DNA of 64,000 bases. Source: Paramarasmius palmivorus (Eukaryota > Basidiomycota > Agaricomycetes > Agaricales > Marasmiaceae). Where the stretch lies: contig JAYKXP010000195.1 of assembly GCA_037176845.1 (NCBI GenBank), positions 1-64,000 on the forward strand, written 5' to 3'. Under the pieces are notes generated by a model. It did no database searches. It was not told the DNA's origin and was given only the letters and a program-made list of their open reading frames with translations. Positions 1 through 64,000 of this stretch are shown piece by piece. The number at the start of each line of letters is the position of its first letter. The stretch's first letter is position 1. The translations under genes were made by a program, and so were the position numbers.

Positions 1-1420
1 CCTGTTTCTGATGTGTATGATGGATATGTAGACGGTATCCGTAGACGATTGTGATTTTTGGAGACGACCGAGAAGATGAGTGGTTGTGCGTGAGAATATG
101 CAGGAGCGTGCTTCGTCCGGACGCCGATGTAATGCACGTCAAAGCTCATTGAAACTCACGCGTAGATTATACGGTATGATATGAGCTTCCGCACCACAAC
201 GTGTACAATAGAGAGTTGAGGACAGTTGAGGACAAGATTGTGCTGGATTAACAAAGCTCGGTGAGCATATGAGAACCAAACGGCGCGCATAATATTCATC
301 TCGAGAGATTGTGATTTCTCCACAAAAGACGTGATTATACCCACCTCGAGTAAACGATAGAAACTTGACAGACGATCAAAGCTGTTCTAATAGAATATCT
401 TAGAAGGTACCACTCTATGATTGTTGTGATACATGTCTTGAAGTTGAGAGCCCACGGAGCGACAGTACATTGTGGAGTGCCTTGTACAAAACGAGAAGTG
501 ATCGATGGAGAGACAACCCAAGTGTCCTTGTCGGAGCAATGGTGCGTCGGAGAGGTGTGCAGTGTGTAGGGTTGTCGACGATCGCGGTCGCGTGCTGTGA
601 CTGTAAAATGGATGGATCCTACCTTCGAACAGGGAATTGGCGGATATCTGACTGGAAATATTTCCTGATGCGACGTCAGCCAGAGGATAGTCTCTGACGT
701 AATTCGAATTCATGGTTATCATCAAGGTAGACCGTGTCACTTCGTGCCGCAGAGGCCGAAAATTACGCGTACTCGAGCTCAGGAAATATGCAGAAACGCT
801 CTCTCAGCAAGAATTTTCAACGAGTCTCGATATATCGGCCTTTTTCCGTCAAGGTCAGCACGCCAAAGAGCCATTCCGTCAAGAACAATCCTATGCGGGC
901 CGCGTATGCAGTTGTGTCAAGGTCTCTTTGAAAGTTAGAAGGGGAAAGGGATAGCGAGGAAACTATTAATATAAAAAGACTATTATGTTGCCTCGGTGTA
1001 GGTACAAATCGTCTTTAGTGAGATGGCAGCTTCCTGGGCACTGGAAGAGCGAGGAGGTGTGCGAGTATCGCTACATGATAGGGACATAATGAGCGACATG
1101 TACTTGCTCTGTAAACAATCACATGGGGTGAGCCAAATAGTTCGAGAATAGGTATATTACATGGTATGCACCCATTATATCGACGTCAAATACCGCTTGC
1201 ATATATTTGATGAATGAAAAACTTGGTCAATGCTGCGGCATGGGGTATTCAAGGTCAAATGGTCATCGTACCGAGTGGCATCTCAGAACACTTCGAGATT
1301 TTCTTTTGCTCAGAGCGCCGCGCCGAAGGCTCCATCATATCATCGGATAAACTACTTCGACAGTTTCTCATTGGTAAGAGCAATTTCCGCATCTGTCTCT
1401 GTCTTCCTGATGTGCAAATA
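1..1420. other. No recognisable gene
   Basis: Only short overlapping open frames are present on both strands, none with a domain, signal peptide, membrane segment or splice-flanked structure that I recognise. The right part (about 1230-1430) lies downstream of the degenerate minus-strand family copy and may hold the decayed 3' end of its tail, but neither the SGWRP box nor the PPxY box can be read. Confidence 0.4.
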
Positions 1421-1429
1421 CATCATTGC

Positions 1430-2444
1430 GATGATATGAAGATGCCTCCTCGCGGGTGGAGGTTCTCCAATTCCAACAATGTACGAATTAATTGTGACAG
1501 GTTGCCTTTCCCGCTCCAACCCATTAGCATGCCGATGTCGGTTGGGTATAAGGTGAAACTTTTGGAGCGTTCCATTGGGAGAGTATTCTCTTTTTCTGGT
1601 TTGAGTGATAACGATGCCGCCCCAACAGCAACTAGATAATTGTTACGAACTACCCAATACTGGGCCAACATGCGACCGATACTTTTGAGACGTCGCATTC
1701 GAAGTGTTCGCCGGGCATAGGATTGTATTCCCAGTGATGAGAAGGCATTGCTTGAAAAGGAAGTGTACATGGCCTTGGGTATGGTTGGATCACGATCGGA
1801 TGGACTCTGCTCTTATTCTGGGCTTGTTCGACGTGATACAGAGCTTGACGTATTCATGCTTTCCGTAAATCAGGAGTTTTGAGATATCGTGTTGAGTGCC
1901 TGGGATGTATTACAGTGGTACTTGGAGAGAATTAGCTTTGCATATTTATTGGCATTTGTTAATCATACCTTGAGGTTGCTGGGCGACTCTTTGTACGGGG
2001 CTAGGTTCTGCTTGACTGATAATTGGATCGGGAAAAAAAACCTGATGTCCATTTGTGCTTCCCTTGTTTCAAAATGATCGAATAAAACTTGAACGGTGGG
2101 TTAGACACTAAATATCAAAACCCTACCACTCGCGGCCATATTGCCTTTAGTTCATATATTCTGGCCACGAACATACCAAGTTTAGTGATGTGACGCGTAA
2201 GTTTGGATTTTGAACGGCCTACCCGATGTAAAGATGACTCAAAGGTGACATTGGACACAACATCTAATCCCACTTGAGATGGTGCTTGTAGGAGGTTTGA
2301 CTGATACTCCGGAAGCGCTTCCAGAACGAGTGCAAACTCGAAATCCTGATTGTTCTGGTGTGCTATGCCAGGTAATGCTTCAGTAAATAGTGCACCATTT
2401 AGAGTTACGCTTGTGGGATTGACGTCTACGACTCCACCGACCAT
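1430..2444 (-). pseudogene. Degenerate copy of the cluster's PY-tail membrane protein family
   Basis: Minus strand. The ectodomain exon (2115-2444) reads V-V-D-V-N-P-T-S-V-T-L-N-G and, further on, D-F-E-F-A-L-V-L and S-N-V-T-F, the landmarks of the family ectodomain, then meets a GT donor. The usual Trp after the T-L-N-G strand is missing. Just upstream, a signal-like G-I-G-L-A-F-L-L stretch is one nucleotide out of frame with it. Near 1500-1600 a frame reads K-V-S-P-Y-T-Q-P-T-S-A followed by a stop, matching the juxtamembrane V-S-P-Y-P...T-S-A-S box of intact paralogues. No intact membrane helix or C-terminal boxes can be read. I take this as a pseudogene; a diverged gene with unusual splicing is the alternative. 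Confidence 0.45.
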
Positions 2445-3407
2445 TTGCCCCTGATAAGAGAAATGCTAGTCCAATGCCTCTTGAATTACCAGAGTTAGAG
2501 GACCCTTCATGGACGGCTTTTAACAAGACCGATCACTCACACTAATAGTTTCAGCATAGCTGGACAAACGGGGCGAGAGAGCCCAGAAAGCGAGGGTTGA
2601 AAAGGATCGTGTCCTCAGGCTCGCGGGAACCGGGGATGATATAGCAACCCTTCATCATCATCTCAAGAACACTCTTGTTCCCAGTCATGATATCAATCAA
2701 TTAAGATGTTCTTCATGGCAAGAATTATCTGGCGCGTGTGCTTCCTAGTTCTCGCGATGCCACTTTCAACCTGGGACAAAGCTTTATTAGAATTCGGATA
2801 CCAAGTACTGATATAAGAGGCTATTACTACTGCACCTTGATGAAGAAAAGGTCTAAGAGAAGGTTGTGAGGAGTGAACGAAGCACGGTGCTGAAAATAAC
2901 TGATATGATGAGAACAACGCCACAACATAATGATCATCTCGAGAGCTTGATTCCCCCCGCGGCAAGGTGCGATTATGAAATCAATAACGATAGAAGCCCT
3001 ACGGAAGGATCCAAGCACCCTACATACAGCATCTCTACAGGGTACGTTTCATGATTGTTGGAATCCATATCTCGGAGCCAACGGAGCCGATAATATGCTG
3101 TGCAAATTCCATACAGTGGTGTATACGAAGACGAGAAAGGGATCGATGGGGATCAACAACACAAGTGTCGTTTGTCGGAGGAGCAATGGTAGTGAGAGAG
3201 CGATATAGCGGTACTGCAGGGATGACGATCGATCTTCGTATGTATTATGGACGGAGAATGCCACCCAACATATTCGTATCCCGTAAATCGTGCACTTGAC
3301 ACCTTCCAATCGTTCTCTATTCTCGCTTGCCCTACATCCGCGATCCTGCCATCCAAAAAGTTACCACCTATACGCATGTCACCCATACACCCTTTCCCTC
3401 GCATAAC
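2445..3407. other. No recognisable gene
   Basis: Short overlapping frames on both strands with no family motif and no clear splice-linked coding structure. Confidence 0.35.
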
Positions 3408-4036
3408 GCTACATCCCGACCCGGACGCGGTGGAACCAACTACGAGCAAGACAGCAAGATGCGGACGCGCTGTAATGCTGCACATCGATATAAAGACAAG
3501 TTGAGGGTATAGTAAGGTTGAGTGAAGTTGCCGGTAGTTCTAATACGTTGCGTGGGTGGAGAAATATATCTGAGGGGCGGTCTTCAAGGATGGGTGGTGC
3601 GTGTTCGTGTTTTGACGCCGTCGTTGAAGTCTGATAGCGCAAAGGTCTAGGGAGGGATAGGTACAGGCGCGGGGGTATCATAGTAGAGATGCTTCGTACC
3701 TGCACCCATTATCCAGGATTATCCTATCGCTACATCCCATACACCGACCCGGGGGCGGAAGAACCAATTACGTGCAAGACAGCATAGATGCGGACGACGG
3801 TGCAATGCTGCACTTCGATATAGGTACTAGATGGGTATAGCAAGGATAGGTGAGGTTTCATGATTGGGGAAATGCATGTTTAAGGGGTGGTAGGGGTGGT
3901 CTTCAAGGATGGGTAAGGCATGTTCGTGCTTTTGACACCGTCGTTGAAGTCTGATACCGCCAAGGTCTAGAGGAGGACAAGTGAGAATGAGGACGTATAA
4001 TAGTGGAAATGTTGCGTACCTGCACCCATTATCCAG
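3408..4036. repeat. Two-copy direct tandem repeat, unit about 320 bp
   Basis: Copy 1 starts at 3408 and copy 2 at 3728, both with cgctacatccc. Shared landmarks recur at the same offset: a gaacca-ac-tac...caagacagca segment, gcaatgctgcac or its equivalent, a gtcttcaaggatgggt segment, cgccgtcgttgaagtctgata, and tacctgcacccattatccag at 3698 and 4017. The copies differ by many substitutions and small indels, so the duplication is not recent. No coding potential is evident. Confidence 0.85.
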
Positions 4037-4049
4037 CCTGAACAGTGAA

Positions 4050-4480
4050 GTGATTCTTTGAGCTCCGATTGTGAACGCATGCAGGAGATCCTACAATGAG
4101 ATATGAGTCGGAGGGGGATAGATTGAGGATCTTTGACGTACCAGGTATCATGAAATAGGCACTTCTCGCATCTTTCTTGGGTAGTTATAGGCTTCTGAGT
4201 GAGGCAAAAGACATGAGATGGAGAACCTGAGAATGGAAAAACGCTCGGATCACGACTTCGGGTGCCATTCTTTTGCTTGAGCTACTATCACAGACACATT
4301 TCAGATCTGAAGGATTGACAGCTCGATTTGACTAGCCTTTTGAGAGAGCGGGGGAGCGAAGGAAGGCCAGGCAACGAAGGACGTCGAAGGTTGGAAGAGA
4401 ACGCGTAACATTGTCACGTCAGTCACAGCAACCGTCACATCGAGTTGACAACAAACTAGGGTTAAGGTTTGGCTTGGTTC
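4050..4480. repeat. Segmental duplication, copy 1 (partner 8105-8480)
   Basis: This block shares ordered landmarks with 8105-8480: ctccgattgtgaa, gtacca-gatat, a tttcttgggtagt segment, gcttctgagtgaggcaaaag (gcttttgagtgaggcaaaag in the partner) and gactagccttttga. It lies upstream of the PY gene at 4930-5903. The continuation of that gene region is also duplicated, at 12190-14300, so the two partner blocks probably come from one duplication that was later split. Confidence 0.7.
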
Positions 4481-4929
4481 CGAACCTGATCTGCTCGCAT
4501 TGCTGAATGGTTCCTGTTTCCGTTTACACTGCATTAAGAACTTCGATTCCCTACACACCAGTGCCATGATATCAACAACGTTTCTAAGGAACTACCGGCC
4601 GTCTAAAAATATGATTCATGCTGCTTTATGGTCGTCTTGCCATTCGCCGGAATTTATCTTACCGCTACCGACTATCATCTCCAGCTTCAAAAAGAATAAG
4701 ACTTGCAGTTACCGCGTTCATATCTAGCTGCTGACTGCACTTAATCTATTCTACAAGCAGGTATACCACCTTTCCCGACCAACATCTTGATGATCGTTAA
4801 CCACACACCCTACACCATATATCTGGTTTATGCATCATTTATATAACCAGCTTTCCACTGTCTGACTTGCTGGAACTTCTCATCTCATTTTCCACCCCAC
4901 GTATCTGTTCTCTTGCCGTGATTTCAGAT

Positions 4930-5903
4930 ATGAACGCTCTCTTACCGCGTCAAAGCGACAACGATTCAGGCAAGTACATATACTTCTAATGGGTGTTATC
5001 TATTTAAACGCCCAGAAAGGTATCTTGTCTCTGTACATATACTAATCTTAGTCTCACGGCGCGACAAGGAAGTGACCTGGCTCGTACAACCCGGCCTTCT
5101 CGAACCCAGCCTCCTCAGGCTCCAACCCATCCTTCTCAAGCCCAGCCTCCTCGGGCTCCAACCCAGCCTTCTCCGTCCCAGTCTGCTAGTGACTCGACTG
5201 TCTCGACTGGCTCCGCTACCACAGAGCAAATCTCTGTACTGAATAGTGAATCAACGAGGCAAGTCCACGCAATTTCAGTGAATTGTTTATGTTAATATTT
5301 TAATAGTATGCAGCAAACACCGACAACAACGTATGTTAATTGCACCCTGCCACCAGTAACGCCTACCAATGCACGTTTTACAGAGTTTCCACTACCATAA
5401 CTGCCATCTCGACTCCCACGGTCAATACTTCCAAAACTCTCAGCAAGTGGTTGATAATCGGCTCGACCCTCGGATCCGTTATCCTCATCTGCATTATAAC
5501 CATATCTTGCATCTATCGAGGCCGTACCAGAAGATCATCTGCGAAGAAAGGCAGAACCATTGTCCCATACATGGTTTCTGTCCAAGTGCGTCCAAAGCTG
5601 GAAATGGTGATACCAACCCGTAATCGCAACGAGAAACTTAAACCAGACCACCATCGCCCCGTTGAGACATCCCTTCCATCAGGAATTACAGCATCACACA
5701 ATCCGTCATCACCCCCTCCAGTTCCGTTTGCCACCAAACCTGTAGCTCAACGACAGAGGCAGCGTGGCATTCGGAGGCACCAAGATAGCGGATGGAGACC
5801 CCCAATCGCGAGTTCGGGAGTAAGCTCGCCACCATCAGAGTCCGGAAGCGGAAGTAACTTGACGATGGTGGATATGCCGCCAGAGTACGAGAATGCGGTG
5901 TAG
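4930..5903 (+). CDS. PY-tail single-pass membrane protein (PPEY type)
   Basis: Model: exons 4930-4973, 5052-5258, 5307-5330 and 5384-5903, giving 264 aa with all introns phase 2. The second intron uses a GC donor (gag|gcaagt). The protein has a Pro/Gln-rich segment with two copies of a Q-P-P-x-A-P-T-x-P-S unit, a Ser/Thr-rich stalk, a membrane helix (W-L-I-I-G-S-T-L-G-S-V-I-L-I-C-I-I) followed by basic residues, and a cytoplasmic tail ending R-R-H-Q-D-S-G-W-R-P and D-M-P-P-E-Y-E-N-A-V. No cleavable signal peptide or ectodomain is seen at this ATG, so further 5' exons are likely and the start is tentative. The PPEY motif predicts binding to WW domains (established for Nedd4/Rsp5 ligases); the biological role is unknown. 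A broken duplicate lies at 12490-14270. Confidence 0.65.
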
Positions 5904-6440
5904 GAGGTTTGTTTGTAGGCGGTATAATATTGAAGGTGAGGTATACGCTACTCCGATTTGCAACGGATTGTTGATCAGGTAAACCAAAGTTCTTAGTTTC
6001 CACGCCATCGTACTCATGATACCGAACATTCGGTGATCGAGGCGATTCATGCGAAGAATTTCATCACTCCGGCAGGGAAGCGTGGTTTCCAATGTCCAAA
6101 GAAACATTTTCTATCGCTCGGCTGTTATCAGGACAGGGTATGCGCGCAACATGTACGTTTAGAGTTGTGATATGGTGCTACTTTCCGAGGGTGGCATGTG
6201 ATCGTGGAGGTAGATAGGACCAAGGACCTGTTGAATGAACAGCACGTGGGGATAGCATGGGTCAGAAGCACGATGTGATCCCTATCTAGTTCAACGTTTG
6301 TACTTATGCGCTATCTTGGCGTCTATCTGCGGCAGACCCGAAGAAGCTCTGCATATTAATATCATATTTCCTACCTCTATACGGAGTATCGGTGAAGACA
6401 CTAAGTACAATCTTTGAACACCCTGGCAAGGAATATCGAC
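5904..6440. other. Intergenic, between convergent genes
   Basis: The 3' flanks of the plus-strand PY gene and the minus-strand pseudogene meet here. No coding structure is seen. The first part is partly repeated after the broken duplicate at about 14280-14400 (caacggattgttgatca versus caacgaatcattaatc, then aaccaaagttcttagttcca). Confidence 0.5.
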
Positions 6441-7620
6441 TTATACCGCGGCATCGTAGCGAGATGACATCTCTAGTACATTTGTGTTCCCTGCATCAGA
6501 ACGTGGCGCCGAAGGTCGCCATCCACTGTCATCGTGATACAACACTCGACGTGCTCTCAACGAAGGTCCATGACCAGTGTCCGTAGCTTGTAGCCATTCC
6601 TGTTGATCTTCCAGGGCATTGTCCCGAATGATTAATAAAGAAACCTGCTTTCGGTTGGTGTCTTCCGACACTGGAACTATCCGGGCAACGTCCTCGTGCT
6701 GATCAAGGCATTTGACATTCCTCTGTTTCCCCTCCCGCCACATTCGAGGCTGATGTCATAATGGGATAAGGCGAAACCAATCGCGATTCCTTGGAGCGGA
6801 GAGATACCCTTCTTCTGCGTCGAAGAATCATAAATCCAACAGCAATGATAATCAACACGACAACTCCAGGTGCTGGACCAACATTTCGAGACGCTGATCT
6901 CAAACCGCTCGTGGCCATTGAAAATTCTTTAGTCAACGCCCAAATGGAATAGCTTTGAAGAGGATTTGTACCTGGCTTGGGAGCTAGTTGGATCACCGTG
7001 ACTACTAGAAGACGATGTATTCCTCGTACTACTGTGGGTTCTTTCAGCGTGTGATACAGAGCGTGAAGCATGCGAGCTCCCTGTGAACTCAGGACCTCGA
7101 CAGTCATTCTGACCACTTGAACTTGAAGCTGTAACAACTCTGCCTAATACCATGGCAAAGCTCGAAGTCGAGCTCCTTGTGAGTTCAGATGTTTGAGGCG
7201 AGCCTGTCAGATTGTTCCGAGTTGTATCAACCGTGGTACTTTGAGAGAATTAACTTGTGATAGTCACGCAGTATAAAGCATACCTGGTGGTTGTTGAGGC
7301 TGTTTGCACGGCGCTAGTTTTTGCTATGACCGTAATTTCAGAGGTGTATCTACCACCAATATCTATCCTGTTTGGATCACTGTTTTCACGATGGACGAAT
7401 CAAATTATGAATAGTGAATATGGATGAATCTGACCCACGAGTTCGTTTGTATGACATTTAATTCATACGTTCTGGCAGTGATGCAAGTCCAACCTTATGA
7501 TAATAAGCTAAACTGTACCACCCACCCTGGTGAGAGAGGACGGAATGTAACTGTGGACACAATGTCTACAGTCATTGGCAGCTCCTTTAGACATGTCACC
7601 TCCTTTAGACAGTGCCATAG
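6441..7620 (-). pseudogene. Broken PY-tail family copy with mutated PPxY (SSRY)
   Basis: Minus strand. The ectodomain end reads V-D-I-V-S-T-V-T-F-R-P-L-S-P-G before a GT donor (about 7530-7590). A Ser/Thr-rich stalk exon (about 6970-7153) ends at a donor, and a membrane helix (V-V-V-L-I-I-I-A-V-G-F-M-I-L) with five Arg and an L-V-S-P-Y-P box lies at about 6760-6890. The tail is then split by a frameshift near 6720: the upstream frame ends after A-S-N-V-A-G-G-E, while the conserved tail boxes R-V-L-Y-H-D-D-S-G-W-R-P and L-E-M-S-S-R-Y-D-A-A-V continue in another frame. The PP of PPxY has become SS. I could not find a complete ectodomain or signal exon. It is probably non-functional. Confidence 0.65.
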
Positions 7621-8104
7621 AACACATCTACAATACCATATCTTCCCCTGATAAAATTTTATACTGCTCTGCCATATATATTCTTCCTCTCATCATTTTT
7701 GTAGTACATTTGTATGAGCCAAAAAATACAGAAAATCAACAACCAGCCAGCATAGGTTCATGCCAAAAGTGTATGACATTTCCTGCAATATCAAGGGCCT
7801 TGATACCTGTCACATTTTAAAGGTATACAGCTATAGCACAAAAGAATTGTTTCCAATACTTCCCTGGGTTTAGAGGTGGATGCTGAAGCACTATAGGGTA
7901 TGATAGCTTGAAGCCTTAGTTCACCCACGACCTGGACACAACGAGGTTTTATAACAACGTGTGTACAAGTACTGCCAGTGGGGCAAAATAAGACTAAAGG
8001 AGGTAAAACAATGAGCTTGTTTATATAGTGGTGGTCCGGGTAAACAGGTAATGGGAATCCGGAGATGGTAAGGAACGCATGAATGTTGGGATGTAGGCGT
8101 AGGC
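7621..8104. other. No recognisable gene
   Basis: Short frames only. The left edge may contain the decayed N-terminal ectodomain of the neighbouring minus-strand pseudogene. A small direct repeat, ctcctttagacatgtcac/ctcctttagacagtgcc, lies near 7580-7610. Confidence 0.35.
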
Positions 8105-8480
8105 GTTACACCTCCGAACTCCGATTGTGAATACAGACCAAGGGGAGACCCTACATTGAGAGATGAATTGGACTTGGAGATGAAGACACCACTACTTCAA
8201 CGTACCAGATATCCTTAATGCAACCTTTCGACAACTTTCTTGGGTAGTAAAGGCTTTTGAGTGAGGCAAAAGGCCACAGACAAACATGCGAATCCGAGAA
8301 TGAAAAAAATGCGCCAGTCTCTTGCTTGACAGCTACTACCACATACAGATGTTAGAACTAAGGAATTGGCAGCTCCAGAGGACTAGCCTTTTGACGGACG
8401 GGGTTAGCGTTGACCGTTATATCGAGCTACATAGGGTTACATAAGGTTTGGTCCATCACCGCAACATCACCGTCACGTAC
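8105..8480. repeat. Segmental duplication, copy 2 (partner 4050-4480)
   Basis: Matches 4050-4480 in the same order and orientation. It ends just upstream of the DUF6535 gene. The expected continuation of the duplicated block resumes at about 12190, on the far side of that gene. Confidence 0.7.
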
Positions 8481-8771
8481 AAGACGCCATTTCTCGTTCG
8501 GCACATTCATTGCCGGTGTAGGAGATGGTGCGATCTGGTCGTCATCGAACGCCCATGGATATGACGTTGCGCGCAATCCTTCCACCGCTCAGGGAATGAA
8601 CTACTGACCTCGTTCTGCCGGATAATTTTGTCAACCTCTCCCGTGACCACTGCCAGTCTGCGGATGTTGGTCGGCTTATCATGCAGTGACGTGAAAGTTG
8701 CATGACAGCGAGTATGGTTCTTTACTATTTATTCTCTGAGCTTATACAGCTATCTCTCACCCTTTCGTCTC

Positions 8772-11735
8772 ATGTCTCACCCTTTGAGTTCACCAATTGT
8801 AGGCTCTGGTCCAACCATTGGACCATCGCACGCGAGATATGGATCAATATTTGGAATAGAGAGACAGTCCTCAGGATCTCTCCCGGCTTCAAGTTATCGC
8901 CCACGTGAGTTCTTTACACATCGATTTGTACCTGGAGACTGAATTCCATAGACACTCGCGATTATGAGCAGGAGTATCCCGAAGATCCTTACGGCGATGA
9001 AATGGGGAAGGATGCTCGTGTCTGGATGGCTTACTCGGATGAACGAGATTTATCTGACACGGAAATGCTCGGAGGCTGGAAGGATACCCTCGATATACTT
9101 TTGGTTTTCGTACGCGAAATATAGGTTTTTGTAGAGTCTGGCTGACAATTTCCTAGACAGGTTTATTTTCGGCTGTTGTAACAACCTTTGTCGTTGAGAC
9201 AACACAGGTATTGAGCCCAGACTACGCCCAAATCTCTGCTTCCCTTCTTCAGGAATCAGTCGCCCTTCAACGTGCCATTGCCATGGGTCAGTCCGTCGAA
9301 AGCGTCCAGAAGTCCGCCGTCAACGTTGACTCTCAAACGCATTCCTCTATTGACGTTTGGGTCAATGCCCTTTGGCTTGTCAGCCTGTGCTTCAGTCTTT
9401 CGACAGCGCTTATAGCCGTGTTGGTGAAACAATGGATACACTCATACATGTCATTCGTCTCTGGATCGCCCCGAGACCGTGCGCTTATCCGCCAATACAG
9501 GTACATGGGTATCCAGCGATGGAAAGTCTCATTCATCGTCGGAATTTTGCCCATTCTCCTTCATTTGGCACTATTCATATTCCTCGCGGGACTAGTTGTC
9601 TTCTTGTCCCCTCTCAACTTTGCAATATCATGGGTCCTCTTTGCAGTATCATTGCTTTGGTTCTGGTTCTATATTGCAGCAAACATCCTCCCTTTGATCT
9701 ATCCGGACTGTCCGTATAGATCTGATTTGACGTCGTTCATTCAATCCTCCATACATTTCATAATCAAACTAGGAGGAGCGATCGGACATGTCTTTGCATC
9801 TGCCCTGCGCTCGCTTGGAGAGTACGTTCACATCATTCCAGTCCACGAACACGAATCTCTACGTCGCGGGCTTCGTGCAGTTCTCAATGGGCTGAACACA
9901 TTGAATCAACTGCAGACAGAGAAATATCCAGCTACTCAATCGGACAAACCGGAGGAATTGGAGCTAGTATATGTGCGGAGACAGGAATCTTCACTGATCG
10001 CGGAATCTATCCTATGGTTATACGACACTTCAGTAACCAACACGCCCATAAATAGTATTGTGCTTCAAGCAGTAGCAGGATTACCTCCGGATTTTAAGGA
10101 TGTTCATAGGCTCAGGGATAGCGACATATGCGATTCCATCATTCAAATGCTCCGCGCATCATTTTCCAAGAAACTACAAATTTACTCTGGGCGGCAGAGC
10201 ATGGCAGAAAGGCTAGCCAGAGCTTACATCCAGCTGGAAGTTCCCAAACCGGGACCCTCAGCGATTCGTTCCTACTCAGGCGCCTTCCTCGAAATAGGAA
10301 GAGAGCTGGGTCAACCAGAATTTTTCGTTATTTCTGCCCTTATACAAGATAGACTGGAAGATCCTTCCCCTCTTTCAGAACTCCTCCGTCTCTTTTCAGA
10401 TAAACCTGGAGAGCTTCGTCTTTCCGCAGCGACATGGAAAGAGGTCCTGCGCGTCATCCATGACGGCCGTCGATTTGAGCTGGATACGCAATTGTCTATC
10501 ATTCAATTTTTGCTTTGGAGCGCTCCCCCAGGATACACAAAGCAGATATCTCCAGCAGATAAGACTCAAAGGAAGGAAATCGGCGACCTAGCATACTCTG
10601 ACCCCAGGCCAACTAGCTTGCGTGCCTTGTGGGAAGAGAGCAATACTTTCAAGAAAGGGATCGCCGAGGCAGTTCATATCATCCTTACTCATAATTTACC
10701 GGAAATAGAAGGGCAACAGGTGGGTCTTTCTATCAAACGTATATGACGAGTGCTCGAGCATCCCAAATCCAGCGAAGCGACCTATTTATGAGTCTGTATC
10801 ACCTGCGGTGGGCCCTCAGCATTTACCAAACAAGTATACGTCAAAGGCAAACAGAGGCAAAAAAGAATAGCGCAGCTAGTCCTCTGCCTCTGAAATCGGA
10901 AGATCTTGCAGCGTTGGAAGTAATCGAGCCCCATCTGCATGCTGTTATGGATCAGATTTCTTCTCGAATGCTTGAATGGGCACCCGATTCTACAGTGGAA
11001 CACAGACTTTGGGAGATAAATGCCTCGCTCATGTTCCCGTTTCCGTTTCAGCATCAAGGGACGTCGCCGCGCCGGATATTCCATAAACACCTGAACGTCA
11101 TGCTGAGATTATTAAAGCTCAGGTTATCGACGTTATACTTCCTTCAGTCATCTCGGAGTCAAAGTCTACGTAACGACTACCCCGAAATGGTTGTACAATC
11201 TTTGAAGACTTTGACTGCGAGCGGAAACTCCGAAAGTGACAGAACCCATTTCATTAAGGTATCGGAATTCATCTCCGAATTATTAGGTCTGCGTGATAAT
11301 AGTATCTACCCTGCGATTCATGCGGTATTCCTCCAGTGCGACGGCTTTCAGTATGTCCGAAAATATCTCGAGGCCTTTCGTATTCACACTGCTCATCCCC
11401 GTAGCCGAGCTATCCTTACCACGCTGGCACAGCTGATATACTCCTATTTGGAAGGTGTATACCCTAGTTACGGCAGTTTTCCAGGACCAGAGGTGGATCA
11501 CACTCGTTATTTGGCGCGCGAAGACCACGAACTGGATCACCGTACATGGTGCCATGACATTCTCGAGTTTATCCTATCACAGTACCGCGACGATCAAGTT
11601 ATACTTCAGGAGATCCCCAAAGTTTGTTTGCAGGACGAGTTTCCTAGACTGGCCGCTCTTCTTTACCGCTCTCCACCGACAAATATCTTTATTCCCCCAG
11701 CACCGACTCCAGATCCACTACCACGTCTTGACTAG
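8772..11735 (+). CDS. DUF6535-family membrane protein
   Basis: Model: exons 8772-8904, 8952-9109, 9157-10719 and 10773-11735, 938 aa, with GT-AG introns. The ATG at 8772 was chosen because only this frame joins exon 1 (M-S-H-P-L-S-S-P) in phase with exon 2. The N-terminal region has the features of the agaricomycete DUF6535 domain: D-E-M-G-K-D-A-R-V-W, a W-K-D-T-L-D-I-L-L-V-F segment, then T-G-L-F-S-A-V-V-T-T-F-V and S-L-L-Q-E-S. Further hydrophobic helices follow (L-W-L-V-S-L-C-F-S-L-S-T-A-L-I; I-L-P-I-L-L-H-L-A-L-F-I-F-L-A; a W-V-L-F-A-V-S-L-L-W-F-W-F segment), giving about four to five membrane segments. The remaining 600 residues are soluble and helical-looking. The family's function is unknown. 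The gene interrupts a duplicated block whose flanks are at 8480 and 12190, so it probably arrived after the duplication. Confidence 0.88.
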
Positions 11736-12189
11736 AACAACTCGCTCGTGGTTCGCGATATAATCTGGCCAGTCGTTTGAACGTGTCACAAGCATCTTAT
11801 ACTGCATCTTTAACAACTTCCTTGATTGATTAAAATGATTGATATTACTTAACTTAACCTACAGTATTACCAATATCCATTCTGAGTGCGCTTGTGCTTG
11901 GGAGTTCAGAAAGTTTTGAAAAGCGGAGTAAATGTAATTTGAAGACAACTTATGTATTGCCGATAGAAGGACTTCTTGATGATCTAACTACACGCGGCCC
12001 GAACCACTGTCTGCCTAAAACACGGTTCCGTTGTCCGATATTGGAGTGTTCGGAGTAGTGGCGTAAAGCCCTCACTGCCGGAGTTGGCTTCCTTTGGTGA
12101 TCCACTCGGACCACGGCTGTGTTTGCTCACATCGCTAGATCTTTCTCTATCGTTTTTTGTTCCATGCATGCGTTTTTAAGAAAGAGCGT
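11736..12189. other. 3' flank of the DUF6535 gene, no further gene
   Basis: A/T-rich 3' flank with no coding structure recognised. It ends where homology to the 4560-5960 block begins. Confidence 0.5.
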
Positions 12190-12677
12190 TAATTTGGATG
12201 GCTCTATATACCATGATATCAACAACGTTTCCAAGGAGTTATCCGCCGTCAAAATATAACATTCATTCTGCTTTATGGTCTTGTCAAGTCTAAGCTCACT
12301 ATCTATCTTCAGCTCTCAAGGATAAGGCCTATAACTATTACATTCATACCCAGTTTCTGAATACGCTTATGTTTGCGAATAGGTACACCAACTTTCCCGA
12401 CCAACATGTTACCTTGATTCGGATCAGTACTCACACGCCCTACATTGCAAATCCTGCTGATGGGTCATTTATACGATCAGATTTGTGCTTTCTGCAGTAC
12501 TGCACTTTCTCCTCCCATTTTACACCCCCGCATCTCGATTATTTTCCCGTGGTTTCAGATAGTAACGCTCGCTCTCAACTCGTCAAGACGACAACAGTTC
12601 AGGCAAGTAAATATACTTCTCATGGGTGATATCGCCAAAGGCTAGCAATGGCGACACCAAGTTGGAACGAGAAATGA

Positions 12678-12686
12678 CTTCGACAG
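12678..12686. repeat. Left 9-bp target site duplication
   Basis: The sequence cttcgacag immediately precedes the element and is repeated at 14042-14050. Confidence 0.85.
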
Positions 12687-14041
12687 GGTCGAAATGAAAT
12701 TCAAGGAACGCATGCAAGTAACGTTACTGACATCATGTCAGTGGCATGTACGTAACATGTGCGTAACTTGTCAGTAACGGGCGTTACGGACATTACAAAG
12801 TACTGAAAGGGAGTTACGGTGTAATAATTTGAAAATTGATTGGTGGATGTTCAGAGGAGCATACAAATTCTCTAGAACATCTATATAGCCCTCCAATGTA
12901 CCCTTACTCCCCGCTTGCGGTGAAGAGGCAAAGTGTCACTTACGTCAATTAAGCGCTGAACTGGCGCTGACTTCTCTCTCTGTGCGATGATGATTTTTAG
13001 GTCGCTTCCATAGATATAATGGTTTACCGCGGGATATATTTGGCCAAATAAGTCCCTTTTGCAATCATTGACGGCTGAAGTCACCAAATGACATAAAGCA
13101 TGTTCATTAAGGGCTGATATTATTCAGTATACTCCAAGTCCGCAGAATGGTCAAGTTCAGCTGTACAAACCTAATCTCCACCCAAGTGGACACTATATAG
13201 ATGAGGGGAGTACCGTGTAATTTGGATGGGTAATGCTATGTTGTCCATGAAAAACTTAGTAGTTTAGGCTAGCCGAGATACGTCGCAATGGCTAGTATGT
13301 AGTACATAAGATGTTAGATAGCACTCGTAGACTTAGTTTACACATGATTGAGAATGTAAGTAACATAACTTGATTCAAGGCAACTTGAAGGAACTGTAAG
13401 CAACTGTACGGTACATGTCGGTAACTGTAAGGAACGTGTCAGGGGATGCAAGTAACGTGTACGTAACTGAAAGGAAGTGTAAGTAACGTGCAAGTAACAC
13501 GTGTGTAATGGTGAGTAACATGCAAGGAATGGTGAGTAATATGTAAGTCACCGCTTAATGACATTCAAAGAGTTTTCAAGACCTCAAAATGCTCCGCTAA
13601 CACTGCAGGTCGCATACAGGTCGTCTAGGAGGCTTGAATTAAGCAAATAATTGCCTCTGGCAGAAAACTCGGCTCAAATTCTCTCAGTTATACTCAATGG
13701 ACAATGATAAATGCTCTATTTCACAACTAACAACTGTGCACTTAACCAAGTCGAAAATACGTTCCCTGGTAGTGGCTGATATGAATTTCCTCACCAGTGA
13801 TTGGCACTTACAGGCCGTGGGAAACATTGAATACGCACCTTCGGAGTGGGTGAAACGTAACTTGAACACGCTCGGAGCTTGACATTGGACAGGAAAGACT
13901 TTGAAGAGAGTCGATACATGATTTATGGTGAACTTTTATACAATGTAAGCGACATGTAAGTAGCATGTAAGTAACATGTCAGTAACAGTAAGTAATGTCA
14001 GTAACGTTACTTACATGCGTTACGTGAATTTTATAACGACC
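12687..14041. mobile_element. 1355-bp non-autonomous DNA transposon with 47-bp terminal inverted repeats
   Basis: The left end (12687-12733) and the reverse complement of the right end (13995-14041) agree at 41 of 47 positions, starting ggtcg and containing aagtaacgttactgacat in both. The element is flanked by the 9-bp duplication cttcgacag. Inside, near-terminal and central arrays of degenerate units such as aagtaacatgt and gtaacgtgtaagtaac occur at about 12709-12780, 13360-13550 and 13945-14010. No transposase-like frame is present. A 9-bp duplication is usual for Mutator-like elements; hAT (8 bp) is the alternative. The paralogous gene at 4930-5903 provides the empty site. Confidence 0.85.
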
Positions 14042-14050
14042 CTTCGACAG
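14042..14050. repeat. Right 9-bp target site duplication
   Basis: The sequence cttcgacag directly follows the element end ...aacgacc. Confidence 0.85.
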
Positions 14051-14507
14051 GAACCTCAGCACAACGTTGAGAAATCCCGTCCAGTAGGAACCACAGCATC
14101 ACACAATCCATTATTACCTCCCCCGATTTCGTTTTCCACCAAAACTGTAGTTAAACAACAGAGGCAGCGTGGCATTCGGAGACACCAAGATAGCGGGTGA
14201 AGACCCCCGATCGCGAGCTCGGGATTAAGCTCGCCACCATCAGAGTACGAGACTATGCTGTAGGAGCTTTGTTTGTAGGAGGAACGATGTTGAAGGTGAG
14301 GTATACATTACTCTGATTTGCAACGAATCATTAATCTTTTCAACCAAAGTTCTTAGTTCCATTGTTCTCGTATGCATAGACGCAGACTTCAAGTTTCTGT
14401 GATCAAGGCTAATTGAGTAGCACGTTCGAATAAAAATCCATTTCTCTACGGAAGAGGAGTCTAAGTCCCGACGTTCAATAGAATAGCTTCGATTAGCTCG
14501 ATCTTTA

Positions 14508-14985
14508 TCATGACAGAGTCCTCAGGTTATACAACTGCTCCAATTGCTGCATCACAGCGGGGCGGCAACTCAAGAACACTCGATTGTCCTGCATCCTCAA
14601 TAATCGAAGAAGATGACACGACGTGGCTGGTGGCGTCTGAATCCAGCAGTATGTGAGTTGCATCCGTTTCCTGATCGAGAAGTTGCCTCTTCTTCTCACC
14701 CGACACATTCAACGCTGATGTTGTATCCTGATAAGGCGAAACATCAGATAGTTCCATCATGAGACGAGCCCTCTTCGTTCTTCTACGTCGGGCAAGAATG
14801 ATGCCGATGACACCCATGACCATCAGCGCAACAATCCCTGCCACTGGATCAGCAATGCGACCGACATTCATATGAGACTGGTCACTAATGGTTGGGTCTG
14901 AAACGCTTGTAGGTTCATTTGGGATGCTGGAAGGGCTCTCAATGTCACCAGGAAATACAGAACTATGTGAAGGGTGAAAACAATC
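14508..14985 (-). pseudogene. PY-tail family fragment: stalk, membrane helix and shortened tail ending PPRC
   Basis: Minus strand. A short stalk exon reads V-F-P-G-D-I-E-S-P-S-S-I-P-N-E-P-T-S, then a membrane helix (G-I-V-A-L-M-V-M-G-V-I-G-I-I-L) with R-R-R-R, a D-V-S-P-Y-Q-D-T-T-S-A box, and a tail ending S-S-V-L-E-L-P-P-R-C-D-A-A-I plus four extra residues before the stop at 14527. The whole Y-H-D-D-S-G-W-R-P box is deleted and the Tyr of PPxY is Cys. Upstream, where an ectodomain should be, lies a GC-rich inverted-repeat sequence (14986-15360) and no family ectodomain. This is a relic with an open frame but without the conserved tail signals. Confidence 0.7.
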
Positions 14986-15360
14986 ACCTTGCTTGTCAAG
15001 TGGGCGGCGGGCGCATCAGCAAACGGACAAAATGTTGCCGCTTTTACAGCTTTTACGTCACTTCACAGAAAACTCTTCGAGCTCTGTATTTTACCACTCA
15101 GCGCAAAACCCGTATATAACTCATGCTTTGTACAGTACCTTGAATATATTTCTGGTTACCTTGAGCATAATCTTCCACGGGATGTGACAGATAAAAAACA
15201 TGGTTTCTCCTGAAAGGAACGTAGCCTGCCGCTTACGGCTTTCCCCCTTTTTTGGGCATATTTTCCCCCGAACAAGCAAAAAAAGCCACATCAAAGTGAC
15301 AAAAAAGTTTTTGCACAAATTCTGATGCCGCCGCCCGCCCGCCCCAGCCTCAATCAAGGT
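14986..15360. mobile_element. Candidate 375-bp element with imperfect GC-rich inverted termini
   Basis: The left end reads accttgcttgtcaagtgggc and continues with a cggcgggcgcatcag stretch. The reverse complement of the right end reads accttgattgaggctggggc and continues ggcgggcggcggcatcag. The match is imperfect, with a GC-rich indel, but is far from random and is followed by similar inner sequence (ggacaaaatg versus gtgcaaaaac). No target duplication is visible. It lies where the ectodomain of the neighbouring minus-strand relic would be expected. Confidence 0.5.
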
Positions 15361-16001
15361 CTTTTGCACACAAAGCCAAACAACGGACTCCGGCCCCATA
15401 CCGGCCCAAGATTCCGGGATTCACTTCACTTTCTTTTCAAACCACTCCAGCTGTCGCGTCGCACTCGCCGTCACGACAATGGTTGGAATCTGGCCAGCGC
15501 ATCTTAGACTGGAAAATTCCCCTCACCTTCGAAGGACAGGTCGAAGTTGTTTAGACATCGTTCCATGGTCACCACTGAGTATATATGGTGTTCTTCACTG
15601 AGATGTGAAATGCAGTCGAAAAACAGCTTGTAGACAACACACCAATGTCTTTTTGCCCTTCCGCAAAGCCTCAGTGCTACAGATCCCGCTTTTGAAATAG
15701 AATTCGACACCCATACATCCTTGCACTGATTGGGTGTTGAAATACCGAATGAATGTTGAAGAAAAAGCCGAAAGTGTTGTGATAAGATGATATGAGAGGT
15801 TTCGAGCGGGTTTTTGCGAACGGGTTATTGATGCCCAAAACCTTCGGCCGCAATCCAACACCTACCTGTGATCGCGGCTGGCAGCCACAAAATATTATAC
15901 TATCATGAAACAAGATCACATTTCAGAACAATGATGTACAATGCGCTAATATAAAGTCCGTGGTATGCTTGCGAATCGATAACGTCCATGTATAGCAACC
16001 A
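15361..16001. other. No recognisable gene
   Basis: Several minus-strand frames overlap here, but none shows the family ectodomain, stalk or a membrane helix in a splice-consistent arrangement. Confidence 0.35.
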
Positions 16002-17260
16002 TTAAACTGCAGTATCATATCGAGGTGGCATATCAATAATGTTCTGACCTTCAGCAACCTGTGGTCGCCAACCACTATCGTCATGGTATCTGAATTGAGG
16101 CTGCTGTGAAGCCCCTTCTGCCCCACGATGTGAAACGTCATGATGTTGACCCCCAACCTGCAACTCCTGCTTCTGATCCGTCGCCCCCTGATCAAATATT
16201 GATGTGAAAAATGGGTACGGAGAAACAAGCGTTGGTTCCGTCGACTCTGAGGAGATCAGCTTCTTTTTCCTTCTCCGTTGCAGGACGACAAAAATGATGC
16301 TGACAATAACCATGAGTCCAACCGCACCTACAACTAGACCAGCAATCATCCCAGGGCTTTGCGAAGAACCTGCCTGCGAAGTTGACACTGCCGTGTTCTC
16401 GGTGGTACTAGTCGATGGGCCAGACTGTGTCAATGTTTTCTGGATTATTGAAATTTGGCTTGGAGGCACTGCGAACGAAGAGGCAGTCGGTATGGAAGAA
16501 GTCGATGCTGACGACATTTCCGTTAGGCCAGTCTGTGCCGGAGAAGTCGGCGGTGGGTTTAATGTTTTGGTGCTTGAACTATCGCGAAGCGCAGACATAG
16601 TGTTTTCAGTCGTGCTCGGGCTTCTACTCGCTGTCGATACATGTGTTTCCGCTGAGCTTGTGCTGCCTTGGGTATGCAAGGTTGGTACGGACGCGATGGC
16701 ACTTCAGATATATGAGCAAGAAATATTACGCATGGAGGTGCCTCTTGCTTACGTTTGTGATGGATTGATCTCGCGTTTTGATTTTGTATTGGCACTTCTC
16801 AAATTCAACTAGCGACCTAAAGTCTTCTGATTCCGGGACACTCCGTTATGAGAGAAATATAATCGATACTCGTTAGGAGAGCACCATCTACCTATCCGAG
16901 ACACTTATGTTCTGTGACCAAACCATTAAGCCGGGCAGCGTGGGGAGATAATCGGTACTCACCCTGGAGACATGTCTGAGGAGGAAGAAATGTGCTTTAG
17001 AAGGAGAGGTGCGTCCCGGAGGAAAGTGATGCAACGGCTACTGGGGATGGCAGAGCTGTGGTTCTCGCGCGAAATGTCAGAGGGTGATGAATGACCACAA
17101 CCCCAAACTTGCACTCTGTCGCGGGTCTCAGATCTTTGGAGCCGATGTGCCAAAGAATTGCGGAGAGTAATGCCCCATTTATCACGGTACGGCTTGCTCA
17201 TAAACAGCCTCAACCGTGCTCCCGTACACACAGAAAACATGGTCAAGAAGGTGAACCTAT
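16002..17260 (-). CDS. PY-tail single-pass membrane protein (PPRY), ectodomain possibly damaged
   Basis: Minus strand. The last exon (about 16703 down to 16002) is fully open. It starts in phase 2 after an AG acceptor and encodes a long Ser/Thr/Pro stalk, a membrane helix (M-I-A-G-L-V-V-G-A-V-G-L-M-V-I-V-S-I-I-F), basic residues, a L-V-S-P-Y-P box, a K-Q-E-L-Q-V-G segment, and the boxes F-R-Y-H-D-D-S-G-W-R-P and I-I-D-M-P-P-R-Y-D-T-A-V. Upstream, an ectodomain can be read at 16997-17185 (V-I-N-G-A-L-L-S-A-I-L-W, then C-K-F-G-V-V-V-I). It appears to change frame before its S-P-S-K end and again near its start. Either the gene is recently damaged in the ectodomain or the splicing differs from my model. 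The tail is among the best preserved in the cluster. Confidence 0.65.
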
Positions 17261-18675
17261 CATTTAAAAATCAGACATGAAAGAGGAATCCTAATCCGCC
17301 AATACTTACAGTAAGAACGATAATTGAGCATCACGGAGAGATCAGTCTGACTGGGTACATCAGCTATGGGACAAGCTGTGGGTTCTTAACTTCCTTATTT
17401 GTGTGAGGACATTCAAATCAATCAGTCAAACGTTGTACAGGGAAGTAAAAATGATTTTCATGAATAGTTAGGCAATACCATCTAAGGGGCATTTGACATC
17501 GCGTTGATATATAAGATAGTTTCTTGGTTGTCACCGAGCTTCCCTCGACGAAAGGCATCAAAAGATGATCCAACGTTCAGTGCTAGTAAGTTATCCAATC
17601 CATCTCGATATCGGGCAAACGTGAACATGAGGCGTCAGTTCAGTACTCTCTTTGAGGCGTCCCCAATCTTTTCCTTCTTACATACTATTATTTATTTAAA
17701 CAACGTGTGATGAGTCTAGTTGGATGACAAAGCCCGCAACCGGTAAACACTACTACAGCGGTTAACAACGTTCGTGACCCAACCTCACTGAGATGTATTT
17801 ATTAGATTTGAGCTTGCAATATGCACCTGGATTTACTTCTCATCCACTCATCAGGTTACATTTTCCTAGAACCATAGCTGTCACTCAAAGTCCGATGGGA
17901 CCCATGGATTTACCGTTCGAGCCCGGTCAGTGGGGTAACAGAAGAACACGGAACGACCAACGGCATGATGGATGTTGATAGCAGATTCGTGAGTTTGAGA
18001 CCGAAGATCGACAACCACTCTTGACTATGGGCAATGTATGGAATAGATGCTGGCGTTGACTACGGTCCTGATTGGCTCCATCATCCTATTATCTGAGTCA
18101 GGAAGAGATTATTACTCTGCGAGAGAGCCAAGCATTCAGCCCGAGAACACATTTATAGTCGACCAAATGGCTATATCAAATCCAAAAAGACATCAATTTG
18201 CTCCTCACCTTATGTCCTAACTCATAAGTGACAAATGAGGAGTAAGAAAAATATCAGCGTTGTTGCTGTGATGAAATGTCGAGAAGCGGAATGTAACTCA
18301 CCCCCTCTGGCGGATTGATGGTTAGGGTTTTCGGCGGTAAAAAACCAGGCTCCGGATGTTCCGTGCCTGTTCAGTTGACGCCTTCTTTAGTTAAGTAGAA
18401 CCTTGCATCGTGGGCCTGTAGATGCTTCCTTATGTATGCAGTCTATTTGTACACATGCGTAAAGGCGCCTATAAAAGCCCTTAGTGAGATTCAGTAAACA
18501 TGAAGCACCGTCAGCCTCGGCCAGGCGGGTGGCTTGATTTGAACGCTAATTCACTTCTCATAGCGCGTTTATGTTCATTCGTATAGTTTTCGGTGGCATC
18601 TCCGATTCACGTCTGGTACCTCCCCGCACGGGATAAGAGGTTTACTAATGTCTCCGACCACTATCTCTATGGTAC
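17261..18675. other. No recognisable gene
   Basis: About 1.4 kb with short frames on both strands and no family landmark, membrane helix or known domain that I could read. Confidence 0.4.
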
Positions 18676-19920
18676 CTAATTGAGCTTGTGCGAATCCCTT
18701 CGACTCTTGCGGTGAAACATCATTGAGGATTCCCTTGATGGCCCAACTTGCAACTCCTGCTTCTCGGTTTTTGTTGAACTGTCGAAATCCATATCAGGAT
18801 TCTGAGGTATGTGGGAAAGAGATGGTAGTCGGACTTCATCGAATCTTCTTTTCTCCGTCTTCGAGAACAATGATGATGATAGTAAGCCAGGATGATGAAT
18901 GCAACTGCAACCCGCCACTGGTCCTGCAATACGGCCAACATTGACGTTTGTGGTAGATTGGGTCTGCGCTGTAGGGCATCGAAGTGCTTATCAAAGAGCA
19001 TTGCCCGTCGAATCTGCATAATCAGAGGAAGTTGTCGAAGTTGTCGGAATTGGAAATAGTCAGGGAGAAATGATGGTTGTAAGGAAGTGGAAGTTAGGAG
19101 TTAGTGTTGGTTGAGGCTGAAACAAGTGTCTGCGTCGGTGAAGTGATGGCAGTATCTGAAGGTTCACTTGACGAAGGGATACTACTAGTTTGGGTAGGTA
19201 TCACCCGTGTTGTCGGAGATGACGTTGTTGGAGATGGTGTTTGTGTTATTCGAGTTGAGCTTGTGCTCCTTTCTGTTTCTGGTGTAGACGACCGGGATGA
19301 AGATGAACTATGACATACATCAGTTGTGAATGTAAGTGATACTTTTGCATCTTACAATGAAGAGGGTAGGCTGGCCTGTTGTCGAACCTTGAACGTATCC
19401 CCCGAAGAGAATAACGAGCCTGCGTCCTCGGAATTTCTGACTGTGATGTCAGGAGAATGTCAACGGTTTTCAGCAGAGACATGCACTTACACATCACCAA
19501 TACAGTATATTCTGCAACGACAGCAGTTGAGATTTGTCTTTTCGAAGGCAAAGAGGAGACTCACCCTGGGGAAATTTTCGATGAAGAAAAAGTGACTGTG
19601 GTCGGGGAGACATCTATCGGGGAGATGAAGGTTGTATCTATTGGGTCTGGAAGGTATCGCCCAGTAATGTCGGATTCTAACCAGAGCCCAAGCCGTACAA
19701 CGTCGTTCTCCTCACTCCTGGATTCCGTATAACATTCAACGGTAAGCTCAATGATCCCGTCTACTAAGGATACAGGGCTATCGACGACGTAGATCCTAAA
19801 CGCCCGAACCGAATGCAAGCTAATCGCAACAAGCAAGGTGAATCTTTGTTTAAAGTAGCGTTAGTATTCAGATGACAATGTATCGACATGAACTCACCGC
19901 AAGGATCGAAAACAAAACAT
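18676..19920 (-). pseudogene. PY-tail family copy with good 5' half and broken membrane/tail half
   Basis: Minus strand. Exon 1 (19920-19898) and exon 2 (19843-19565) join in phase 2 to give the signal peptide M-F-C-F-R-S-L-R-F-T-L-L-V-A-I-S and an ectodomain with G-I-I-E-L-T-V-E-C-Y (Trp of the family replaced by Cys) ending T-V-T-F-S-S-S-K-I-S-P-G at a donor. A Ser/Thr-rich stalk exon follows (about 19310-19110) but runs into a stop. Further on, the sequence reads N-V-G-R-I-A-G-P-V-A-G, the start of a membrane segment, then changes frame to a hydrophobic stretch with R-R-R-R, and back to a T-K-T-E-K-Q-E-L-Q-V-G piece shared with the 16002 gene. No SGWRP or PPxY box remains. It is a pseudogene unless it makes a secreted ectodomain-stalk protein. 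Confidence 0.7.
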
Positions 19921-20460
19921 CTTGTGCAGAAACAAGGTGCTGAGCGTGAGTTACCAAGGATGTTAGAGGCTGTCGTCTTTAAACCCCGTGAACATTTGAT
20001 CCCACTGTTATAAGAAAGGAAGTGGAAACAGGGAAAGATTCCGAGCCGACTACGTAGACTCGTCTGAGATACTCAAGTACATGCGCAGCCGAGTTAAAAG
20101 AGGGACATCAGTTCGCATCTTGGGGGTTTCCTAAAGTAAACAGTGGCGGCACGTAACACTTACAGAGTCCATGATCCAGAGAAGCTTTCATAAATATCCA
20201 GGAAGATAAGGCACGTTCATGTTCCATATCATGAATAACATCAGATCTGTAACCTCGATGAAAGGGAGTAGTGGATCGAGATAGGGTGGCGCTACGCACC
20301 TGAGATCTATTCTCGTATAGTATTCTTCTTCTCGAGTATATTCAGGATGTACCGCGCAATGGAGGCCATGAAGAAAGCGTGGGCAGACTAACTGATTGAT
20401 GAAAGTCTTGCTCTAAGCATTTGCTATATCTATCATTCACTTTATAAGATGTTGCACAGT
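19921..20460. other. Intergenic, no gene seen
   Basis: 5' flank of the minus-strand copy and upstream region of the tRNA. No coding structure is recognised. Confidence 0.4.
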
Positions 20461-20543
20461 GGCCGCCTGGCGAAATGGCATCGCGTCTGACTACGATTAC
20501 CGTGGACATCAGGAGATTGCAGGTTCGACCCCTGCGGTGGTCA
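20461..20543 (+). tRNA. tRNA-Arg(ACG) with an 11-nt intron
   Basis: It folds as a complete cloverleaf. The acceptor stem is ggccgcc/ggtggtc with two G-U pairs, discriminator A. The D stem is gcg/cgc. The anticodon stem is tctga/tcagg with loop ct-ACG-a. The T arm is gcagg-ttcgacc-cctgc. The intron, ttaccgtggac (20497-20507), sits at the canonical position one base 3' of the anticodon. T-rich stretches near 20560-20575 can serve as Pol III terminator. ACG reads CGU and, as inosine, CGC/CGA. Confidence 0.95.
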
Positions 20544-21006
20544 TAAATAATGTGTATCTTTGTTTTATCTTTATCTCTCTACCCACGGGTGTCTTCAAAT
20601 GCCAGCGGATGCCGATCACCTGAAAGTTTATACGGAAATTGGGTCGAAAAGTAATGTGTAACAAGAACCGCAGCCCCATTCCGAAAGATGAAACTCCTTC
20701 CCTGCCTCTCCATCATCAACCCTTTCTATTATCTCGTTTCACTGGCAAAACTCCACCGGCATTCCGGCTGTAAGAACACTTATGCTTGGTGTTCGCTTGA
20801 GCGAGATGATGGTTCTGTAATGGGGTGCGTGACTGATTCGAAGTGAAGAGGATGATGAACGTTGGACATGCGAAAGGTGCATGGAGGAAGGTTGGAGGGT
20901 GTGCGTAACAACGTCGAGAGAACTGCACGTGGACCTTCATTGTCTAGAGGCGGAGCTTGGGCGTGGGGAGCGGTGACAATATCACTATCGGTAAGGCAAT
21001 AAGATT
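20544..21006. other. Intergenic, no gene seen
   Basis: Downstream of the tRNA; only short frames. Confidence 0.4.
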
Positions 21007-21525
21007 GTGGAGGACATGAATTTTGTTGAGAACGTACGTGGCTCCATCGATATCGATTTACACGCAGGTTACGGGTATACTCCAAAAACGAAAGGGATGG
21101 GACATTTAGTCCTCGACGATAGGGGAGCGGACAGAGAAGTCCATTATTTCACGGGCTTGCTGTTTGGATCGACGGCCGAAGAAAGGGAAGGCATGGAGAG
21201 GATGCTTCTCTCAATGCTTTTGCTGTGCCGTCGCGAGAGGCCTATGGCGTTGGATTTGATGAGGACAGATTGGGGACTGAGAAGGGTGACAAAGGGTGAG
21301 GAAGATATTATGGCAGGAGCACAAATAACGCACCAAGGACCCTTTGAGTTTAACGTTTTACATCCAATGAGTATCGTTCCAGCACTGGCGAACAGACTGA
21401 GTACATCTCGCTTCTTCGTTCTGGTGGAGCTCTACCTGGCAGGGAGGATCAGTCAAAACGTTGCCAAGACAGCTCTTGATCAAGATGGATGTTCCGGAAA
21501 AAGTGAAAAAATCATCGTGCTGTAG
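21007..21525 (+). CDS. Hypothetical protein, 172 aa, doubtful
   Basis: An uninterrupted 172-codon frame with no domain, signal peptide or membrane helix that I recognise. It is moderately charged (E-E-R-E-G-M-E-R-M segment). It lies between the tRNA and the convergent CC gene. No splice-linked neighbours or paralogue were found within the window, so it may be a chance frame. Confidence 0.25.
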   Translation: MEDMNFVENVRGSIDIDLHAGYGYTPKTKGMGHLVLDDRGADREVHYFTGLLFGSTAEEREGMERMLLSMLLLCRRERPMALDLMRTDWGLRRVTKGEEDIMAGAQITHQGPFEFNVLHPMSIVPALANRLSTSRFFVLVELYLAGRISQNVAKTALDQDGCSGKSEKIIVL

Positions 21526-21697
21526 AAACCCCAACTCCAGGGTTAGGGTTAACTTCAGACAACTTGATCACATGACTTCGCTGTGCTTTGAACCACCAGT
21601 TCAACCACGCTCAAATGTTCTCATAAATGTACGGGCGTGAGCATTTTAGAAGTCCATATATTGCAAAAGACACCAAGATCGTAACCCGCTATTCCGA

Positions 21698-23061
21698 TCA
21701 GAGCATCTCAAGCGGGCGCTCATCTGACAGCTCCTTCGCCCAATCTCCATTCTTTAATGCGTTCAACTTGTTCACCTTTTCCCTAATCTCCTTTATCCGT
21801 GCCTCGCCCTCCTCTGATGAGCTACCTTCCAGTTTTGACTGGTAATGTAGTGTAATCAGCTGCGCCTGCAACTCCTGCATGCGTTCCTCTATTTCCATCT
21901 GCCTATCCGTACGCGAGGTTTGAACAGCTTTCTCAGCATCGATTAAATCGTAGGGCTCCACAGCTGTGGTTTCGCTTTCCGTCACAGACGGAAGAGGACT
22001 TGATGAACACGATCTGTCGTCCTGTTGCGGTGTTAGGGTTGTATAGGAGAATTGTCGCGTTGGAATTTGGGCTCGACGGGAGACTCGCTGTTTAACCATT
22101 CTTTCCCTACAAAACTTCGCAATACTTATCCTCTTTGAACTCCGTCGACGAATACAGAGAAGAAGCGCGATCACGAGAAGAATGAGTGTGATACCTCCAA
22201 TGACACCTCCGACAATGGAACGCGTACGTCCGTTTCGCCCATTAGAACAATCTTCATCTTCTCCATCCATCGGCATTGCACTATCATCATTCATTAGCGT
22301 AAAAAGAGAATTAAAACGGTAGGTAATCGAATTACTCGTACCTCCAGGTATCAGTGGAGGAAGGTGTAGAGGTTGTATCCTCTGTCCGGCTAGGACTCAT
22401 GGTAACGGAGAATGCTTGTGATGCGGAGCCCGGGCCCAAGGTCTGTTGGGTGTCCCCACTACGACCATCAGCTTGGATGAGTGATCTCGTGCTGGTCGAA
22501 CACACCTGGTTACAGAGCTCAATATCGAATTATTGGGATTCTTTGCTTCGATAGGAGCGCTGAATCTACCGAGATCTACACCATTATTTGAGCTGGCCAA
22601 GAGATATAGTACATGTTTAATAAGATTCAGTAATAGTAAACGCCCAAAGGACTTACCCGTCGTCATTCCAAGCCACCAAAGAGTAGTTCCTAAACAAGTA
22701 TTTGAGCAATGAATCAATTTTTATATATGTTAAAGAATCACCCTGGAGATACAGATTCGAATTTGAAGTCGAACGCAGTACTTTTGGCATCAATCTGATC
22801 GCTTGTGGACGCGCTTGGGAAATCATCAACACCAGGTTTCTTCAATGCAAACTTAAAAAAGCCATCTCCGTCTGCGCGCCATGTTATATGGAGCCGAATT
22901 GCACCATTCTCCAGCTCAGCCGAAGTAGGATCGACATTATCGATAGTGACGTTCAGGCCCCACGAGGATACTGCAACTATACTAAAAAAACCTTTGAGCG
23001 CCAACATCTCAACGCATATGCGAGACACGAACACGCACCATAATAAAGCCAACCATTTCAT
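21698..23061 (-). CDS. CC-tail single-pass membrane protein
   Basis: Minus strand. Exon 1 (23061-23039) ends in phase 2. Joining it to an acceptor in gtttttttag|t gives the signal peptide M-K-W-L-A-L-L-C-I-V-A-V-S-S and an ectodomain reading N-V-T-I-D-N-V-D-P-T-S-A, I-R-L-H-I-T-W and F-E-S-V-S-P-G at the donor. A Ser/Thr stalk exon (about 22490-22345) follows. The last exon (about 22294-21698) has a membrane helix (G-G-V-I-G-G-I-T-L-I-L-L-V-I-A-L-L-L), basic residues, then S-R-T-D-R-Q-M-E-I-E-E-R-M, a heptad-patterned L-Q-A-Q-L-I-T-L-H / I-R-E-K-V-N-K-L-N segment and the end D-E-R-P-L-E-M-L. No SGWRP or PPxY box. The coiled coil predicts homo- or hetero-oligomerisation of tails (inference). 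It appears intact. Confidence 0.75.
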
Positions 23062-23496
23062 TCTTTCGGCTGACTAGGGTCGTAATGGGGGAAGGGACTA
23101 AATAGTACCGAAGCACATTTCTTTTTGACTCTGTTCCGCTGACAATATATCAAGGTACACCGTCTAACCATCACCTGGCAACCGAGGTAGCTTGCTGCCA
23201 GTCGCAGTTCATTCGAGATGATCACGCTTGATGATGTTCAAGTTGGACCCTGATATGTTTTAGTAAGCTTTCATCTAATACACTCGCAAATCCGTTGGTA
23301 ATATAGAAGCAATCGGTAGGACAGGTATCTACACTTTTGCGTAAACGAGATAGACCAATACAGTACCCCATTATGGCACAGTCCGAGCAATTTTCAGCGT
23401 CAACAGAACATCATCGGTTCCGCACCCGTATATAGCAACCGTCACTTTCCAAACATCAGCCGTGTAGCTTGGATGATAACTTGCGAATACAAATTC
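23062..23496. other. Intergenic, no gene seen
   Basis: 5' flank of the CC gene. No coding structure is recognised. Confidence 0.4.
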
Positions 23497-24033
23497 CTAG
23501 CACCGCGTGCGATATGGTGATGGCGTCGGGAGGCGGCGGCTAGAGCGAGCCGCTTTGGACACCACGGCCACCAAGATCATCAAAACGCTGACAGGCATTT
23601 CGAAGTACCCTAATAACCCTAGAATCGCCCGAGTGCCTTCGTATATGATAGTGCAGTACGATCCATGTTCAAAGAGACATGATGTGGTTCGATGGCTGAT
23701 GTAAAGGGAGAGGTAGTCACGATATATATGGTGCTTCGTCGGCGGGTGAGCGAGGAAAACGGAAGGTGTTGATTTCCAGAAGTGAAGGTAGACATTCTTA
23801 CTGTCAATCGAGGTCCATACAAGTGTCCTTGTGCTAGAATATGCTCGCCAAGCGACAGGTTGGCGACGCGGTTTGGACGCGGTTGACGGTGTCCGCCACA
23901 TCCAATCTTTCGACTTTCTTTGGTTATTCTTTGTTTTCTGATATCTGTGAGATGGTAGCGAAGGGAGATACAGGGACGTGTTTGGGATGATGGCTGTCAA
24001 GACAAGAGATGCGTGCAAGATAGGTGACATCAT
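23497..24033 (-). CDS. Hypothetical protein, 178 aa, doubtful
   Basis: Minus-strand open frame starting M-M-S-P-I-L-H-A-S-L-V-L-T-A, which looks signal-peptide-like, and containing a hydrophobic stretch near the C-terminus (G-Y-F-E-M-P-V-S-V-L-M-I-L-V-A-V-V). It matches no family I know and no paralogue in this window. A spliced model could differ. Low confidence. Confidence 0.25.
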   Translation of the reverse strand: MMSPILHASLVLTAIIPNTSLYLPSLPSHRYQKTKNNQRKSKDWMWRTPSTASKPRRQPVAWRAYSSTRTLVWTSIDSKNVYLHFWKSTPSVFLAHPPTKHHIYRDYLSLYISHRTTSCLFEHGSYCTIIYEGTRAILGLLGYFEMPVSVLMILVAVVSKAARSSRRLPTPSPYRTRC

Positions 24034-24747
24034 TTATGTAGCAGTGACAGCGGGTTAGGGTTACAAAGACAAGCGCCCATTGCGTAGCCTGGTGAATACA
24101 GCTTCTATCACCACATTACCACCCAGGTGCATATAAAAGGGCCAAGGGAGAGTGATCTCATATAACTCTGAAGATTCCAAATAAATCATCATAAGCAATG
24201 TTTCGTCAACTTATCTCGTACAACCTCCGGTCTTTTAGCATGTTCAACCTCTCGTTAGTATCTACTTTCTCCCCTTGCGAGCTCGTACTCTTCGATCTGA
24301 TATGAAAATTATTCCCATGTGCGAGTAAAACGGTAGTCTCTCTCTGCTGTTCTGCTGCAATGCCAGAAATTAGCTGAAGCTTGATCATTATGTCGAAACG
24401 CGAAGGACACGTGAGATTGTCCCTTTTCCGCTCACTTGCTTTTGTAAGGTTACCAAAGAACTCTTTGTGTTCGCTTCTTTATTATGTAGGCTGTCAAGCT
24501 TTGACGCAAAAAGTTTCAGCTGTTATACCGCGTGGTTCTAGCTCTCCGATCGTGATGGCTTACGCACAGCGCGTTTTGAATGGTTTTACATGAGTTATGG
24601 TTCTAAAATGATTAGGATACTTTCGTGTAGTCGTTTGTTGCATAAAAGAACTGAACGTTTCGTTTTTACAACGTCCCGCTCATTAATTCCTTAGGCCGGT
24701 TTCTTGAGTTACAATCAATCCCTCCAGCTCCGCTCCTTACCTTTCCA
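24034..24747. other. No recognisable gene; may hold a missing 5' exon
   Basis: Short frames only. The plus-strand PY gene that follows lacks a signal peptide at its first ATG, so a small signal-peptide exon could lie here, but I could not identify it with confidence. Confidence 0.35.
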
Positions 24748-25952
24748 ATGACCGATATCGTCGAGATTCCGCCAACGGGAACGGCCGGTGTTCCGATCAC
24801 TGCAACATGGGACAAGCCTATTTTCGCATTGGTCACCGATTGGGCGTTCGAACTCGTTGCAGTTCAAGATAACCCTACGGGTTTGGATTCGTCCACATCG
24901 ATGCAAGCGACAATCTCACGCAAGACATTCGTTTTCACCATTAATCACCCTGGGTATGTACCTCGAATCTCGGAAGATATTGCGCTAAATTTCTATCTCT
25001 AGGACATACCATTTTGAGGCTACATCCGTGTGAGTGAAGTACCTGCTTCGTTCGTTAGAGGTTAATCAAATAGATCTAGGCCGCTGGGTCCTTCAACCTT
25101 CGGCAAGATAACGATTGTAGAGACAAAGTCCACTGGAGCGTTGGCCCAGAAATCATTTTCCTCAAGTCATCCACCGTCTCCAACCGCGAACATAGTCCAT
25201 CCACTCGTAACTTCGCGTTCAAGTGCATCGACATCAACTTCAGAAGTGTTCTCGTCAACAACGTAAGGGTCCAAGCAGTCATTCGACTCGCGAAACCTAA
25301 CATCTTTCGTCCAGAAATCCAGATTCCTCTACGAATGACACGCCACCGAATCCGACGATGTTGATGAGTGGTGTTGGGACGCTCACCTCCGAAGAGGACG
25401 TATCGACAATTGTGAACAAGATATCAGCGTTTGGGGATCCATCATCGTCTGGGTAAGTTTCGACGCATCTAGCCTCAATAGACTTGTCACTGTTCCTCCA
25501 GACATAGCTCAAGCATAGGTTCATCTCCCACTCAAATTCAAGGTCCTAGTGCTACAAATACAAGCACAAATGAGCCCACAACGCTAGTTCAGCGCCGCCT
25601 GTCAAAAATCTCACCAGGTACTATTGCCGGCTTGGTTGTAGGCGCAACAGCATGTTTCCTGGCGATGATCATCGGCTTCATGCTGTATCGGCGAAGACAA
25701 AGAATACACAAACCCTTGATTCAACCAGAACAAGTCTTTCCGTACCGTGGAATTACTGTTGCACCGCAAAGTGTGTCTGGAAAAGGAACAGTAGACTCTT
25801 GTATTATGGGACAATCTAGGGAACGATTGGATAGGCAATCGCGGGAGGCAGAGCTAAGGTATCACACTGATAGTGGATGGAGACCCGCAGATACAGAAGT
25901 TGAAAGGAATCATGTAGTCGACATGCCGCCTCGTTACTACGATGCGTTGTAA
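24748..25952 (+). CDS. PY-tail single-pass membrane protein (PPRY)
   Basis: Model: exons 24748-24953, 25003-25029, 25080-25262, 25315-25452 and 25502-25952, 334 aa. All introns are phase 2 and all internal exons are multiples of three. The ectodomain starts T-D-I-V-E-I-P-P-T-G-T-A-G and contains V-P-I-T-A-T-W and a second hydrophobic strand W-A-F-E-L-V-A-V. Two Ser/Thr/Pro-rich exons form the stalk. The last exon has a membrane helix (I-A-G-L-V-V-G-A-T-A-C-F-L-A-M-I-I-G-F-M), basic residues, a Q-V-F-P-Y-R-G-I-T-V-A box, and L-R-Y-H-T-D-S-G-W-R-P and V-V-D-M-P-P-R-Y-Y-D-A-L. No signal peptide is visible at this ATG, so an upstream exon is likely. It appears intact. Confidence 0.78.
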
Positions 25953-26968
25953 CCGCATCTTTTGGGGTGCAACATTTCCATATAACTTCCATTGCGCTTG
26001 TTCTGTATAGTGCATAGGCTGGATCACATCGTGATTGTAACAAATTGTGCCCCCAGCTAATATCAGCCACGAGACATACCCCTTACCTAAAGTTTTCTAC
26101 GGGCAGCGCATTGTGAGTTTGGGAAGTGCGATTCAGTGACGACGGACACGACTTAAGAGGATAACTTTGTGGGTTCCCTTCCATCACTTGCAAAATGATG
26201 GACTTGCGTATTGAACTAGGATACACTTGGGATAACGAATTGATACGAGTACACCAGTGGAGAAAAAGAAATACGCGTATTATGAGCTGCCTCCGAGACA
26301 GGGAACAGAAGGGTTGGCGTGTCTATGGGGATCAAGTCAGGAAAGCATAGCCGGCAGTGTATGGGCGTATAACGTACGATCTGAGTGTCCTCATCACCTT
26401 GAACCTAAACCGAACACGCCACTGCGTAACGTGAACGGCTGATTTCCCTTGCGATGCAGACACCACCCATCCTTCCCATTCATAACCTTCTCCATTATTG
26501 TGTTACATCAGAACATGACGGCAGTCCATCAAAGTCCGTGACACTGCTCGGGATCCTTCTACTGGACCAGCGCTCGCGTTCTCCATATCCGTATCTATAG
26601 CCAAGTCAATCGCGTACAGCTTCAATGGACCGCAAGGAGCATGATAGCAGCTGTTCCTCCAAACAACCTTGACAATGGTAGTTCCTGGGGGGGAATCTGA
26701 CTGGAGGGCTGAAGTCAGGGATGGCCGAAAACGCGATATGGGAAGAACTGGACAGGGGAAGAGCTTGAAGAGCAGAGGAAAGCGAGAATAGTCGATGGTC
26801 GTGCCTTCTGAATGATGGGGTAGAGAGGGTATCGCCGAACTGTTCAAGGGAACTACATCATGAGGAGCGGGAGAATATTACGGGAGGGCTTCGTATTGTA
26901 AATAGTCGCAGGATGTCCCCTTTGACGGAGGTTGTTCGGGGAGCGATGAACAGGGTGAGCCGAACATT
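25953..26968. other. No recognisable gene
   Basis: A minus-strand frame at 26503-26847 contains a V-K-V-V-W-R-N-S-C strand and could be a decayed ectodomain, but it lacks a signal peptide, stalk and tail, so I do not call it. Confidence 0.3.
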
Positions 26969-27529
26969 ATGCAGGAGCGCTGGGGTATTCATGTTGTGAG
27001 TTGTTCTGCCCAGGTTGTGCGACCTGATGAGGAAGAAATCAAGTTTGGCCGATACTACCACTGGTATGATCAAGGGACGCACCTATTACCCATTATTGAC
27101 CCAAATCCATGTGTAGAGGTGCTATTTCCCAGCGAGACCGTGCATAATAGAAAAGTAAAGTGTTTGTTGATCGTCCAACTCGTTCGAAGTTTACAAAAGT
27201 CAGAATTCTGCCAGGGTTTCGGTATGAGTGGCTATCATGAAGAACATCAAGATATAATGACGACTGGAGATTCAACCAACGCACCGAGGGCCCAGAGGCT
27301 AGTCTCAACTAAGCTAGCGGGAGGATTCTCCAAGGATTTGGCTGGGATGCTGTATGATGACGATGCGTTGAAAAACAATGAGTACGAGGCTGTAAAAAGA
27401 GAGAAGGGGTCGTTCAGCAACTCACAAATAATACCAATGAATATGCGAACCATCGGCCTATCGGATCTTCCATCACTGGGATATTCCTCTAGTCCACAGA
27501 CTAGCGGCCTCGTACGGAAGATAGGTTGA
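26969..27529 (+). CDS. Hypothetical protein, 186 aa, doubtful
   Basis: A 186-codon open frame with no domain, signal or membrane helix recognised and no paralogue in the window. It overlaps open frames on the other strand. It may be spurious. Confidence 0.2.
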   Translation: MQERWGIHVVSCSAQVVRPDEEEIKFGRYYHWYDQGTHLLPIIDPNPCVEVLFPSETVHNRKVKCLLIVQLVRSLQKSEFCQGFGMSGYHEEHQDIMTTGDSTNAPRAQRLVSTKLAGGFSKDLAGMLYDDDALKNNEYEAVKREKGSFSNSQIIPMNMRTIGLSDLPSLGYSSSPQTSGLVRKIG

Positions 27530-27724
27530 ATGGAGGATGTGAGTGCATGAACGCTCGAAGACGCTTTGCTGCGGCTGTGACGGCATGACGCAAATTTTCA
27601 CCGTGAGAATCCTCGGGATGCTTTCCGGCGCTTCGGGCGGCGTTGATGATCATTCACTTGCTCACGAGGTCTCGTAAGAAACACTACTAGTACATTAGCT
27701 TTCATTACTTTCGCAAAGGCATCA

Positions 27725-28911
27725 TCATCTCATCATCTCTTGCGGTCTCTTATCCGACATCTCCCTCGCCCAATCTCCGTCCTTCAACGCGTTCATTTTT
27801 TCGATCCTCCCCCTAACCTCCTCCATCTGCGTTTCGTCGACTAAACTCTTTCCCAAACGCGACTGATTATGCAACGAGATTAGCTGTGATTGCAACTCTT
27901 GTACCCGCTCCTCAATTTCCATCTGCCGATCCGTTCGCGAAATTTGTACCTGCTTTTCCGGAGTGTATGGGATACCGGCCAAGGTCTCGGTTTCAGTTCC
28001 GGACTCATATGAGCATAGAGAAGGGGTCCGACGTCTCATTGTAGCTGGCTGGCCAGGGTCCGATTCTGCGCTCGACTTGATGACCATTTTACCCCTGTCA
28101 AATGCTGCAGTCATACTTCTGCCTTTTGAGAGCTTCCGGCTGCTGCGAAAGTAAAGAATCCCCAATACCACGAATAAAATAAGTCCAAATCCTCCAGTTA
28201 CACTTCCAACGATGATGGGAACATTTGGTTTTCTGTCATTTTCGTGACCCTGGACGACGCGAGGCGACGAGCTGTCATTGGCGTCAGATCTATAGAGAAC
28301 TCGTTCAGCATTGTGCAAAACGGATAACAATTTCATACCGAGTATTAGTGCCGCTAGTTGTAGGAGCGGTTGTACCTGTGACGCTTTGAACTCTTGAAGT
28401 CATCCCTGATATCGATGTTTCTGAAGGACTTAAAGGCTATGAACATGTGAGAACGAAGGCACACGAAGAGCATACGTAGACGGTGCAGAAGTTGCCTGTA
28501 CCACAATTGGAGCACTGTAACTGACGCCTCGATTGCCCCTGATATTGATAATGAATACAGGCGAATGGAAGATTGTGCTCGAAGTTTACTTATCATTCTT
28601 AGCGTAGAGAGTGTAATTGCTGGTGAAAGGTTAACCTCTGGTTTTTGGAAGTACGTAGCTACCTACCCTGGATTCACCGATGTGAATGTCGCGGTGGTCG
28701 TCTGGGGGATGCCATTGTTCTGAGGAGGTTCCTTCGCGCTCCTCTTGTCTTCCTCCTCCTCCGACTTCAGTTCAAATTGAACTTTTTCGGGGTTTCCCGG
28801 CGGTTTGGGTTGCCAAGCAATATTGAGTGTAATTGTGGGATCACCGTTCAGCGTAACCAACGTGGGTTCGACGCTGATGATCTCGAATTCGTGGGAGGCA
28901 ACCCTTGGCAA
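27725..28911 (-). CDS. CC-tail single-pass membrane protein, 5' end unresolved
   Basis: Minus strand. The ectodomain exon (from about 28911) reads F-E-I-I-S-V-E-P-T-L-V-T-L-N-G, L-N-I-A-W and T-A-T-F-T-S-V-N-P-G at the donor near 28670. A Ser/Thr stalk exon (about 28445-28340) ends in phase 2 (act cg|gtatg). The last exon starts S-D-A-N-D-S-S-S and carries a membrane helix (G-S-V-T-G-G-F-G-L-I-L-F-V-V-L-G-I-L-Y-F), basic residues, I-S-R-T-D-R-Q-M-E-I-E-E-R-V, a coiled coil, and the end S-D-K-R-P-Q-E-M-M-R. The signal-peptide exon could not be joined in frame: the ATG near 29020 is in another phase, so either an undetected small exon exists or the 5' end is frameshifted. Confidence 0.68.
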
Positions 28912-29039
28912 TTGTCCAATTGCGGCTGAGCTATTTTGAAATGATTTACCAATAGTCCCATGTAATGCGAGATGCTAGGGAAAACGAACATCAATGGCAA
29001 TCGAAACGTTACTGAGAGACTTGTAGGCGACTTGGCCAA

Positions 29040-30540
29040 ACTGAATTTGAAGGATGAAAGAGGTAGATGCGCGATTTCGAAGGGTTAAATTATAAATAGG
29101 TTTTGAACTACGAGTGTATCGCCTTCAACACACTGCATTTGAAGTCATATTGCATCCGAAGGATGATATACAACGGCCAATTTTTGGAGCTTTTGTAGCC
29201 TTAGTTGCAACCTCAAGAGTACGCAAAATGGAAAGCGTTGGTGTTGCTACTCTGTTGGGTCTCGGTGTAGACGGTTTGTAGGCGTGTAACTGGGGCGACG
29301 AAGATCATTGATGATACCTCTGCCGTACGTGACGACGATGCACCTGTGCTACTAGCGCGTGACTGAGACCATCATCTGTCGTCTGTTGATACAAAGCAAC
29401 ATCAACAGACGAGATCTACTTCAAGATGTAATAAGTAGACTACTTATTACATCTTGAATCATCTCGCTAATCTCCGTGACATGACTTCCCAACCGAATTG
29501 CAAATGATCCCCATCACGATGATTCTGACTCCTCGACTCACATAGGGTACTTGTACCACGGTGAGAGGATAACAAATGTCGGTACTAGAATCAGGGAGCA
29601 TATTTGCATCCTATGTCTTGGTAGTGGAGGAGTAACTGAGTTCTGAGTCGTATCATTCTACACTGGCATACGATTCGAGCTGTCGTAAGAGCTGAAACTC
29701 CTGTTGGTTTCGAGGCTTCATTGGTAGTGAGGTCCTGAGTGAGAATAAGACCTGATAATCCTTTTGCATGCGTTTTGTTTGTGGCAAAGGTAGAGCAACG
29801 CAAAGAAACAATCTGGCGCACATTACTGAAAGATGAACCGAGCTTCGTGCCTGGTTGTATCTACATAACATAAAATTAGGGACTGCATTGAACGCATCGA
29901 CATTGGATTTGGAGCTCCATAGGGAAATGTGCCAGTTATCGATGGTGCGAGTCTGGAATTTCAGTCAAGGCTCACCTGTGTTTCCTCCTATGCTCCTGAG
30001 TTGGTGATGTGTTCGCTAAGGCTATGACCTTTGTCTATCCAAGACTGTACTAGTGTACGCTCATTGAGTTGGAGCTGAATTACACTTATCGGCTATCAGT
30101 GTTTTCTTCGGCATATGGGTTTCGCAATGTTGCCGCGAGGCCTTGTGGGCTTCATGTATACTGTTTCAAACTCGCCGATAAACCCGATCAAATGCGAGTG
30201 ATCTCAGTTCCCGTTGGCTTGTATGGTACCAAGACTTATGTACGAAGCGTGTTGCGTCCACCCTTGGACAACTTTTTTTTCTTCTCGCTACAGGCCGTCT
30301 AGCCTGTCTACCTTTGGAAGTCTCAATGGCACTCATGCTAGCAGTCATCAGTAGAATCATTCCAGATGGCGCGGCCAAGTTGAGCACAGGAACTTCTGCT
30401 GTAATGGGTGAGCACCACAAAATCTAGATCTAGCCCTGAGACTGATTCAATCCAGAGCCTGGCACAAAGAATGGGCTAACAAATCCAAGGGAGACTGAAC
30501 CTTGTAAGTACCAGTGCACCATACTTAAAGATTTTTATTC
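29040..30540. other. Mostly empty; possible remnants of a minus-strand copy
   Basis: No complete gene. A minus-strand Thr-rich stretch (about 29660-29760, D-L-T-T-N-E-A-S-K-P-T-G-V-S-A-L-T-T) resembles a family stalk, but no ectodomain, membrane helix or tail accompanies it. Two palindromes at 29379-29458 are listed separately. Confidence 0.35.
29379..29458. repeat. Two adjacent hairpins, one a perfect 19-bp inverted repeat with a 1-nt spacer
   Basis: The first hairpin has 12-bp arms (29379-29390 and 29401-29412, tcgtctgttgat/atcaacagacga) around a 10-nt loop. The second (29420-29458) has perfect 19-bp arms, ttcaagatgtaataagtag and its reverse complement, separated by a single A. No coding context is present. 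Confidence 0.9.
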
Positions 30541-30559
30541 TCTAATTTGTTTATTATCA

Positions 30560-31734
30560 CGATAGTTGATCCATACGATTCGGAAACCCCTACCATTCAA
30601 GCAGATCCTACGTTTGCGGTCTCATCCACTACAGTGGTAATTTATTCGACTGTTTCGCCGTCGAGTTCTTCTAGTACACCCCCTCTCCGATTTTTCGAAA
30701 TCCTCACTCATCTACTCTCTTTTCAGCCACACCGGATGCCACGTTCTCTGCACCGCCAGCATCCATGACCACAACCTTTCCACAAATCAAGCTTCTCGTT
30801 GATATCCTAACCACATGCGAGCCAGCCAATATACGATGGACAAGTTCAGATAAGGACAACAACTTGTTTTTCAGCCTGGCCGTCACCGACTTCAACACCA
30901 ACGCAGTCTTAGTATTAATGGACGCCGCTGTTAACGTCTCGTTGAATGCGTATCACTGGTCGAAGGTGAACGTATCCCAGGGAAGGTATTATATAAACGC
31001 CTTGTTTGATGTGGAGCGAATCCGCGACGTGAAAGAGGCGTTTCTCGTTGAAAATGGTACGGATACTTCGTGTATTCGGGGGAACGAGAACATCCAAGGC
31101 GAGAGGTGAGCTTAGAGCTGCAATTACGCTAGGCCTATTTCTTATACCATAACAGTAGCGAGCCACCTGTATCAAGTCATACGAGGTATGCTCTTGATTG
31201 AAGAATGTGAATCTCTTATGACTTCGGCATAGCTCTTCTACTTTTCCTATCCCTACAGAGACAAACAAGACTACTTCCGAGTCTCATTTCAACCGTTCAG
31301 AGATACTCGGGGCATCACTTGGACCTTTGCTCCTTATTGGTGCATTGATTGCATTTTTCTACCTATACCGTCGTCGATTGATTGCCAAAAAACTTGAAAC
31401 AAGTTCCCAGAATGGGGATTTTTCCCAACGCATCATTCCTTATCCTACCGAACTGATAAAGTCCACCAACTATCGCCATCCCAAAAACCGCGATGAGCGC
31501 AACGACAACATCAATAACCCCAGCCCCAGTCCTATTTCCAATAACATGGCCGAAGCCGAAGGAACGTCACAACACCAACATCAGGAACCTCAGCCTTCCG
31601 CTACACCAGGAGCAGCTGAAGATGGAATGGGAGTTCGACGACACGAGGATAGTGGATGGAGACCTCCGCTATCGCCTTCGCGGAGTGCCAGAGGTGTGGT
31701 CGATATGCCGCCAGAGTATGCGAATGCGTTGTAG
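30560..31734 (+). CDS. PY-tail single-pass membrane protein (PPEY) with a Cys-containing ectodomain
   Basis: The first ATG is not resolved. A Ser/Thr-rich segment (30570-30680, V-S-S-T-T-V-V-I-Y-S-T-V-S-P) precedes an exon ending at about 31107 (gag ag|gtgagc, phase 2). That exon encodes a second ectodomain class: L-L-V-D-I-L-T-T-C-E-P-A-N-I-R-W-T, then strands F-F-S-L-A-V and a final N-G-T-D-T-S-C, so two Cys could form a disulphide. A short exon (S-S-E-P-P-V-S-S-H-T) and the final exon follow. The final exon has a membrane helix (G-A-S-L-G-P-L-L-L-I-G-A-L-I-A-F-F-Y-L-Y), R-R-R, an I-I-P-Y-P box, and R-R-H-E-D-S-G-W-R-P and V-V-D-M-P-P-E-Y-A-N-A-L. It appears intact apart from the unresolved start. 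Confidence 0.72.
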
Positions 31735-31934
31735 GAATCGAAGCGTGTAATTCCATCCCCATTTTGGTATCTTATGTAACTCAATCATCAGGCTGGGCGG
31801 TGCATCGCTGACGAGAAACCAAGCGTGTAGTTATTCCGATGCTGAATATGCTGATCTCCACGGAAATAAGAATTCTCTTATGGTTGATGGAAGGATTCAA
31901 AACTTGTTCCTAAAATAGTTACGCGATAGTATCT

Positions 31935-32276
31935 CATCTCAGTCTAGTTCGCATCCGTCCTTCGCGTCGTCTTAACCAACATTGAGATTAGATCATCATT
32001 GCGTAGATACATACACGGGCATTTCCATGCATCGTTGCATTGACATTCATCTTTTCATCTAGAGATCAAAGCTTCCGTGTCCATCATACGTTATAAAGAT
32101 GAGAAGACGTCTCTCATTGAACCATCAGGGTATATGTTCTGATCATGACCGGGAATGTATCCCATGATGATCATTCAAGTCTCCCACACATGATAGTTTA
32201 AAGCACTAGCATTTTTCCACGACTCCGTTTCACTCCCTTCTTGACAGCTCAACACTTACTTTTGTTCCCCGCCACT
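31935..32276 (+). promoter_or_regulatory. Upstream region shared with 33990-34332
   Basis: About 340 bp upstream of the ATG at 32277 closely matches 33990-34332 upstream of the ATG at 34333, including acttatc-free landmarks such as acgttataaagatgagaaga (a TATA-like ttataaag inside), gtgtatcc-atgatgatcatt and ttcttgacagctcaacactt. The last ~140 bp also precede the gene at 43510. The conservation may simply reflect recent duplication. Confidence 0.55.
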
Positions 32277-33895
32277 ATGGAACTTAGATTATGGATGTAG
32301 GTCGTCATTGCATGTAATATGTGTTTTGCTACTCAATATATTTAAGATGTTCATTAGTCGCACTGGCATCGGCTGTCAAGGCTTTCAAAATCACGAGCGT
32401 CAATTCCAAATTACCGTCAGTACTTTCAGGAAATGTCGAGCTAACTATCACTTGGGAAAGAGAGAGTGATGACGAGAAGAAAGGTCAGATCGCGTTTGTA
32501 TTGCATCTGGCCAGCGAGCGGTATCCCTGGAAGGGAAACACAGTAGGAGGACCACCACTTACCCCTACATCCCAGTCCCCATCCAAAGTCACATTTAACA
32601 AAATGGCCGCAGGGTGTGTATGCTTTATTTTTCTGAAGACCAGTGGAACTCGACCATTATCGTTAGAAAATATGTGTTATGGGCAGTGGCAAATCGCAAG
32701 TGAACGCTTTATCGTCCTCCAAGATGCATAATTGTCTTATTGAACACTCAGGCGCATTGGCTATTCGCAAGATGGCATTGAAATAAAAGGGCCAAATGAT
32801 ACCACACCGCCAGGGGGGTAAGAAGCGTTGACACCGAAGTATACCTGAGCTCTGCACGCTGATCCTATTCTATACAGGACTCAAGCGCTGGCCAGTACAG
32901 ATCAACAGGTTCGACAGCAGACAACATCTACAACACCAAATGACGGCACACCACCCACGACTGGGACATCCACGCTGACGCCGACGACCTCACTCGCGAC
33001 GACAGAAACAGTCAATATTAAGCAGACCGATACTGACACAGGCGCAACTGGTGGTAGGACGTTCTCTCCCGCCATAAGTTTCACAAGCAGTTATACGACA
33101 AGCCCTTCGGCTCAGAATTCGCGAGGTTCAAGCCAAAGGTATGGTCAATCTCAGTTCCTCACTAGAGCTTTCTAGCCCCCCACCTCCCCCCCATTCGATC
33201 GCAGCACTCAGCTTAGTGGCAACGGTATACCTAGTCCTAATGAGCACCGGAAGCCTCTGGCGTGCACCCCCTGGTGCTCTGATCCCCCCCACGCCACCAC
33301 AATAAGGAGTTGCTGAGGGCCCCCAAGTATCATCGGAGGTGTCATCGGAGGGCTCGAATTTCTCGTTATTATAATACTACTCCTGCTATGTCTTCATCGA
33401 CGGACCGACTCCATAACCCGAGCAATTGTGACAACAAGAACCCATTCAACAAGGAAAAGATGGCCTCCCTCACCCCCCGGACTCCCCCCCCCCAAGGGAT
33501 CGAAATTCGAAACCCATTTGCCCCCGAGTTCAATCCAGCCTATACCCATGCCCCAAAACCGTTCACAGAAGACCTTCAACGACGTTTATATACTTCCAGA
33601 GCAAGCAAGCTCACCTGTTGATACCGAAGCTTCTCACAGACACTGGAAACCGGAGTAACCGAGAAGCCTCGTCGATTTGCTTGGGAGGATAGACAGATGG
33701 AGATTGAGGAGCGTGTTCAACAGTTTGCAGGCACAGTTGATTGCGCTTCAACACCAGTCAAAGTTACATAAAATCACAGGGGAAGAGAGGCAGATTGAAG
33801 ATATTAGAGAGAAGATTGAGAGGCTGAACGTGCTAAAGAGTGGGTATTGGGCATTGGAGCAATCAGATGAGAGGCCGCGAGAGATGGTGTACTAG
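32277..33895 (+). pseudogene. CC-tail family copy, frameshifted in the last exon
   Basis: Exons 32277-32296, 32347-32613 and 32752-32817, then the stalk exon to about 33138, are intact and phase 2. They give the signal peptide M-E-L-R-L-W-I-C-S-L-V-A-L-A-S-A-V, the ectodomain (F-K-I-T-S-V-N-S-K, N-V-E-L-T-I-T-W-E), the membrane-proximal exon G-Y-S-Q-D-G-I-E-I-K and a Thr-rich stalk. The last exon is broken: runs of seven or more C near 33180, 33286 and 33485, a stop before the membrane helix (I-I-G-G-V-I-G-G-L-E-F-L-V-I-I-I-I), and a frame change before the coiled coil (E-R-Q-I-E-D-I-R-E-K-I-E-R-L, ending E-R-P-R-E-M-V-Y at 33895). It is closely related to the intact gene at 34333. Confidence 0.8.
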
Positions 33896-33989
33896 CGCCA
33901 AATTGGGGAACCCAGGACGTTTGTAGCTAAGAGTATACCCTACGCAGTTTGTCCAGAACGAGTTCAGTTTGGGTCAGGGTCTAGTTCGC

Positions 33990-34332
33990 ATCCGTAATTC
34001 GCTTCGTGTCTTGATCAACCCTGAAATTGGATCATCATTGTGTAGGAATACATACCCGGGCATTTCCACGCATCGGTGCATTGACATTCATCTTTTCATC
34101 TAGAGATCAAAGCTTCCGCGTCCATCATACGTTATAAAGATGAGAAGACGTCTCTCTTTGAACCATCAGGGTATATGGGGTATATGAATTGATTATGATC
34201 ATGACCAGGGGTGTATCCTATGATGATCATTCAGATCTCCCACACAGTATAGGTTAAAGTACTGGCAATGTTTCACGACTCCTTTTCGCTCCCTTCTTGA
34301 CAGCTCAACACTTGTTTCTCTTCTCCGCTACT
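33990..34332 (+). promoter_or_regulatory. Upstream region of the intact CC gene
   Basis: Duplicate of 31935-32276, with the same ttataaag-containing landmark about 190 bp before the ATG at 34333. The signal-peptide exon and first intron are also nearly identical. Confidence 0.55.
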
Positions 34333-35863
34333 ATGGAACTTAGATTATGGATGTAGGTCGTTGTTGCATCTAATAGGTGTCTTGCTATTCAATATGTTTA
34401 AGATGCTCGGTGGTCGTGCTGCCATTGGCTGTCAAGGGGCTCAAAATTAAGGACGTTAATCCCAAGTCGCAAACGATATCTCCAGGAGGAAAGGTTGAGC
34501 TTGCAGTTACTTGGGAAGCAGAAAGTGACTCCGAGAACACGAGTCAAATATCGATTGGATTGCATTTGGAGGGGTCGCTCTTTAATGGAATCGTACTTCC
34601 TGTGCCTCTGTCCAAATCTCCATCCCAAGTCACATTCAATAATGTGGCCCCAGGGTGAGTACGCCCCATTCTTCTGAAGACGCATGGAACTCAACCATTA
34701 TCGTTAGAAAGTATACGGTATATGCAATCGCAAACAGAATGTGAATACTTTATCCCCCTCTAGGAATTGTCATTATCTTATCGAGCACTCAGCGATGAAC
34801 AAATTGGTGTTTCGCCAGATACTATTGAAATAAAAGCGCAAGATCCACCTGGAAGGTAAGAAGTATTGCTACTATGATACACTTGAACACCGAATGCAAA
34901 TCCTGTTCTATACAGCACTCCATCACCACCTGACACACTGACAGATCCACGGAATGATGGTCCACGGCAAACTTCTACAAATGGAACACCACCCGCTGTG
35001 ACATCTGTGACAACGCAGACGACCTCATCCACGACTATGAAAACTATCAGTAGTGAGAAGACCGATACCGAGACAAGCACAGCTAATGTAAGTGGGACGG
35101 ACACTTCCGCCAACAACTCCCCGAACAATCCTGCGACAAGCTCTTCGATAAGTGGGAGCTTCCGGGGTTCAGACCCAAGGTGTGGCTAACTTCAGTTTGG
35201 CCCTCGAACGTCCTGACCCTTTAATGCAGCAATACGCTTAATGCAAGCAGTTCAGTGAACCCCACTGAGACCCCTGTAGCCCCCGGCATGAATCCTGGCG
35301 AACCTGGTAGCGAAAGCAAAAGGAATAACTCGGGTGGTATCATCGGGGGTGTCATTGGAGGGCTCGGGTTTCTCGTGATCGTGATACTGTTCTTGATCTA
35401 CCTTCGTCGGCGCCGCTCCAAGCAGAACAGCATACCAGAGCCATTCAGCCAGAACGATATGGTCAGGCAGTCTGACGGTTCGAAGTTCGAATACCCATTT
35501 GCCGCCAGGTTCAATCCAGCCTATGCCACCCCAAAACCGTTCACAGGAGACCTCACGACGTTATACACTTCTAGAGCAAGCTCACCTGTCGATACCGAAG
35601 CCATTACAGTCACGGGGACAGAAGTAACCGAAAAGCCCCACCAATTTTCTTGGACGGATAGACAGATGGAGATCGAGGAGCGTGTTCAACAGTTGCAGTC
35701 ACAGTTGATTGTGCTGCACAATCTGTCAAAGTTTCATAAATCACAAGGGGAGGAGAGGCAGATTGAAGATATTAGAGAGAAGATTGAGAGGCTGAACGCG
35801 CTGAAGAGTGGGTATTGGGCATTGGAGCAGTCGGACGAGAGGCCGCAAGAGATGATGTACTAG
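34333..35863 (+). CDS. CC-tail single-pass membrane protein, intact reference copy
   Basis: Model: exons 34333-34352, 34403-34654, 34793-34855, 34916-35179 and 35230-35863, 410 aa, every intron phase 2. The signal peptide is M-E-L-R-L-W-I-C-S-V-V-V-L-P-L-A-V. The ectodomain has L-K-I-K-D-V-N-P-K-S-Q-T, K-V-E-L-A-V-T-W-E, I-S-I-G-L-H-L-E and Q-V-T-F-N-N-V-A-P-G. The third exon encodes D-E-Q-I-G-V-S-P-D-T-I-E-I-K. The stalk is Thr/Ser-rich. The membrane helix (I-I-G-G-V-I-G-G-L-G-F-L-V-I-V-I-L-F-L-I-Y-L) is followed by R-R-R-R. The tail carries F-S-W-T-D-R-Q-M-E-I-E-E-R-V, a heptad-rich L-Q-S-Q-L-I / I-E-D-I-R-E-K-I-E-R-L segment and the end D-E-R-P-Q-E-M-M-Y. It is the first gene of tandem unit 1. 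No enzymatic domain; a surface sensor or adhesion role is conjecture. Confidence 0.85.
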
Positions 35864-37350
35864 CGCCAAATTGGGGAACCAGGATGTTTGTAGCGAAGAG
35901 TATACCCTACGCAGTTTGTCCCGAACGAGTTTAGTTTGAATAGGACTATCGCCTTTCCGAAGAATTTTCGTGGACCCTTATGTGTAGCGTTGCTTGAGCG
36001 ACAATCGTGATCTCGATATCGATCATGGGCGTTTGAGAACGAGCGCTTTAGAACCCTAACCTAACCGACGTCAACCAAAAATTTGGTCACAGTCACAGCC
36101 GTCACGCGAATCACTCCCCTCGACACCAAACGTTCGTTATGGCTACCGCTTCTTCTCGAATCGCTACTGAATCACAAACTTAGACAGCCCGAAGCCTATG
36201 TCTTAACCGTGCTCTACAAAGCGGTCGGAGGTCAGATGATTTTGCTTGGCACGTCAATTCCTTGTTTCGTGTTTGCTATCCTAATCGAAATCTTTCCCAG
36301 CCAAACGTATTACAGCTAGAGCTTTACCACCTTCCCTGAATTAAACTTGAAAGGTCGGGACTGGGGATAGAGGAGAGGCTTATCAGAGGGGCATCGGGCG
36401 ATTTTGGGAACGGTAACAGGTGCAGTCCTCCTCTCTGTTCAGTTTCAAGCAGGCTGCTTAACGCAACTTAACCACCTATAGCCGCCCCCGCAGAGCTACC
36501 CCAACCCCTCCTCCGAGTCCCACTACCTCCTGCCATCCCAGAAGAGCTACTCTAACCCCGCCTCCCACCGCCTCCCGTCATTGCCGGTTATCGTTCCAGA
36601 GACTTTTGCATGGCCCTACTGTGCGAACACAAATCGAAAATATTGGTTAACATTATTCCTTCGCCACCTTCCTCTCAACCTTCCTTTGAGAAGACTTCGC
36701 CACTCGTCCCAGCATCCACCAACCTGTTTCCCTTCCCAGCTTCCCACTCCGGTTGGCGTTCTCTACATGCAATTGGAGAGTCGAAAATTAGAAATTTGAA
36801 GATAGAGAAGCTTAGATAACAGGTGCTTTTGGGTCCTGTTGGGTTGGGTATCACTGGATGGGCGGAATCATTCATAGCGGATTGATGAAAAACGATACCG
36901 AAGATTGACCGTGTCCACGCAGTCGGAGAGGTATTTGTCTTGTGGTTATAAGTGCATGGATCACACGCTCACTATTTGCAAGCGTTCATGTCAATATTTA
37001 CTTCCTGCCGTTGAGGTCTCTCATATCCTTTGGGCAGCACGGGCATATACTTGGTCGCCGTATATTTCGCCTCCCACGCGAATCTGACGCCTCATTTGGC
37101 TCATTCACGAGGGTGTTCATTACCGTTGTACACCATCATTCGCTTCTTGTCGTATCAGGATCACACGATGATCACTGTCCATATCTTGTTCCGCCCTGCG
37201 GCCGAGTTGGATGTTCTCTGACTGCGTCCAGATCTGGACTGTATGTCGTATTCGGTTGGATGGCTGATGATCAATGAGCTACGATCTCATGGAGGTCTCA
37301 AAAACGGTGCGTTTCGTGTTCGCCTTGGTGATACCTCCCCACCTGCGAGA
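35864..37350. other. Spacer of unit 1, contains a decayed repeat module
   Basis: The first 200 bp after the CC gene (caaattggggaaccagg, gcagtttgtcc-gaacgag) recur after the other CC remnants. The region includes accctaacctaacc and a caatcgtgatc segment shared with 41990-42060 and 50910-50960. The 36480-36930 module is listed separately. No intact gene is seen. Confidence 0.6.
36480..36930. repeat. Spacer module copy 1
   Basis: Matches 42500-42919, 51335-51803 and 51981-52423. It begins gccgcccccgcagagctac, contains tctctacatg-aattggagag and a gttgggttgggtat segment, and ends in cggagag followed by gta. One strand reads V-G-L-G-I-T-G-W-A-E-S-F-I-A-D before a stop, echoing longer readings in other copies, so the module may derive from a coding exon. 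Confidence 0.75.
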
Positions 37351-38737
37351 ATGGTACACTCAGTAACGTACGTGTCTAGACCCTGCTCTTTGTTGTTATT
37401 GCTGAAAACGTTCAAGGTGCCTAGTTACGGTTTCGCTGGTGTCGTTCATTGAGGCGTTCATAATCAAGAACATCAACCCCAAGTCGCAGACGCTACCTCT
37501 GGGAACTGGGAATGTCGAGCTCACCATAACTTGGGAAACAGAGAGTGACGATGAGAGGGAGGGACAAATATCAATTGGAATGTATTTGAATGGGGGCTCA
37601 CCCTTGGAAGGAAATACATTTCCTACGCCTGTATCCCAGTCTCCATCCAAAGTCACATTCGACAATGTGACCACGGGGTGAGTAAACTTCATTCTTGTGA
37701 AGACCTGTGTAGCTCAATCATTATTGTTAGAACGTATGTGGTATATGCAATGAAAAAATTCGAGTAGATGCTTCTTCGCCGCCTTGGATGTGTTATTCAG
37801 CTTATTAAACACTCAGGCTTATTGGCTATTCGCAAGATTTTGTTGAAATAAAAGCGCAAGACAATACCATATCGCCAGGGAGGTAAGAAGTATCGACTCT
37901 TCAGTATGCCTGATCTCCGAACGCTGATTCTCTTACATATAGTATTCAAACAATGCTGTCCACAGACCAACAAGATGGGAATACACAAACGACATCCACG
38001 GTAGCACCTACGTCACAGACAACCTCGACGATGACACCGAACAATCACACGATTGATGAGCTTGTAAACCAACAAGATGGAGATACACAGTCCACATTAA
38101 CTACGGCAACGTTTGCGACACAGACAACCCTGCGCCACATGGTCACGACCAGTCGCACGAGTGATATGGTCAGCAGTACGACATCCTCACGCAGCGAACA
38201 ATCCCAACGGTAAGACGCTTTTTTTGGCATGACATGCTCGCTGATCTTGTAACATTCCTGAATAGCGATCCAGAACCTACGGCGAGTCCCTCAAGTACGC
38301 AACAGCAGCCTCATCGTGGTAACGCGGATGTCATAGCCGGAGTGGTCGCTTCTGTAGTCGTCTTGATTGCCATCGTCTCTTGCATCATCATTTTTTGGCG
38401 CCGGGCTCGGAGAAAGATGCTTCGTTCTGCGCAAACAGCGTCCATTTCTCCTTTCTCAGATACAGCTTCGGCTTCTGATACGGCAGGTCGAAAACAACAG
38501 CAAGCGGTGGCTCAGAATCATGATGAACACACGGAGAAGCCTGATCATGGTGATGCTTCTAGTTCCGATGTGTTAGATGGAAGACAGCAGGAAGTTCCGG
38601 AGGCATCACAAGAGGAGCAAAGAGAATGTCGAGTGAGATACCACGATGATAGTGGTTTCAGGCCTCTGCCTCCCCCGCCTTATGCTGGAGATTCAAGTGT
38701 TTTTGATGTACCACCTCGGTATGAGGCTGCGATTTAG
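37351..38737 (+). CDS. PY-tail single-pass membrane protein (PPRY), intact
   Basis: Model: exons 37351-37367, 37417-37677, 37817-37882, 37943-38209 and 38266-38737, 360 aa, every intron phase 2. The signal peptide is M-V-H-S-V-T-C-L-V-T-V-S-L-V-S. The ectodomain has F-I-I-K-N-I-N-P-K-S-Q-T-L, N-V-E-L-T-I-T-W-E and K-V-T-F-D-N-V-T-T-G, the same class as the CC gene at 34333. A Thr-rich stalk contains a repeated N/D-Q-Q-D-G-x-T-Q motif. The membrane helix (V-I-A-G-V-V-A-S-V-V-V-L-I-A-I-V-S-C-I-I-I-F-W) precedes R-R-A-R-R. The tail has S-I-S-P-F-S-D-T-A-S-A-S-D, V-R-Y-H-D-D-S-G-F-R-P and V-F-D-V-P-P-R-Y-E-A-A-I. The PPRY motif is intact. Second gene of unit 1. Confidence 0.85.
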
Positions 38738-39232
38738 TTGTAGAGTCAATTTTGATACCCCTCTCGTTTAACCATTCCATGTGAACTCTTGAAGAAATAC
38801 GAACAGGCTGAGTGCAGACATCACCGTCAGATAAACAACGGTGCAGCAAATAGTTTTCCGACGCGCTGGTGATCAAACTTCCGAACGAAATATCGTGCTC
38901 GCGTAACGCCGTGTTGGCGATGAAAAATGAGGACGGGCAATCGTGTAACTTGATAACGAGATTGCCTGGTCAGCTCTTCGGCTCATGGAGATTCGTGTTC
39001 ATCAAACGTGCAACTCACGGGTCTATGCTTTGCTATCAATCGTATCGTTCGTTTTCATCTCTTCATACAATTTCTTGAAACCATCAATCATACGCTGAAT
39101 AAGAAGGGAGATTCGAGGTGAGAATATATCTCGAGATGATCATACTGCTGAGATCCAGTGACAATGGGACCAATTTATGTCGAGTCCTGTAGCCCCTTCC
39201 CATCAACGTCTGTCCCCTTTACTCTCTTGAGA

Positions 39233-40697
39233 ATGTTTTCGAGCTGGACATGGATGTACGTTTTCCTTCGCTTTTATATGATGCAAATGCTTACGCATTC
39301 GAAAGCTACCTACCTCTTGGATGCGTTCAAGGATTCAAGATAACGAATGTCAAGCCAGAGGCGCCAACCATAAATGAAAACGCTGTCACTCTTACCCTTG
39401 ACTGGATAGCAGACGACGATGAACGTGGGCCATTCACCGTTGGTATATGGGCTGAACAAGGCCGGACTTTGCTATCCACGCTCCCACCGCCCGTGGCGAA
39501 GGCGTCTCTCAACAAAGGCGACAAGTCAACGATAGTCACACTTACGGCACAGAGTCTTTCTCAAGGGTGAGGACGAACACGGATAGTTATTCGTTGTCGC
39601 TAAAATATATTTAGCACTTACTATGTATCCGGCGGAGAAGAAGGGTAAAGCACCAACTCTCGTTCTGAAACACTGATATTCACCTATATACAGAGATCTT
39701 AGTGACCTGGCAGCATTAGCCCGCGCCGAATTCACCTCTCCTATTAATATCCAACCTGGTGCAGACAGCAGTCCAACATCCAGGTCTGATATATGCTCCT
39801 TTTCTAATGTTGAAATCTGCATTCTCATCGGCTCCACAACAGAGTTTCAAACCCAATACCTGTTACCCGGACCAGCCTTGCAACCGAAACACCAGCACCT
39901 TCATCTTCATCTTCATCGATAAACCCCTCGATAAGTAATACACAGGTAAAGACCACGATAGTAGCTGAGGAGAATACAACTATGGGCCGCCGACCAACAT
40001 CTACGTATGATATATGCTACTTTTCTAATTGCGAAATCTGCGCTCATCTGTTTGATAACAGAGTTGTGGGACATATGCCAACATCAATGACCAGCCTCGC
40101 CATCAGTGCTCCACCGTCGTCGTCAATACCACATTCGAATACAACACTCATACCAAGTGATCAGTCCCAAAGGTAAAACGCTTTAGTTGTGATGAGATGC
40201 GCACTGATCTTGTAACATTCCTGAATAGCGGTCTAGAACCAACGAGTCCCTCAGGTACACAACAGCAGCCTCATCGTCGTAACGCGGGTCTCATAGCTGG
40301 ACCAATCACTGGTGTAGTCGTCTTGATCGCCATCGTCTCTTGCGTCATCATTTTTTGGCGCCAGGCTCGGCGAAAGAAGCTTTGTTCTGTGCAAACAGCG
40401 TCCATTTCTCCCTTCTCAGATACGACACCGGCATCTGATATCGCAGGTCAAAAACCACAGCAACTAGTGGTTCAGAACCATGACGAACACACGGAGAAGT
40501 CTAATCAGGGCGATTCTTCTAGTTCCGATGTTGTGTTAGATGGAAGACAGCAGGAAGTTCGAGAGGCATTACAGGAGCGAAGAGAACGTCGAGTGAGATA
40601 TCACAATGATAGTGGCTGGAGACCTGCGGCTCCACTGTCCGAGACTGGAGAGTCAAGTGTTCTCGATGTACCACCTCAGTATGATACTGCAATTTAG
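39233..40697 (+). CDS. PY-tail single-pass membrane protein (PPQY) with duplicated stalk exon
   Basis: Model: exons 39233-39255, 39306-39566, 39615-39644, 39694-39783, 39843-40004, 40062-40172 and 40229-40697, 381 aa, every intron phase 2. The signal peptide is M-F-S-S-W-T-W-I-Y-L-P-L-G-C-V-Q. The second ectodomain type of the plus-strand array reads F-K-I-T-N-V-K-P-E-A-P-T-I-N-E-N, V-T-L-T-L-D-W, F-T-V-G-I-W-A and T-A-Q-S-L-S-Q-G. The stalk is Ser/Thr-rich. The introns at 39784 and 40005 and the start of the exons after them are similar (tctgatatatgctccttttc versus tatgatatatgctacttttc), indicating an exon-plus-intron duplication absent from the 48993 paralogue. The tail has V-R-Y-H-N-D-S-G-W-R-P and V-L-D-V-P-P-Q-Y-D-T-A-I. 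Third gene of unit 1. Confidence 0.85.
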
Positions 40698-40989
40698 CCG
40701 TAGAGGCAATCTTGATACCCTGAGAATTGCGAATAGGCTAAGTTATGACTGAGATACCTAACAAGGGAGTTTTCGTGGCAATAAACCGTTTGCGGTCACG
40801 ATAGGCTGACAACTCGACAATGTGTAACGTGCAGGAAGTACAAATCGAAATCGTCATTTACTACGCCACTCGCATTTCAGTTCTCAATTCTTGTACTTAT
40901 CGACGTCTGTACTATACTTCATTTCTTATTTATGTACTGGTACATATTGTAGTTACAGATATTGTGTATGACTTACACCGCAAATTCAG

Positions 40990-41857
40990 TTTATTTCATC
41001 TCCTCATCCCTGCTTGATTTTAATATAGCGTTGCGGTGGCGTTTGTCAAAACCTGATTGACCACCAAAATCTGGTGATATGATTTCTGGATACAAAAGAC
41101 CAATAAGTTGAGAGTTGACGCTAACGATTTTTGTTTGCAGCCCATATTTTATGCCCGGTGTCACTGGGCCGGAGACCAAGAATGGAGCGACGGTCATTGC
41201 AAGCCTCTCCCATTGATCATTTTCGCAACACTGATCGTTATCTATTCGTCGACGGTCAAAGTCCCGCCGAACTCCTATTAACGTGTTCAACAGGAACAAA
41301 ATGGTCAGAAATTAAAGCACATCCGAGTTTCAATATCCGTTCCACATACCACCTAGCTCGCGGGCAAGCTCACCTGTCGACACTGAAACTATTACGGGCA
41401 CGGTGACAACCGAGAAAATTCACCAATTCTCTAGGACTGACAGGCAAATGGAGATAGAGGAGTGTAACGCGTCTGCGTCAACTTCACCACACACGGCTGC
41501 GTATGACCTGTGTATATTCGAGTAAACGAAGAGAGAGCTACAACGAGCTAAGCCGACGCGGGCGACATGGTGGTAAAGAAGTAACAAACGAGTCAGGTAC
41601 GTAATGTATGTAATGAAAAAGATATCCCTGATATGAGCGCTAGTACGGGCGCCTTACAAGGAGCGTGTTCAACAATTGCAGGCACAGTCAAGGCACAGTT
41701 GATTGCGCTGCACAACCAGTCAAAGTTTCATAAATCACAAGGAGAGGAGAGGCAGATTGAAGATATTAGGGAGAAGATTGAGAGGCTGTACGTGCTAAAG
41801 AGTGGGTATTGGGCATTAGAGCAGTCGGATGAGAGGCCGCGAGAGATGATGTACTAG
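40990..41857 (+). pseudogene. CC-tail family remnant disrupted by a 196-bp insertion
   Basis: First gene of unit 2. No intact ectodomain is readable. From about 41130 the sequence matches the CC-type stalk and membrane region of 50640-50815 (gtgtcac-ggcc-ag, a gaatggagcgacgg segment, gcaacactgatcgttat, tcgtcgacggtc) and continues to K-I-H-Q-F-S-R-T-D-R-Q-M-E-I-E-E at 41415-41462, where the insertion lies. After it the coiled coil resumes (E-R-V-Q-Q-L-Q; E-R-Q-I-E-D-I-R-E-K-I-E-R-L) and ends D-E-R-P-R-E-M-M-Y at 41857. A 12-bp tandem duplication (gcacagtcaa-ggcacagt) follows the insertion. Non-functional. Confidence 0.8.
41463..41658. mobile_element. 196-bp TG...CA insertion element, copy 1
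   Basis: Starts tgtaacgcgtctgcg and ends gggcgccttaca, flanked by a 5-bp duplication aggag (41458-41462 and 41659-41663). Intact paralogues (for example near 35660-35690) show the uninterrupted site gaggagcgtgttcaaca. TG...CA ends and a 5-bp duplication fit a solo LTR. The short inverted termini (tgtaacgcg/tgtaaggcg) would also fit a miniature inverted-repeat element. Second copy at 62266-62454. Confidence 0.85.
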
Positions 41858-43509
41858 CGCCAAATTGGGGAACCAGATGTTTGTAGCGAAGAGTATACCC
41901 TATGCAGTTTATCCAGAATGAGTTGAGTTTGAATAGGACTATAGCCTCTGCGAACCTTTTCGTGGAACATTGTGTTTAGCGTTTCTTGAGCGGCAACCGC
42001 GAGCTCCTGATCGATCACGGGCGTTTTAGAAGCGCAGTGGAACCCTAACCTAACCAATGTCAATGGTAAAAAAAAATTGGTCACAGTCACATCCGTCACG
42101 CGAATCACTTCCTCGACGTCGACGTTCATGATACCAAACGATCCTCACGACTACTCCTTCTCGAATCGCTCCTAGATCACAAAATTAGACAGGCTGATGA
42201 CTTTCCCTCAATTCTACTACTACAAGACCCTCGAAGGCTGGATCCAGGAGTTTGCTTGGTACATCAATTCCATCTTTTGTGCTTTGCTGTCCTGATTGAA
42301 TCCTTCTCCAGCCAAACGTACTACAGCTAGGTCTTCACTACCTTCCCTCAATCCGCCTTGAAACGTCGAGACTGCGGATATAACAGGGGCGTATCAGAGG
42401 GCTATCGGACGATTTCGGGAACGGTAACAGGTACATATAGTCATCCTCTCTGTTGAGTTTCAAGGAGGCTGTTTAACGCAACTTGACTACCACTACCTAT
42501 AGCCGCCCCCGCAGAGCTACTCCAACTCCTCCTTCCACCTCCCACCATTGCCCGTGATGGTCCTTCCACCCAGAGACTCTTCTGCCCCCACTACCAGCAC
42601 GAAATCGAACATAATCCCCGGATTGGCTGTCATTACCCATGCCTCCCGAATTTCATTCGTATGGATCGCCTTGCTAGTCAACATTGAGAAGACTTCACCC
42701 CTCGCCCCTGCATGTATCCACCTCCTAGTTTCCCACTCCCGATAGCATTCCCTACATGGAATTGGAGAGGCGAAAATTCGAAATTCGAAGAGAGGAAAGT
42801 TTAGATGGCAGGTGGTTCTGGGTCATGTTGGGTTGGGTATTGTTGGATGGGCAGTATCACTCATAGCGGATCGATTCGAAGCGATACCAAAGATAGATCG
42901 GGTCCAAGAAATCGGAGAGGTATGTGCCTTACAGTTATAAACATATAGTCTTTCATAACCTTTCAGTAGCCCAGGCGTATACTTAGTCGCTGTAGGCCTT
43001 ACTCCAAAGTGAACGAGAAGCCTCGTCTCATCCCTTTTCGACAGTATGGTTGCCGTCGTGCACCATCACTCGTTGTTGTATCAGTATCGTGCGATAATCA
43101 CCATATCTTGTTCTGCTCTGCGACAGAATTGAATGTTTGTTGATTGTATCGGGGGTTGAAACGCACAGCATGTTCGGGTAGTAGATGATGATCAATGAGC
43201 TACAAGATCATGAAGGTCTCAAAAAGGGCGTTTTTCCTGTTCGTCTTGATGTTACCACCCGCGAAAATGGTACGCTTAGCGATGTACGTCTTATTGGATG
43301 TGTGTTAATTCTTACTGAATGACTTCAAGGTATCTAGGGATGATTTCGTTGGCATTGGCTGTCGAATTGATTTTAATCATGACCGGGAATGTATCCAATG
43401 ATAATCATCCAAGTCTCCCACCCAGTATAGTTTAAAGCACTAGCATTTTTCACGACTCTGTTTCGCTCCCTTCTTGACAGCTCAACATTTGCTCCTGCTC
43501 TCGGCCCCT
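41858..43509. other. Spacer of unit 2 with recombined upstream region
   Basis: Repeats the unit 1 spacer, including accctaacctaacc at 42034 and the module at 42500-42919. Between 43200 and 43370 it carries the decayed first exons of the other PY promoter type (M-K-V-S-K-R-A-F-F-L-F-V-L frame, aaaatggtacgc, then gtatctagggatgatttcgt). From about 43371 the sequence switches to the promoter type of 32150-32276 and 34200-34332. Confidence 0.65.
42500..42919. repeat. Spacer module copy 2
   Basis: Best-preserved reading of the possible coding relic: V-L-G-H-V-G-L-G-I-V-G-W-A-V-S, then L-I-A-D-R-F-E-A-I-P-K-I-D-R-V, ending at gag|gtatgt, a good donor site. Upstream it has tggaattggagaggcgaaaa. Confidence 0.75.
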
Positions 43510-44987
43510 ATGGAATATAAATTATGGATGTGGGTCGTCATTGCATGTAATATGTATTTTGCTACTCAATGTATTCAAGGTGCTCGATAGTCGCGCTGGC
43601 ATCGGCTGTCAAGGGGTTCAAATTTACCGACGTTGATCCCAAGTCTCCGACACTACAACCAGGGGGGAAAGTCGACCTCAGCATCACTTGGGAAAGGGAG
43701 AGTGACGACGAGAAGAAGGATCAGATCACATTTCTATTGCATCTGGACAGCGAGGGGAATCCCATGGCAGGAAACATATTTGGAAGTCCACTGCTTGCCC
43801 CTACATCCCAGTCCCCATCCCAAGTCACATTCAACAATGTGGCCGCAGGGTGTGTATGCTTCGTTTTTCTGAAGAACCGTGGAGCTCAACCATTATCGTT
43901 AGAAAGTATGTGGTATATGCAGCGGAAAATCTCAAGTAAATGCTTTATCGTCGTCCAAGATGCATGATTATCTCATTGGACCCCAGACCCATTGGCCGTT
44001 CGCAAGATACCATTGAAGTCGAAGGGCCGGATAATGCCACACCGCCAGCGAGGTAAGAAGTATTGCTACTATGATATACTTGAACGCCGAATGCGAATCC
44101 TGTTCTATACAGCACTTCATCACCACCTGCCACAAATCCAGGGAATAATGATCCACGGCAAACTTCTACAAACGGAACACCACCCACAATTGTGACATCT
44201 GTGACAATGCAGACGACCTCATCCGCGACTGCCAAAGCGGTTGACAGTGAGCAGATCAATACCGGGACAAGTACAATCAATTTGAGTGGGACGCTCACTC
44301 CTGGCAACAACTCTCTGAACGATTCTGCGACAAGCTCTTTGAGTGACAGCTTCCAGGGTTCAACCTCAAGGTGTGGCTAACTTCAGTTCAGCACTCGCAC
44401 GTCCTGACGCCTTGATGCAGCTCTGCGACAAGCTCTTTGAGTGACAGCTTCCGGGGTTCAACTTCAGGGTGTGGCTAGCTTTACTTTAGCACTTGCACAT
44501 CCTAACCTTTTGATACAGTATTGCGCCTAATGGAAGCAGTTCGAACATCTCAGACCAGCCCCATGGTCGTATGGTTGGTTTCATAGCCGGACCCATCGCT
44601 GGTGTGGTTGTTTTGATCACCATAGTCTCTTGCGTCATCACACTCCGGCGCCGGGCTCGGAGAAAAAAGCTTCGTTCCATTGAAACGGCGTACATTTCTC
44701 CCTTCCCAGATACAGCACCGGCATCTGATACGGCAGGTCGAAAACAGCAACCAGTGGTCCAAAATCACGATCAACACGCGGAGAAGCCTCATGAGGGTGA
44801 TGCTTCTAGTCCTGATGTCGTCTTAGATGGAAGACAGCAGGAAGTCTCGGAAGCATTACAGGAGGAGCGAAGAGAACGTCGAGTGAGATACCACGATGAT
44901 AGTGGTTTCAGGCCTCTGCCTCCCCCATCCGATGCTGGAGATTCAAGTGTGCTTGATGTACCGCCTCGGTATGATGCTGCGATTTAG
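43510..44987 (+). CDS. PY-tail single-pass membrane protein (PPRY) with partly duplicated stalk exon
   Basis: Model: exons 43510-43529, 43580-43849, 43987-44052, 44113-44370, 44421-44468 and 44519-44987, 376 aa, every intron phase 2. The signal peptide is M-E-Y-K-L-W-M-C-S-I-V-A-L-A-S-A-V. The ectodomain has F-K-F-T-D-V-D-P-K-S-P-T-L, K-V-D-L-S-I-T-W-E and Q-V-T-F-N-N-V-A-A-G. Exon 5 repeats the end of exon 4 (S-A-T-S-S-L-S-D-S-F-x-G-S-T-S). The membrane helix (F-I-A-G-P-I-A-G-V-V-V-L-I-T-I-V-S-C-V-I-T-L) precedes R-R-R-A-R-R. The tail has Y-I-S-P-F-P-D-T-A-P-A-S-D, V-R-Y-H-D-D-S-G-F-R-P and V-L-D-V-P-P-R-Y-D-A-A-I. Second gene of unit 2. Its 5' part resembles the CC-type genes at 32277 and 34333, its tail the PY genes. 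Confidence 0.85.
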
Positions 44988-45276
44988 CGGTAGATGTCGA
45001 ATTTGATACCCCCTTGTTTGACCATCGATTTGAACTCTGGACTAAGAGTGCATCAATGAGTTTCCCAATGCATTCATGGTCAAACTTCACGGCCGGTCAT
45101 GGTGAGTCGCGCTGTTCGTAACGATGGTTTAGCGGTATAAAATAAGGTCGGGCATTCGTGAAGGACCTGATTTACTGTTACTTTGACATGCAACTGCCTG
45201 ATTCACTCATAATGCATTCTCCAATAATATCGTGTATAAATGTCGCAACAGACGTAAAATAAACCTGACTAACGCA

Positions 45277-46570
45277 TTAAACTTGCTCCCTTGGCTGACA
45301 CTCCGGAGATATGTCAATCACGGTACCCAGACTCGTTGTTTTTGCAGCTGCGGCCTGCATGGATGAGATAGCTTCATCCACAGTGGAGACGCTAAGCCCC
45401 AAAGCTATCCGGACAATGACCAATGTTTGTGAAATCCCCTGAGGTTCTTTATTAACATAGATTTATCAGTACAGGGAAGAATACTTACCGAAAAGTAAAT
45501 CAAAGTGTTTTGCAGTACATAACCAAACGTCATCAAGTCGTTGCCGCCGCCACGTTTGGGATAGGTGACGATTAGCCTTGTTGATATCGTAGCATAAGCA
45601 ATGAGAACGATAGGGTATATCATGTTCGATTCAATTCTATTTCAGTCAATATGACTAGGAAGGCAAAGCACGAAGACGAGTAGACGTACGTAGCAGCAAT
45701 TAAACAACTGTACATCCTCCGAGTTTGGGCCGCTAGAATGTCCCTTGCTTGGCGTGACATGTAAAATATTCGGCCAGCTAGATCGTAAAGCGACCGGGGA
45801 ATTAGTGTGAATTATAGTACTTGAATGACACACTACCTATCATGCTTGTTATCGCAGTGTTTGTGAACGCCGTAAAGAAATAAAGACCACACGTTATGTA
45901 GTTTGATGCCAGGACATTGTCTAGGCCTGATTCAGATAAAAGTGAGCTTGTTGCATTGAGTCTCATGGATTGTATTGGGAGAAACTCCCAACCGCCACGG
46001 TAGAGTATAATGACTATCAATGCCATCACTAAAAGTTTAAGGTGAGTGTACGACGGAGTATAGCAAATCATCCTATCCACGAACCATGATTAATCACACA
46101 TAAGAATCCGAAAGCTATTATTATCCACCGTCGCCTTCCCCATACAATGTAACATCGCCAGATCTAATGGATGGATTGCAAATGAGGGACCACGAAGGCT
46201 ATGATACTGATATCTCACCATTACCACATCAGCAGTTAAACTGTTGGGTGTTAATTAGAGTTGTATTTATCTGATACAATACCTCTTACTTTGCCAGGAA
46301 GAATAGCACCATTCGTGCCACTGGACTCCTGCATGTGCTACAGTCAGTGTTTTCAATAATGAATCAATATCCTTACAAAATGGTCGATATCCACTCCGTG
46401 TACCCCACTATAGTTACAATTGTTCCCAAAATAAAGGGGAGAAAAAGAAGAATGATGTGCACTCGGCGCTTCTCCAATCGTCTCTGTATCAGAATATAGA
46501 TACATTGAACGACGAGGACGGTATATGTCCCTAATTATGGTCCGTCAGCAAGGATCAATAGGACATTGGG
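45277..46570 (-). CDS. Agaricomycete seven-helix membrane protein
   Basis: Minus strand, multi-exon; exact starts of the 5' exons are uncertain. In order: T-Y-T-V-L-V-V-Q-C-I-Y-I-L with I-I-L-L-F-L-P-F-I-L-G (about 46530-46380), small exons with S-P-V-A-R-M-V-L-F-F-L and L-T-A-D-V-V, then I-W-R-C-Y-I-V-W-G-R-R-R-W-I-I-I-A (about 46150-46090), F-F-T-A-F-T-N-T-A-I-T-S-M-I joined to A-G-R-I-F-Y-M-S-R-Q-A-R, an I-E-S-N-M-I-Y-P-I-V-L-I-A-Y exon, and G-I-S-Q-T-L-V-I-V-R-I-A-L-G-L-S ending at the stop 45277. The R-C-Y-x-V-W, A-G-R-I-W/F-x-x-S-R, E-S-x-x-I-Y and P/Q-T-L-I-I-V-R-x-x-L-G motifs are typical of a large fungal seven-helix family of unknown function. It sits antisense inside tandem unit 2. 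Confidence 0.72.
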
Positions 46571-46612
46571 TGGTTGCACCATAAATCGCTCCGATTACCT
46601 GTTTATAATGTA

Positions 46613-47040
46613 TCAATTTAAATGATGAATGAGCACCACCAGACGACCCACAAAATTTGTGCCTTCTAGACGGTGTAAATATGAAAGTTCGTCATGATCA
46701 TGTCCATTCGAGTTGACGTTATTAAGGATGTCCATTTGGGCCACATCAATTACGACGGATAGGATAGCCAGAACAAACAGAATGGAAAGGACAGTAAGTT
46801 GCATTCGGTCCTTCCCATTAGGTTGTTTGACAAGAATGTAGATGCGTTGCACGAAAATTGCTGCGTATGAGCCTGTGAAACACCTCAGTAATCACTCGGT
46901 GCAGTTCACCATATACACATGCCAAACAACATCCCAGCGCCCTAACACATATGAATTAGGGTATGAACCGTTAATTGAGATTAGAAAATAGGAATACTCA
47001 CAAACATAACAGCCATCAAAGATACAAAGTAATTTGGCAT
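46613..47040 (-). pseudogene. N-terminal half of a second seven-helix gene copy
   Basis: Minus strand. It starts M-P-N-Y-F-V-S-L-M-A-V-M-F (47040-47002), continues through a small G-x-L-F-G-M-C-like exon to S-Y-A-A-I-F-V-Q-R-I-Y-I-L-V-K-Q and a second helix (L-T-V-L-S-I-L-F-V-L-A-I-L-S-V-V-I-D-V-A-Q), then ends in a stop at 46613. This corresponds to the same first two helices as T-Y-T-V-L-V-V-Q-C-I-Y-I-L in the adjacent gene, so it is either a truncated tandem duplicate or an alternative 5' end of that gene. Confidence 0.5.
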
Positions 47041-47372
47041 GATGCCTGCTAGATATTATAGAAGCCTGGGGGTCAGGAACATGAAACGTAGGATGGTATC
47101 CTTTTATTTCAATGAAAAAGGCTGTGAAGTAGAATGAGGTCCTTATGGAGTATCGTCACCGAAGTGCTGTTCCCTTGGAGCGAAGAACCATTGTGATCCT
47201 TCTTGGTATCACCCGGATTATAGCCTCTGGTTTATTACAGTCTGATCCAATTAATTCAGGGAAACGCACTACTTCCTGGGACAGACATTTAATCTACTGC
47301 AGGTTTGTCCATGGTCAATGCATAATTACAGATAAGTAGGCGAGACATCAAAAAACTAAAAACGTTAGCTAG

Positions 47373-47692
47373 TGTGTGGTGCTCAGGCTGGGACTTCTAA
47401 GTGGAGTACATCACCGGTGCGAGTCACAGTTATGTTTCCATCACGTCCGGATCCTCTGGGCCCTGTGCTATGCAGTGGAGCTCCTGCCAAAGTGCAGAGT
47501 AGTGGCGGCGGCGGGCGGGCGGTGGAGAGGGCCAATTGGGCTATGGCAGTGCCCTGAGGCTGCTAGCTATCACCAAAGGTGGTGGTATCGAATGAGGAAA
47601 TGGTACGATACATCAGGTTTATCTACGGGGTCAGTCACGTGGCTCGGGTGAAACCCGAGCTGGAGTAGTGGACTAGGTCCACCACTCCTAGG
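47373..47692 (+). mobile_element. Candidate SINE-like element, copy 1
   Basis: The left end has tRNA-promoter-like boxes: gtgctcaggctgg (A-box-like, about 47379) and ggtgcgagtca (B-box-like, 47416). The right end has two consecutive hairpins: gctcggg-tgaaa-cccgagc and ggagtagtggac-tag-gtccaccactcc. The inner and 3' parts (ctatcacc-aaaggt, then ggggtcagtc...) resemble 61742-61920. It sits exactly where the first exons of the following PY gene should be. No target duplication was found. Confidence 0.45.
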
Positions 47693-48513
47693 AAGTGTGA
47701 TTATCTTATCGAACACTCAGACCCATTGGCGTTTTGCGAGATACCATCGAAATAAAAGTGCGGGATAATACCACATCGCTAGGGAGGTAAAGGCATTAGC
47801 ACTGAAGTATATTTGAACACTGCACGCTCATGCTATCCAATGCAGCATTCCAAGCCTACGGCTGACAGCTTCTACAACGTTTGCATCAACCCCGCCCGAC
47901 ATGGGGATCTTTATTCCTATTGGTGATTTCACGAGCACCCATACGAAAGCTACCACTACCGATATGGCAATGTTTCCAAGCAAACAGTCTCAAAGGTAAG
48001 AAGCTTCTATGGGGATCAGATACCGCAATGGTTTTAAGACGTTCTAAAACAGCGGACCAGAACCTACAACATCCCCATGAGCGGCCTCGTCGCACGGCGA
48101 GTCTCATAGCCGGACCCGTTGCTGGTGTAGTTATCTTGATAGTCATCGTCTCTTGCATCATCGCCTTCCGGCGCCGGGCTCGGAGAAAGAAGCTTCGTTC
48201 CATGAAAACGGCGTTCATTTCTCCCTTCCCAGATACGGCACCAGCATCTGATAAGACCGGGAGAAAATCACGACAGGCAGTCGTTCAGAATGATGATGAA
48301 CACGAGGAGACGCCTCATCGTAGTGATTCTTCTAATCCTAATGTCGTCTTAGATGGAAGACAGCAGGATGTTCCAGAGGCATTACAGGAGGAGCGAAGAG
48401 AACGTCAGGTGAGATACCATGACGATAGTGGTTTCAGGCCTCTAACTCCTCCGTCAGATGCTGGAGATTCAAGTGTTCTTGATGTATCACCTCGATATGA
48501 TGCTGCGATTTAG
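47693..48513 (+). pseudogene. Headless PY-tail copy (tail ends SPRY)
   Basis: Homology to the PY gene at 43510 begins inside intron 2 (gattatcttatcgaacactcag). Exon 3 (P-I-G-V-L-R-D-T-I-E-I-K) and a Thr-rich stalk exon follow. The signal peptide and ectodomain exons are missing and the SINE-like element occupies their place. The last exon carries a small frameshift relative to the splice phase (t-c-c-c-c-a-t-g-a stop before the helix), then an open membrane helix (S-L-I-A-G-P-V-A-G-V-V-I-L-I-V-I-V-S-C-I-I) and tail with V-R-Y-H-D-D-S-G-F-R-P. The final box is V-L-D-V-S-P-R-Y-D-A-A-I, so PPxY is mutated to SPRY. Confidence 0.78.
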
Positions 48514-48992
48514 CTGTAGATGTCGAATTTGATGCCCTCATTTGACCGTTCGATGTGAACTCTTGAAGAAACATGAACAGGGTGAGTGCAAACATGACCT
48601 TCAGATGAATATGGCTGCATCAAATAATTTTCCGACGCACTGATGATCGAACGAAGCCATGCTAGGACATGCTCCCGTAACGCTGTGTTGGCGATGAAAA
48701 ATGAAGACGGGAATTCGTGTAACTTGCTGACACGACTGCCTGGTCAGCTCCCCGGCTCATGGAGATTCGTGTTCATCAAACCTGCAAGTCACATGCTCTA
48801 TGCTTTCCTGTCAGTCGTATCGTTCGTTTTCATCTTTTCTTACAATTTCCCGAAACCATCAATCATAAGTATGCTGGAAAAGATGCGAGTTTCAAATATC
48901 TCGAGATGATCATGCTGGTGACAATACGTCCCATATATGTGGAGTCCTGTTGCCGTTTCCCATCAACGTCTGTCCCCTTTACCCTGTTGAGA

Positions 48993-50212
48993 ATGCTTTC
49001 AAGCTGGACGTGGATGTACGTTTTCCTTTGCTTCTATATAATGCGAATACTTACGCATTTCAAAGGTACCTACCACTTGGATGTGTTCAAGGATTCAAGA
49101 TAACGAATGTCAAGCCAGAGGCGCCAACCATAAATGAAAACGCCGTTACCCTTACCGTTGACTGGATGGCAGGCAGCAATGAAGATGGGCCATTCACCGT
49201 TGGTATATGGGCTGACCCAGGCCCGACTTTGCCATCCCCCGTGCCACCCCCCGTGGCGACGACGCCTCTCAACAAAGAAGCTCAGCCGGTGATAGTCACA
49301 TTTACAGCACAAGATTTTTCTCAAGGGTGAGGACGAACCCGGAGTTATTCATTGTCACTAAAATATATTTAGCGCTTACTATGTATCCGGCGGAGAAGAA
49401 AAGTAAAGCACCAAATCTCATTCTAAAACACTGATATTCATCTATATACAGAGATTTTAGTGTCCCGAAGGCATTAGTCCAAGCCGCATTCCCCTCTGCC
49501 ATTAACATCAGACTTGGGACTGGCACCGAATCAACTGCGTATGATATACGCTCCCTTTCTGAAGTATGCATTCTCATCTGCTTGATAACAGGGCTGTAAG
49601 TGATATACCAACATCGACGAATAAACCTGCAATCAGTGCACCACCATCGTCCAGTACGACACTATCATGGAGTGATCAGTCCCAAAGGTGAAACGCTTTA
49701 GTTCCGATGAGATGCGCACTGATCTTGTAACATTACTGAATAGCAGTCTAGAACCGACGAGTCCCTCAGGTACACAACAGCAGCCTCATCGTCGTAACGC
49801 AGGTCTCATAGCTGGACCGGTCGCTGGTGTAGGCGTCTTGATCGCCATCGTCTCTTGCGTCATCATTTTTTGGCGCCAGGCTCGGCGAAAAAAGCTTCGT
49901 TCTGTGCAAACAGCATCCATTTCTCCCTTCTCAGATGCAACACCGGCATCTGATATTGCAGGTCGAAAACAACAGCAAATGGTGGTTCAGAACCATGACG
50001 AACACACGGAGAAGTCTGATCAGGGTAATTCTTCTAGTTTCGATGTTGTGTTAGATGGAAGACAGCGAGAAGTTCCAGAGGCATTACAGGAGCGAAGAGA
50101 ACGTCGAGTGAGATATCACAATGACAGTGGTTGGAGACCTGCGGCTCCGCTGTCCGAGACTGGAGAGTCAAGTGTCCTTGATGTACCACCTCAGTATGAT
50201 GCTGCAATTTAG
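48993..50212 (+). CDS. PY-tail single-pass membrane protein (PPQY), intact
   Basis: Model: exons 48993-49015, 49066-49326, 49373-49402, 49452-49538, 49592-49687 and 49744-50212, 321 aa, every intron phase 2. The signal peptide is M-L-S-S-W-T-W-M-Y-L-P-L-G-C-V-Q. The ectodomain (F-K-I-T-N-V-K-P-E-A-P-T-I-N-E-N; V-T-L-T-V-D-W; F-T-V-G-I-W-A; F-T-A-Q-D-F-S-Q-G) is nearly identical to that at 39306-39566. The stalk is shorter because it lacks the duplicated exon. The membrane helix (L-I-A-G-P-V-A-G-V-G-V-L-I-A-I-V-S-C-V-I-I-F-W) is followed by R-Q-A-R-R-K-K. The tail has S-I-S-P-F-S-D-A-T-P-A-S-D, V-R-Y-H-N-D-S-G-W-R-P and V-L-D-V-P-P-Q-Y-D-A-A-I. Last PY gene of unit 2. Confidence 0.87.
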
Positions 50213-50369
50213 CTGTAGAGGCAATCTTGATATCATGAGAATTACGAATAGGCTGAGTTATGACTGTGAGAAACCTAACGAAGGGGTTTCTTGTGGCAAT
50301 ACAGGGTTTGGGGTCACGATAGGTCGACAACTCAACAATGCGTAACATGTTGAAAATACAGTCACCTGA

Positions 50370-50905
50370 TTCTGCTTGCGCATGTCCGAGCTTTTAAGAT
50401 AACCGATGTAAGTCCAAAAGACCAAAAAGTTGAGAATAACACGGTTACCCTCACCATCAGCTGGCAGTATAATGGGAAGGGCATCTACTGCCAAAAGTCC
50501 CACATAGTTTCCCTATGTTGCAGCGATGTCAGTACAGACGGATGACAACTTGTCGGCGGCCATGCTTTTCTGCAAAGTTACCAGAAAGGCGAGTTTCTAC
50601 ATTCCCGAGAGAGTTGACGCTGATGGTCAGCCCCATAATTTGTGCTCGGTGTCACAAGCCCAGGAATGGAGCGACGGACATTGCAAGCCCCTCGCATTAA
50701 TCTTTTTTGCGATACCGATCGTTATATATCTTCGTCGACGGTCTAAGTGCCGCCGAGCTCCTGTTGACGTGCTCAACAGGCACAAAATGGTCAGAAATCA
50801 AAACATGTCTGAATTCCAGAATTCGTTAAACTGATATGGGCACAGTGCTAACCAAGAAAATTCACCAGTTCTCTAGGACTGACAGTGATAGGCAAATGGA
50901 CGTTT
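50370..50905 (+). pseudogene. CC-tail family remnant cut off before the coiled coil
   Basis: First gene of unit 3. The ectodomain reads R-A-F-K-I-T-D-V-S-P-K, N-T-V-T-L-T-I-S-W-Q, then a stop. The stalk/membrane region (about 50640-50770, similar to 41130-41250) includes L-I-F-F-A-I-P-I-V-I-Y-L-R-R-R-S. The tail reaches K-I-H-Q-F-S-R-T-D and gataggcaaatgga at 50900, where it jumps directly into sequence (cgtttcttgagcggca) that in unit 2 lies about 120 bp after the CC stop codon (41975). The coiled coil has therefore been deleted together with the 3' flank. Confidence 0.8.
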
Positions 50906-51334
50906 CTTGAGCGGCAATCCGGGCGTTTCAGGACAAGCGCATCGGAACCCTAACCTAACCAATGTCAACCGAAAATTTGGTCACAGTCACATCCATCACA
51001 CGTTGAATCACTCCCTCGACATTCATGATACCAAACGTTCCTCACAACTACTCATCCTTCTCGAATTACTCCTAGATCACAAACTCAGACAGGCTGACGT
51101 CTGTCCCTCAATTCTGCCACCACAAGACTCTCGAAGGTTGGATGCAGGTGTTTGCTTGTTACGTCAATTCCATCTTAATTGAACCTTCTCCAGCCAAACG
51201 TACGGCTCTACCGCCTTCCCTCAATTAACCTTGAAACTTCGGAACTGGGGATAGAGCAGAGATATATCAGAGGGACATCGGGCGATTTCGGGAATGGTAC
51301 CAGGTACAGTCGTCCTCTCTGTTGCATATAGTCC

Positions 51335-51803
51335 CAGCAGAGCTACTCTAACGTTTCTTCCCGCTATTTTCCGCTATCTCAGTAGGGCTACTCTAACCCC
51401 GCCTCCCACCGCCTCCCCGCCATTGCCGGTGATAGTTCTTCCACCCAAAGACACTTGCACGGTCCTATTGTTCGAACACAAGATCAAACATAAGCTCAGG
51501 ATTGGTTATCACTACTCTTTCCGCCACCTACCTCTCAACCTTACTTCGCATGGCTCGCCCTGCTAGTCAACATTGAGAAGACTTTGCCACTCGTGCCTGC
51601 ATCTGCCATCCTGTCTCCCCTTCCCAGCATCCCACTACTGGTGGCGTTCGCTACGTGGAATTGGAGTGTCGAATATGGGAAGTTTTGAAGACAGGTGTTC
51701 CTGGATCATGTTGGGTTGGGTATCGTTGAACGGTCGGTATCATTTCACCGCGGATCGATTGAAAGCGATATCAAGGATAGATCAGGTCCAGAGAGACAGA
51801 GAG
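51335..51803. repeat. Spacer module copy 3
   Basis: Same landmarks as the other three modules: cagagctactc at the left, a gttgggttgggtatcgttga segment and a right end in gagaggtatgtg. The coding-like frame is degraded (V-G-L-G-I-V-E-R-S-V-S). Confidence 0.7.
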
Positions 51804-51980
51804 GTATGTGTCTCGTGGTTATACATCCAAAGAACGGATGCTCACATCCTTGCAAGCATACATACCAATATCTATTTCCTGCCGTTGGCGTTCTTCATAT
51901 CCTGTCGGCAGCGTGTGCCTATGGGTATGGTCACCCCTCTTCGTTCAGTTTCAAGGAGGCTGTTTAACGTAACTTGACTA

Positions 51981-52423
51981 CCTATAGCCGTCCCCACAGA
52001 GCTACTCCAACCCTTCCTCCGACCACCGTCCACCATTGCGATACTCCCTCCAACCAGAGTATCTTCTACATGCCCCCACTACCGGCCCGAAATTGAACAT
52101 AATCCCCGGATTGGCCTATCATTACCCTCTCCACCATATGCTTCTCGAAATGGCTTCTCATGGCTCGTCTTGCTACTCAATGTTGACAACTTCACCCCTC
52201 GTCCCTTCATCTGACATGCTTTATCTCTTTTCTAGTTTCCCACTCCCGGTGGCGTTCTCTACATGGAATTGGAGAGCTGAAAATTGGAAATTTGAAGATA
52301 GAGAAGTTTAGACGATTGCTTCTGGGTCATGTTGTTTCGGGTATCATTAGATGGGCAATATCATCCATAGCGGATCAATTGGAAGCGATACGGAAGATAG
52401 ATCGGGTCCATGAAGTCGGAGAG
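51981..52423. repeat. Spacer module copy 4
   Basis: A tandem second copy within the same spacer. It has the longest open reading: L-L-L-G-H-V-V-S-G-I-I-R-W-A, then S-S-I-A-D-Q-L-E-A-I-R-K-I-D-R-V, to gag|gtatgt. Confidence 0.7.
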
Positions 52424-52832
52424 GTATGTACCCTGCGGTTATACATGCATAGATCACACGCTCACTATTCGCAAGCATTCGTGTCAATACCTGGTTCCTG
52501 TCGTTGACTTCTTTCACATCCTTTGGGGATCGCGGGCGTATACATGTTCACCGTGTGTCTTGCCTCCAACGCGGAAGTGATGCCTCATCTGGTTCTTTTA
52601 CGATGGTATTCATTACCTTCGTGCACCATTATTCGCCTCTTGTTGTATCAGGATCATACGATGATCAGTGTCCATATCTTGTTCCGCTCTGCGGCCGAGT
52701 TGAATGTGTCAGGATCTGGAATGGATGGCGCATTCGGTCAGATAGGTGATGATCAACGAGCTACGAGATCATGAAGGTCTCAAAAAGGGCGTTTTTGGTT
52801 TTTGTCTCGACGATATCTCCCCACCTGCGAGG

Positions 52833-54210
52833 ATGGTATACAAAGCGACGTACGTGTCTAGGCTCTGCCCTTTGTAATTATTTCTGAACAAGTTCAAGGT
52901 ACCTAGCTACGGCTTCGTTGGTGTCAATCAGGTGGCGTTGAAGATCACAGACGTCAACCCCAAATCGCAGACACTACCCCCAGGGAGTACGACCGCCGAG
53001 CTCACCATAACTTGGGAAACGGAAAGCGACGCTGAGACGACGGAACAAATAGCACTTTTCTTGCATTTGGATGGGGAACCACTCCTGCAAGGAACCACAG
53101 GTCCTGTAAACGTGTCCCAATCCCCATCCAAAGTCGCATTTACCAATGTGGGCGCAGGGTGCGTACGCTTCATCCTTCTGAAGACCCGTAGAGCTCAACC
53201 ATTATCGTTAGAAAGTACGTAGTATATGCAATCAAAAATTCAACGTAAATGCTTTATTGCCCTCTAGGAATTTTCATTATCTTATCGAGCACTCAGCTTT
53301 AGACCAATTGGTGTTTCTCCAGATATTGAAATAAAAGCGCAAGATCCATTGGGAAGGTGAGAAGTATTGCTACTATGTTATACTTGAACACTGAAAGCAA
53401 ATCCTGTTCTATACAGCACTCCATTACCCCCTGTCACAGATCCACGGAATGATGATCCATGGCAAACTTCTACAACCACAACCGGAACGCCACCCACAAT
53501 TGTGACGCCTACGACAACGCAGACGACCTCATCTATGACTGCGAAAATGACTGATATTGAGCAGGCCGATACCGAGATAAGCACAACTGGTTCAAGTGGG
53601 ACGGTTACTCCCGCCAACAACACCGCCAACGATTCTGCGATAAGCTCCTCGACAAATGACAGCTTCCGGGGCTCAAACCCAAGGTGTGGTTAACTTCAGT
53701 TCGGCACTTGCACGTCCTAACCTTCTCATACAGCGTTGCGCCCAGTAGAAACAGTCTTGCGCCCAATGGAAACAGTTCGGACATCCAAGACCGGCACCGT
53801 GGTCGTATGGCTGGTCTCATAGTCGGAACCGCCTCTGGTGTGGTTGTATTGATCATCATCGTCTCTTGTGTCATCACACTCCGGCGCCGGGCTCGGAGAA
53901 AGGAGCTTCTGTCTGTGCAAACAGCGTCCGTTTCTCCTTTCCCAGATACGGCATCGGCATCTGATACGGCAGGTCGAAAACAACGGCAACCAGTGGCTCA
54001 GAATCATGATCAACACGCGGAGAAGCCTCATGATGCTTCTAGTCTTGATGTGGTAGACAGCAGGAAGTCCCGGAAGCATTACAGGAATCCCGAAGAGAAC
54101 TTCGATTGAGATACCACGATGATAGTGGTTTCAGGCCTCTGCCTCCCCCCTCTGATGCAGGAGATTCAAATGTTCTTGATGTACCACCTCGGTATGATGC
54201 TGCGGTTTAG
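52833..54210 (+). pseudogene. PY-tail family copy with damaged signal peptide and frameshifted tail
   Basis: Second gene of unit 3. The ectodomain exon is open (A-L-K-I-T-D-V-N-P-K-S-Q-T-L; A-E-L-T-I-T-W-E; V-A-F-T-N-V-G-A-G). A 1-bp deletion relative to 37417-37480 puts the hydrophobic signal (Y-L-A-T-A-S-L-V-S) out of frame with it. An alternative donor keeps the ectodomain frame but loses the signal. The Thr-rich stalk and membrane helix (L-I-V-G-T-A-S-G-V-V-V-L-I-I-I-V-S-C-V-I-T-L) are open. A deletion of about 10 bp near 54053 (the D-V-V-L-D-G-R-Q-Q-E region) shifts the frame and gives a stop at about 54109. The boxes Y-H-D-D-S-G-F-R-P and V-L-D-V-P-P-R-Y-D-A-A-V remain out of frame up to 54210. 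Confidence 0.8.
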
Positions 54211-54622
54211 TGTAGAGTTGAATTTGATACCCCTTCTTTGACCATCGATTTGAATTATGAATGCGTACACGACCAGGAGATAATTGAGGGTGCATGAAGG
54301 TTTTCCGATGTGTTTATGGTAGAAAATTTCAACGGTCATGGTGAGTCGCACGCGAATCGTGAGACCTGATCATATTCAATGAAGCGACTGCGCCAACGAT
54401 CAGACCTAGAACTCACGTGTTCTATGCATTACTATCGATAGTTTTCATCTTTTCATACAATTTCTTGAAACCATCAATCATATGTTGAGGAAGATGCGAG
54501 GATCAAGGTGAGAACATATCTCACAGATAATCATGCTGTTGAGATGCAGTGACAATATGACCCATATATGTCGAGTCCTGTTGCCATTCCTCATTGACGT
54601 CTGTCCCCTTACTCTTTTGAGA

Positions 54623-56092
54623 ATGTTTTCAAGCTGGACGTGGATGTGACTTTTCCTTTGCTTTTATACGATGCAAATGCTTACACATTCGAAAGCTATC
54701 TACCTCTTGGGTGCGTTCAAGGATTCAAGATAATGGATGTCAAGCCAGACGCGCCAACCATAAATGAAAACGCCGTTACCCTACCCTGGACTGGATGGCA
54801 CACGGCGATGGGCCATTCACCGTTGGTTTATGGTGCTGACCCAGGCAAGACAACACCATCCACCGTGCCACCCCCCGTGCGACGACACCTCTCAACAAAG
54901 AAGCTCGGCCGATGATAGTCACATTTACAGCACAGGATCTCTCTCAAGGGTGAGGACGATCACAGATAGCCAGTATTATTCAGTTTTGCTAAATACATCC
55001 AGTGCTTACTTTGTATCCGGCGGAGAGGAAAAGTAAGGCACCAAATCTCATCTTGAAACACTAACATTCAACTATATACAGAGATTTTAGTGACCTAACG
55101 TCATTGTTCCAAGCCGCATTCACCTTCCCCATTTAATGTTAAGCCCGGGACCAGGCAACAGACCAACATCTACGTATGATGTATGCTGCTTTTCTAATTG
55201 CGAAATCTGCGTTCTCATCTGTTTGATGATAGAGTTGTTAGACACATACCACCATCGACGGCCAGACTCCTTACAACCACTGTAACCAACACAGCATCTG
55301 CATCTTCATCGATAAGCTCCTCGACAAACAATAGTCAGGTAGCTGCCACGACAACAGCTGGGAATAGTACAGTTGTTGCACCGATGTCGTCCCCCTTCAC
55401 GTTCGAATGATGCTCTCGACTCTCTCGACGGCAATCAAAGGTTTCCCTTGAGCCCGCCAGTTCAGTTGGTGAAGATGTGTATAACCAGACACAATCATCT
55501 AACTTGGGTGGTACTTCGTGTGGAACGGGTATCTTCTGGTGATATTCCAATTAGTGCAACCCCCACGCCATCCCCAGAACCAAATGCAAACAGCGATAAA
55601 TCCTCCATCATCGGTGGAACAGTCGGCGGTCTTGTATTCGTCCTCATTGGAATCTTGGTTCTAATTTATCTTTATCGACGGTCAAAGCGCCAAGCTCCTT
55701 CCGGACTCTTCAACAAGAAGAAAACGCTCGGAGATCGTGACAAATCCGCCGAGCACCCCATTGACGGTGCATTCAGCCCGCCTTATCAAACACGCAAAGA
55801 AATCATACGATACACCTCACGAGCGGGTTCTCCCTGTCGATACAGAAACTATATAGGCACCGTAACAACGGAAAAGGTTCACCAATTTTCCAGAACGGAT
55901 AGACAAATGGAGATAGAGGAACGCATTCAGCAGTTACAGGCGCAGTTGATTGGCTTGCACAATCGGTCAAAGGTATCGGGAGAGGAACCTGCAATGGAGG
56001 AGATTAGACAGAAAATTGAGAATCTGGAGGCGTTGAAGGAGGGGGATTGGGCATTGGAGTTGTGTGATGAGAAGCCGCATGAGATGGTGTAG
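54623..56092 (+). pseudogene. Hybrid: A-P-T-I-N-E ectodomain gene fused to a CC-type membrane/tail region
   Basis: The 5' part (54623-55410) matches the PY genes at 39233 and 48993: M-F-S-S-W-T-W signal exon, F-K-I-M-D-V-K-P-D-A-P-T-I-N-E-N ectodomain, and the stalk exons including the tatgatgtatgctgcttttc intron. A 1-bp deletion near 54782 (N-A-V-T-L-P-W) and a second frame change break the ectodomain. From about 55410 it continues not into a PY tail but into a CC region, open from 55560: membrane helix I-I-G-G-T-V-G-G-L-V-F-V-L-I-G-I-L-V-L-I-Y-L, then F-S-R-T-D-R-Q-M-E-I-E-E-R-I, a coiled coil, and D-E-K-P-H-E-M-V at 56092. The 3' half is well preserved; as a whole it is probably non-functional. 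Confidence 0.78.
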
Positions 56093-56836
56093 TAATGGTT
56101 GGGTTGTGGATCAAACTGAAACGTGAACTTCGGTTTTCATAAAGTTTTGTATGAGCAATTATACCTTGTAGCCAAATATTCTGTGAGGAGACGAGCTTCA
56201 TGATGGAGATAACGTTGTTGGATTGGTGCAGTATAATTCCTGTAATACTACACACATTAAATGTTCTCTTCCTCCAACCACTGTCAATTCAAAGACCGAG
56301 CTATGCAGTCATTCCATTGAATAAGCTTTGTTAACCTCACGGGCTCGAAAACAGATGGTCATCGTTTGAGGCGGTTGTTGACCTGTTCTAGTGTGCAATG
56401 GGCTGGTCTATATACCTATTGCTAAACTGGCAACTAGTTCGAACCTGGTAAAGGTGAAAACTCCCGTTGGACGCCAGTTGGTGATTCGGAGCTGACGATT
56501 TTGCGCTGCTGTTTTTTGTTGTTCTCCTTGGTTTACAATTCCACTTTCGGTGGTCTCGCATCATCGGCTTACTCTGAGTCACGAAAGAATGTCGCTGAGA
56601 CCGATCCGTATCTCGTTCGACATCCTGTGTTTACTCACTGTTGTACGATGAGATTATTCATGCCTGCTTTGAAACCATCATGTGTAGACCATCATAATGT
56701 TGGTTGTCAAAGTCAGAGCCAAAACTGTTGATGTTCTCGCTTTGTTTTGATGATCTGGCAGAGTTGATAACGGAGAAGGTCATAAAATGGAGGGTGCTAA
56801 AGCTCGTGTGAGCCCAAACGTCCAACATATTCGAGA
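56093..56836. other. Intergenic, no gene seen
   Basis: Short frames only, between the hybrid copy and the next family copy. Confidence 0.4.
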
Positions 56837-57942
56837 ATGGCACTCCTATTGATGTACGTATCCGTTAAACTTTAACTTTCCATTCCTTCACATCTTCATG
56901 AAATCCAAGCTGTCTAGTCGGGATCAAGTATGTCCAAGCGTTCAATATAATAGATGTCAGTCCAAAACCGGTCGTAGAGCTAGTAAATCACACTGCTACG
57001 CTTACTATCACTTGGCAGGCGGAGGATGGAGAGACAGTTGAAAGGTTGATGTTTGCCTTGTTTCCTCGCAGAGGGACCACGAAAGGGCTTGGAATAGCAA
57101 CAGCATCGCCTTCCTCAGGCGATAACCCATTGAAAGCCACGTTCACCTCTCCTGGCTTTGCTCCTGGGTATGTGACGGTACACCTTTGGTGAATAAGAGC
57201 TCAACTTTGCGGCCTAGAATATATAGACTAGTCGGAATTCAGAGAATGGACAGGTTAGTACTCAACTCTAGGTCTAAAGAGTTGCCTATGAACCAAAAAC
57301 TCTAGTTTTCCACCTCTCGAAGGGGAATACACAGAGCCTATCACTGTCAGAAAGCAGGAAAGTACCATACTAACGACGTAAGTGATGACTTGGGAATTCT
57401 TGGGATCCATCGTTCAAATATCTATGATCATAGCTCGGCTGCATCGATTACAGGTGCAGTCTCACAAAGTGCTCAGCTGCCATCCTTTACGGCAACTTGG
57501 ATTCATCCACAATCGTCGCCATCCATCCCACCAGGCACATCAAAGGCAAACGACCCCTCTCGCCAGGATGCAGGCCAAACCGCCGGTTTGATCGCTGGTG
57601 CAATCGTTTTACTCGTTGTAGCCGCAGGCGCCATCACCTATTGGCGAAAAAAGAAATATCTTTCCTCGATCAATCAAGCACCATCTCTACCTTCCCAGCA
57701 TCAGCTTCTGATATGACGGCAGTTCGTGACCAACGGCAACCGCATGTCCAACATTATGGTTCTGTTCCAGAAATAACGGCAACAGCACAGGATCATGGTG
57801 AGGGAATTTACCCTGGAGTCCCGATATCGTCGCAACAGCAGAGAGAGCGTCGTGTGAGGTTTCATGATGATACTTAGTAGTGGTTGGAGACGATGGAGTG
57901 TTTTGGACTCACCACCTGAGTCGAGATAACACTGCGATGTAG
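56837..57942 (+). pseudogene. Diverged PY-tail family copy with broken tail
   Basis: Exons 56837-56853, 56910-57167, 57227-57253, 57306-57377 and from 57434, all joined in phase 2. The signal peptide is M-A-L-L-L-I-C-L-V-G-I-K-Y-V-Q-A. The ectodomain has F-N-I-I-D-V-S-P-K, A-T-L-T-I-T-W-Q, L-M-F-A-L-F-P and G-F-A-P-G. The stalk and membrane helix (L-I-A-G-A-I-V-L-L-V-V-A-A-G-A-I-T-Y-W) with R-K-K-K are in frame. That frame stops at 57715, while the tail continues in another frame (S-T-I-S-T-F-P-A-S-A-S-D, then R-R-V-R-F-H-D-D) and meets a second stop at the SGWRP box. The final box (V-L-D-S-P-P-E-S-R) has no Tyr. It could still make a short-tailed protein. Confidence 0.7.
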
Positions 57943-59687
57943 TTTTAGGCTAACTGACACCTGTCATCCATACTACTACCTAACGTGACATCTTTGAAGT
58001 TCGGAACTTCGGGAGCACAGTTTTGGGAGCTGGGCGCTAGTGTACCTGGTTTGAACTGGTCTACCGAGTCACTGTCACGCTGTCACACGAACAGATTTTT
58101 TTCCTTCAACGCGACATGCTTTTCGCCTTGTTCCTATCCGCCAACCCTCTCCTCTTCACACCAAATCCTCGGTATGGGCTACAACCCTAAGCTATTCTAG
58201 ATATCTAAACCTTCAAGAGCACCCGCCCCATGTTCAAAGATCGCATCATCGGTATGTTGATAATCGCCTGTTGTGGTGACATTTTGATAATGTACCTTCC
58301 TAAAGCCTGTTATCCCCGCTGGAGCGCTTATGACTACGGTGTCATGGATTGTGGGCAGGAAGAGCGAACACGTATAGCAGAGAAGATGGCACACAGGTAC
58401 GAACCTTTACAAATGTACCGCAGAACTCCGCATGACAGAGAACCAAGCCTCCCGACTTTCGCCTCCTCCCCTATATCTTTGCAACAAGACCACATGATGT
58501 TGGAGCTCCCTCATGTTCCTCCCCAACCCACCCATATCGACCTATACGCGGCTGAATGCTCGGGATAGAGCGTGTAAATGCTACCTTTCCACTCGATTAG
58601 CGTTTCTTTCGACACCAGCATCACCATCAGCGCATCTCATGGCCTTCTCTTGCAGGACGCGCCCCACCCACAACAAAAGCTCTCCGTCTACTTCCTGCCC
58701 ATCCAGCTTCTGAAATCGCTCCAGTCTCCGTCATATCGTCATACTCTTCCCTCCGCTGGACGTCTCATACCTCTCATGTTCCCTGGCTCCTGTTCTACCG
58801 CGTAGGGGTTAGCATGAACGAGTTCCGTGTCCAGTATGTCAACTCATCTTCGATGGTGTACTGTTCTAACCATACACGTGTATGAACACTTCTACCTCAA
58901 AGTTAGGATAGAATGCGTGGTCATACTTGAAACAGTACAGAGCGCAGGAATGTATTCGGGAAGGCTTAAGGGAACGGAGATTATAGCATGTAGAGGTGCG
59001 GATATTTGACCCCATTGTTGTGCTGCGTAGCCTAATCGACCACGATCCATACAGACCGGCAGATAAACCTCCCCACCAAGTCAGTCTATCTCTATCGACC
59101 ACATCTTTTTAGATATCACAGAAGCCCTTCTTCAGCGTTCTACCCGTGTACTCGATTTCCCCATGACAGGGCTCATCATCTGAACACTATCATCCCTTCT
59201 TGATTGGTATCGTGCGTCAACACCAGAAACGAAGTCTGCTCCTCTGATTTCAACATACACCTATATCTCGAGATCTACATGACTTCCGACACCTCTCTCG
59301 TGCAGCTTCCTCTGTATCTCCACTCCACCTTGCATCTAATACAATGACCCTTCGTATTGTTTCCCCATATTCATTCGTGGTGACATGAGGAAACGAATTG
59401 ATCAGAGAACTTTCTCCCGTGTAACACAGCACAAAGCGAGATACGCATCAAAGGTCTCACCAAAACGTCGCTCGTATCGTTGACCCCGTCGTTAGAGTAC
59501 TTGTTCTCGCCATCACCATTGCATCCGGCATTACTATTCTTCGTGATGCCAAATGATGAGATCCTAAACCACTCAAGTGTGTAAGTCAAATGTCCAGGTT
59601 AGGTTAGGTACACCCAAATAAGTAGAGTCCTATACATATATATGCGAACAGTCCTCTTCTGTTTCAATCACTCCTCATTTCCATAAA
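57943..59687. other. No recognisable gene
   Basis: About 1.7 kb with short, mutually overlapping frames (for example 58230-58568) and no recognised domain, membrane helix or family motif. Confidence 0.4.
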
Positions 59688-61269
59688 CTACATTGCATGC
59701 TCATACTCCGGCGGTATATCAAGCAAATCACTTCCATCTGACTCTGGTCTCCGATTCGGAGGCTGAGAACGAGGCCTCCATCCACTATCCTGGTGTCTCC
59801 GGATTCTGGTTTGTCTGGTGGTTGCAGGTGAAGGCGGTGGGATATCTGGAAGGGGTAGTGAAGGTGGCAAAGAAGGTGGTGGTACATGTCGAGGAGCCTT
59901 CTCATTTTCAGACTCGGAGAAGCCGTAAGCGTACCATCCTCGTGTAGTGGGAGTAGTCGGCGTTTGGATTGTGGTAGAGTACCGCGTAGGTGTAGGCGGG
60001 TGAACGCTCTGAGAATCAGAACCGTCATCACGGTTCACATCTACTGAGTGATAGTACCAGCTATTGCCCCGGGATAATCTTGTGCTAGTTCGGGTCAGAG
60101 ATTGACTCCGAACGGTAGCAGGGTAAGGTGTAACCTCACTCCCATTTCTGCCCTCGGAAAGCGGCTCGTAATCTCTCCTTCGTCTGACACGATACCGATA
60201 AATGAGGATAGCGGTGAGGAGGAGAGCTGCAGAGGCTGTTGTTGCGCCAATGATTGCAGAACGATGTTCTTGGAAAAATATCGCGGACGGGGAGCTGTCA
60301 TCTGAGTTTGTGTCTGAGTTTGTGTCTGAGTTCGTGTTCGTGTCGGTGGATGTTGGCGGAGAACGTGAAATGTCCTCTGTGTTTACGCCGATATCTGTAG
60401 TTGGAGAATCGGTATCCGGTGCGAGTGACGGTGGAAGTCCCACTCCGAGTCGAACGTATATTGATAGTCGTAGTTGGAGCTTCTGTGGGTGGAAGCCTCG
60501 TTTCGTATGTGACGGGACTGCTGGATGGTTCTGACAAGGTCGTTGATGGATCTGGAGCCGCGCACCAGTGACCGCCAAAGTCGACGTTGGCTCGGTCGTG
60601 CTTGTACTTATAATATGGGTTTCGGAGACAGGACTAGTCATGTTTTGCCGCACTACAGAGTCTGTTTGGTGTCTGTGGTAGGGAGCGGCGGTGAGGATAT
60701 GATAGATGATACGTTTAAAACGGATGAAAGGTCGGTTGGAAGGGAAATGGGGGGAACAGAAACTTGGATGGAGATGTCAGAAGGGAGAATGGATATGATT
60801 GGAATAGTGTGTATATTGGGAAGAGAAATGCCAGGAACGGTGAGAGTGGCACCAGGGAATGGTAAGCGTAGCCCCCGCAGCCGCGATAGTTACACCGAGA
60901 GCGCCGAACGTCACACCTGGCACGGTGAAGATGATATCAGGTGCAGTGAGTGTGACATCTGGAATGCCGATAGGAATGAGGGATTTAGTGGTACTAGTAG
61001 CGATATCTGTGCTACTGGGTGTGATAGACGAAACGTCGGTATCGATATCGGCGGAGGAAAGATTGGTAGCGGAGGTGTCACACGAAAGGATGTCCAGGGT
61101 TAAGTTCACTGATATGTAGGACTTGAGGAGTCACAAATTAGAAGGAATGGGCGGGGTACTCACCTGGTATTGGGCATGCACTCGCCAAAGCAATCTTCCA
61201 GAAGATTATTAGTGGGATAATGGCCGTGTTGAAGGAGCGGATGGTGTAAACGAGTGAAAGACCGACCAT
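59688..61269 (-). CDS. Divergent PY-tail single-pass membrane protein (PPEY)
   Basis: Minus strand. A likely first exon (ATG at 61269) reads M-V-G-L-S-L-V-Y-T-I-R-S-F-N-T, then I-I-P-L-I-I-F-W-K-I-A-L-A-S-A, and ends cca g|gtgag, a phase-1 junction unlike the phase-2 introns of the array. A Ser/Thr-rich region follows (S-S-I-T-P-S-S-T-D-I-A-T-S-T-T) and then a series of exons I could not join with certainty. The last exon has an acidic S-D-T-N-S-D-T-N-S-D-D micro-repeat, a membrane helix (S-A-I-I-G-A-T-T-A-S-A-A-L-L-L-T-A-I-L-I-Y), R-R-R-R, and a long tail ending R-R-H-Q-D-S-G-W-R-P and L-L-D-I-P-P-E-Y-E-H-A-M. Tail boxes are closest to the genes at 4930 and 30560. The 3' half is well supported, the 5' half tentative. 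Confidence 0.68.
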
Positions 61270-61741
61270 GATCAGGATGGTCGGGAAGGAATGACTGAAA
61301 GCCCAGACTCGTGGCTTATCCTACGAATAAAAACATGTCGCATTTTGACATCTGTTGGTATCGAGCGTGTCAAGATTTGTGCTATCAGAGAAAGATATAG
61401 CTTTGATCAATGTATGTCTGATCGGTGATTAGATGTCGGTTATATAAAGGATTACTGGAAGCGTCGACCAAATAGAAGTATAAGGTTTTCATTGAGTAGC
61501 CTACGTCGAGGAAAGTGAGAATGGACATGGGTGCAGTACATAGATGATACAGTTCTCTTTTTTTCCTGATCTAATGGCATTAGCACCGACTTGTTCATCT
61601 TTGAATGATTCAGAAAGATTGATTGACATTGGAATTGCGGTGAAACCGCAGTACAGCTTGCATAATAAGAATCATCACAATCAAAGCGCTGTCTCAGCGT
61701 GACGTTCAATGGTTAAAAAAGATCAATCCAATCTTCGAAAA
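61270..61741. other. Intergenic, no gene seen
   Basis: 5' flank of the divergent PY gene; short frames only. Confidence 0.4.
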
Positions 61742-61920
61742 AAAGCTGTGTTCTGTCTCCACGGCGTTTCCTAGTGGCTCTGGTCGAGAACGGCCGGTGG
61801 AGGGGTGCCCTTAGGCTATCACTAAAGGTTATAAAATGGAGATGCACTCTAACACATCGGGCCTAACTACAGGGGCCGGTGAAGCCTGGAGGGGTGGCGT
61901 CCACTCCACTGGCACGTCGA
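61742..61920 (+). mobile_element. Candidate SINE-like element, copy 2 (3' part)
   Basis: Resembles the inner and 3' part of 47373-47692: gg-cggtggag, gtgccc-t-aggct, ctatcac-aaaggt, tacaggggccggtgaagcct versus tacggggtcag...gggtgaaaccc, and gg-ggcgtccac-tcca. The tRNA-like head is absent. Confidence 0.4.
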
Positions 61921-62265
61921 AGAATCGGACGCCTTACGATGGAAGACAGCACCCATCTGTCATCACTGTTTTTCAGCAGCTGAGATCGACAAAATGTAGT
62001 GAGAGTTTGATACGACTCAATTAGTGCCGTTGCCTCAGCTCGGCAATAGTGGGGCAATGCATATTGATTGGCGCGCACACGGGCAAAACGGGCATCTTGA
62101 GAAAAGAGCCACGAGCCTTAACTCCTTGTGCAAGGCAGGCCGCTGATACAGCTTTATAGTATATTCGAGGTCGTAGATGAATAAGGGCAAGCAGACTGAG
62201 AAACCTAAATGATAAGGAAGCAAGATAAAACCGAAAATAGGCGAGCGCCTTACACTGTGACCCAC
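61921..62265. other. No gene seen; possible element remnant
   Basis: The sequence gcgagcgccttaca at 62241-62254 resembles the right end of the 189-196 bp element and directly precedes its second copy, suggesting nested or tandem insertions. Confidence 0.35.
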
Positions 62266-62454
62266 TGTAACGCGTCTGCATCAACTTCACCACACATGGC
62301 TGGGTATGACCTGTGTTTATTCGAATAATCTGAATAAAGAGCTACGAGGAGCTAAGCCGACGGGGGTGACATGGCGGTAAAGAATCAGGCACGTAACGTA
62401 GGTAAGCAAAAAGATATTCCTGATAAGTACGAGCGATAATACAGGCGCCTTACA
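62266..62454. mobile_element. 189-bp TG...CA insertion element, copy 2
   Basis: Starts tgtaacgcgtctgcatcaac and ends caggcgccttaca, similar over its length to 41463-41658 (gctaagccgacg, gacatgg-ggtaaagaa, aaaaagatat-cctgat). No clear target duplication is seen here. Confidence 0.85.
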
Positions 62455-62811
62455 GACCCGGACGTCAATGGATATTAGATATTATCATGCCGTGTCAGGC
62501 TGTCACTTTTTTTTCTTCCAAATCTCTGAGCTCGTCGACTGCAAGACCGCGATGATTTGAATTATGAATAGTTCCTATCCCCATTGATCATTCGCATGCG
62601 GTACCTACTACCTTCTACACACACTCAATGCTGCATCAAGATGTTTGAGCTCAACATTGACTTGTCAAGCGCTAGAGCACGCATATTCGATGACCGACGC
62701 TAAACACGATCAATTACACTGATAGTCTTGATCTCTTGACGTAGCCGATTCACACTCTCCATGCTGCAGATAGTTGTCATGTATGAATTGATAATGGACA
62801 TAAAGTGGTTG
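62455..62811. other. Intergenic, no gene seen
   Basis: No coding structure is recognised. This is the 3' flank of the gene entering from the right edge. Confidence 0.4.
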
Positions 62812-64000
62812 CTAAACCAGTGTATAGAGCTTCCCTTCGATGGCACTCTCGCATTTCACCGTTACCATTTGTCCCTTCGCCACAAGTTCCCGCAAACGAG
62901 GTAAGTCCAAATTGTCTACGCTCCTGTTCCTGATCTCCAGGTACATATTCTTGAACCTACGCCTTTCTACCATCTCTTCGAAAGCACTCGAACCCTCCCA
63001 GTCGTGATTGACGTAGAGCCGTAACTCTTCCAGCTTCGGAAAGATGCTAGTATGTTTCATCGCGTCTAGAAAGCGACTTTCGACGGTATAATTCTTGATC
63101 ACTGATCCGTGATCAGTCCACCTCGCCTCTATGATGTCCAGATAGCGCAAATTTGGAAGCTGGTGGTAGAGTTTTTCCATTTCAAATGCCGCAGCGGGGA
63201 ATTTATCCAACGTCAGGGCTTGGATACCCGCGCTGTTACGAGTCGCCAAAGGTGTGAAGTAACAAAGATCTGGATCGGCATGATAATATGGATCATCCGA
63301 CCATGCAGTGCCAATAGTCATGTTTGTCAGGTTAGGGAGCGATATGAAGTCCAGGAAAGGCGAGGACACTAGATAATCGTCTGAGTCGCCTGAGTCATTG
63401 GAAACATCATCTCCCTCGTCGGGATCTTCGCGATCGTAGCACTGATCGTATGAGATGGAGAGTGTGTGCAGATGGTTGCAACAAACATCATATGTATTTT
63501 CCGACCATCTTCGAGGTTCGAGTGTTGACCCGAGGGTAAAAAGAGCCGTTTGGAGATTAGGGCATCTCTGAAGGAGATACCAGACACATTCCACAGTGGT
63601 GTCGCGAACATAGAGTCTAGTTAGGTGTGTCAATGAGCATGTGAAGTGGCTCATATCTTCGGGCGAGGGACGATTGAGTTGTAATCCAAGCTCGCGAATG
63701 GAAGGGACGCTTTGCACGATGAAAGACATATTACTGAGTGTCTCTTCATTGTGATTGAACACAGGTATGTTGATCGTAAGGCAAGACATGGCTTGTAGTC
63801 GCCCATGAAAGTGTCGTAGGAGAGGTAGGACTAAGGCGTCGAGTACCCCGTCATAATTTTCGTGTCCCTTGGAAGGTGAGAGTCCCGATACGTTCGGCTT
63901 GCCCAAGGAGAAGGCGCAGAATGGACGCGGGAGTGTATTGAGGGGAATTTCGGGGACGTTTCTCAGTCGAGGTGACTGCGTGGGCAATGTCCAAACAAGG
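62812..64000 (-). CDS. F-box/LRR-type protein, C-terminal part (runs off the window)
   Basis: Minus-strand frame open to the right edge of the window. The codon at 63987 is TTG, so the real start lies outside. At least 395 residues carry degenerate leucine-rich repeats: L-T-H-L-T-R-L-Y-V, C-P-N-L-Q-T-A-L-F, L-P-N-L-T-N-M-T-I, L-P-N-L-R-Y-L-D-I-I, F-P-K-L-E-E-L-R-L and L-P-R-L-R-E-L-V. This layout is that of the many agaricomycete F-box proteins, whose N-terminal F-box would bind Skp1 in an SCF ubiquitin ligase. The F-box itself is not in the window, so the assignment rests on the repeat pattern. An acidic Asp/Glu-rich loop sits mid-protein. The stop is at 62812. Confidence 0.65.
   Translation of the reverse strand, partial: LVWTLPTQSPRLRNVPEIPLNTLPRPFCAFSLGKPNVSGLSPSKGHENYDGVLDALVLPLLRHFHGRLQAMSCLTINIPVFNHNEETLSNMSFIVQSVPSIRELGLQLNRPSPEDMSHFTCSLTHLTRLYVRDTTVECVWYLLQRCPNLQTALFTLGSTLEPRRWSENTYDVCCNHLHTLSISYDQCYDREDPDEGDDVSNDSGDSDDYLVSSPFLDFISLPNLTNMTIGTAWSDDPYYHADPDLCYFTPLATRNSAGIQALTLDKFPAAAFEMEKLYHQLPNLRYLDIIEARWTDHGSVIKNYTVESRFLDAMKHTSIFPKLEELRLYVNHDWEGSSAFEEMVERRRFKNMYLEIRNRSVDNLDLPRLRELVAKGQMVTVKCESAIEGKLYTLV

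Follow-up and report, generated by a model that had tools for sequence, protein, structure and literature searches.

What kind of protein family is encoded by a cluster of receptor-like genes in Paramarasmius palmivorus (Agaricales), and how are its two kinds of cytoplasmic tail related to the outer parts that they carry? The window analysed here, a whole stretch of 64,000 nucleotides (1-64000), lies on an 80-kb contig, labelled C195. A sequence-only reading had described it as a cluster of receptor-like genes with two tail types, an observation that is confirmed by profile HMM loci and three public gene models. New in the present analysis are the family size, the repeated change of tail, the point at which the tails switch, the greater divergence of ectodomains over tails, and the prediction of an Ig-like fold. 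No description of this receptor family was recognised among the titles and abstract openings of the open-licence PMC literature, and a review of fungal immunity centres on intracellular receptors, the terms "cell surface" and "surface receptor" being absent from its main text (PMC10197012).

A Large Clustered Gene Family

Iterated profile HMMs, applied to the window and its flanks (domain E < 0.05), placed 21 receptor-like tail loci in positions 1-64000 on both strands, 15 of PY type and six with a coiled-coil (CC) tail; the count takes in the PY tails at 14162 and 18651, which are truncated or partial. Genome-wide, there are 150 PY-tail matches, plus at least seven extra with a second query, and approximately 30 CC-tail matches. 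The window is thus part of a far larger clustered family of receptor-like genes. An ectodomain profile match precedes 11 of the 21 tails, and a transmembrane (TM) helix was recognised in eight of the remaining ten. The earlier count of about 20 copies on both strands stands, whereas the single architecture claimed for them is demonstrated for about half of the copies, because those ten tails have no profile-recognised ectodomain. Three more ectodomain units, at 2235, 50387, and 56935, are without a profile-recognised tail. Some copies look damaged, with frame splits or stops in the 54718 ectodomain and in three tails (33685, 41687, and 54010); transposon genes also sit inside the cluster. The loci are listed below in window coordinates.

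5340..5903, +, TM helix and PY tail (DSGWRP ... MPPEYENAV)
6444..7143, -, TM helix and PY tail over two frames; SSRY replaces PPxY
14162..14197, +, PY tail, truncated
14530..15015, -, TM helix and divergent PY tail, LPPRCDAAI, without Tyr
16002..16703, -, TM helix and PY tail
18651..19860, -, ectodomain exon at 19582-19806; PY tail partial, at 18651-18692
21701..23073, -, P0021 (VNI00_017877), a complete gene with CC tail, modelled with AlphaFold2; ectodomain exon 22741-22950, TM 22127-22216, CC tail 21701-21913
25482..25949, +, TM helix and PY tail
27728..28974, -, CC-tail gene; ectodomain exon 28666-28887, TM 28118-28216, CC tail 27731-27937
31222..31734, +, TM helix and PY tail
32318..33892, +, CC-tail gene with two-frame tail; ectodomain exon 32378-32614
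34377..35863, +, CC-tail gene; ectodomain exon 34434-34655 (nearest relative on C93 has a PY tail), TM 35333-35434, tail 35651-35857
37406..38737, +, PY-tail gene; ectodomain exon 37454-37678
39193..40697, +, PY-tail gene; ectodomain exon 39328-39546; counterpart on C93 not placed
41316..41854, +, CC tail, apparently frame-broken; no recognised ectodomain
43551..44987, +, P0001 (VNI00_017885), a complete gene with PY tail; ectodomain exon 43611-43850 (nearest relative on C93 has a CC tail), TM 44577-44711, PY tail 44871-44984
47866..48513, +, TM helix and PY tail (SPRY, 48397); counterpart on C93 not placed
48869..50212, +, PY-tail gene; ectodomain exon 49088-49306, TM 49802-49936; P0009 (VNI00_017887) matches its 3' part
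50354..50753, +, ectodomain exon and TM helix without recognised tail
52878..54210, +, PY-tail gene; ectodomain exon 52935-53159; stops between tail pieces
54598..56092, +, CC-tail gene; the ectodomain exon, frame-broken here, is intact in the C93 copy (P0005)
56902..57877, +, ectodomain exon (56935-57156) and weak partial PY tail
59688..60776, -, TM helix and PY tail (DIPPEYEHAM)

Protein Architecture and the Two Tails

Public P. palmivorus gene models match three loci (P0001, P0021, and P0009). As had been read from the sequence, the signal peptide is split: it is interrupted after about seven residues in P0001, and the break likewise falls after about residue 7 in P0021, for which the exact exon pieces were found in the window. 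A frame artefact is ruled out by the residue-by-residue agreement of the public models and by the conservation of motifs in many copies. As traced in the gene sequences, the parts follow in the order ectodomain, Ser/Thr-rich stalk, one helix, basic stretch, and then PY or CC tail, as in type-I single-pass proteins; the family is probably located at the cell surface. The complete ectodomain measures about 100 residues, with about 75 in one exon and two or three strands in the exons that follow, and the earlier figure of about 80 is corrected accordingly.

The two tails are each conserved and are unrelated to one another. PPxY is intact in ten of the window's 15 PY tails; elsewhere the motif is altered to SSRY (6444), SPRY (48397), or PPRC (14542), or the tail is cut short (14162 and 18651). 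Across 19 selected PY rows, D-S-G-x-R-P and P-x-x-Y-x-x-A are invariant, and within PPxY the first Pro and the Tyr are invariant and the second Pro is present in at least 90%. By sequence, the PY proteins thus carry what is looked for in NEDD4/Rsp5 substrates or adaptors, a PPxY in the predicted cytoplasmic tail. The CC tail has relatives in two uncharacterised proteins of Moniliophthora roreri, Moror_2463 and WG66_003862 (P0025 and P0026), which align with 83% and 94% of the region used as query at identities of 62% and 55%, and its M-V and RTDRQMEIEE motifs are common to both species. P0026 is 41% identical to P. palmivorus P0028 over nearly the whole length, and P0025 is 54% identical to P0022 over the stalk end, TM helix, and tail. 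Within the limited reach of the searches, no PY-tail relative in M. roreri surfaced, and all named matches with E < 1e-3 belong to P. palmivorus or M. roreri.

Ectodomains Shared Between Tail Types

The tree of 41 ectodomains requires 14 changes of tail type. Random tail labels required a mean of 13.6 changes over 500 shuffles, 357 of which were as low as the observed 14, and the supported branches of the tree force at least seven changes. This tree rules out a split into two ancient subfamilies that each kept a separate set of ectodomains. One ectodomain subgroup on C93 (52470, 60543, 63897, 71176, and 77711) has PY tails in all five members.

Alignment of six PY/CC gene pairs, with three same-tail pairs as controls, located the point of exchange. 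In five of the six cross-tail pairs, a stretch that starts approximately 200 bp ahead of the ectodomain and reaches into the stalk was mostly 70-100% identical (one of the five had 58-73% in its stalk); beyond it, identity was about 40%, the drop to background sitting between the late stalk and the TM helix. In the three controls, by contrast, identity stayed high through the tail, bar one 60-base window. P0016 (PY) and P0021 (CC) are 68% identical over residues 1-117. Overall, the tree and alignments indicate that a 5' module, comprising the upstream flank, signal exon, ectodomain, and stalk, has repeatedly been re-joined to the other tail, and they bear out the earlier statement that related ectodomains occur with both tails. 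Of the suggestion that surface modules are paired with two signalling outputs, the pairing is strongly supported, while the signalling role is suggested by motifs. Two hallmarks of paired receptors are present, namely closely similar ectodomains on two cytoplasmic tails and ectodomain exchange by recombination or conversion, two processes that these data do not distinguish.

Divergence Between Haplotype-Like Contigs

Synteny suggests that C195 and a second contig, C93, are haplotypes from the two nuclei and not the products of a segmental duplication. Four tail loci on one contig and five on the other are without a placed partner between the two. The DUF6535 gene (9211-11735) has no blastn match on C93, no second copy was found of the DNA at 62700-63990, and the HET-like gene of the cluster matches C104 in two pieces only. 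A repeat scan of the contig ends examined gave no telomere repeats; one internal CCCTAA pair is present (C93:107251), and the scan thus lends no support to a subtelomeric position.

With the tails of the same loci as internal control, the coding sequences indicate that ectodomains diverge faster than tails between C195 and C93. Pooled pN/pS was 0.77 for ectodomains (12 pairs) and 0.36 for tails (17 pairs), and a smaller, hand-picked set, which omitted three identical ectodomain pairs and seven tails, gave the same direction (0.78 for eight ectodomain pairs and 0.31 for ten tail pairs). Single ectodomain pairs ran from 0.25 to 1.12, apart from one pair at 16, a value produced by 0.2 synonymous changes. 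At the ten loci with both parts, identity was lower in the ectodomain than in the tail at eight, equal at one, and higher at one. The three identical ectodomain pairs lie in a 95.5% block, and the contrast is weaker in paralogous pairs (0.65 for ectodomains vs. 0.36 for tails). The best match on the other contig was the locus's own allele for 16 of 17 tails and for seven of ten ectodomains; the other three ectodomains all matched opposite-tail genes best, the third by a close call (288 vs. 260 bits). Since the pooled ectodomain pN/pS is below 1, relaxed constraint could account for the fast ectodomains.

Ectodomain Fold and Family Assignment

For the P0021 ectodomain, AlphaFold2 predicts an Ig-like beta-sandwich in which the core is constant and the loops vary. 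Insertions relative to this protein total 296 letters, and 293 of them fall in its loops. The modelled ectodomain (residues 17-120) contains zero cysteines and so lacks the canonical inter-sheet Ig disulphide. A fold search returned only generic Ig-like sandwiches (SIRP, CD47, CTLA-4, TIG, and CGTase), and none of these matches was interpreted as homology. Most matches in a PDB sequence search fell in the TM, stalk, and juxtamembrane regions, and those in ectodomain columns were marginal and of Ig type (titin, E 0.07-1; NOMO2, one match, 0.0015).

In agreement with the sequence-only reading, no named family in the Pfam scans fits the ectodomain or the tails. The only precomputed Pfam match was PF21314 (TM_ErbB1), a TM-segment model, on P0011, P0022, and P0024, and in P0005 its score was under the cut-off. 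For 24 ectodomain exons, scanned at E values up to 10, the listing held 11 families; the cysteine-rich WSC domain was not one of them and was likewise absent from the remaining Pfam scans of these proteins, and no Kre9/KNH model was listed for the ectodomain. Mid2 (PF04478) was listed for one CC protein, around the TM region, where its 10.0 bits fell short of the 23.2 cut-off, and was not listed for the other scanned proteins. NACHT/NB-ARC, STAND, and HET models were all absent from the scanned receptor proteins. Membership in the WSC, Mid2, and NLR/HET families was rejected on these scans.

Possible Functions

Fast-changing outer parts repeatedly re-attached to two conserved tails form a layout found in some animal immune receptors, and this makes the proteins candidates for a previously unknown fungal recognition system. 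Our leading interpretation, to which we give about an even chance, is that this large clustered type-I family consists of variable recognition receptors with paired-receptor wiring. The ectodomain loops would bind a variable ligand. The PY tail would recruit a WW-domain protein, in the simplest case the ubiquitin ligase Rsp5/NEDD4, and so trigger endocytosis or signalling that depends on ubiquitin. The CC tail, with an output of another kind, may dimerise or bind a partner that is itself a coiled coil. New ectodomains would keep reaching both outputs through gene conversion or unequal crossing-over, so that two receptors, either opposed or complementary, could read one ligand. Counted against recognition receptors were the five of 15 PY tails without intact PPxY, the broken copies, and the ten of 21 tails without recognised ectodomain, as well as the weaker paralogous contrast, the three identical ectodomain pairs, and the subgroup with PY tails in five of five.

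Ordinary birth-and-death of wall sensors or adhesins seems to us somewhat unlikely. Here weakly constrained ectodomains would drift, the tails would be two old subfamilies, and tandem copies would recombine because they are similar, with no paired logic. The ectodomain pN/pS below 1, the broken copies and transposon genes within the cluster, the wall-sensor-like type-I topology with Ser/Thr stalk, and the UniRef label "Mid2 domain-containing" on P0001 and P0003 are in keeping with it. However, simple subfamily divergence does not yield a tail label that is unclustered on the ectodomain tree, the tails are constrained beside fast ectodomains, and the Pfam scans gave no WSC model and a Mid2 score well under its cut-off.

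The divergence and content differences between the haplotype-like contigs would also suit self/non-self recognition (somatic incompatibility), with polymorphic ectodomains signalling identity on contact and the tails serving to accept or reject. Basidiomycete non-self recognition is described as poorly understood, with maybe three to five loci, some perhaps highly polymorphic (PMC8229728), a picture that the cluster could fit, and a HET-like gene (under the Pfam cut-off) lies in the same cluster (C93:122420). Yet 29 HET matches are scattered over the genome, so a single one near the cluster proves little, and both versions occur in one assembly, so that a pure identity label must tolerate co-expression; we consider this quite unlikely. 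Fast ectodomains, a large family, and a predicted Ig-like fold might likewise be expected of receptors for microbes or a plant host, that is, arms-race sensors of competitors, bacteria, or plant signals, but the present data hold no link to host or microbe and sequence does not separate this possibility from the others, and we regard it as improbable.

The boldest form of the recognition-receptor interpretation is speculative and, in our judgement, unlikely to hold in full. It would make the mega-cluster a system of fungal surface recognition with vertebrate-like paired-receptor logic, in which Ig-like ectodomains are re-assorted on two outputs, so that an ectodomain lineage with a PY tail in one nucleus of the dikaryon could have a CC tail in the partner nucleus. 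Such a system would be a candidate for the mechanism, so far missing, behind somatic recognition in basidiomycetes. If true, these genes would be a concrete candidate set for such recognition, being large in number, clustered, haplotype-divergent, and provided with interchangeable tails. The tail swap is testable by sequence in any further strain.

Comparison with Known Receptor Systems

The wall sensors Wsc1-3, Mid2, and Mtl1 are type-I single-pass proteins with a Ser/Thr-rich stalk and a short tail, and their families are small. The receptors described here are alike in topology and stalk, but differ in the Pfam results for WSC and Mid2 and in family size, with tail matches numbering well above one hundred. 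NLR and HET proteins reside inside the cell. Fungal NLR genes form large, variable families (PMC10197012), and the receptor family resembles these NLR/HET allorecognition genes in that respect; unlike them, the scanned receptor proteins contain no such domain. The M. roreri proteins share the CC tail with its motifs.

Vertebrate paired receptors include KIR, LILR, and SIRP. Others, of the Siglec-11/16, CEACAM, and CD300 type, have ectodomains homogenised by gene conversion (PMC5701461, PMC5112662, PMC12447643), and like the proteins described here, for which the Ig-like fold is a prediction, they are single-pass, with Ig-like ectodomains that are similar on different tails. By contrast, the P. 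palmivorus receptors belong to another kingdom, show no detected sequence kinship, lack cysteine in the modelled ectodomain, and end in PPxY or coiled-coil tails, for which opposing outputs are a candidate property. The resemblance is best read as one of logic, probably reached through convergence; if true, the paired-receptor design would have been invented independently outside animals.

Copy Counts and Protein Anatomy

The window covers bases 1-64000 of C195, a contig of 79,875 bases in a genome of 68.3 Mb and 393 contigs. Its gene at 43551-44987 (+) encodes P0001 (NCBI VNI00_017885) of Paramarasmius palmivorus (Agaricales, Marasmiaceae). P0001 has a cytoplasmic tail with a PPxY motif (PY tail), and P0021 (VNI00_017877; 21701-23073, -) has a coiled-coil tail (CC tail). 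In both proteins, the signal peptide is split after about seven residues and is followed by a multi-exon ectodomain, then a Ser/Thr/Pro stalk, a single transmembrane (TM) helix, a basic stretch, and the tail. Iterated profiles of the ectodomain, TM segment, PY tail, and CC tail, searched against C195 and 200 kb of a second contig, C93, ended, in the final round (E < 1e-3), with 43 ectodomain, 50 PY, and 21 CC matches, including some pieces of single split copies. At E < 0.05, the profiles place 21 tail loci in the window (15 PY and 6 CC); a recognised ectodomain exon lies upstream at 11 of these, and about half are without one. ARAGORN reports a tRNA-like gene at 20460-20544, to which it assigns no anticodon.

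PY tails carry, in order, an I-x-P-Y-P-like motif, R-x-H-x-D-S-G-W-R-P, and a C-terminal D-x-P-P-x-Y-x-x-A. In an alignment of 19 hand-chosen rows, D-S-G, R-P, and P-x-x-Y-x-x-A never vary; PPxY is intact in 10 of the 15 window PY tails. The CC-tail motifs (F-x-[KR]-x-[KR]-M-V, R-T-D-R-Q-M-E-I-E-E, and a G-D-W-A type) recur, with variations, in Moniliophthora roreri. Pfam scans of P0002, P0005 (the C93 version of the CC-tail locus at 54598-56092), P0007, and five further pieces found no model at or above cut-off; among 24 ectodomain exons the best E was 0.0011, and the matched family differed each time, with one exception. P0011, P0022, and P0024 carry a precomputed match to PF21314, a model of a TM segment. 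P0013 and P0015, from a contig of 147,534 bases, also have PY tails, but on visual comparison their ectodomain seems to be a different one; PY tails may thus occur with more than one ectodomain family.

The Locus on Two Contigs

In reverse orientation, C93 aligns to most of C195 1-62264, with block identities of 83-88% over 1-38761 and 95.5% over 49652-62264; at the thresholds used, C195 7568-15875 and most of 38761-49652 had no collinear C93 match. We infer that the two contigs represent two haplotypes. Tail type is kept in all 17 tail pairs matched by position and strand. Four tails on C195 and five on C93 had no placeable partner, some of which may be strongly diverged alleles.

Nei-Gojobori proportions, uncorrected for multiple hits, were calculated for all testable pairs. 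The 12 ectodomain exon pairs (45-100% amino acid identity) gave pN 0.142, pS 0.185, and a ratio of 0.77, below 1, and the 17 tail pairs gave pN 0.039, pS 0.109, and a ratio of 0.36. Tail identity was 84-100% except in three fragments of 13-19 codons (62-80%), and the three ectodomain pairs identical between contigs all lie inside the 95.5% block. Earlier, selected pair sets gave ratios of 0.78 (8 ectodomain pairs) and 0.31 (10 tail pairs), and paralogous pairs 0.65 (10) and 0.36 (8), respectively. At the 10 loci with both parts, the ectodomain is less identical than the tail in eight, equal in one, and more identical in one, where the tail is a 13-codon fragment.

Re-joining of Ectodomains and Tails

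The best C93 match was the own allele for 16 of 17 tails and 7 of 10 ectodomains. The other three ectodomains match opposite-tail genes, one of them narrowly; a single ectodomain lineage can thus be joined to PY on C195 and to CC on C93, or the reverse. An ectodomain tree was built from 41 sequences (23 PY, 18 CC): every unit on C195 and C93 that has an ectodomain as well as a tail (37), plus four public proteins. It needs 14 tail-label changes, against an average of 13.6 in 500 shuffles (357 as low), so tail type cannot be predicted from ectodomain ancestry. Its starred branches force at least seven changes; one subgroup of five C93 genes has PY tails only.

Five of six aligned cross-tail gene pairs share a stretch of mostly 70-100% identity that starts about 200 bp ahead of the ectodomain, runs into the stalk, and then gives way to about 40%. 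Two of the five lose identity inside the TM codons or just ahead of them; the other three lose it in the late stalk, about 100-200 bp upstream of those codons. Pair C93 163247/182257, the sixth, reaches 73-78% over the ectodomain and 41-58% over the stalk and is too diverged for a sharp break. In three same-tail controls, tail identity stays high, bar one 60-base window. Base by base, similarity in pair 185443/187536 reaches the codons for I-I-G-A-x-V-G-S-V and fades there; in pair 166210/168500 it weakens from about 50 bp before, with I-I-G-G-A-V-G-G kept. Over residues 1-117, the PY-tail protein P0016 and the CC-tail protein P0021 share 68% identity.

Family Size and Neighbouring Elements

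Across the whole genome, a first PY-tail query gave at least 150 matches (150 scored among 163 candidates), a second gave 106, at least seven of them absent from the first list, and two CC-tail queries gave 30 and 31. Because some matches are weak, some come from split tails, and apparent contig pairs are counted on both members, these totals do not give the number of genes in one nucleus. Matches with the same score lie in collinear order, which suggests, from positions and scores only, that contig C104 is the counterpart of the far part of C93 and of parts of C77 and C137. Three protein searches matched P. palmivorus, P0008 (JGI), and P0014 (ENA); M. roreri gave two matches, in the CC-tail search only. 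One search also gave three other matches, all with E above 1; it scored the 7,995 candidates with the most words in common and says nothing on absence elsewhere.

Other elements lie within or beside the receptor genes:

Window 9211-11735: DUF6535 gene (Pfam PF20153, first ORF)
C93:122420-123754 (L013:2420-3754): HET-like ORF of 445 residues, inside the receptor cluster
C93:174249-176958 and 82026-82772: Tc5/DDE_1 transposase pieces and a CxC2 cysteine cluster (KDZ transposase-associated), within the cluster
C75:246684 and 248515: two HET-domain matches, in region C75:242670-257882

The C195 block holding the DUF6535 gene has no blastn match on C93 and represents an indel that distinguishes the two versions. 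The HET-like ORF scores 16.7 bits with PF06985, below the cut-off of 22.5, and pieces of it match C104:17662-17914. The C75 HET-domain matches are flanked by a CC-tail match on one side and PY-tail matches on the other.

Proposed Mode of Action

A variable outer module is attached to a constant tail that comes in two types, and the two have been re-joined recurrently. The receptors most likely serve recognition with two outputs; the ligand may come from the fungus itself, from another fungus, from a microbe, or from a plant. PPxY motifs bind the WW domains of NEDD4-type ligases such as Rsp5, and the PY tail would act through such a ligase; the coiled coil of the other tail suggests dimerisation. 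P. palmivorus causes plant disease, which has no part in this argument. In working principle, the nearest analogue is the vertebrate paired receptors, whose ectodomains are held similar by gene conversion on tails with opposing effects (PMC5701461, PMC5112662). The likeness is one of convergent logic, not of membership.
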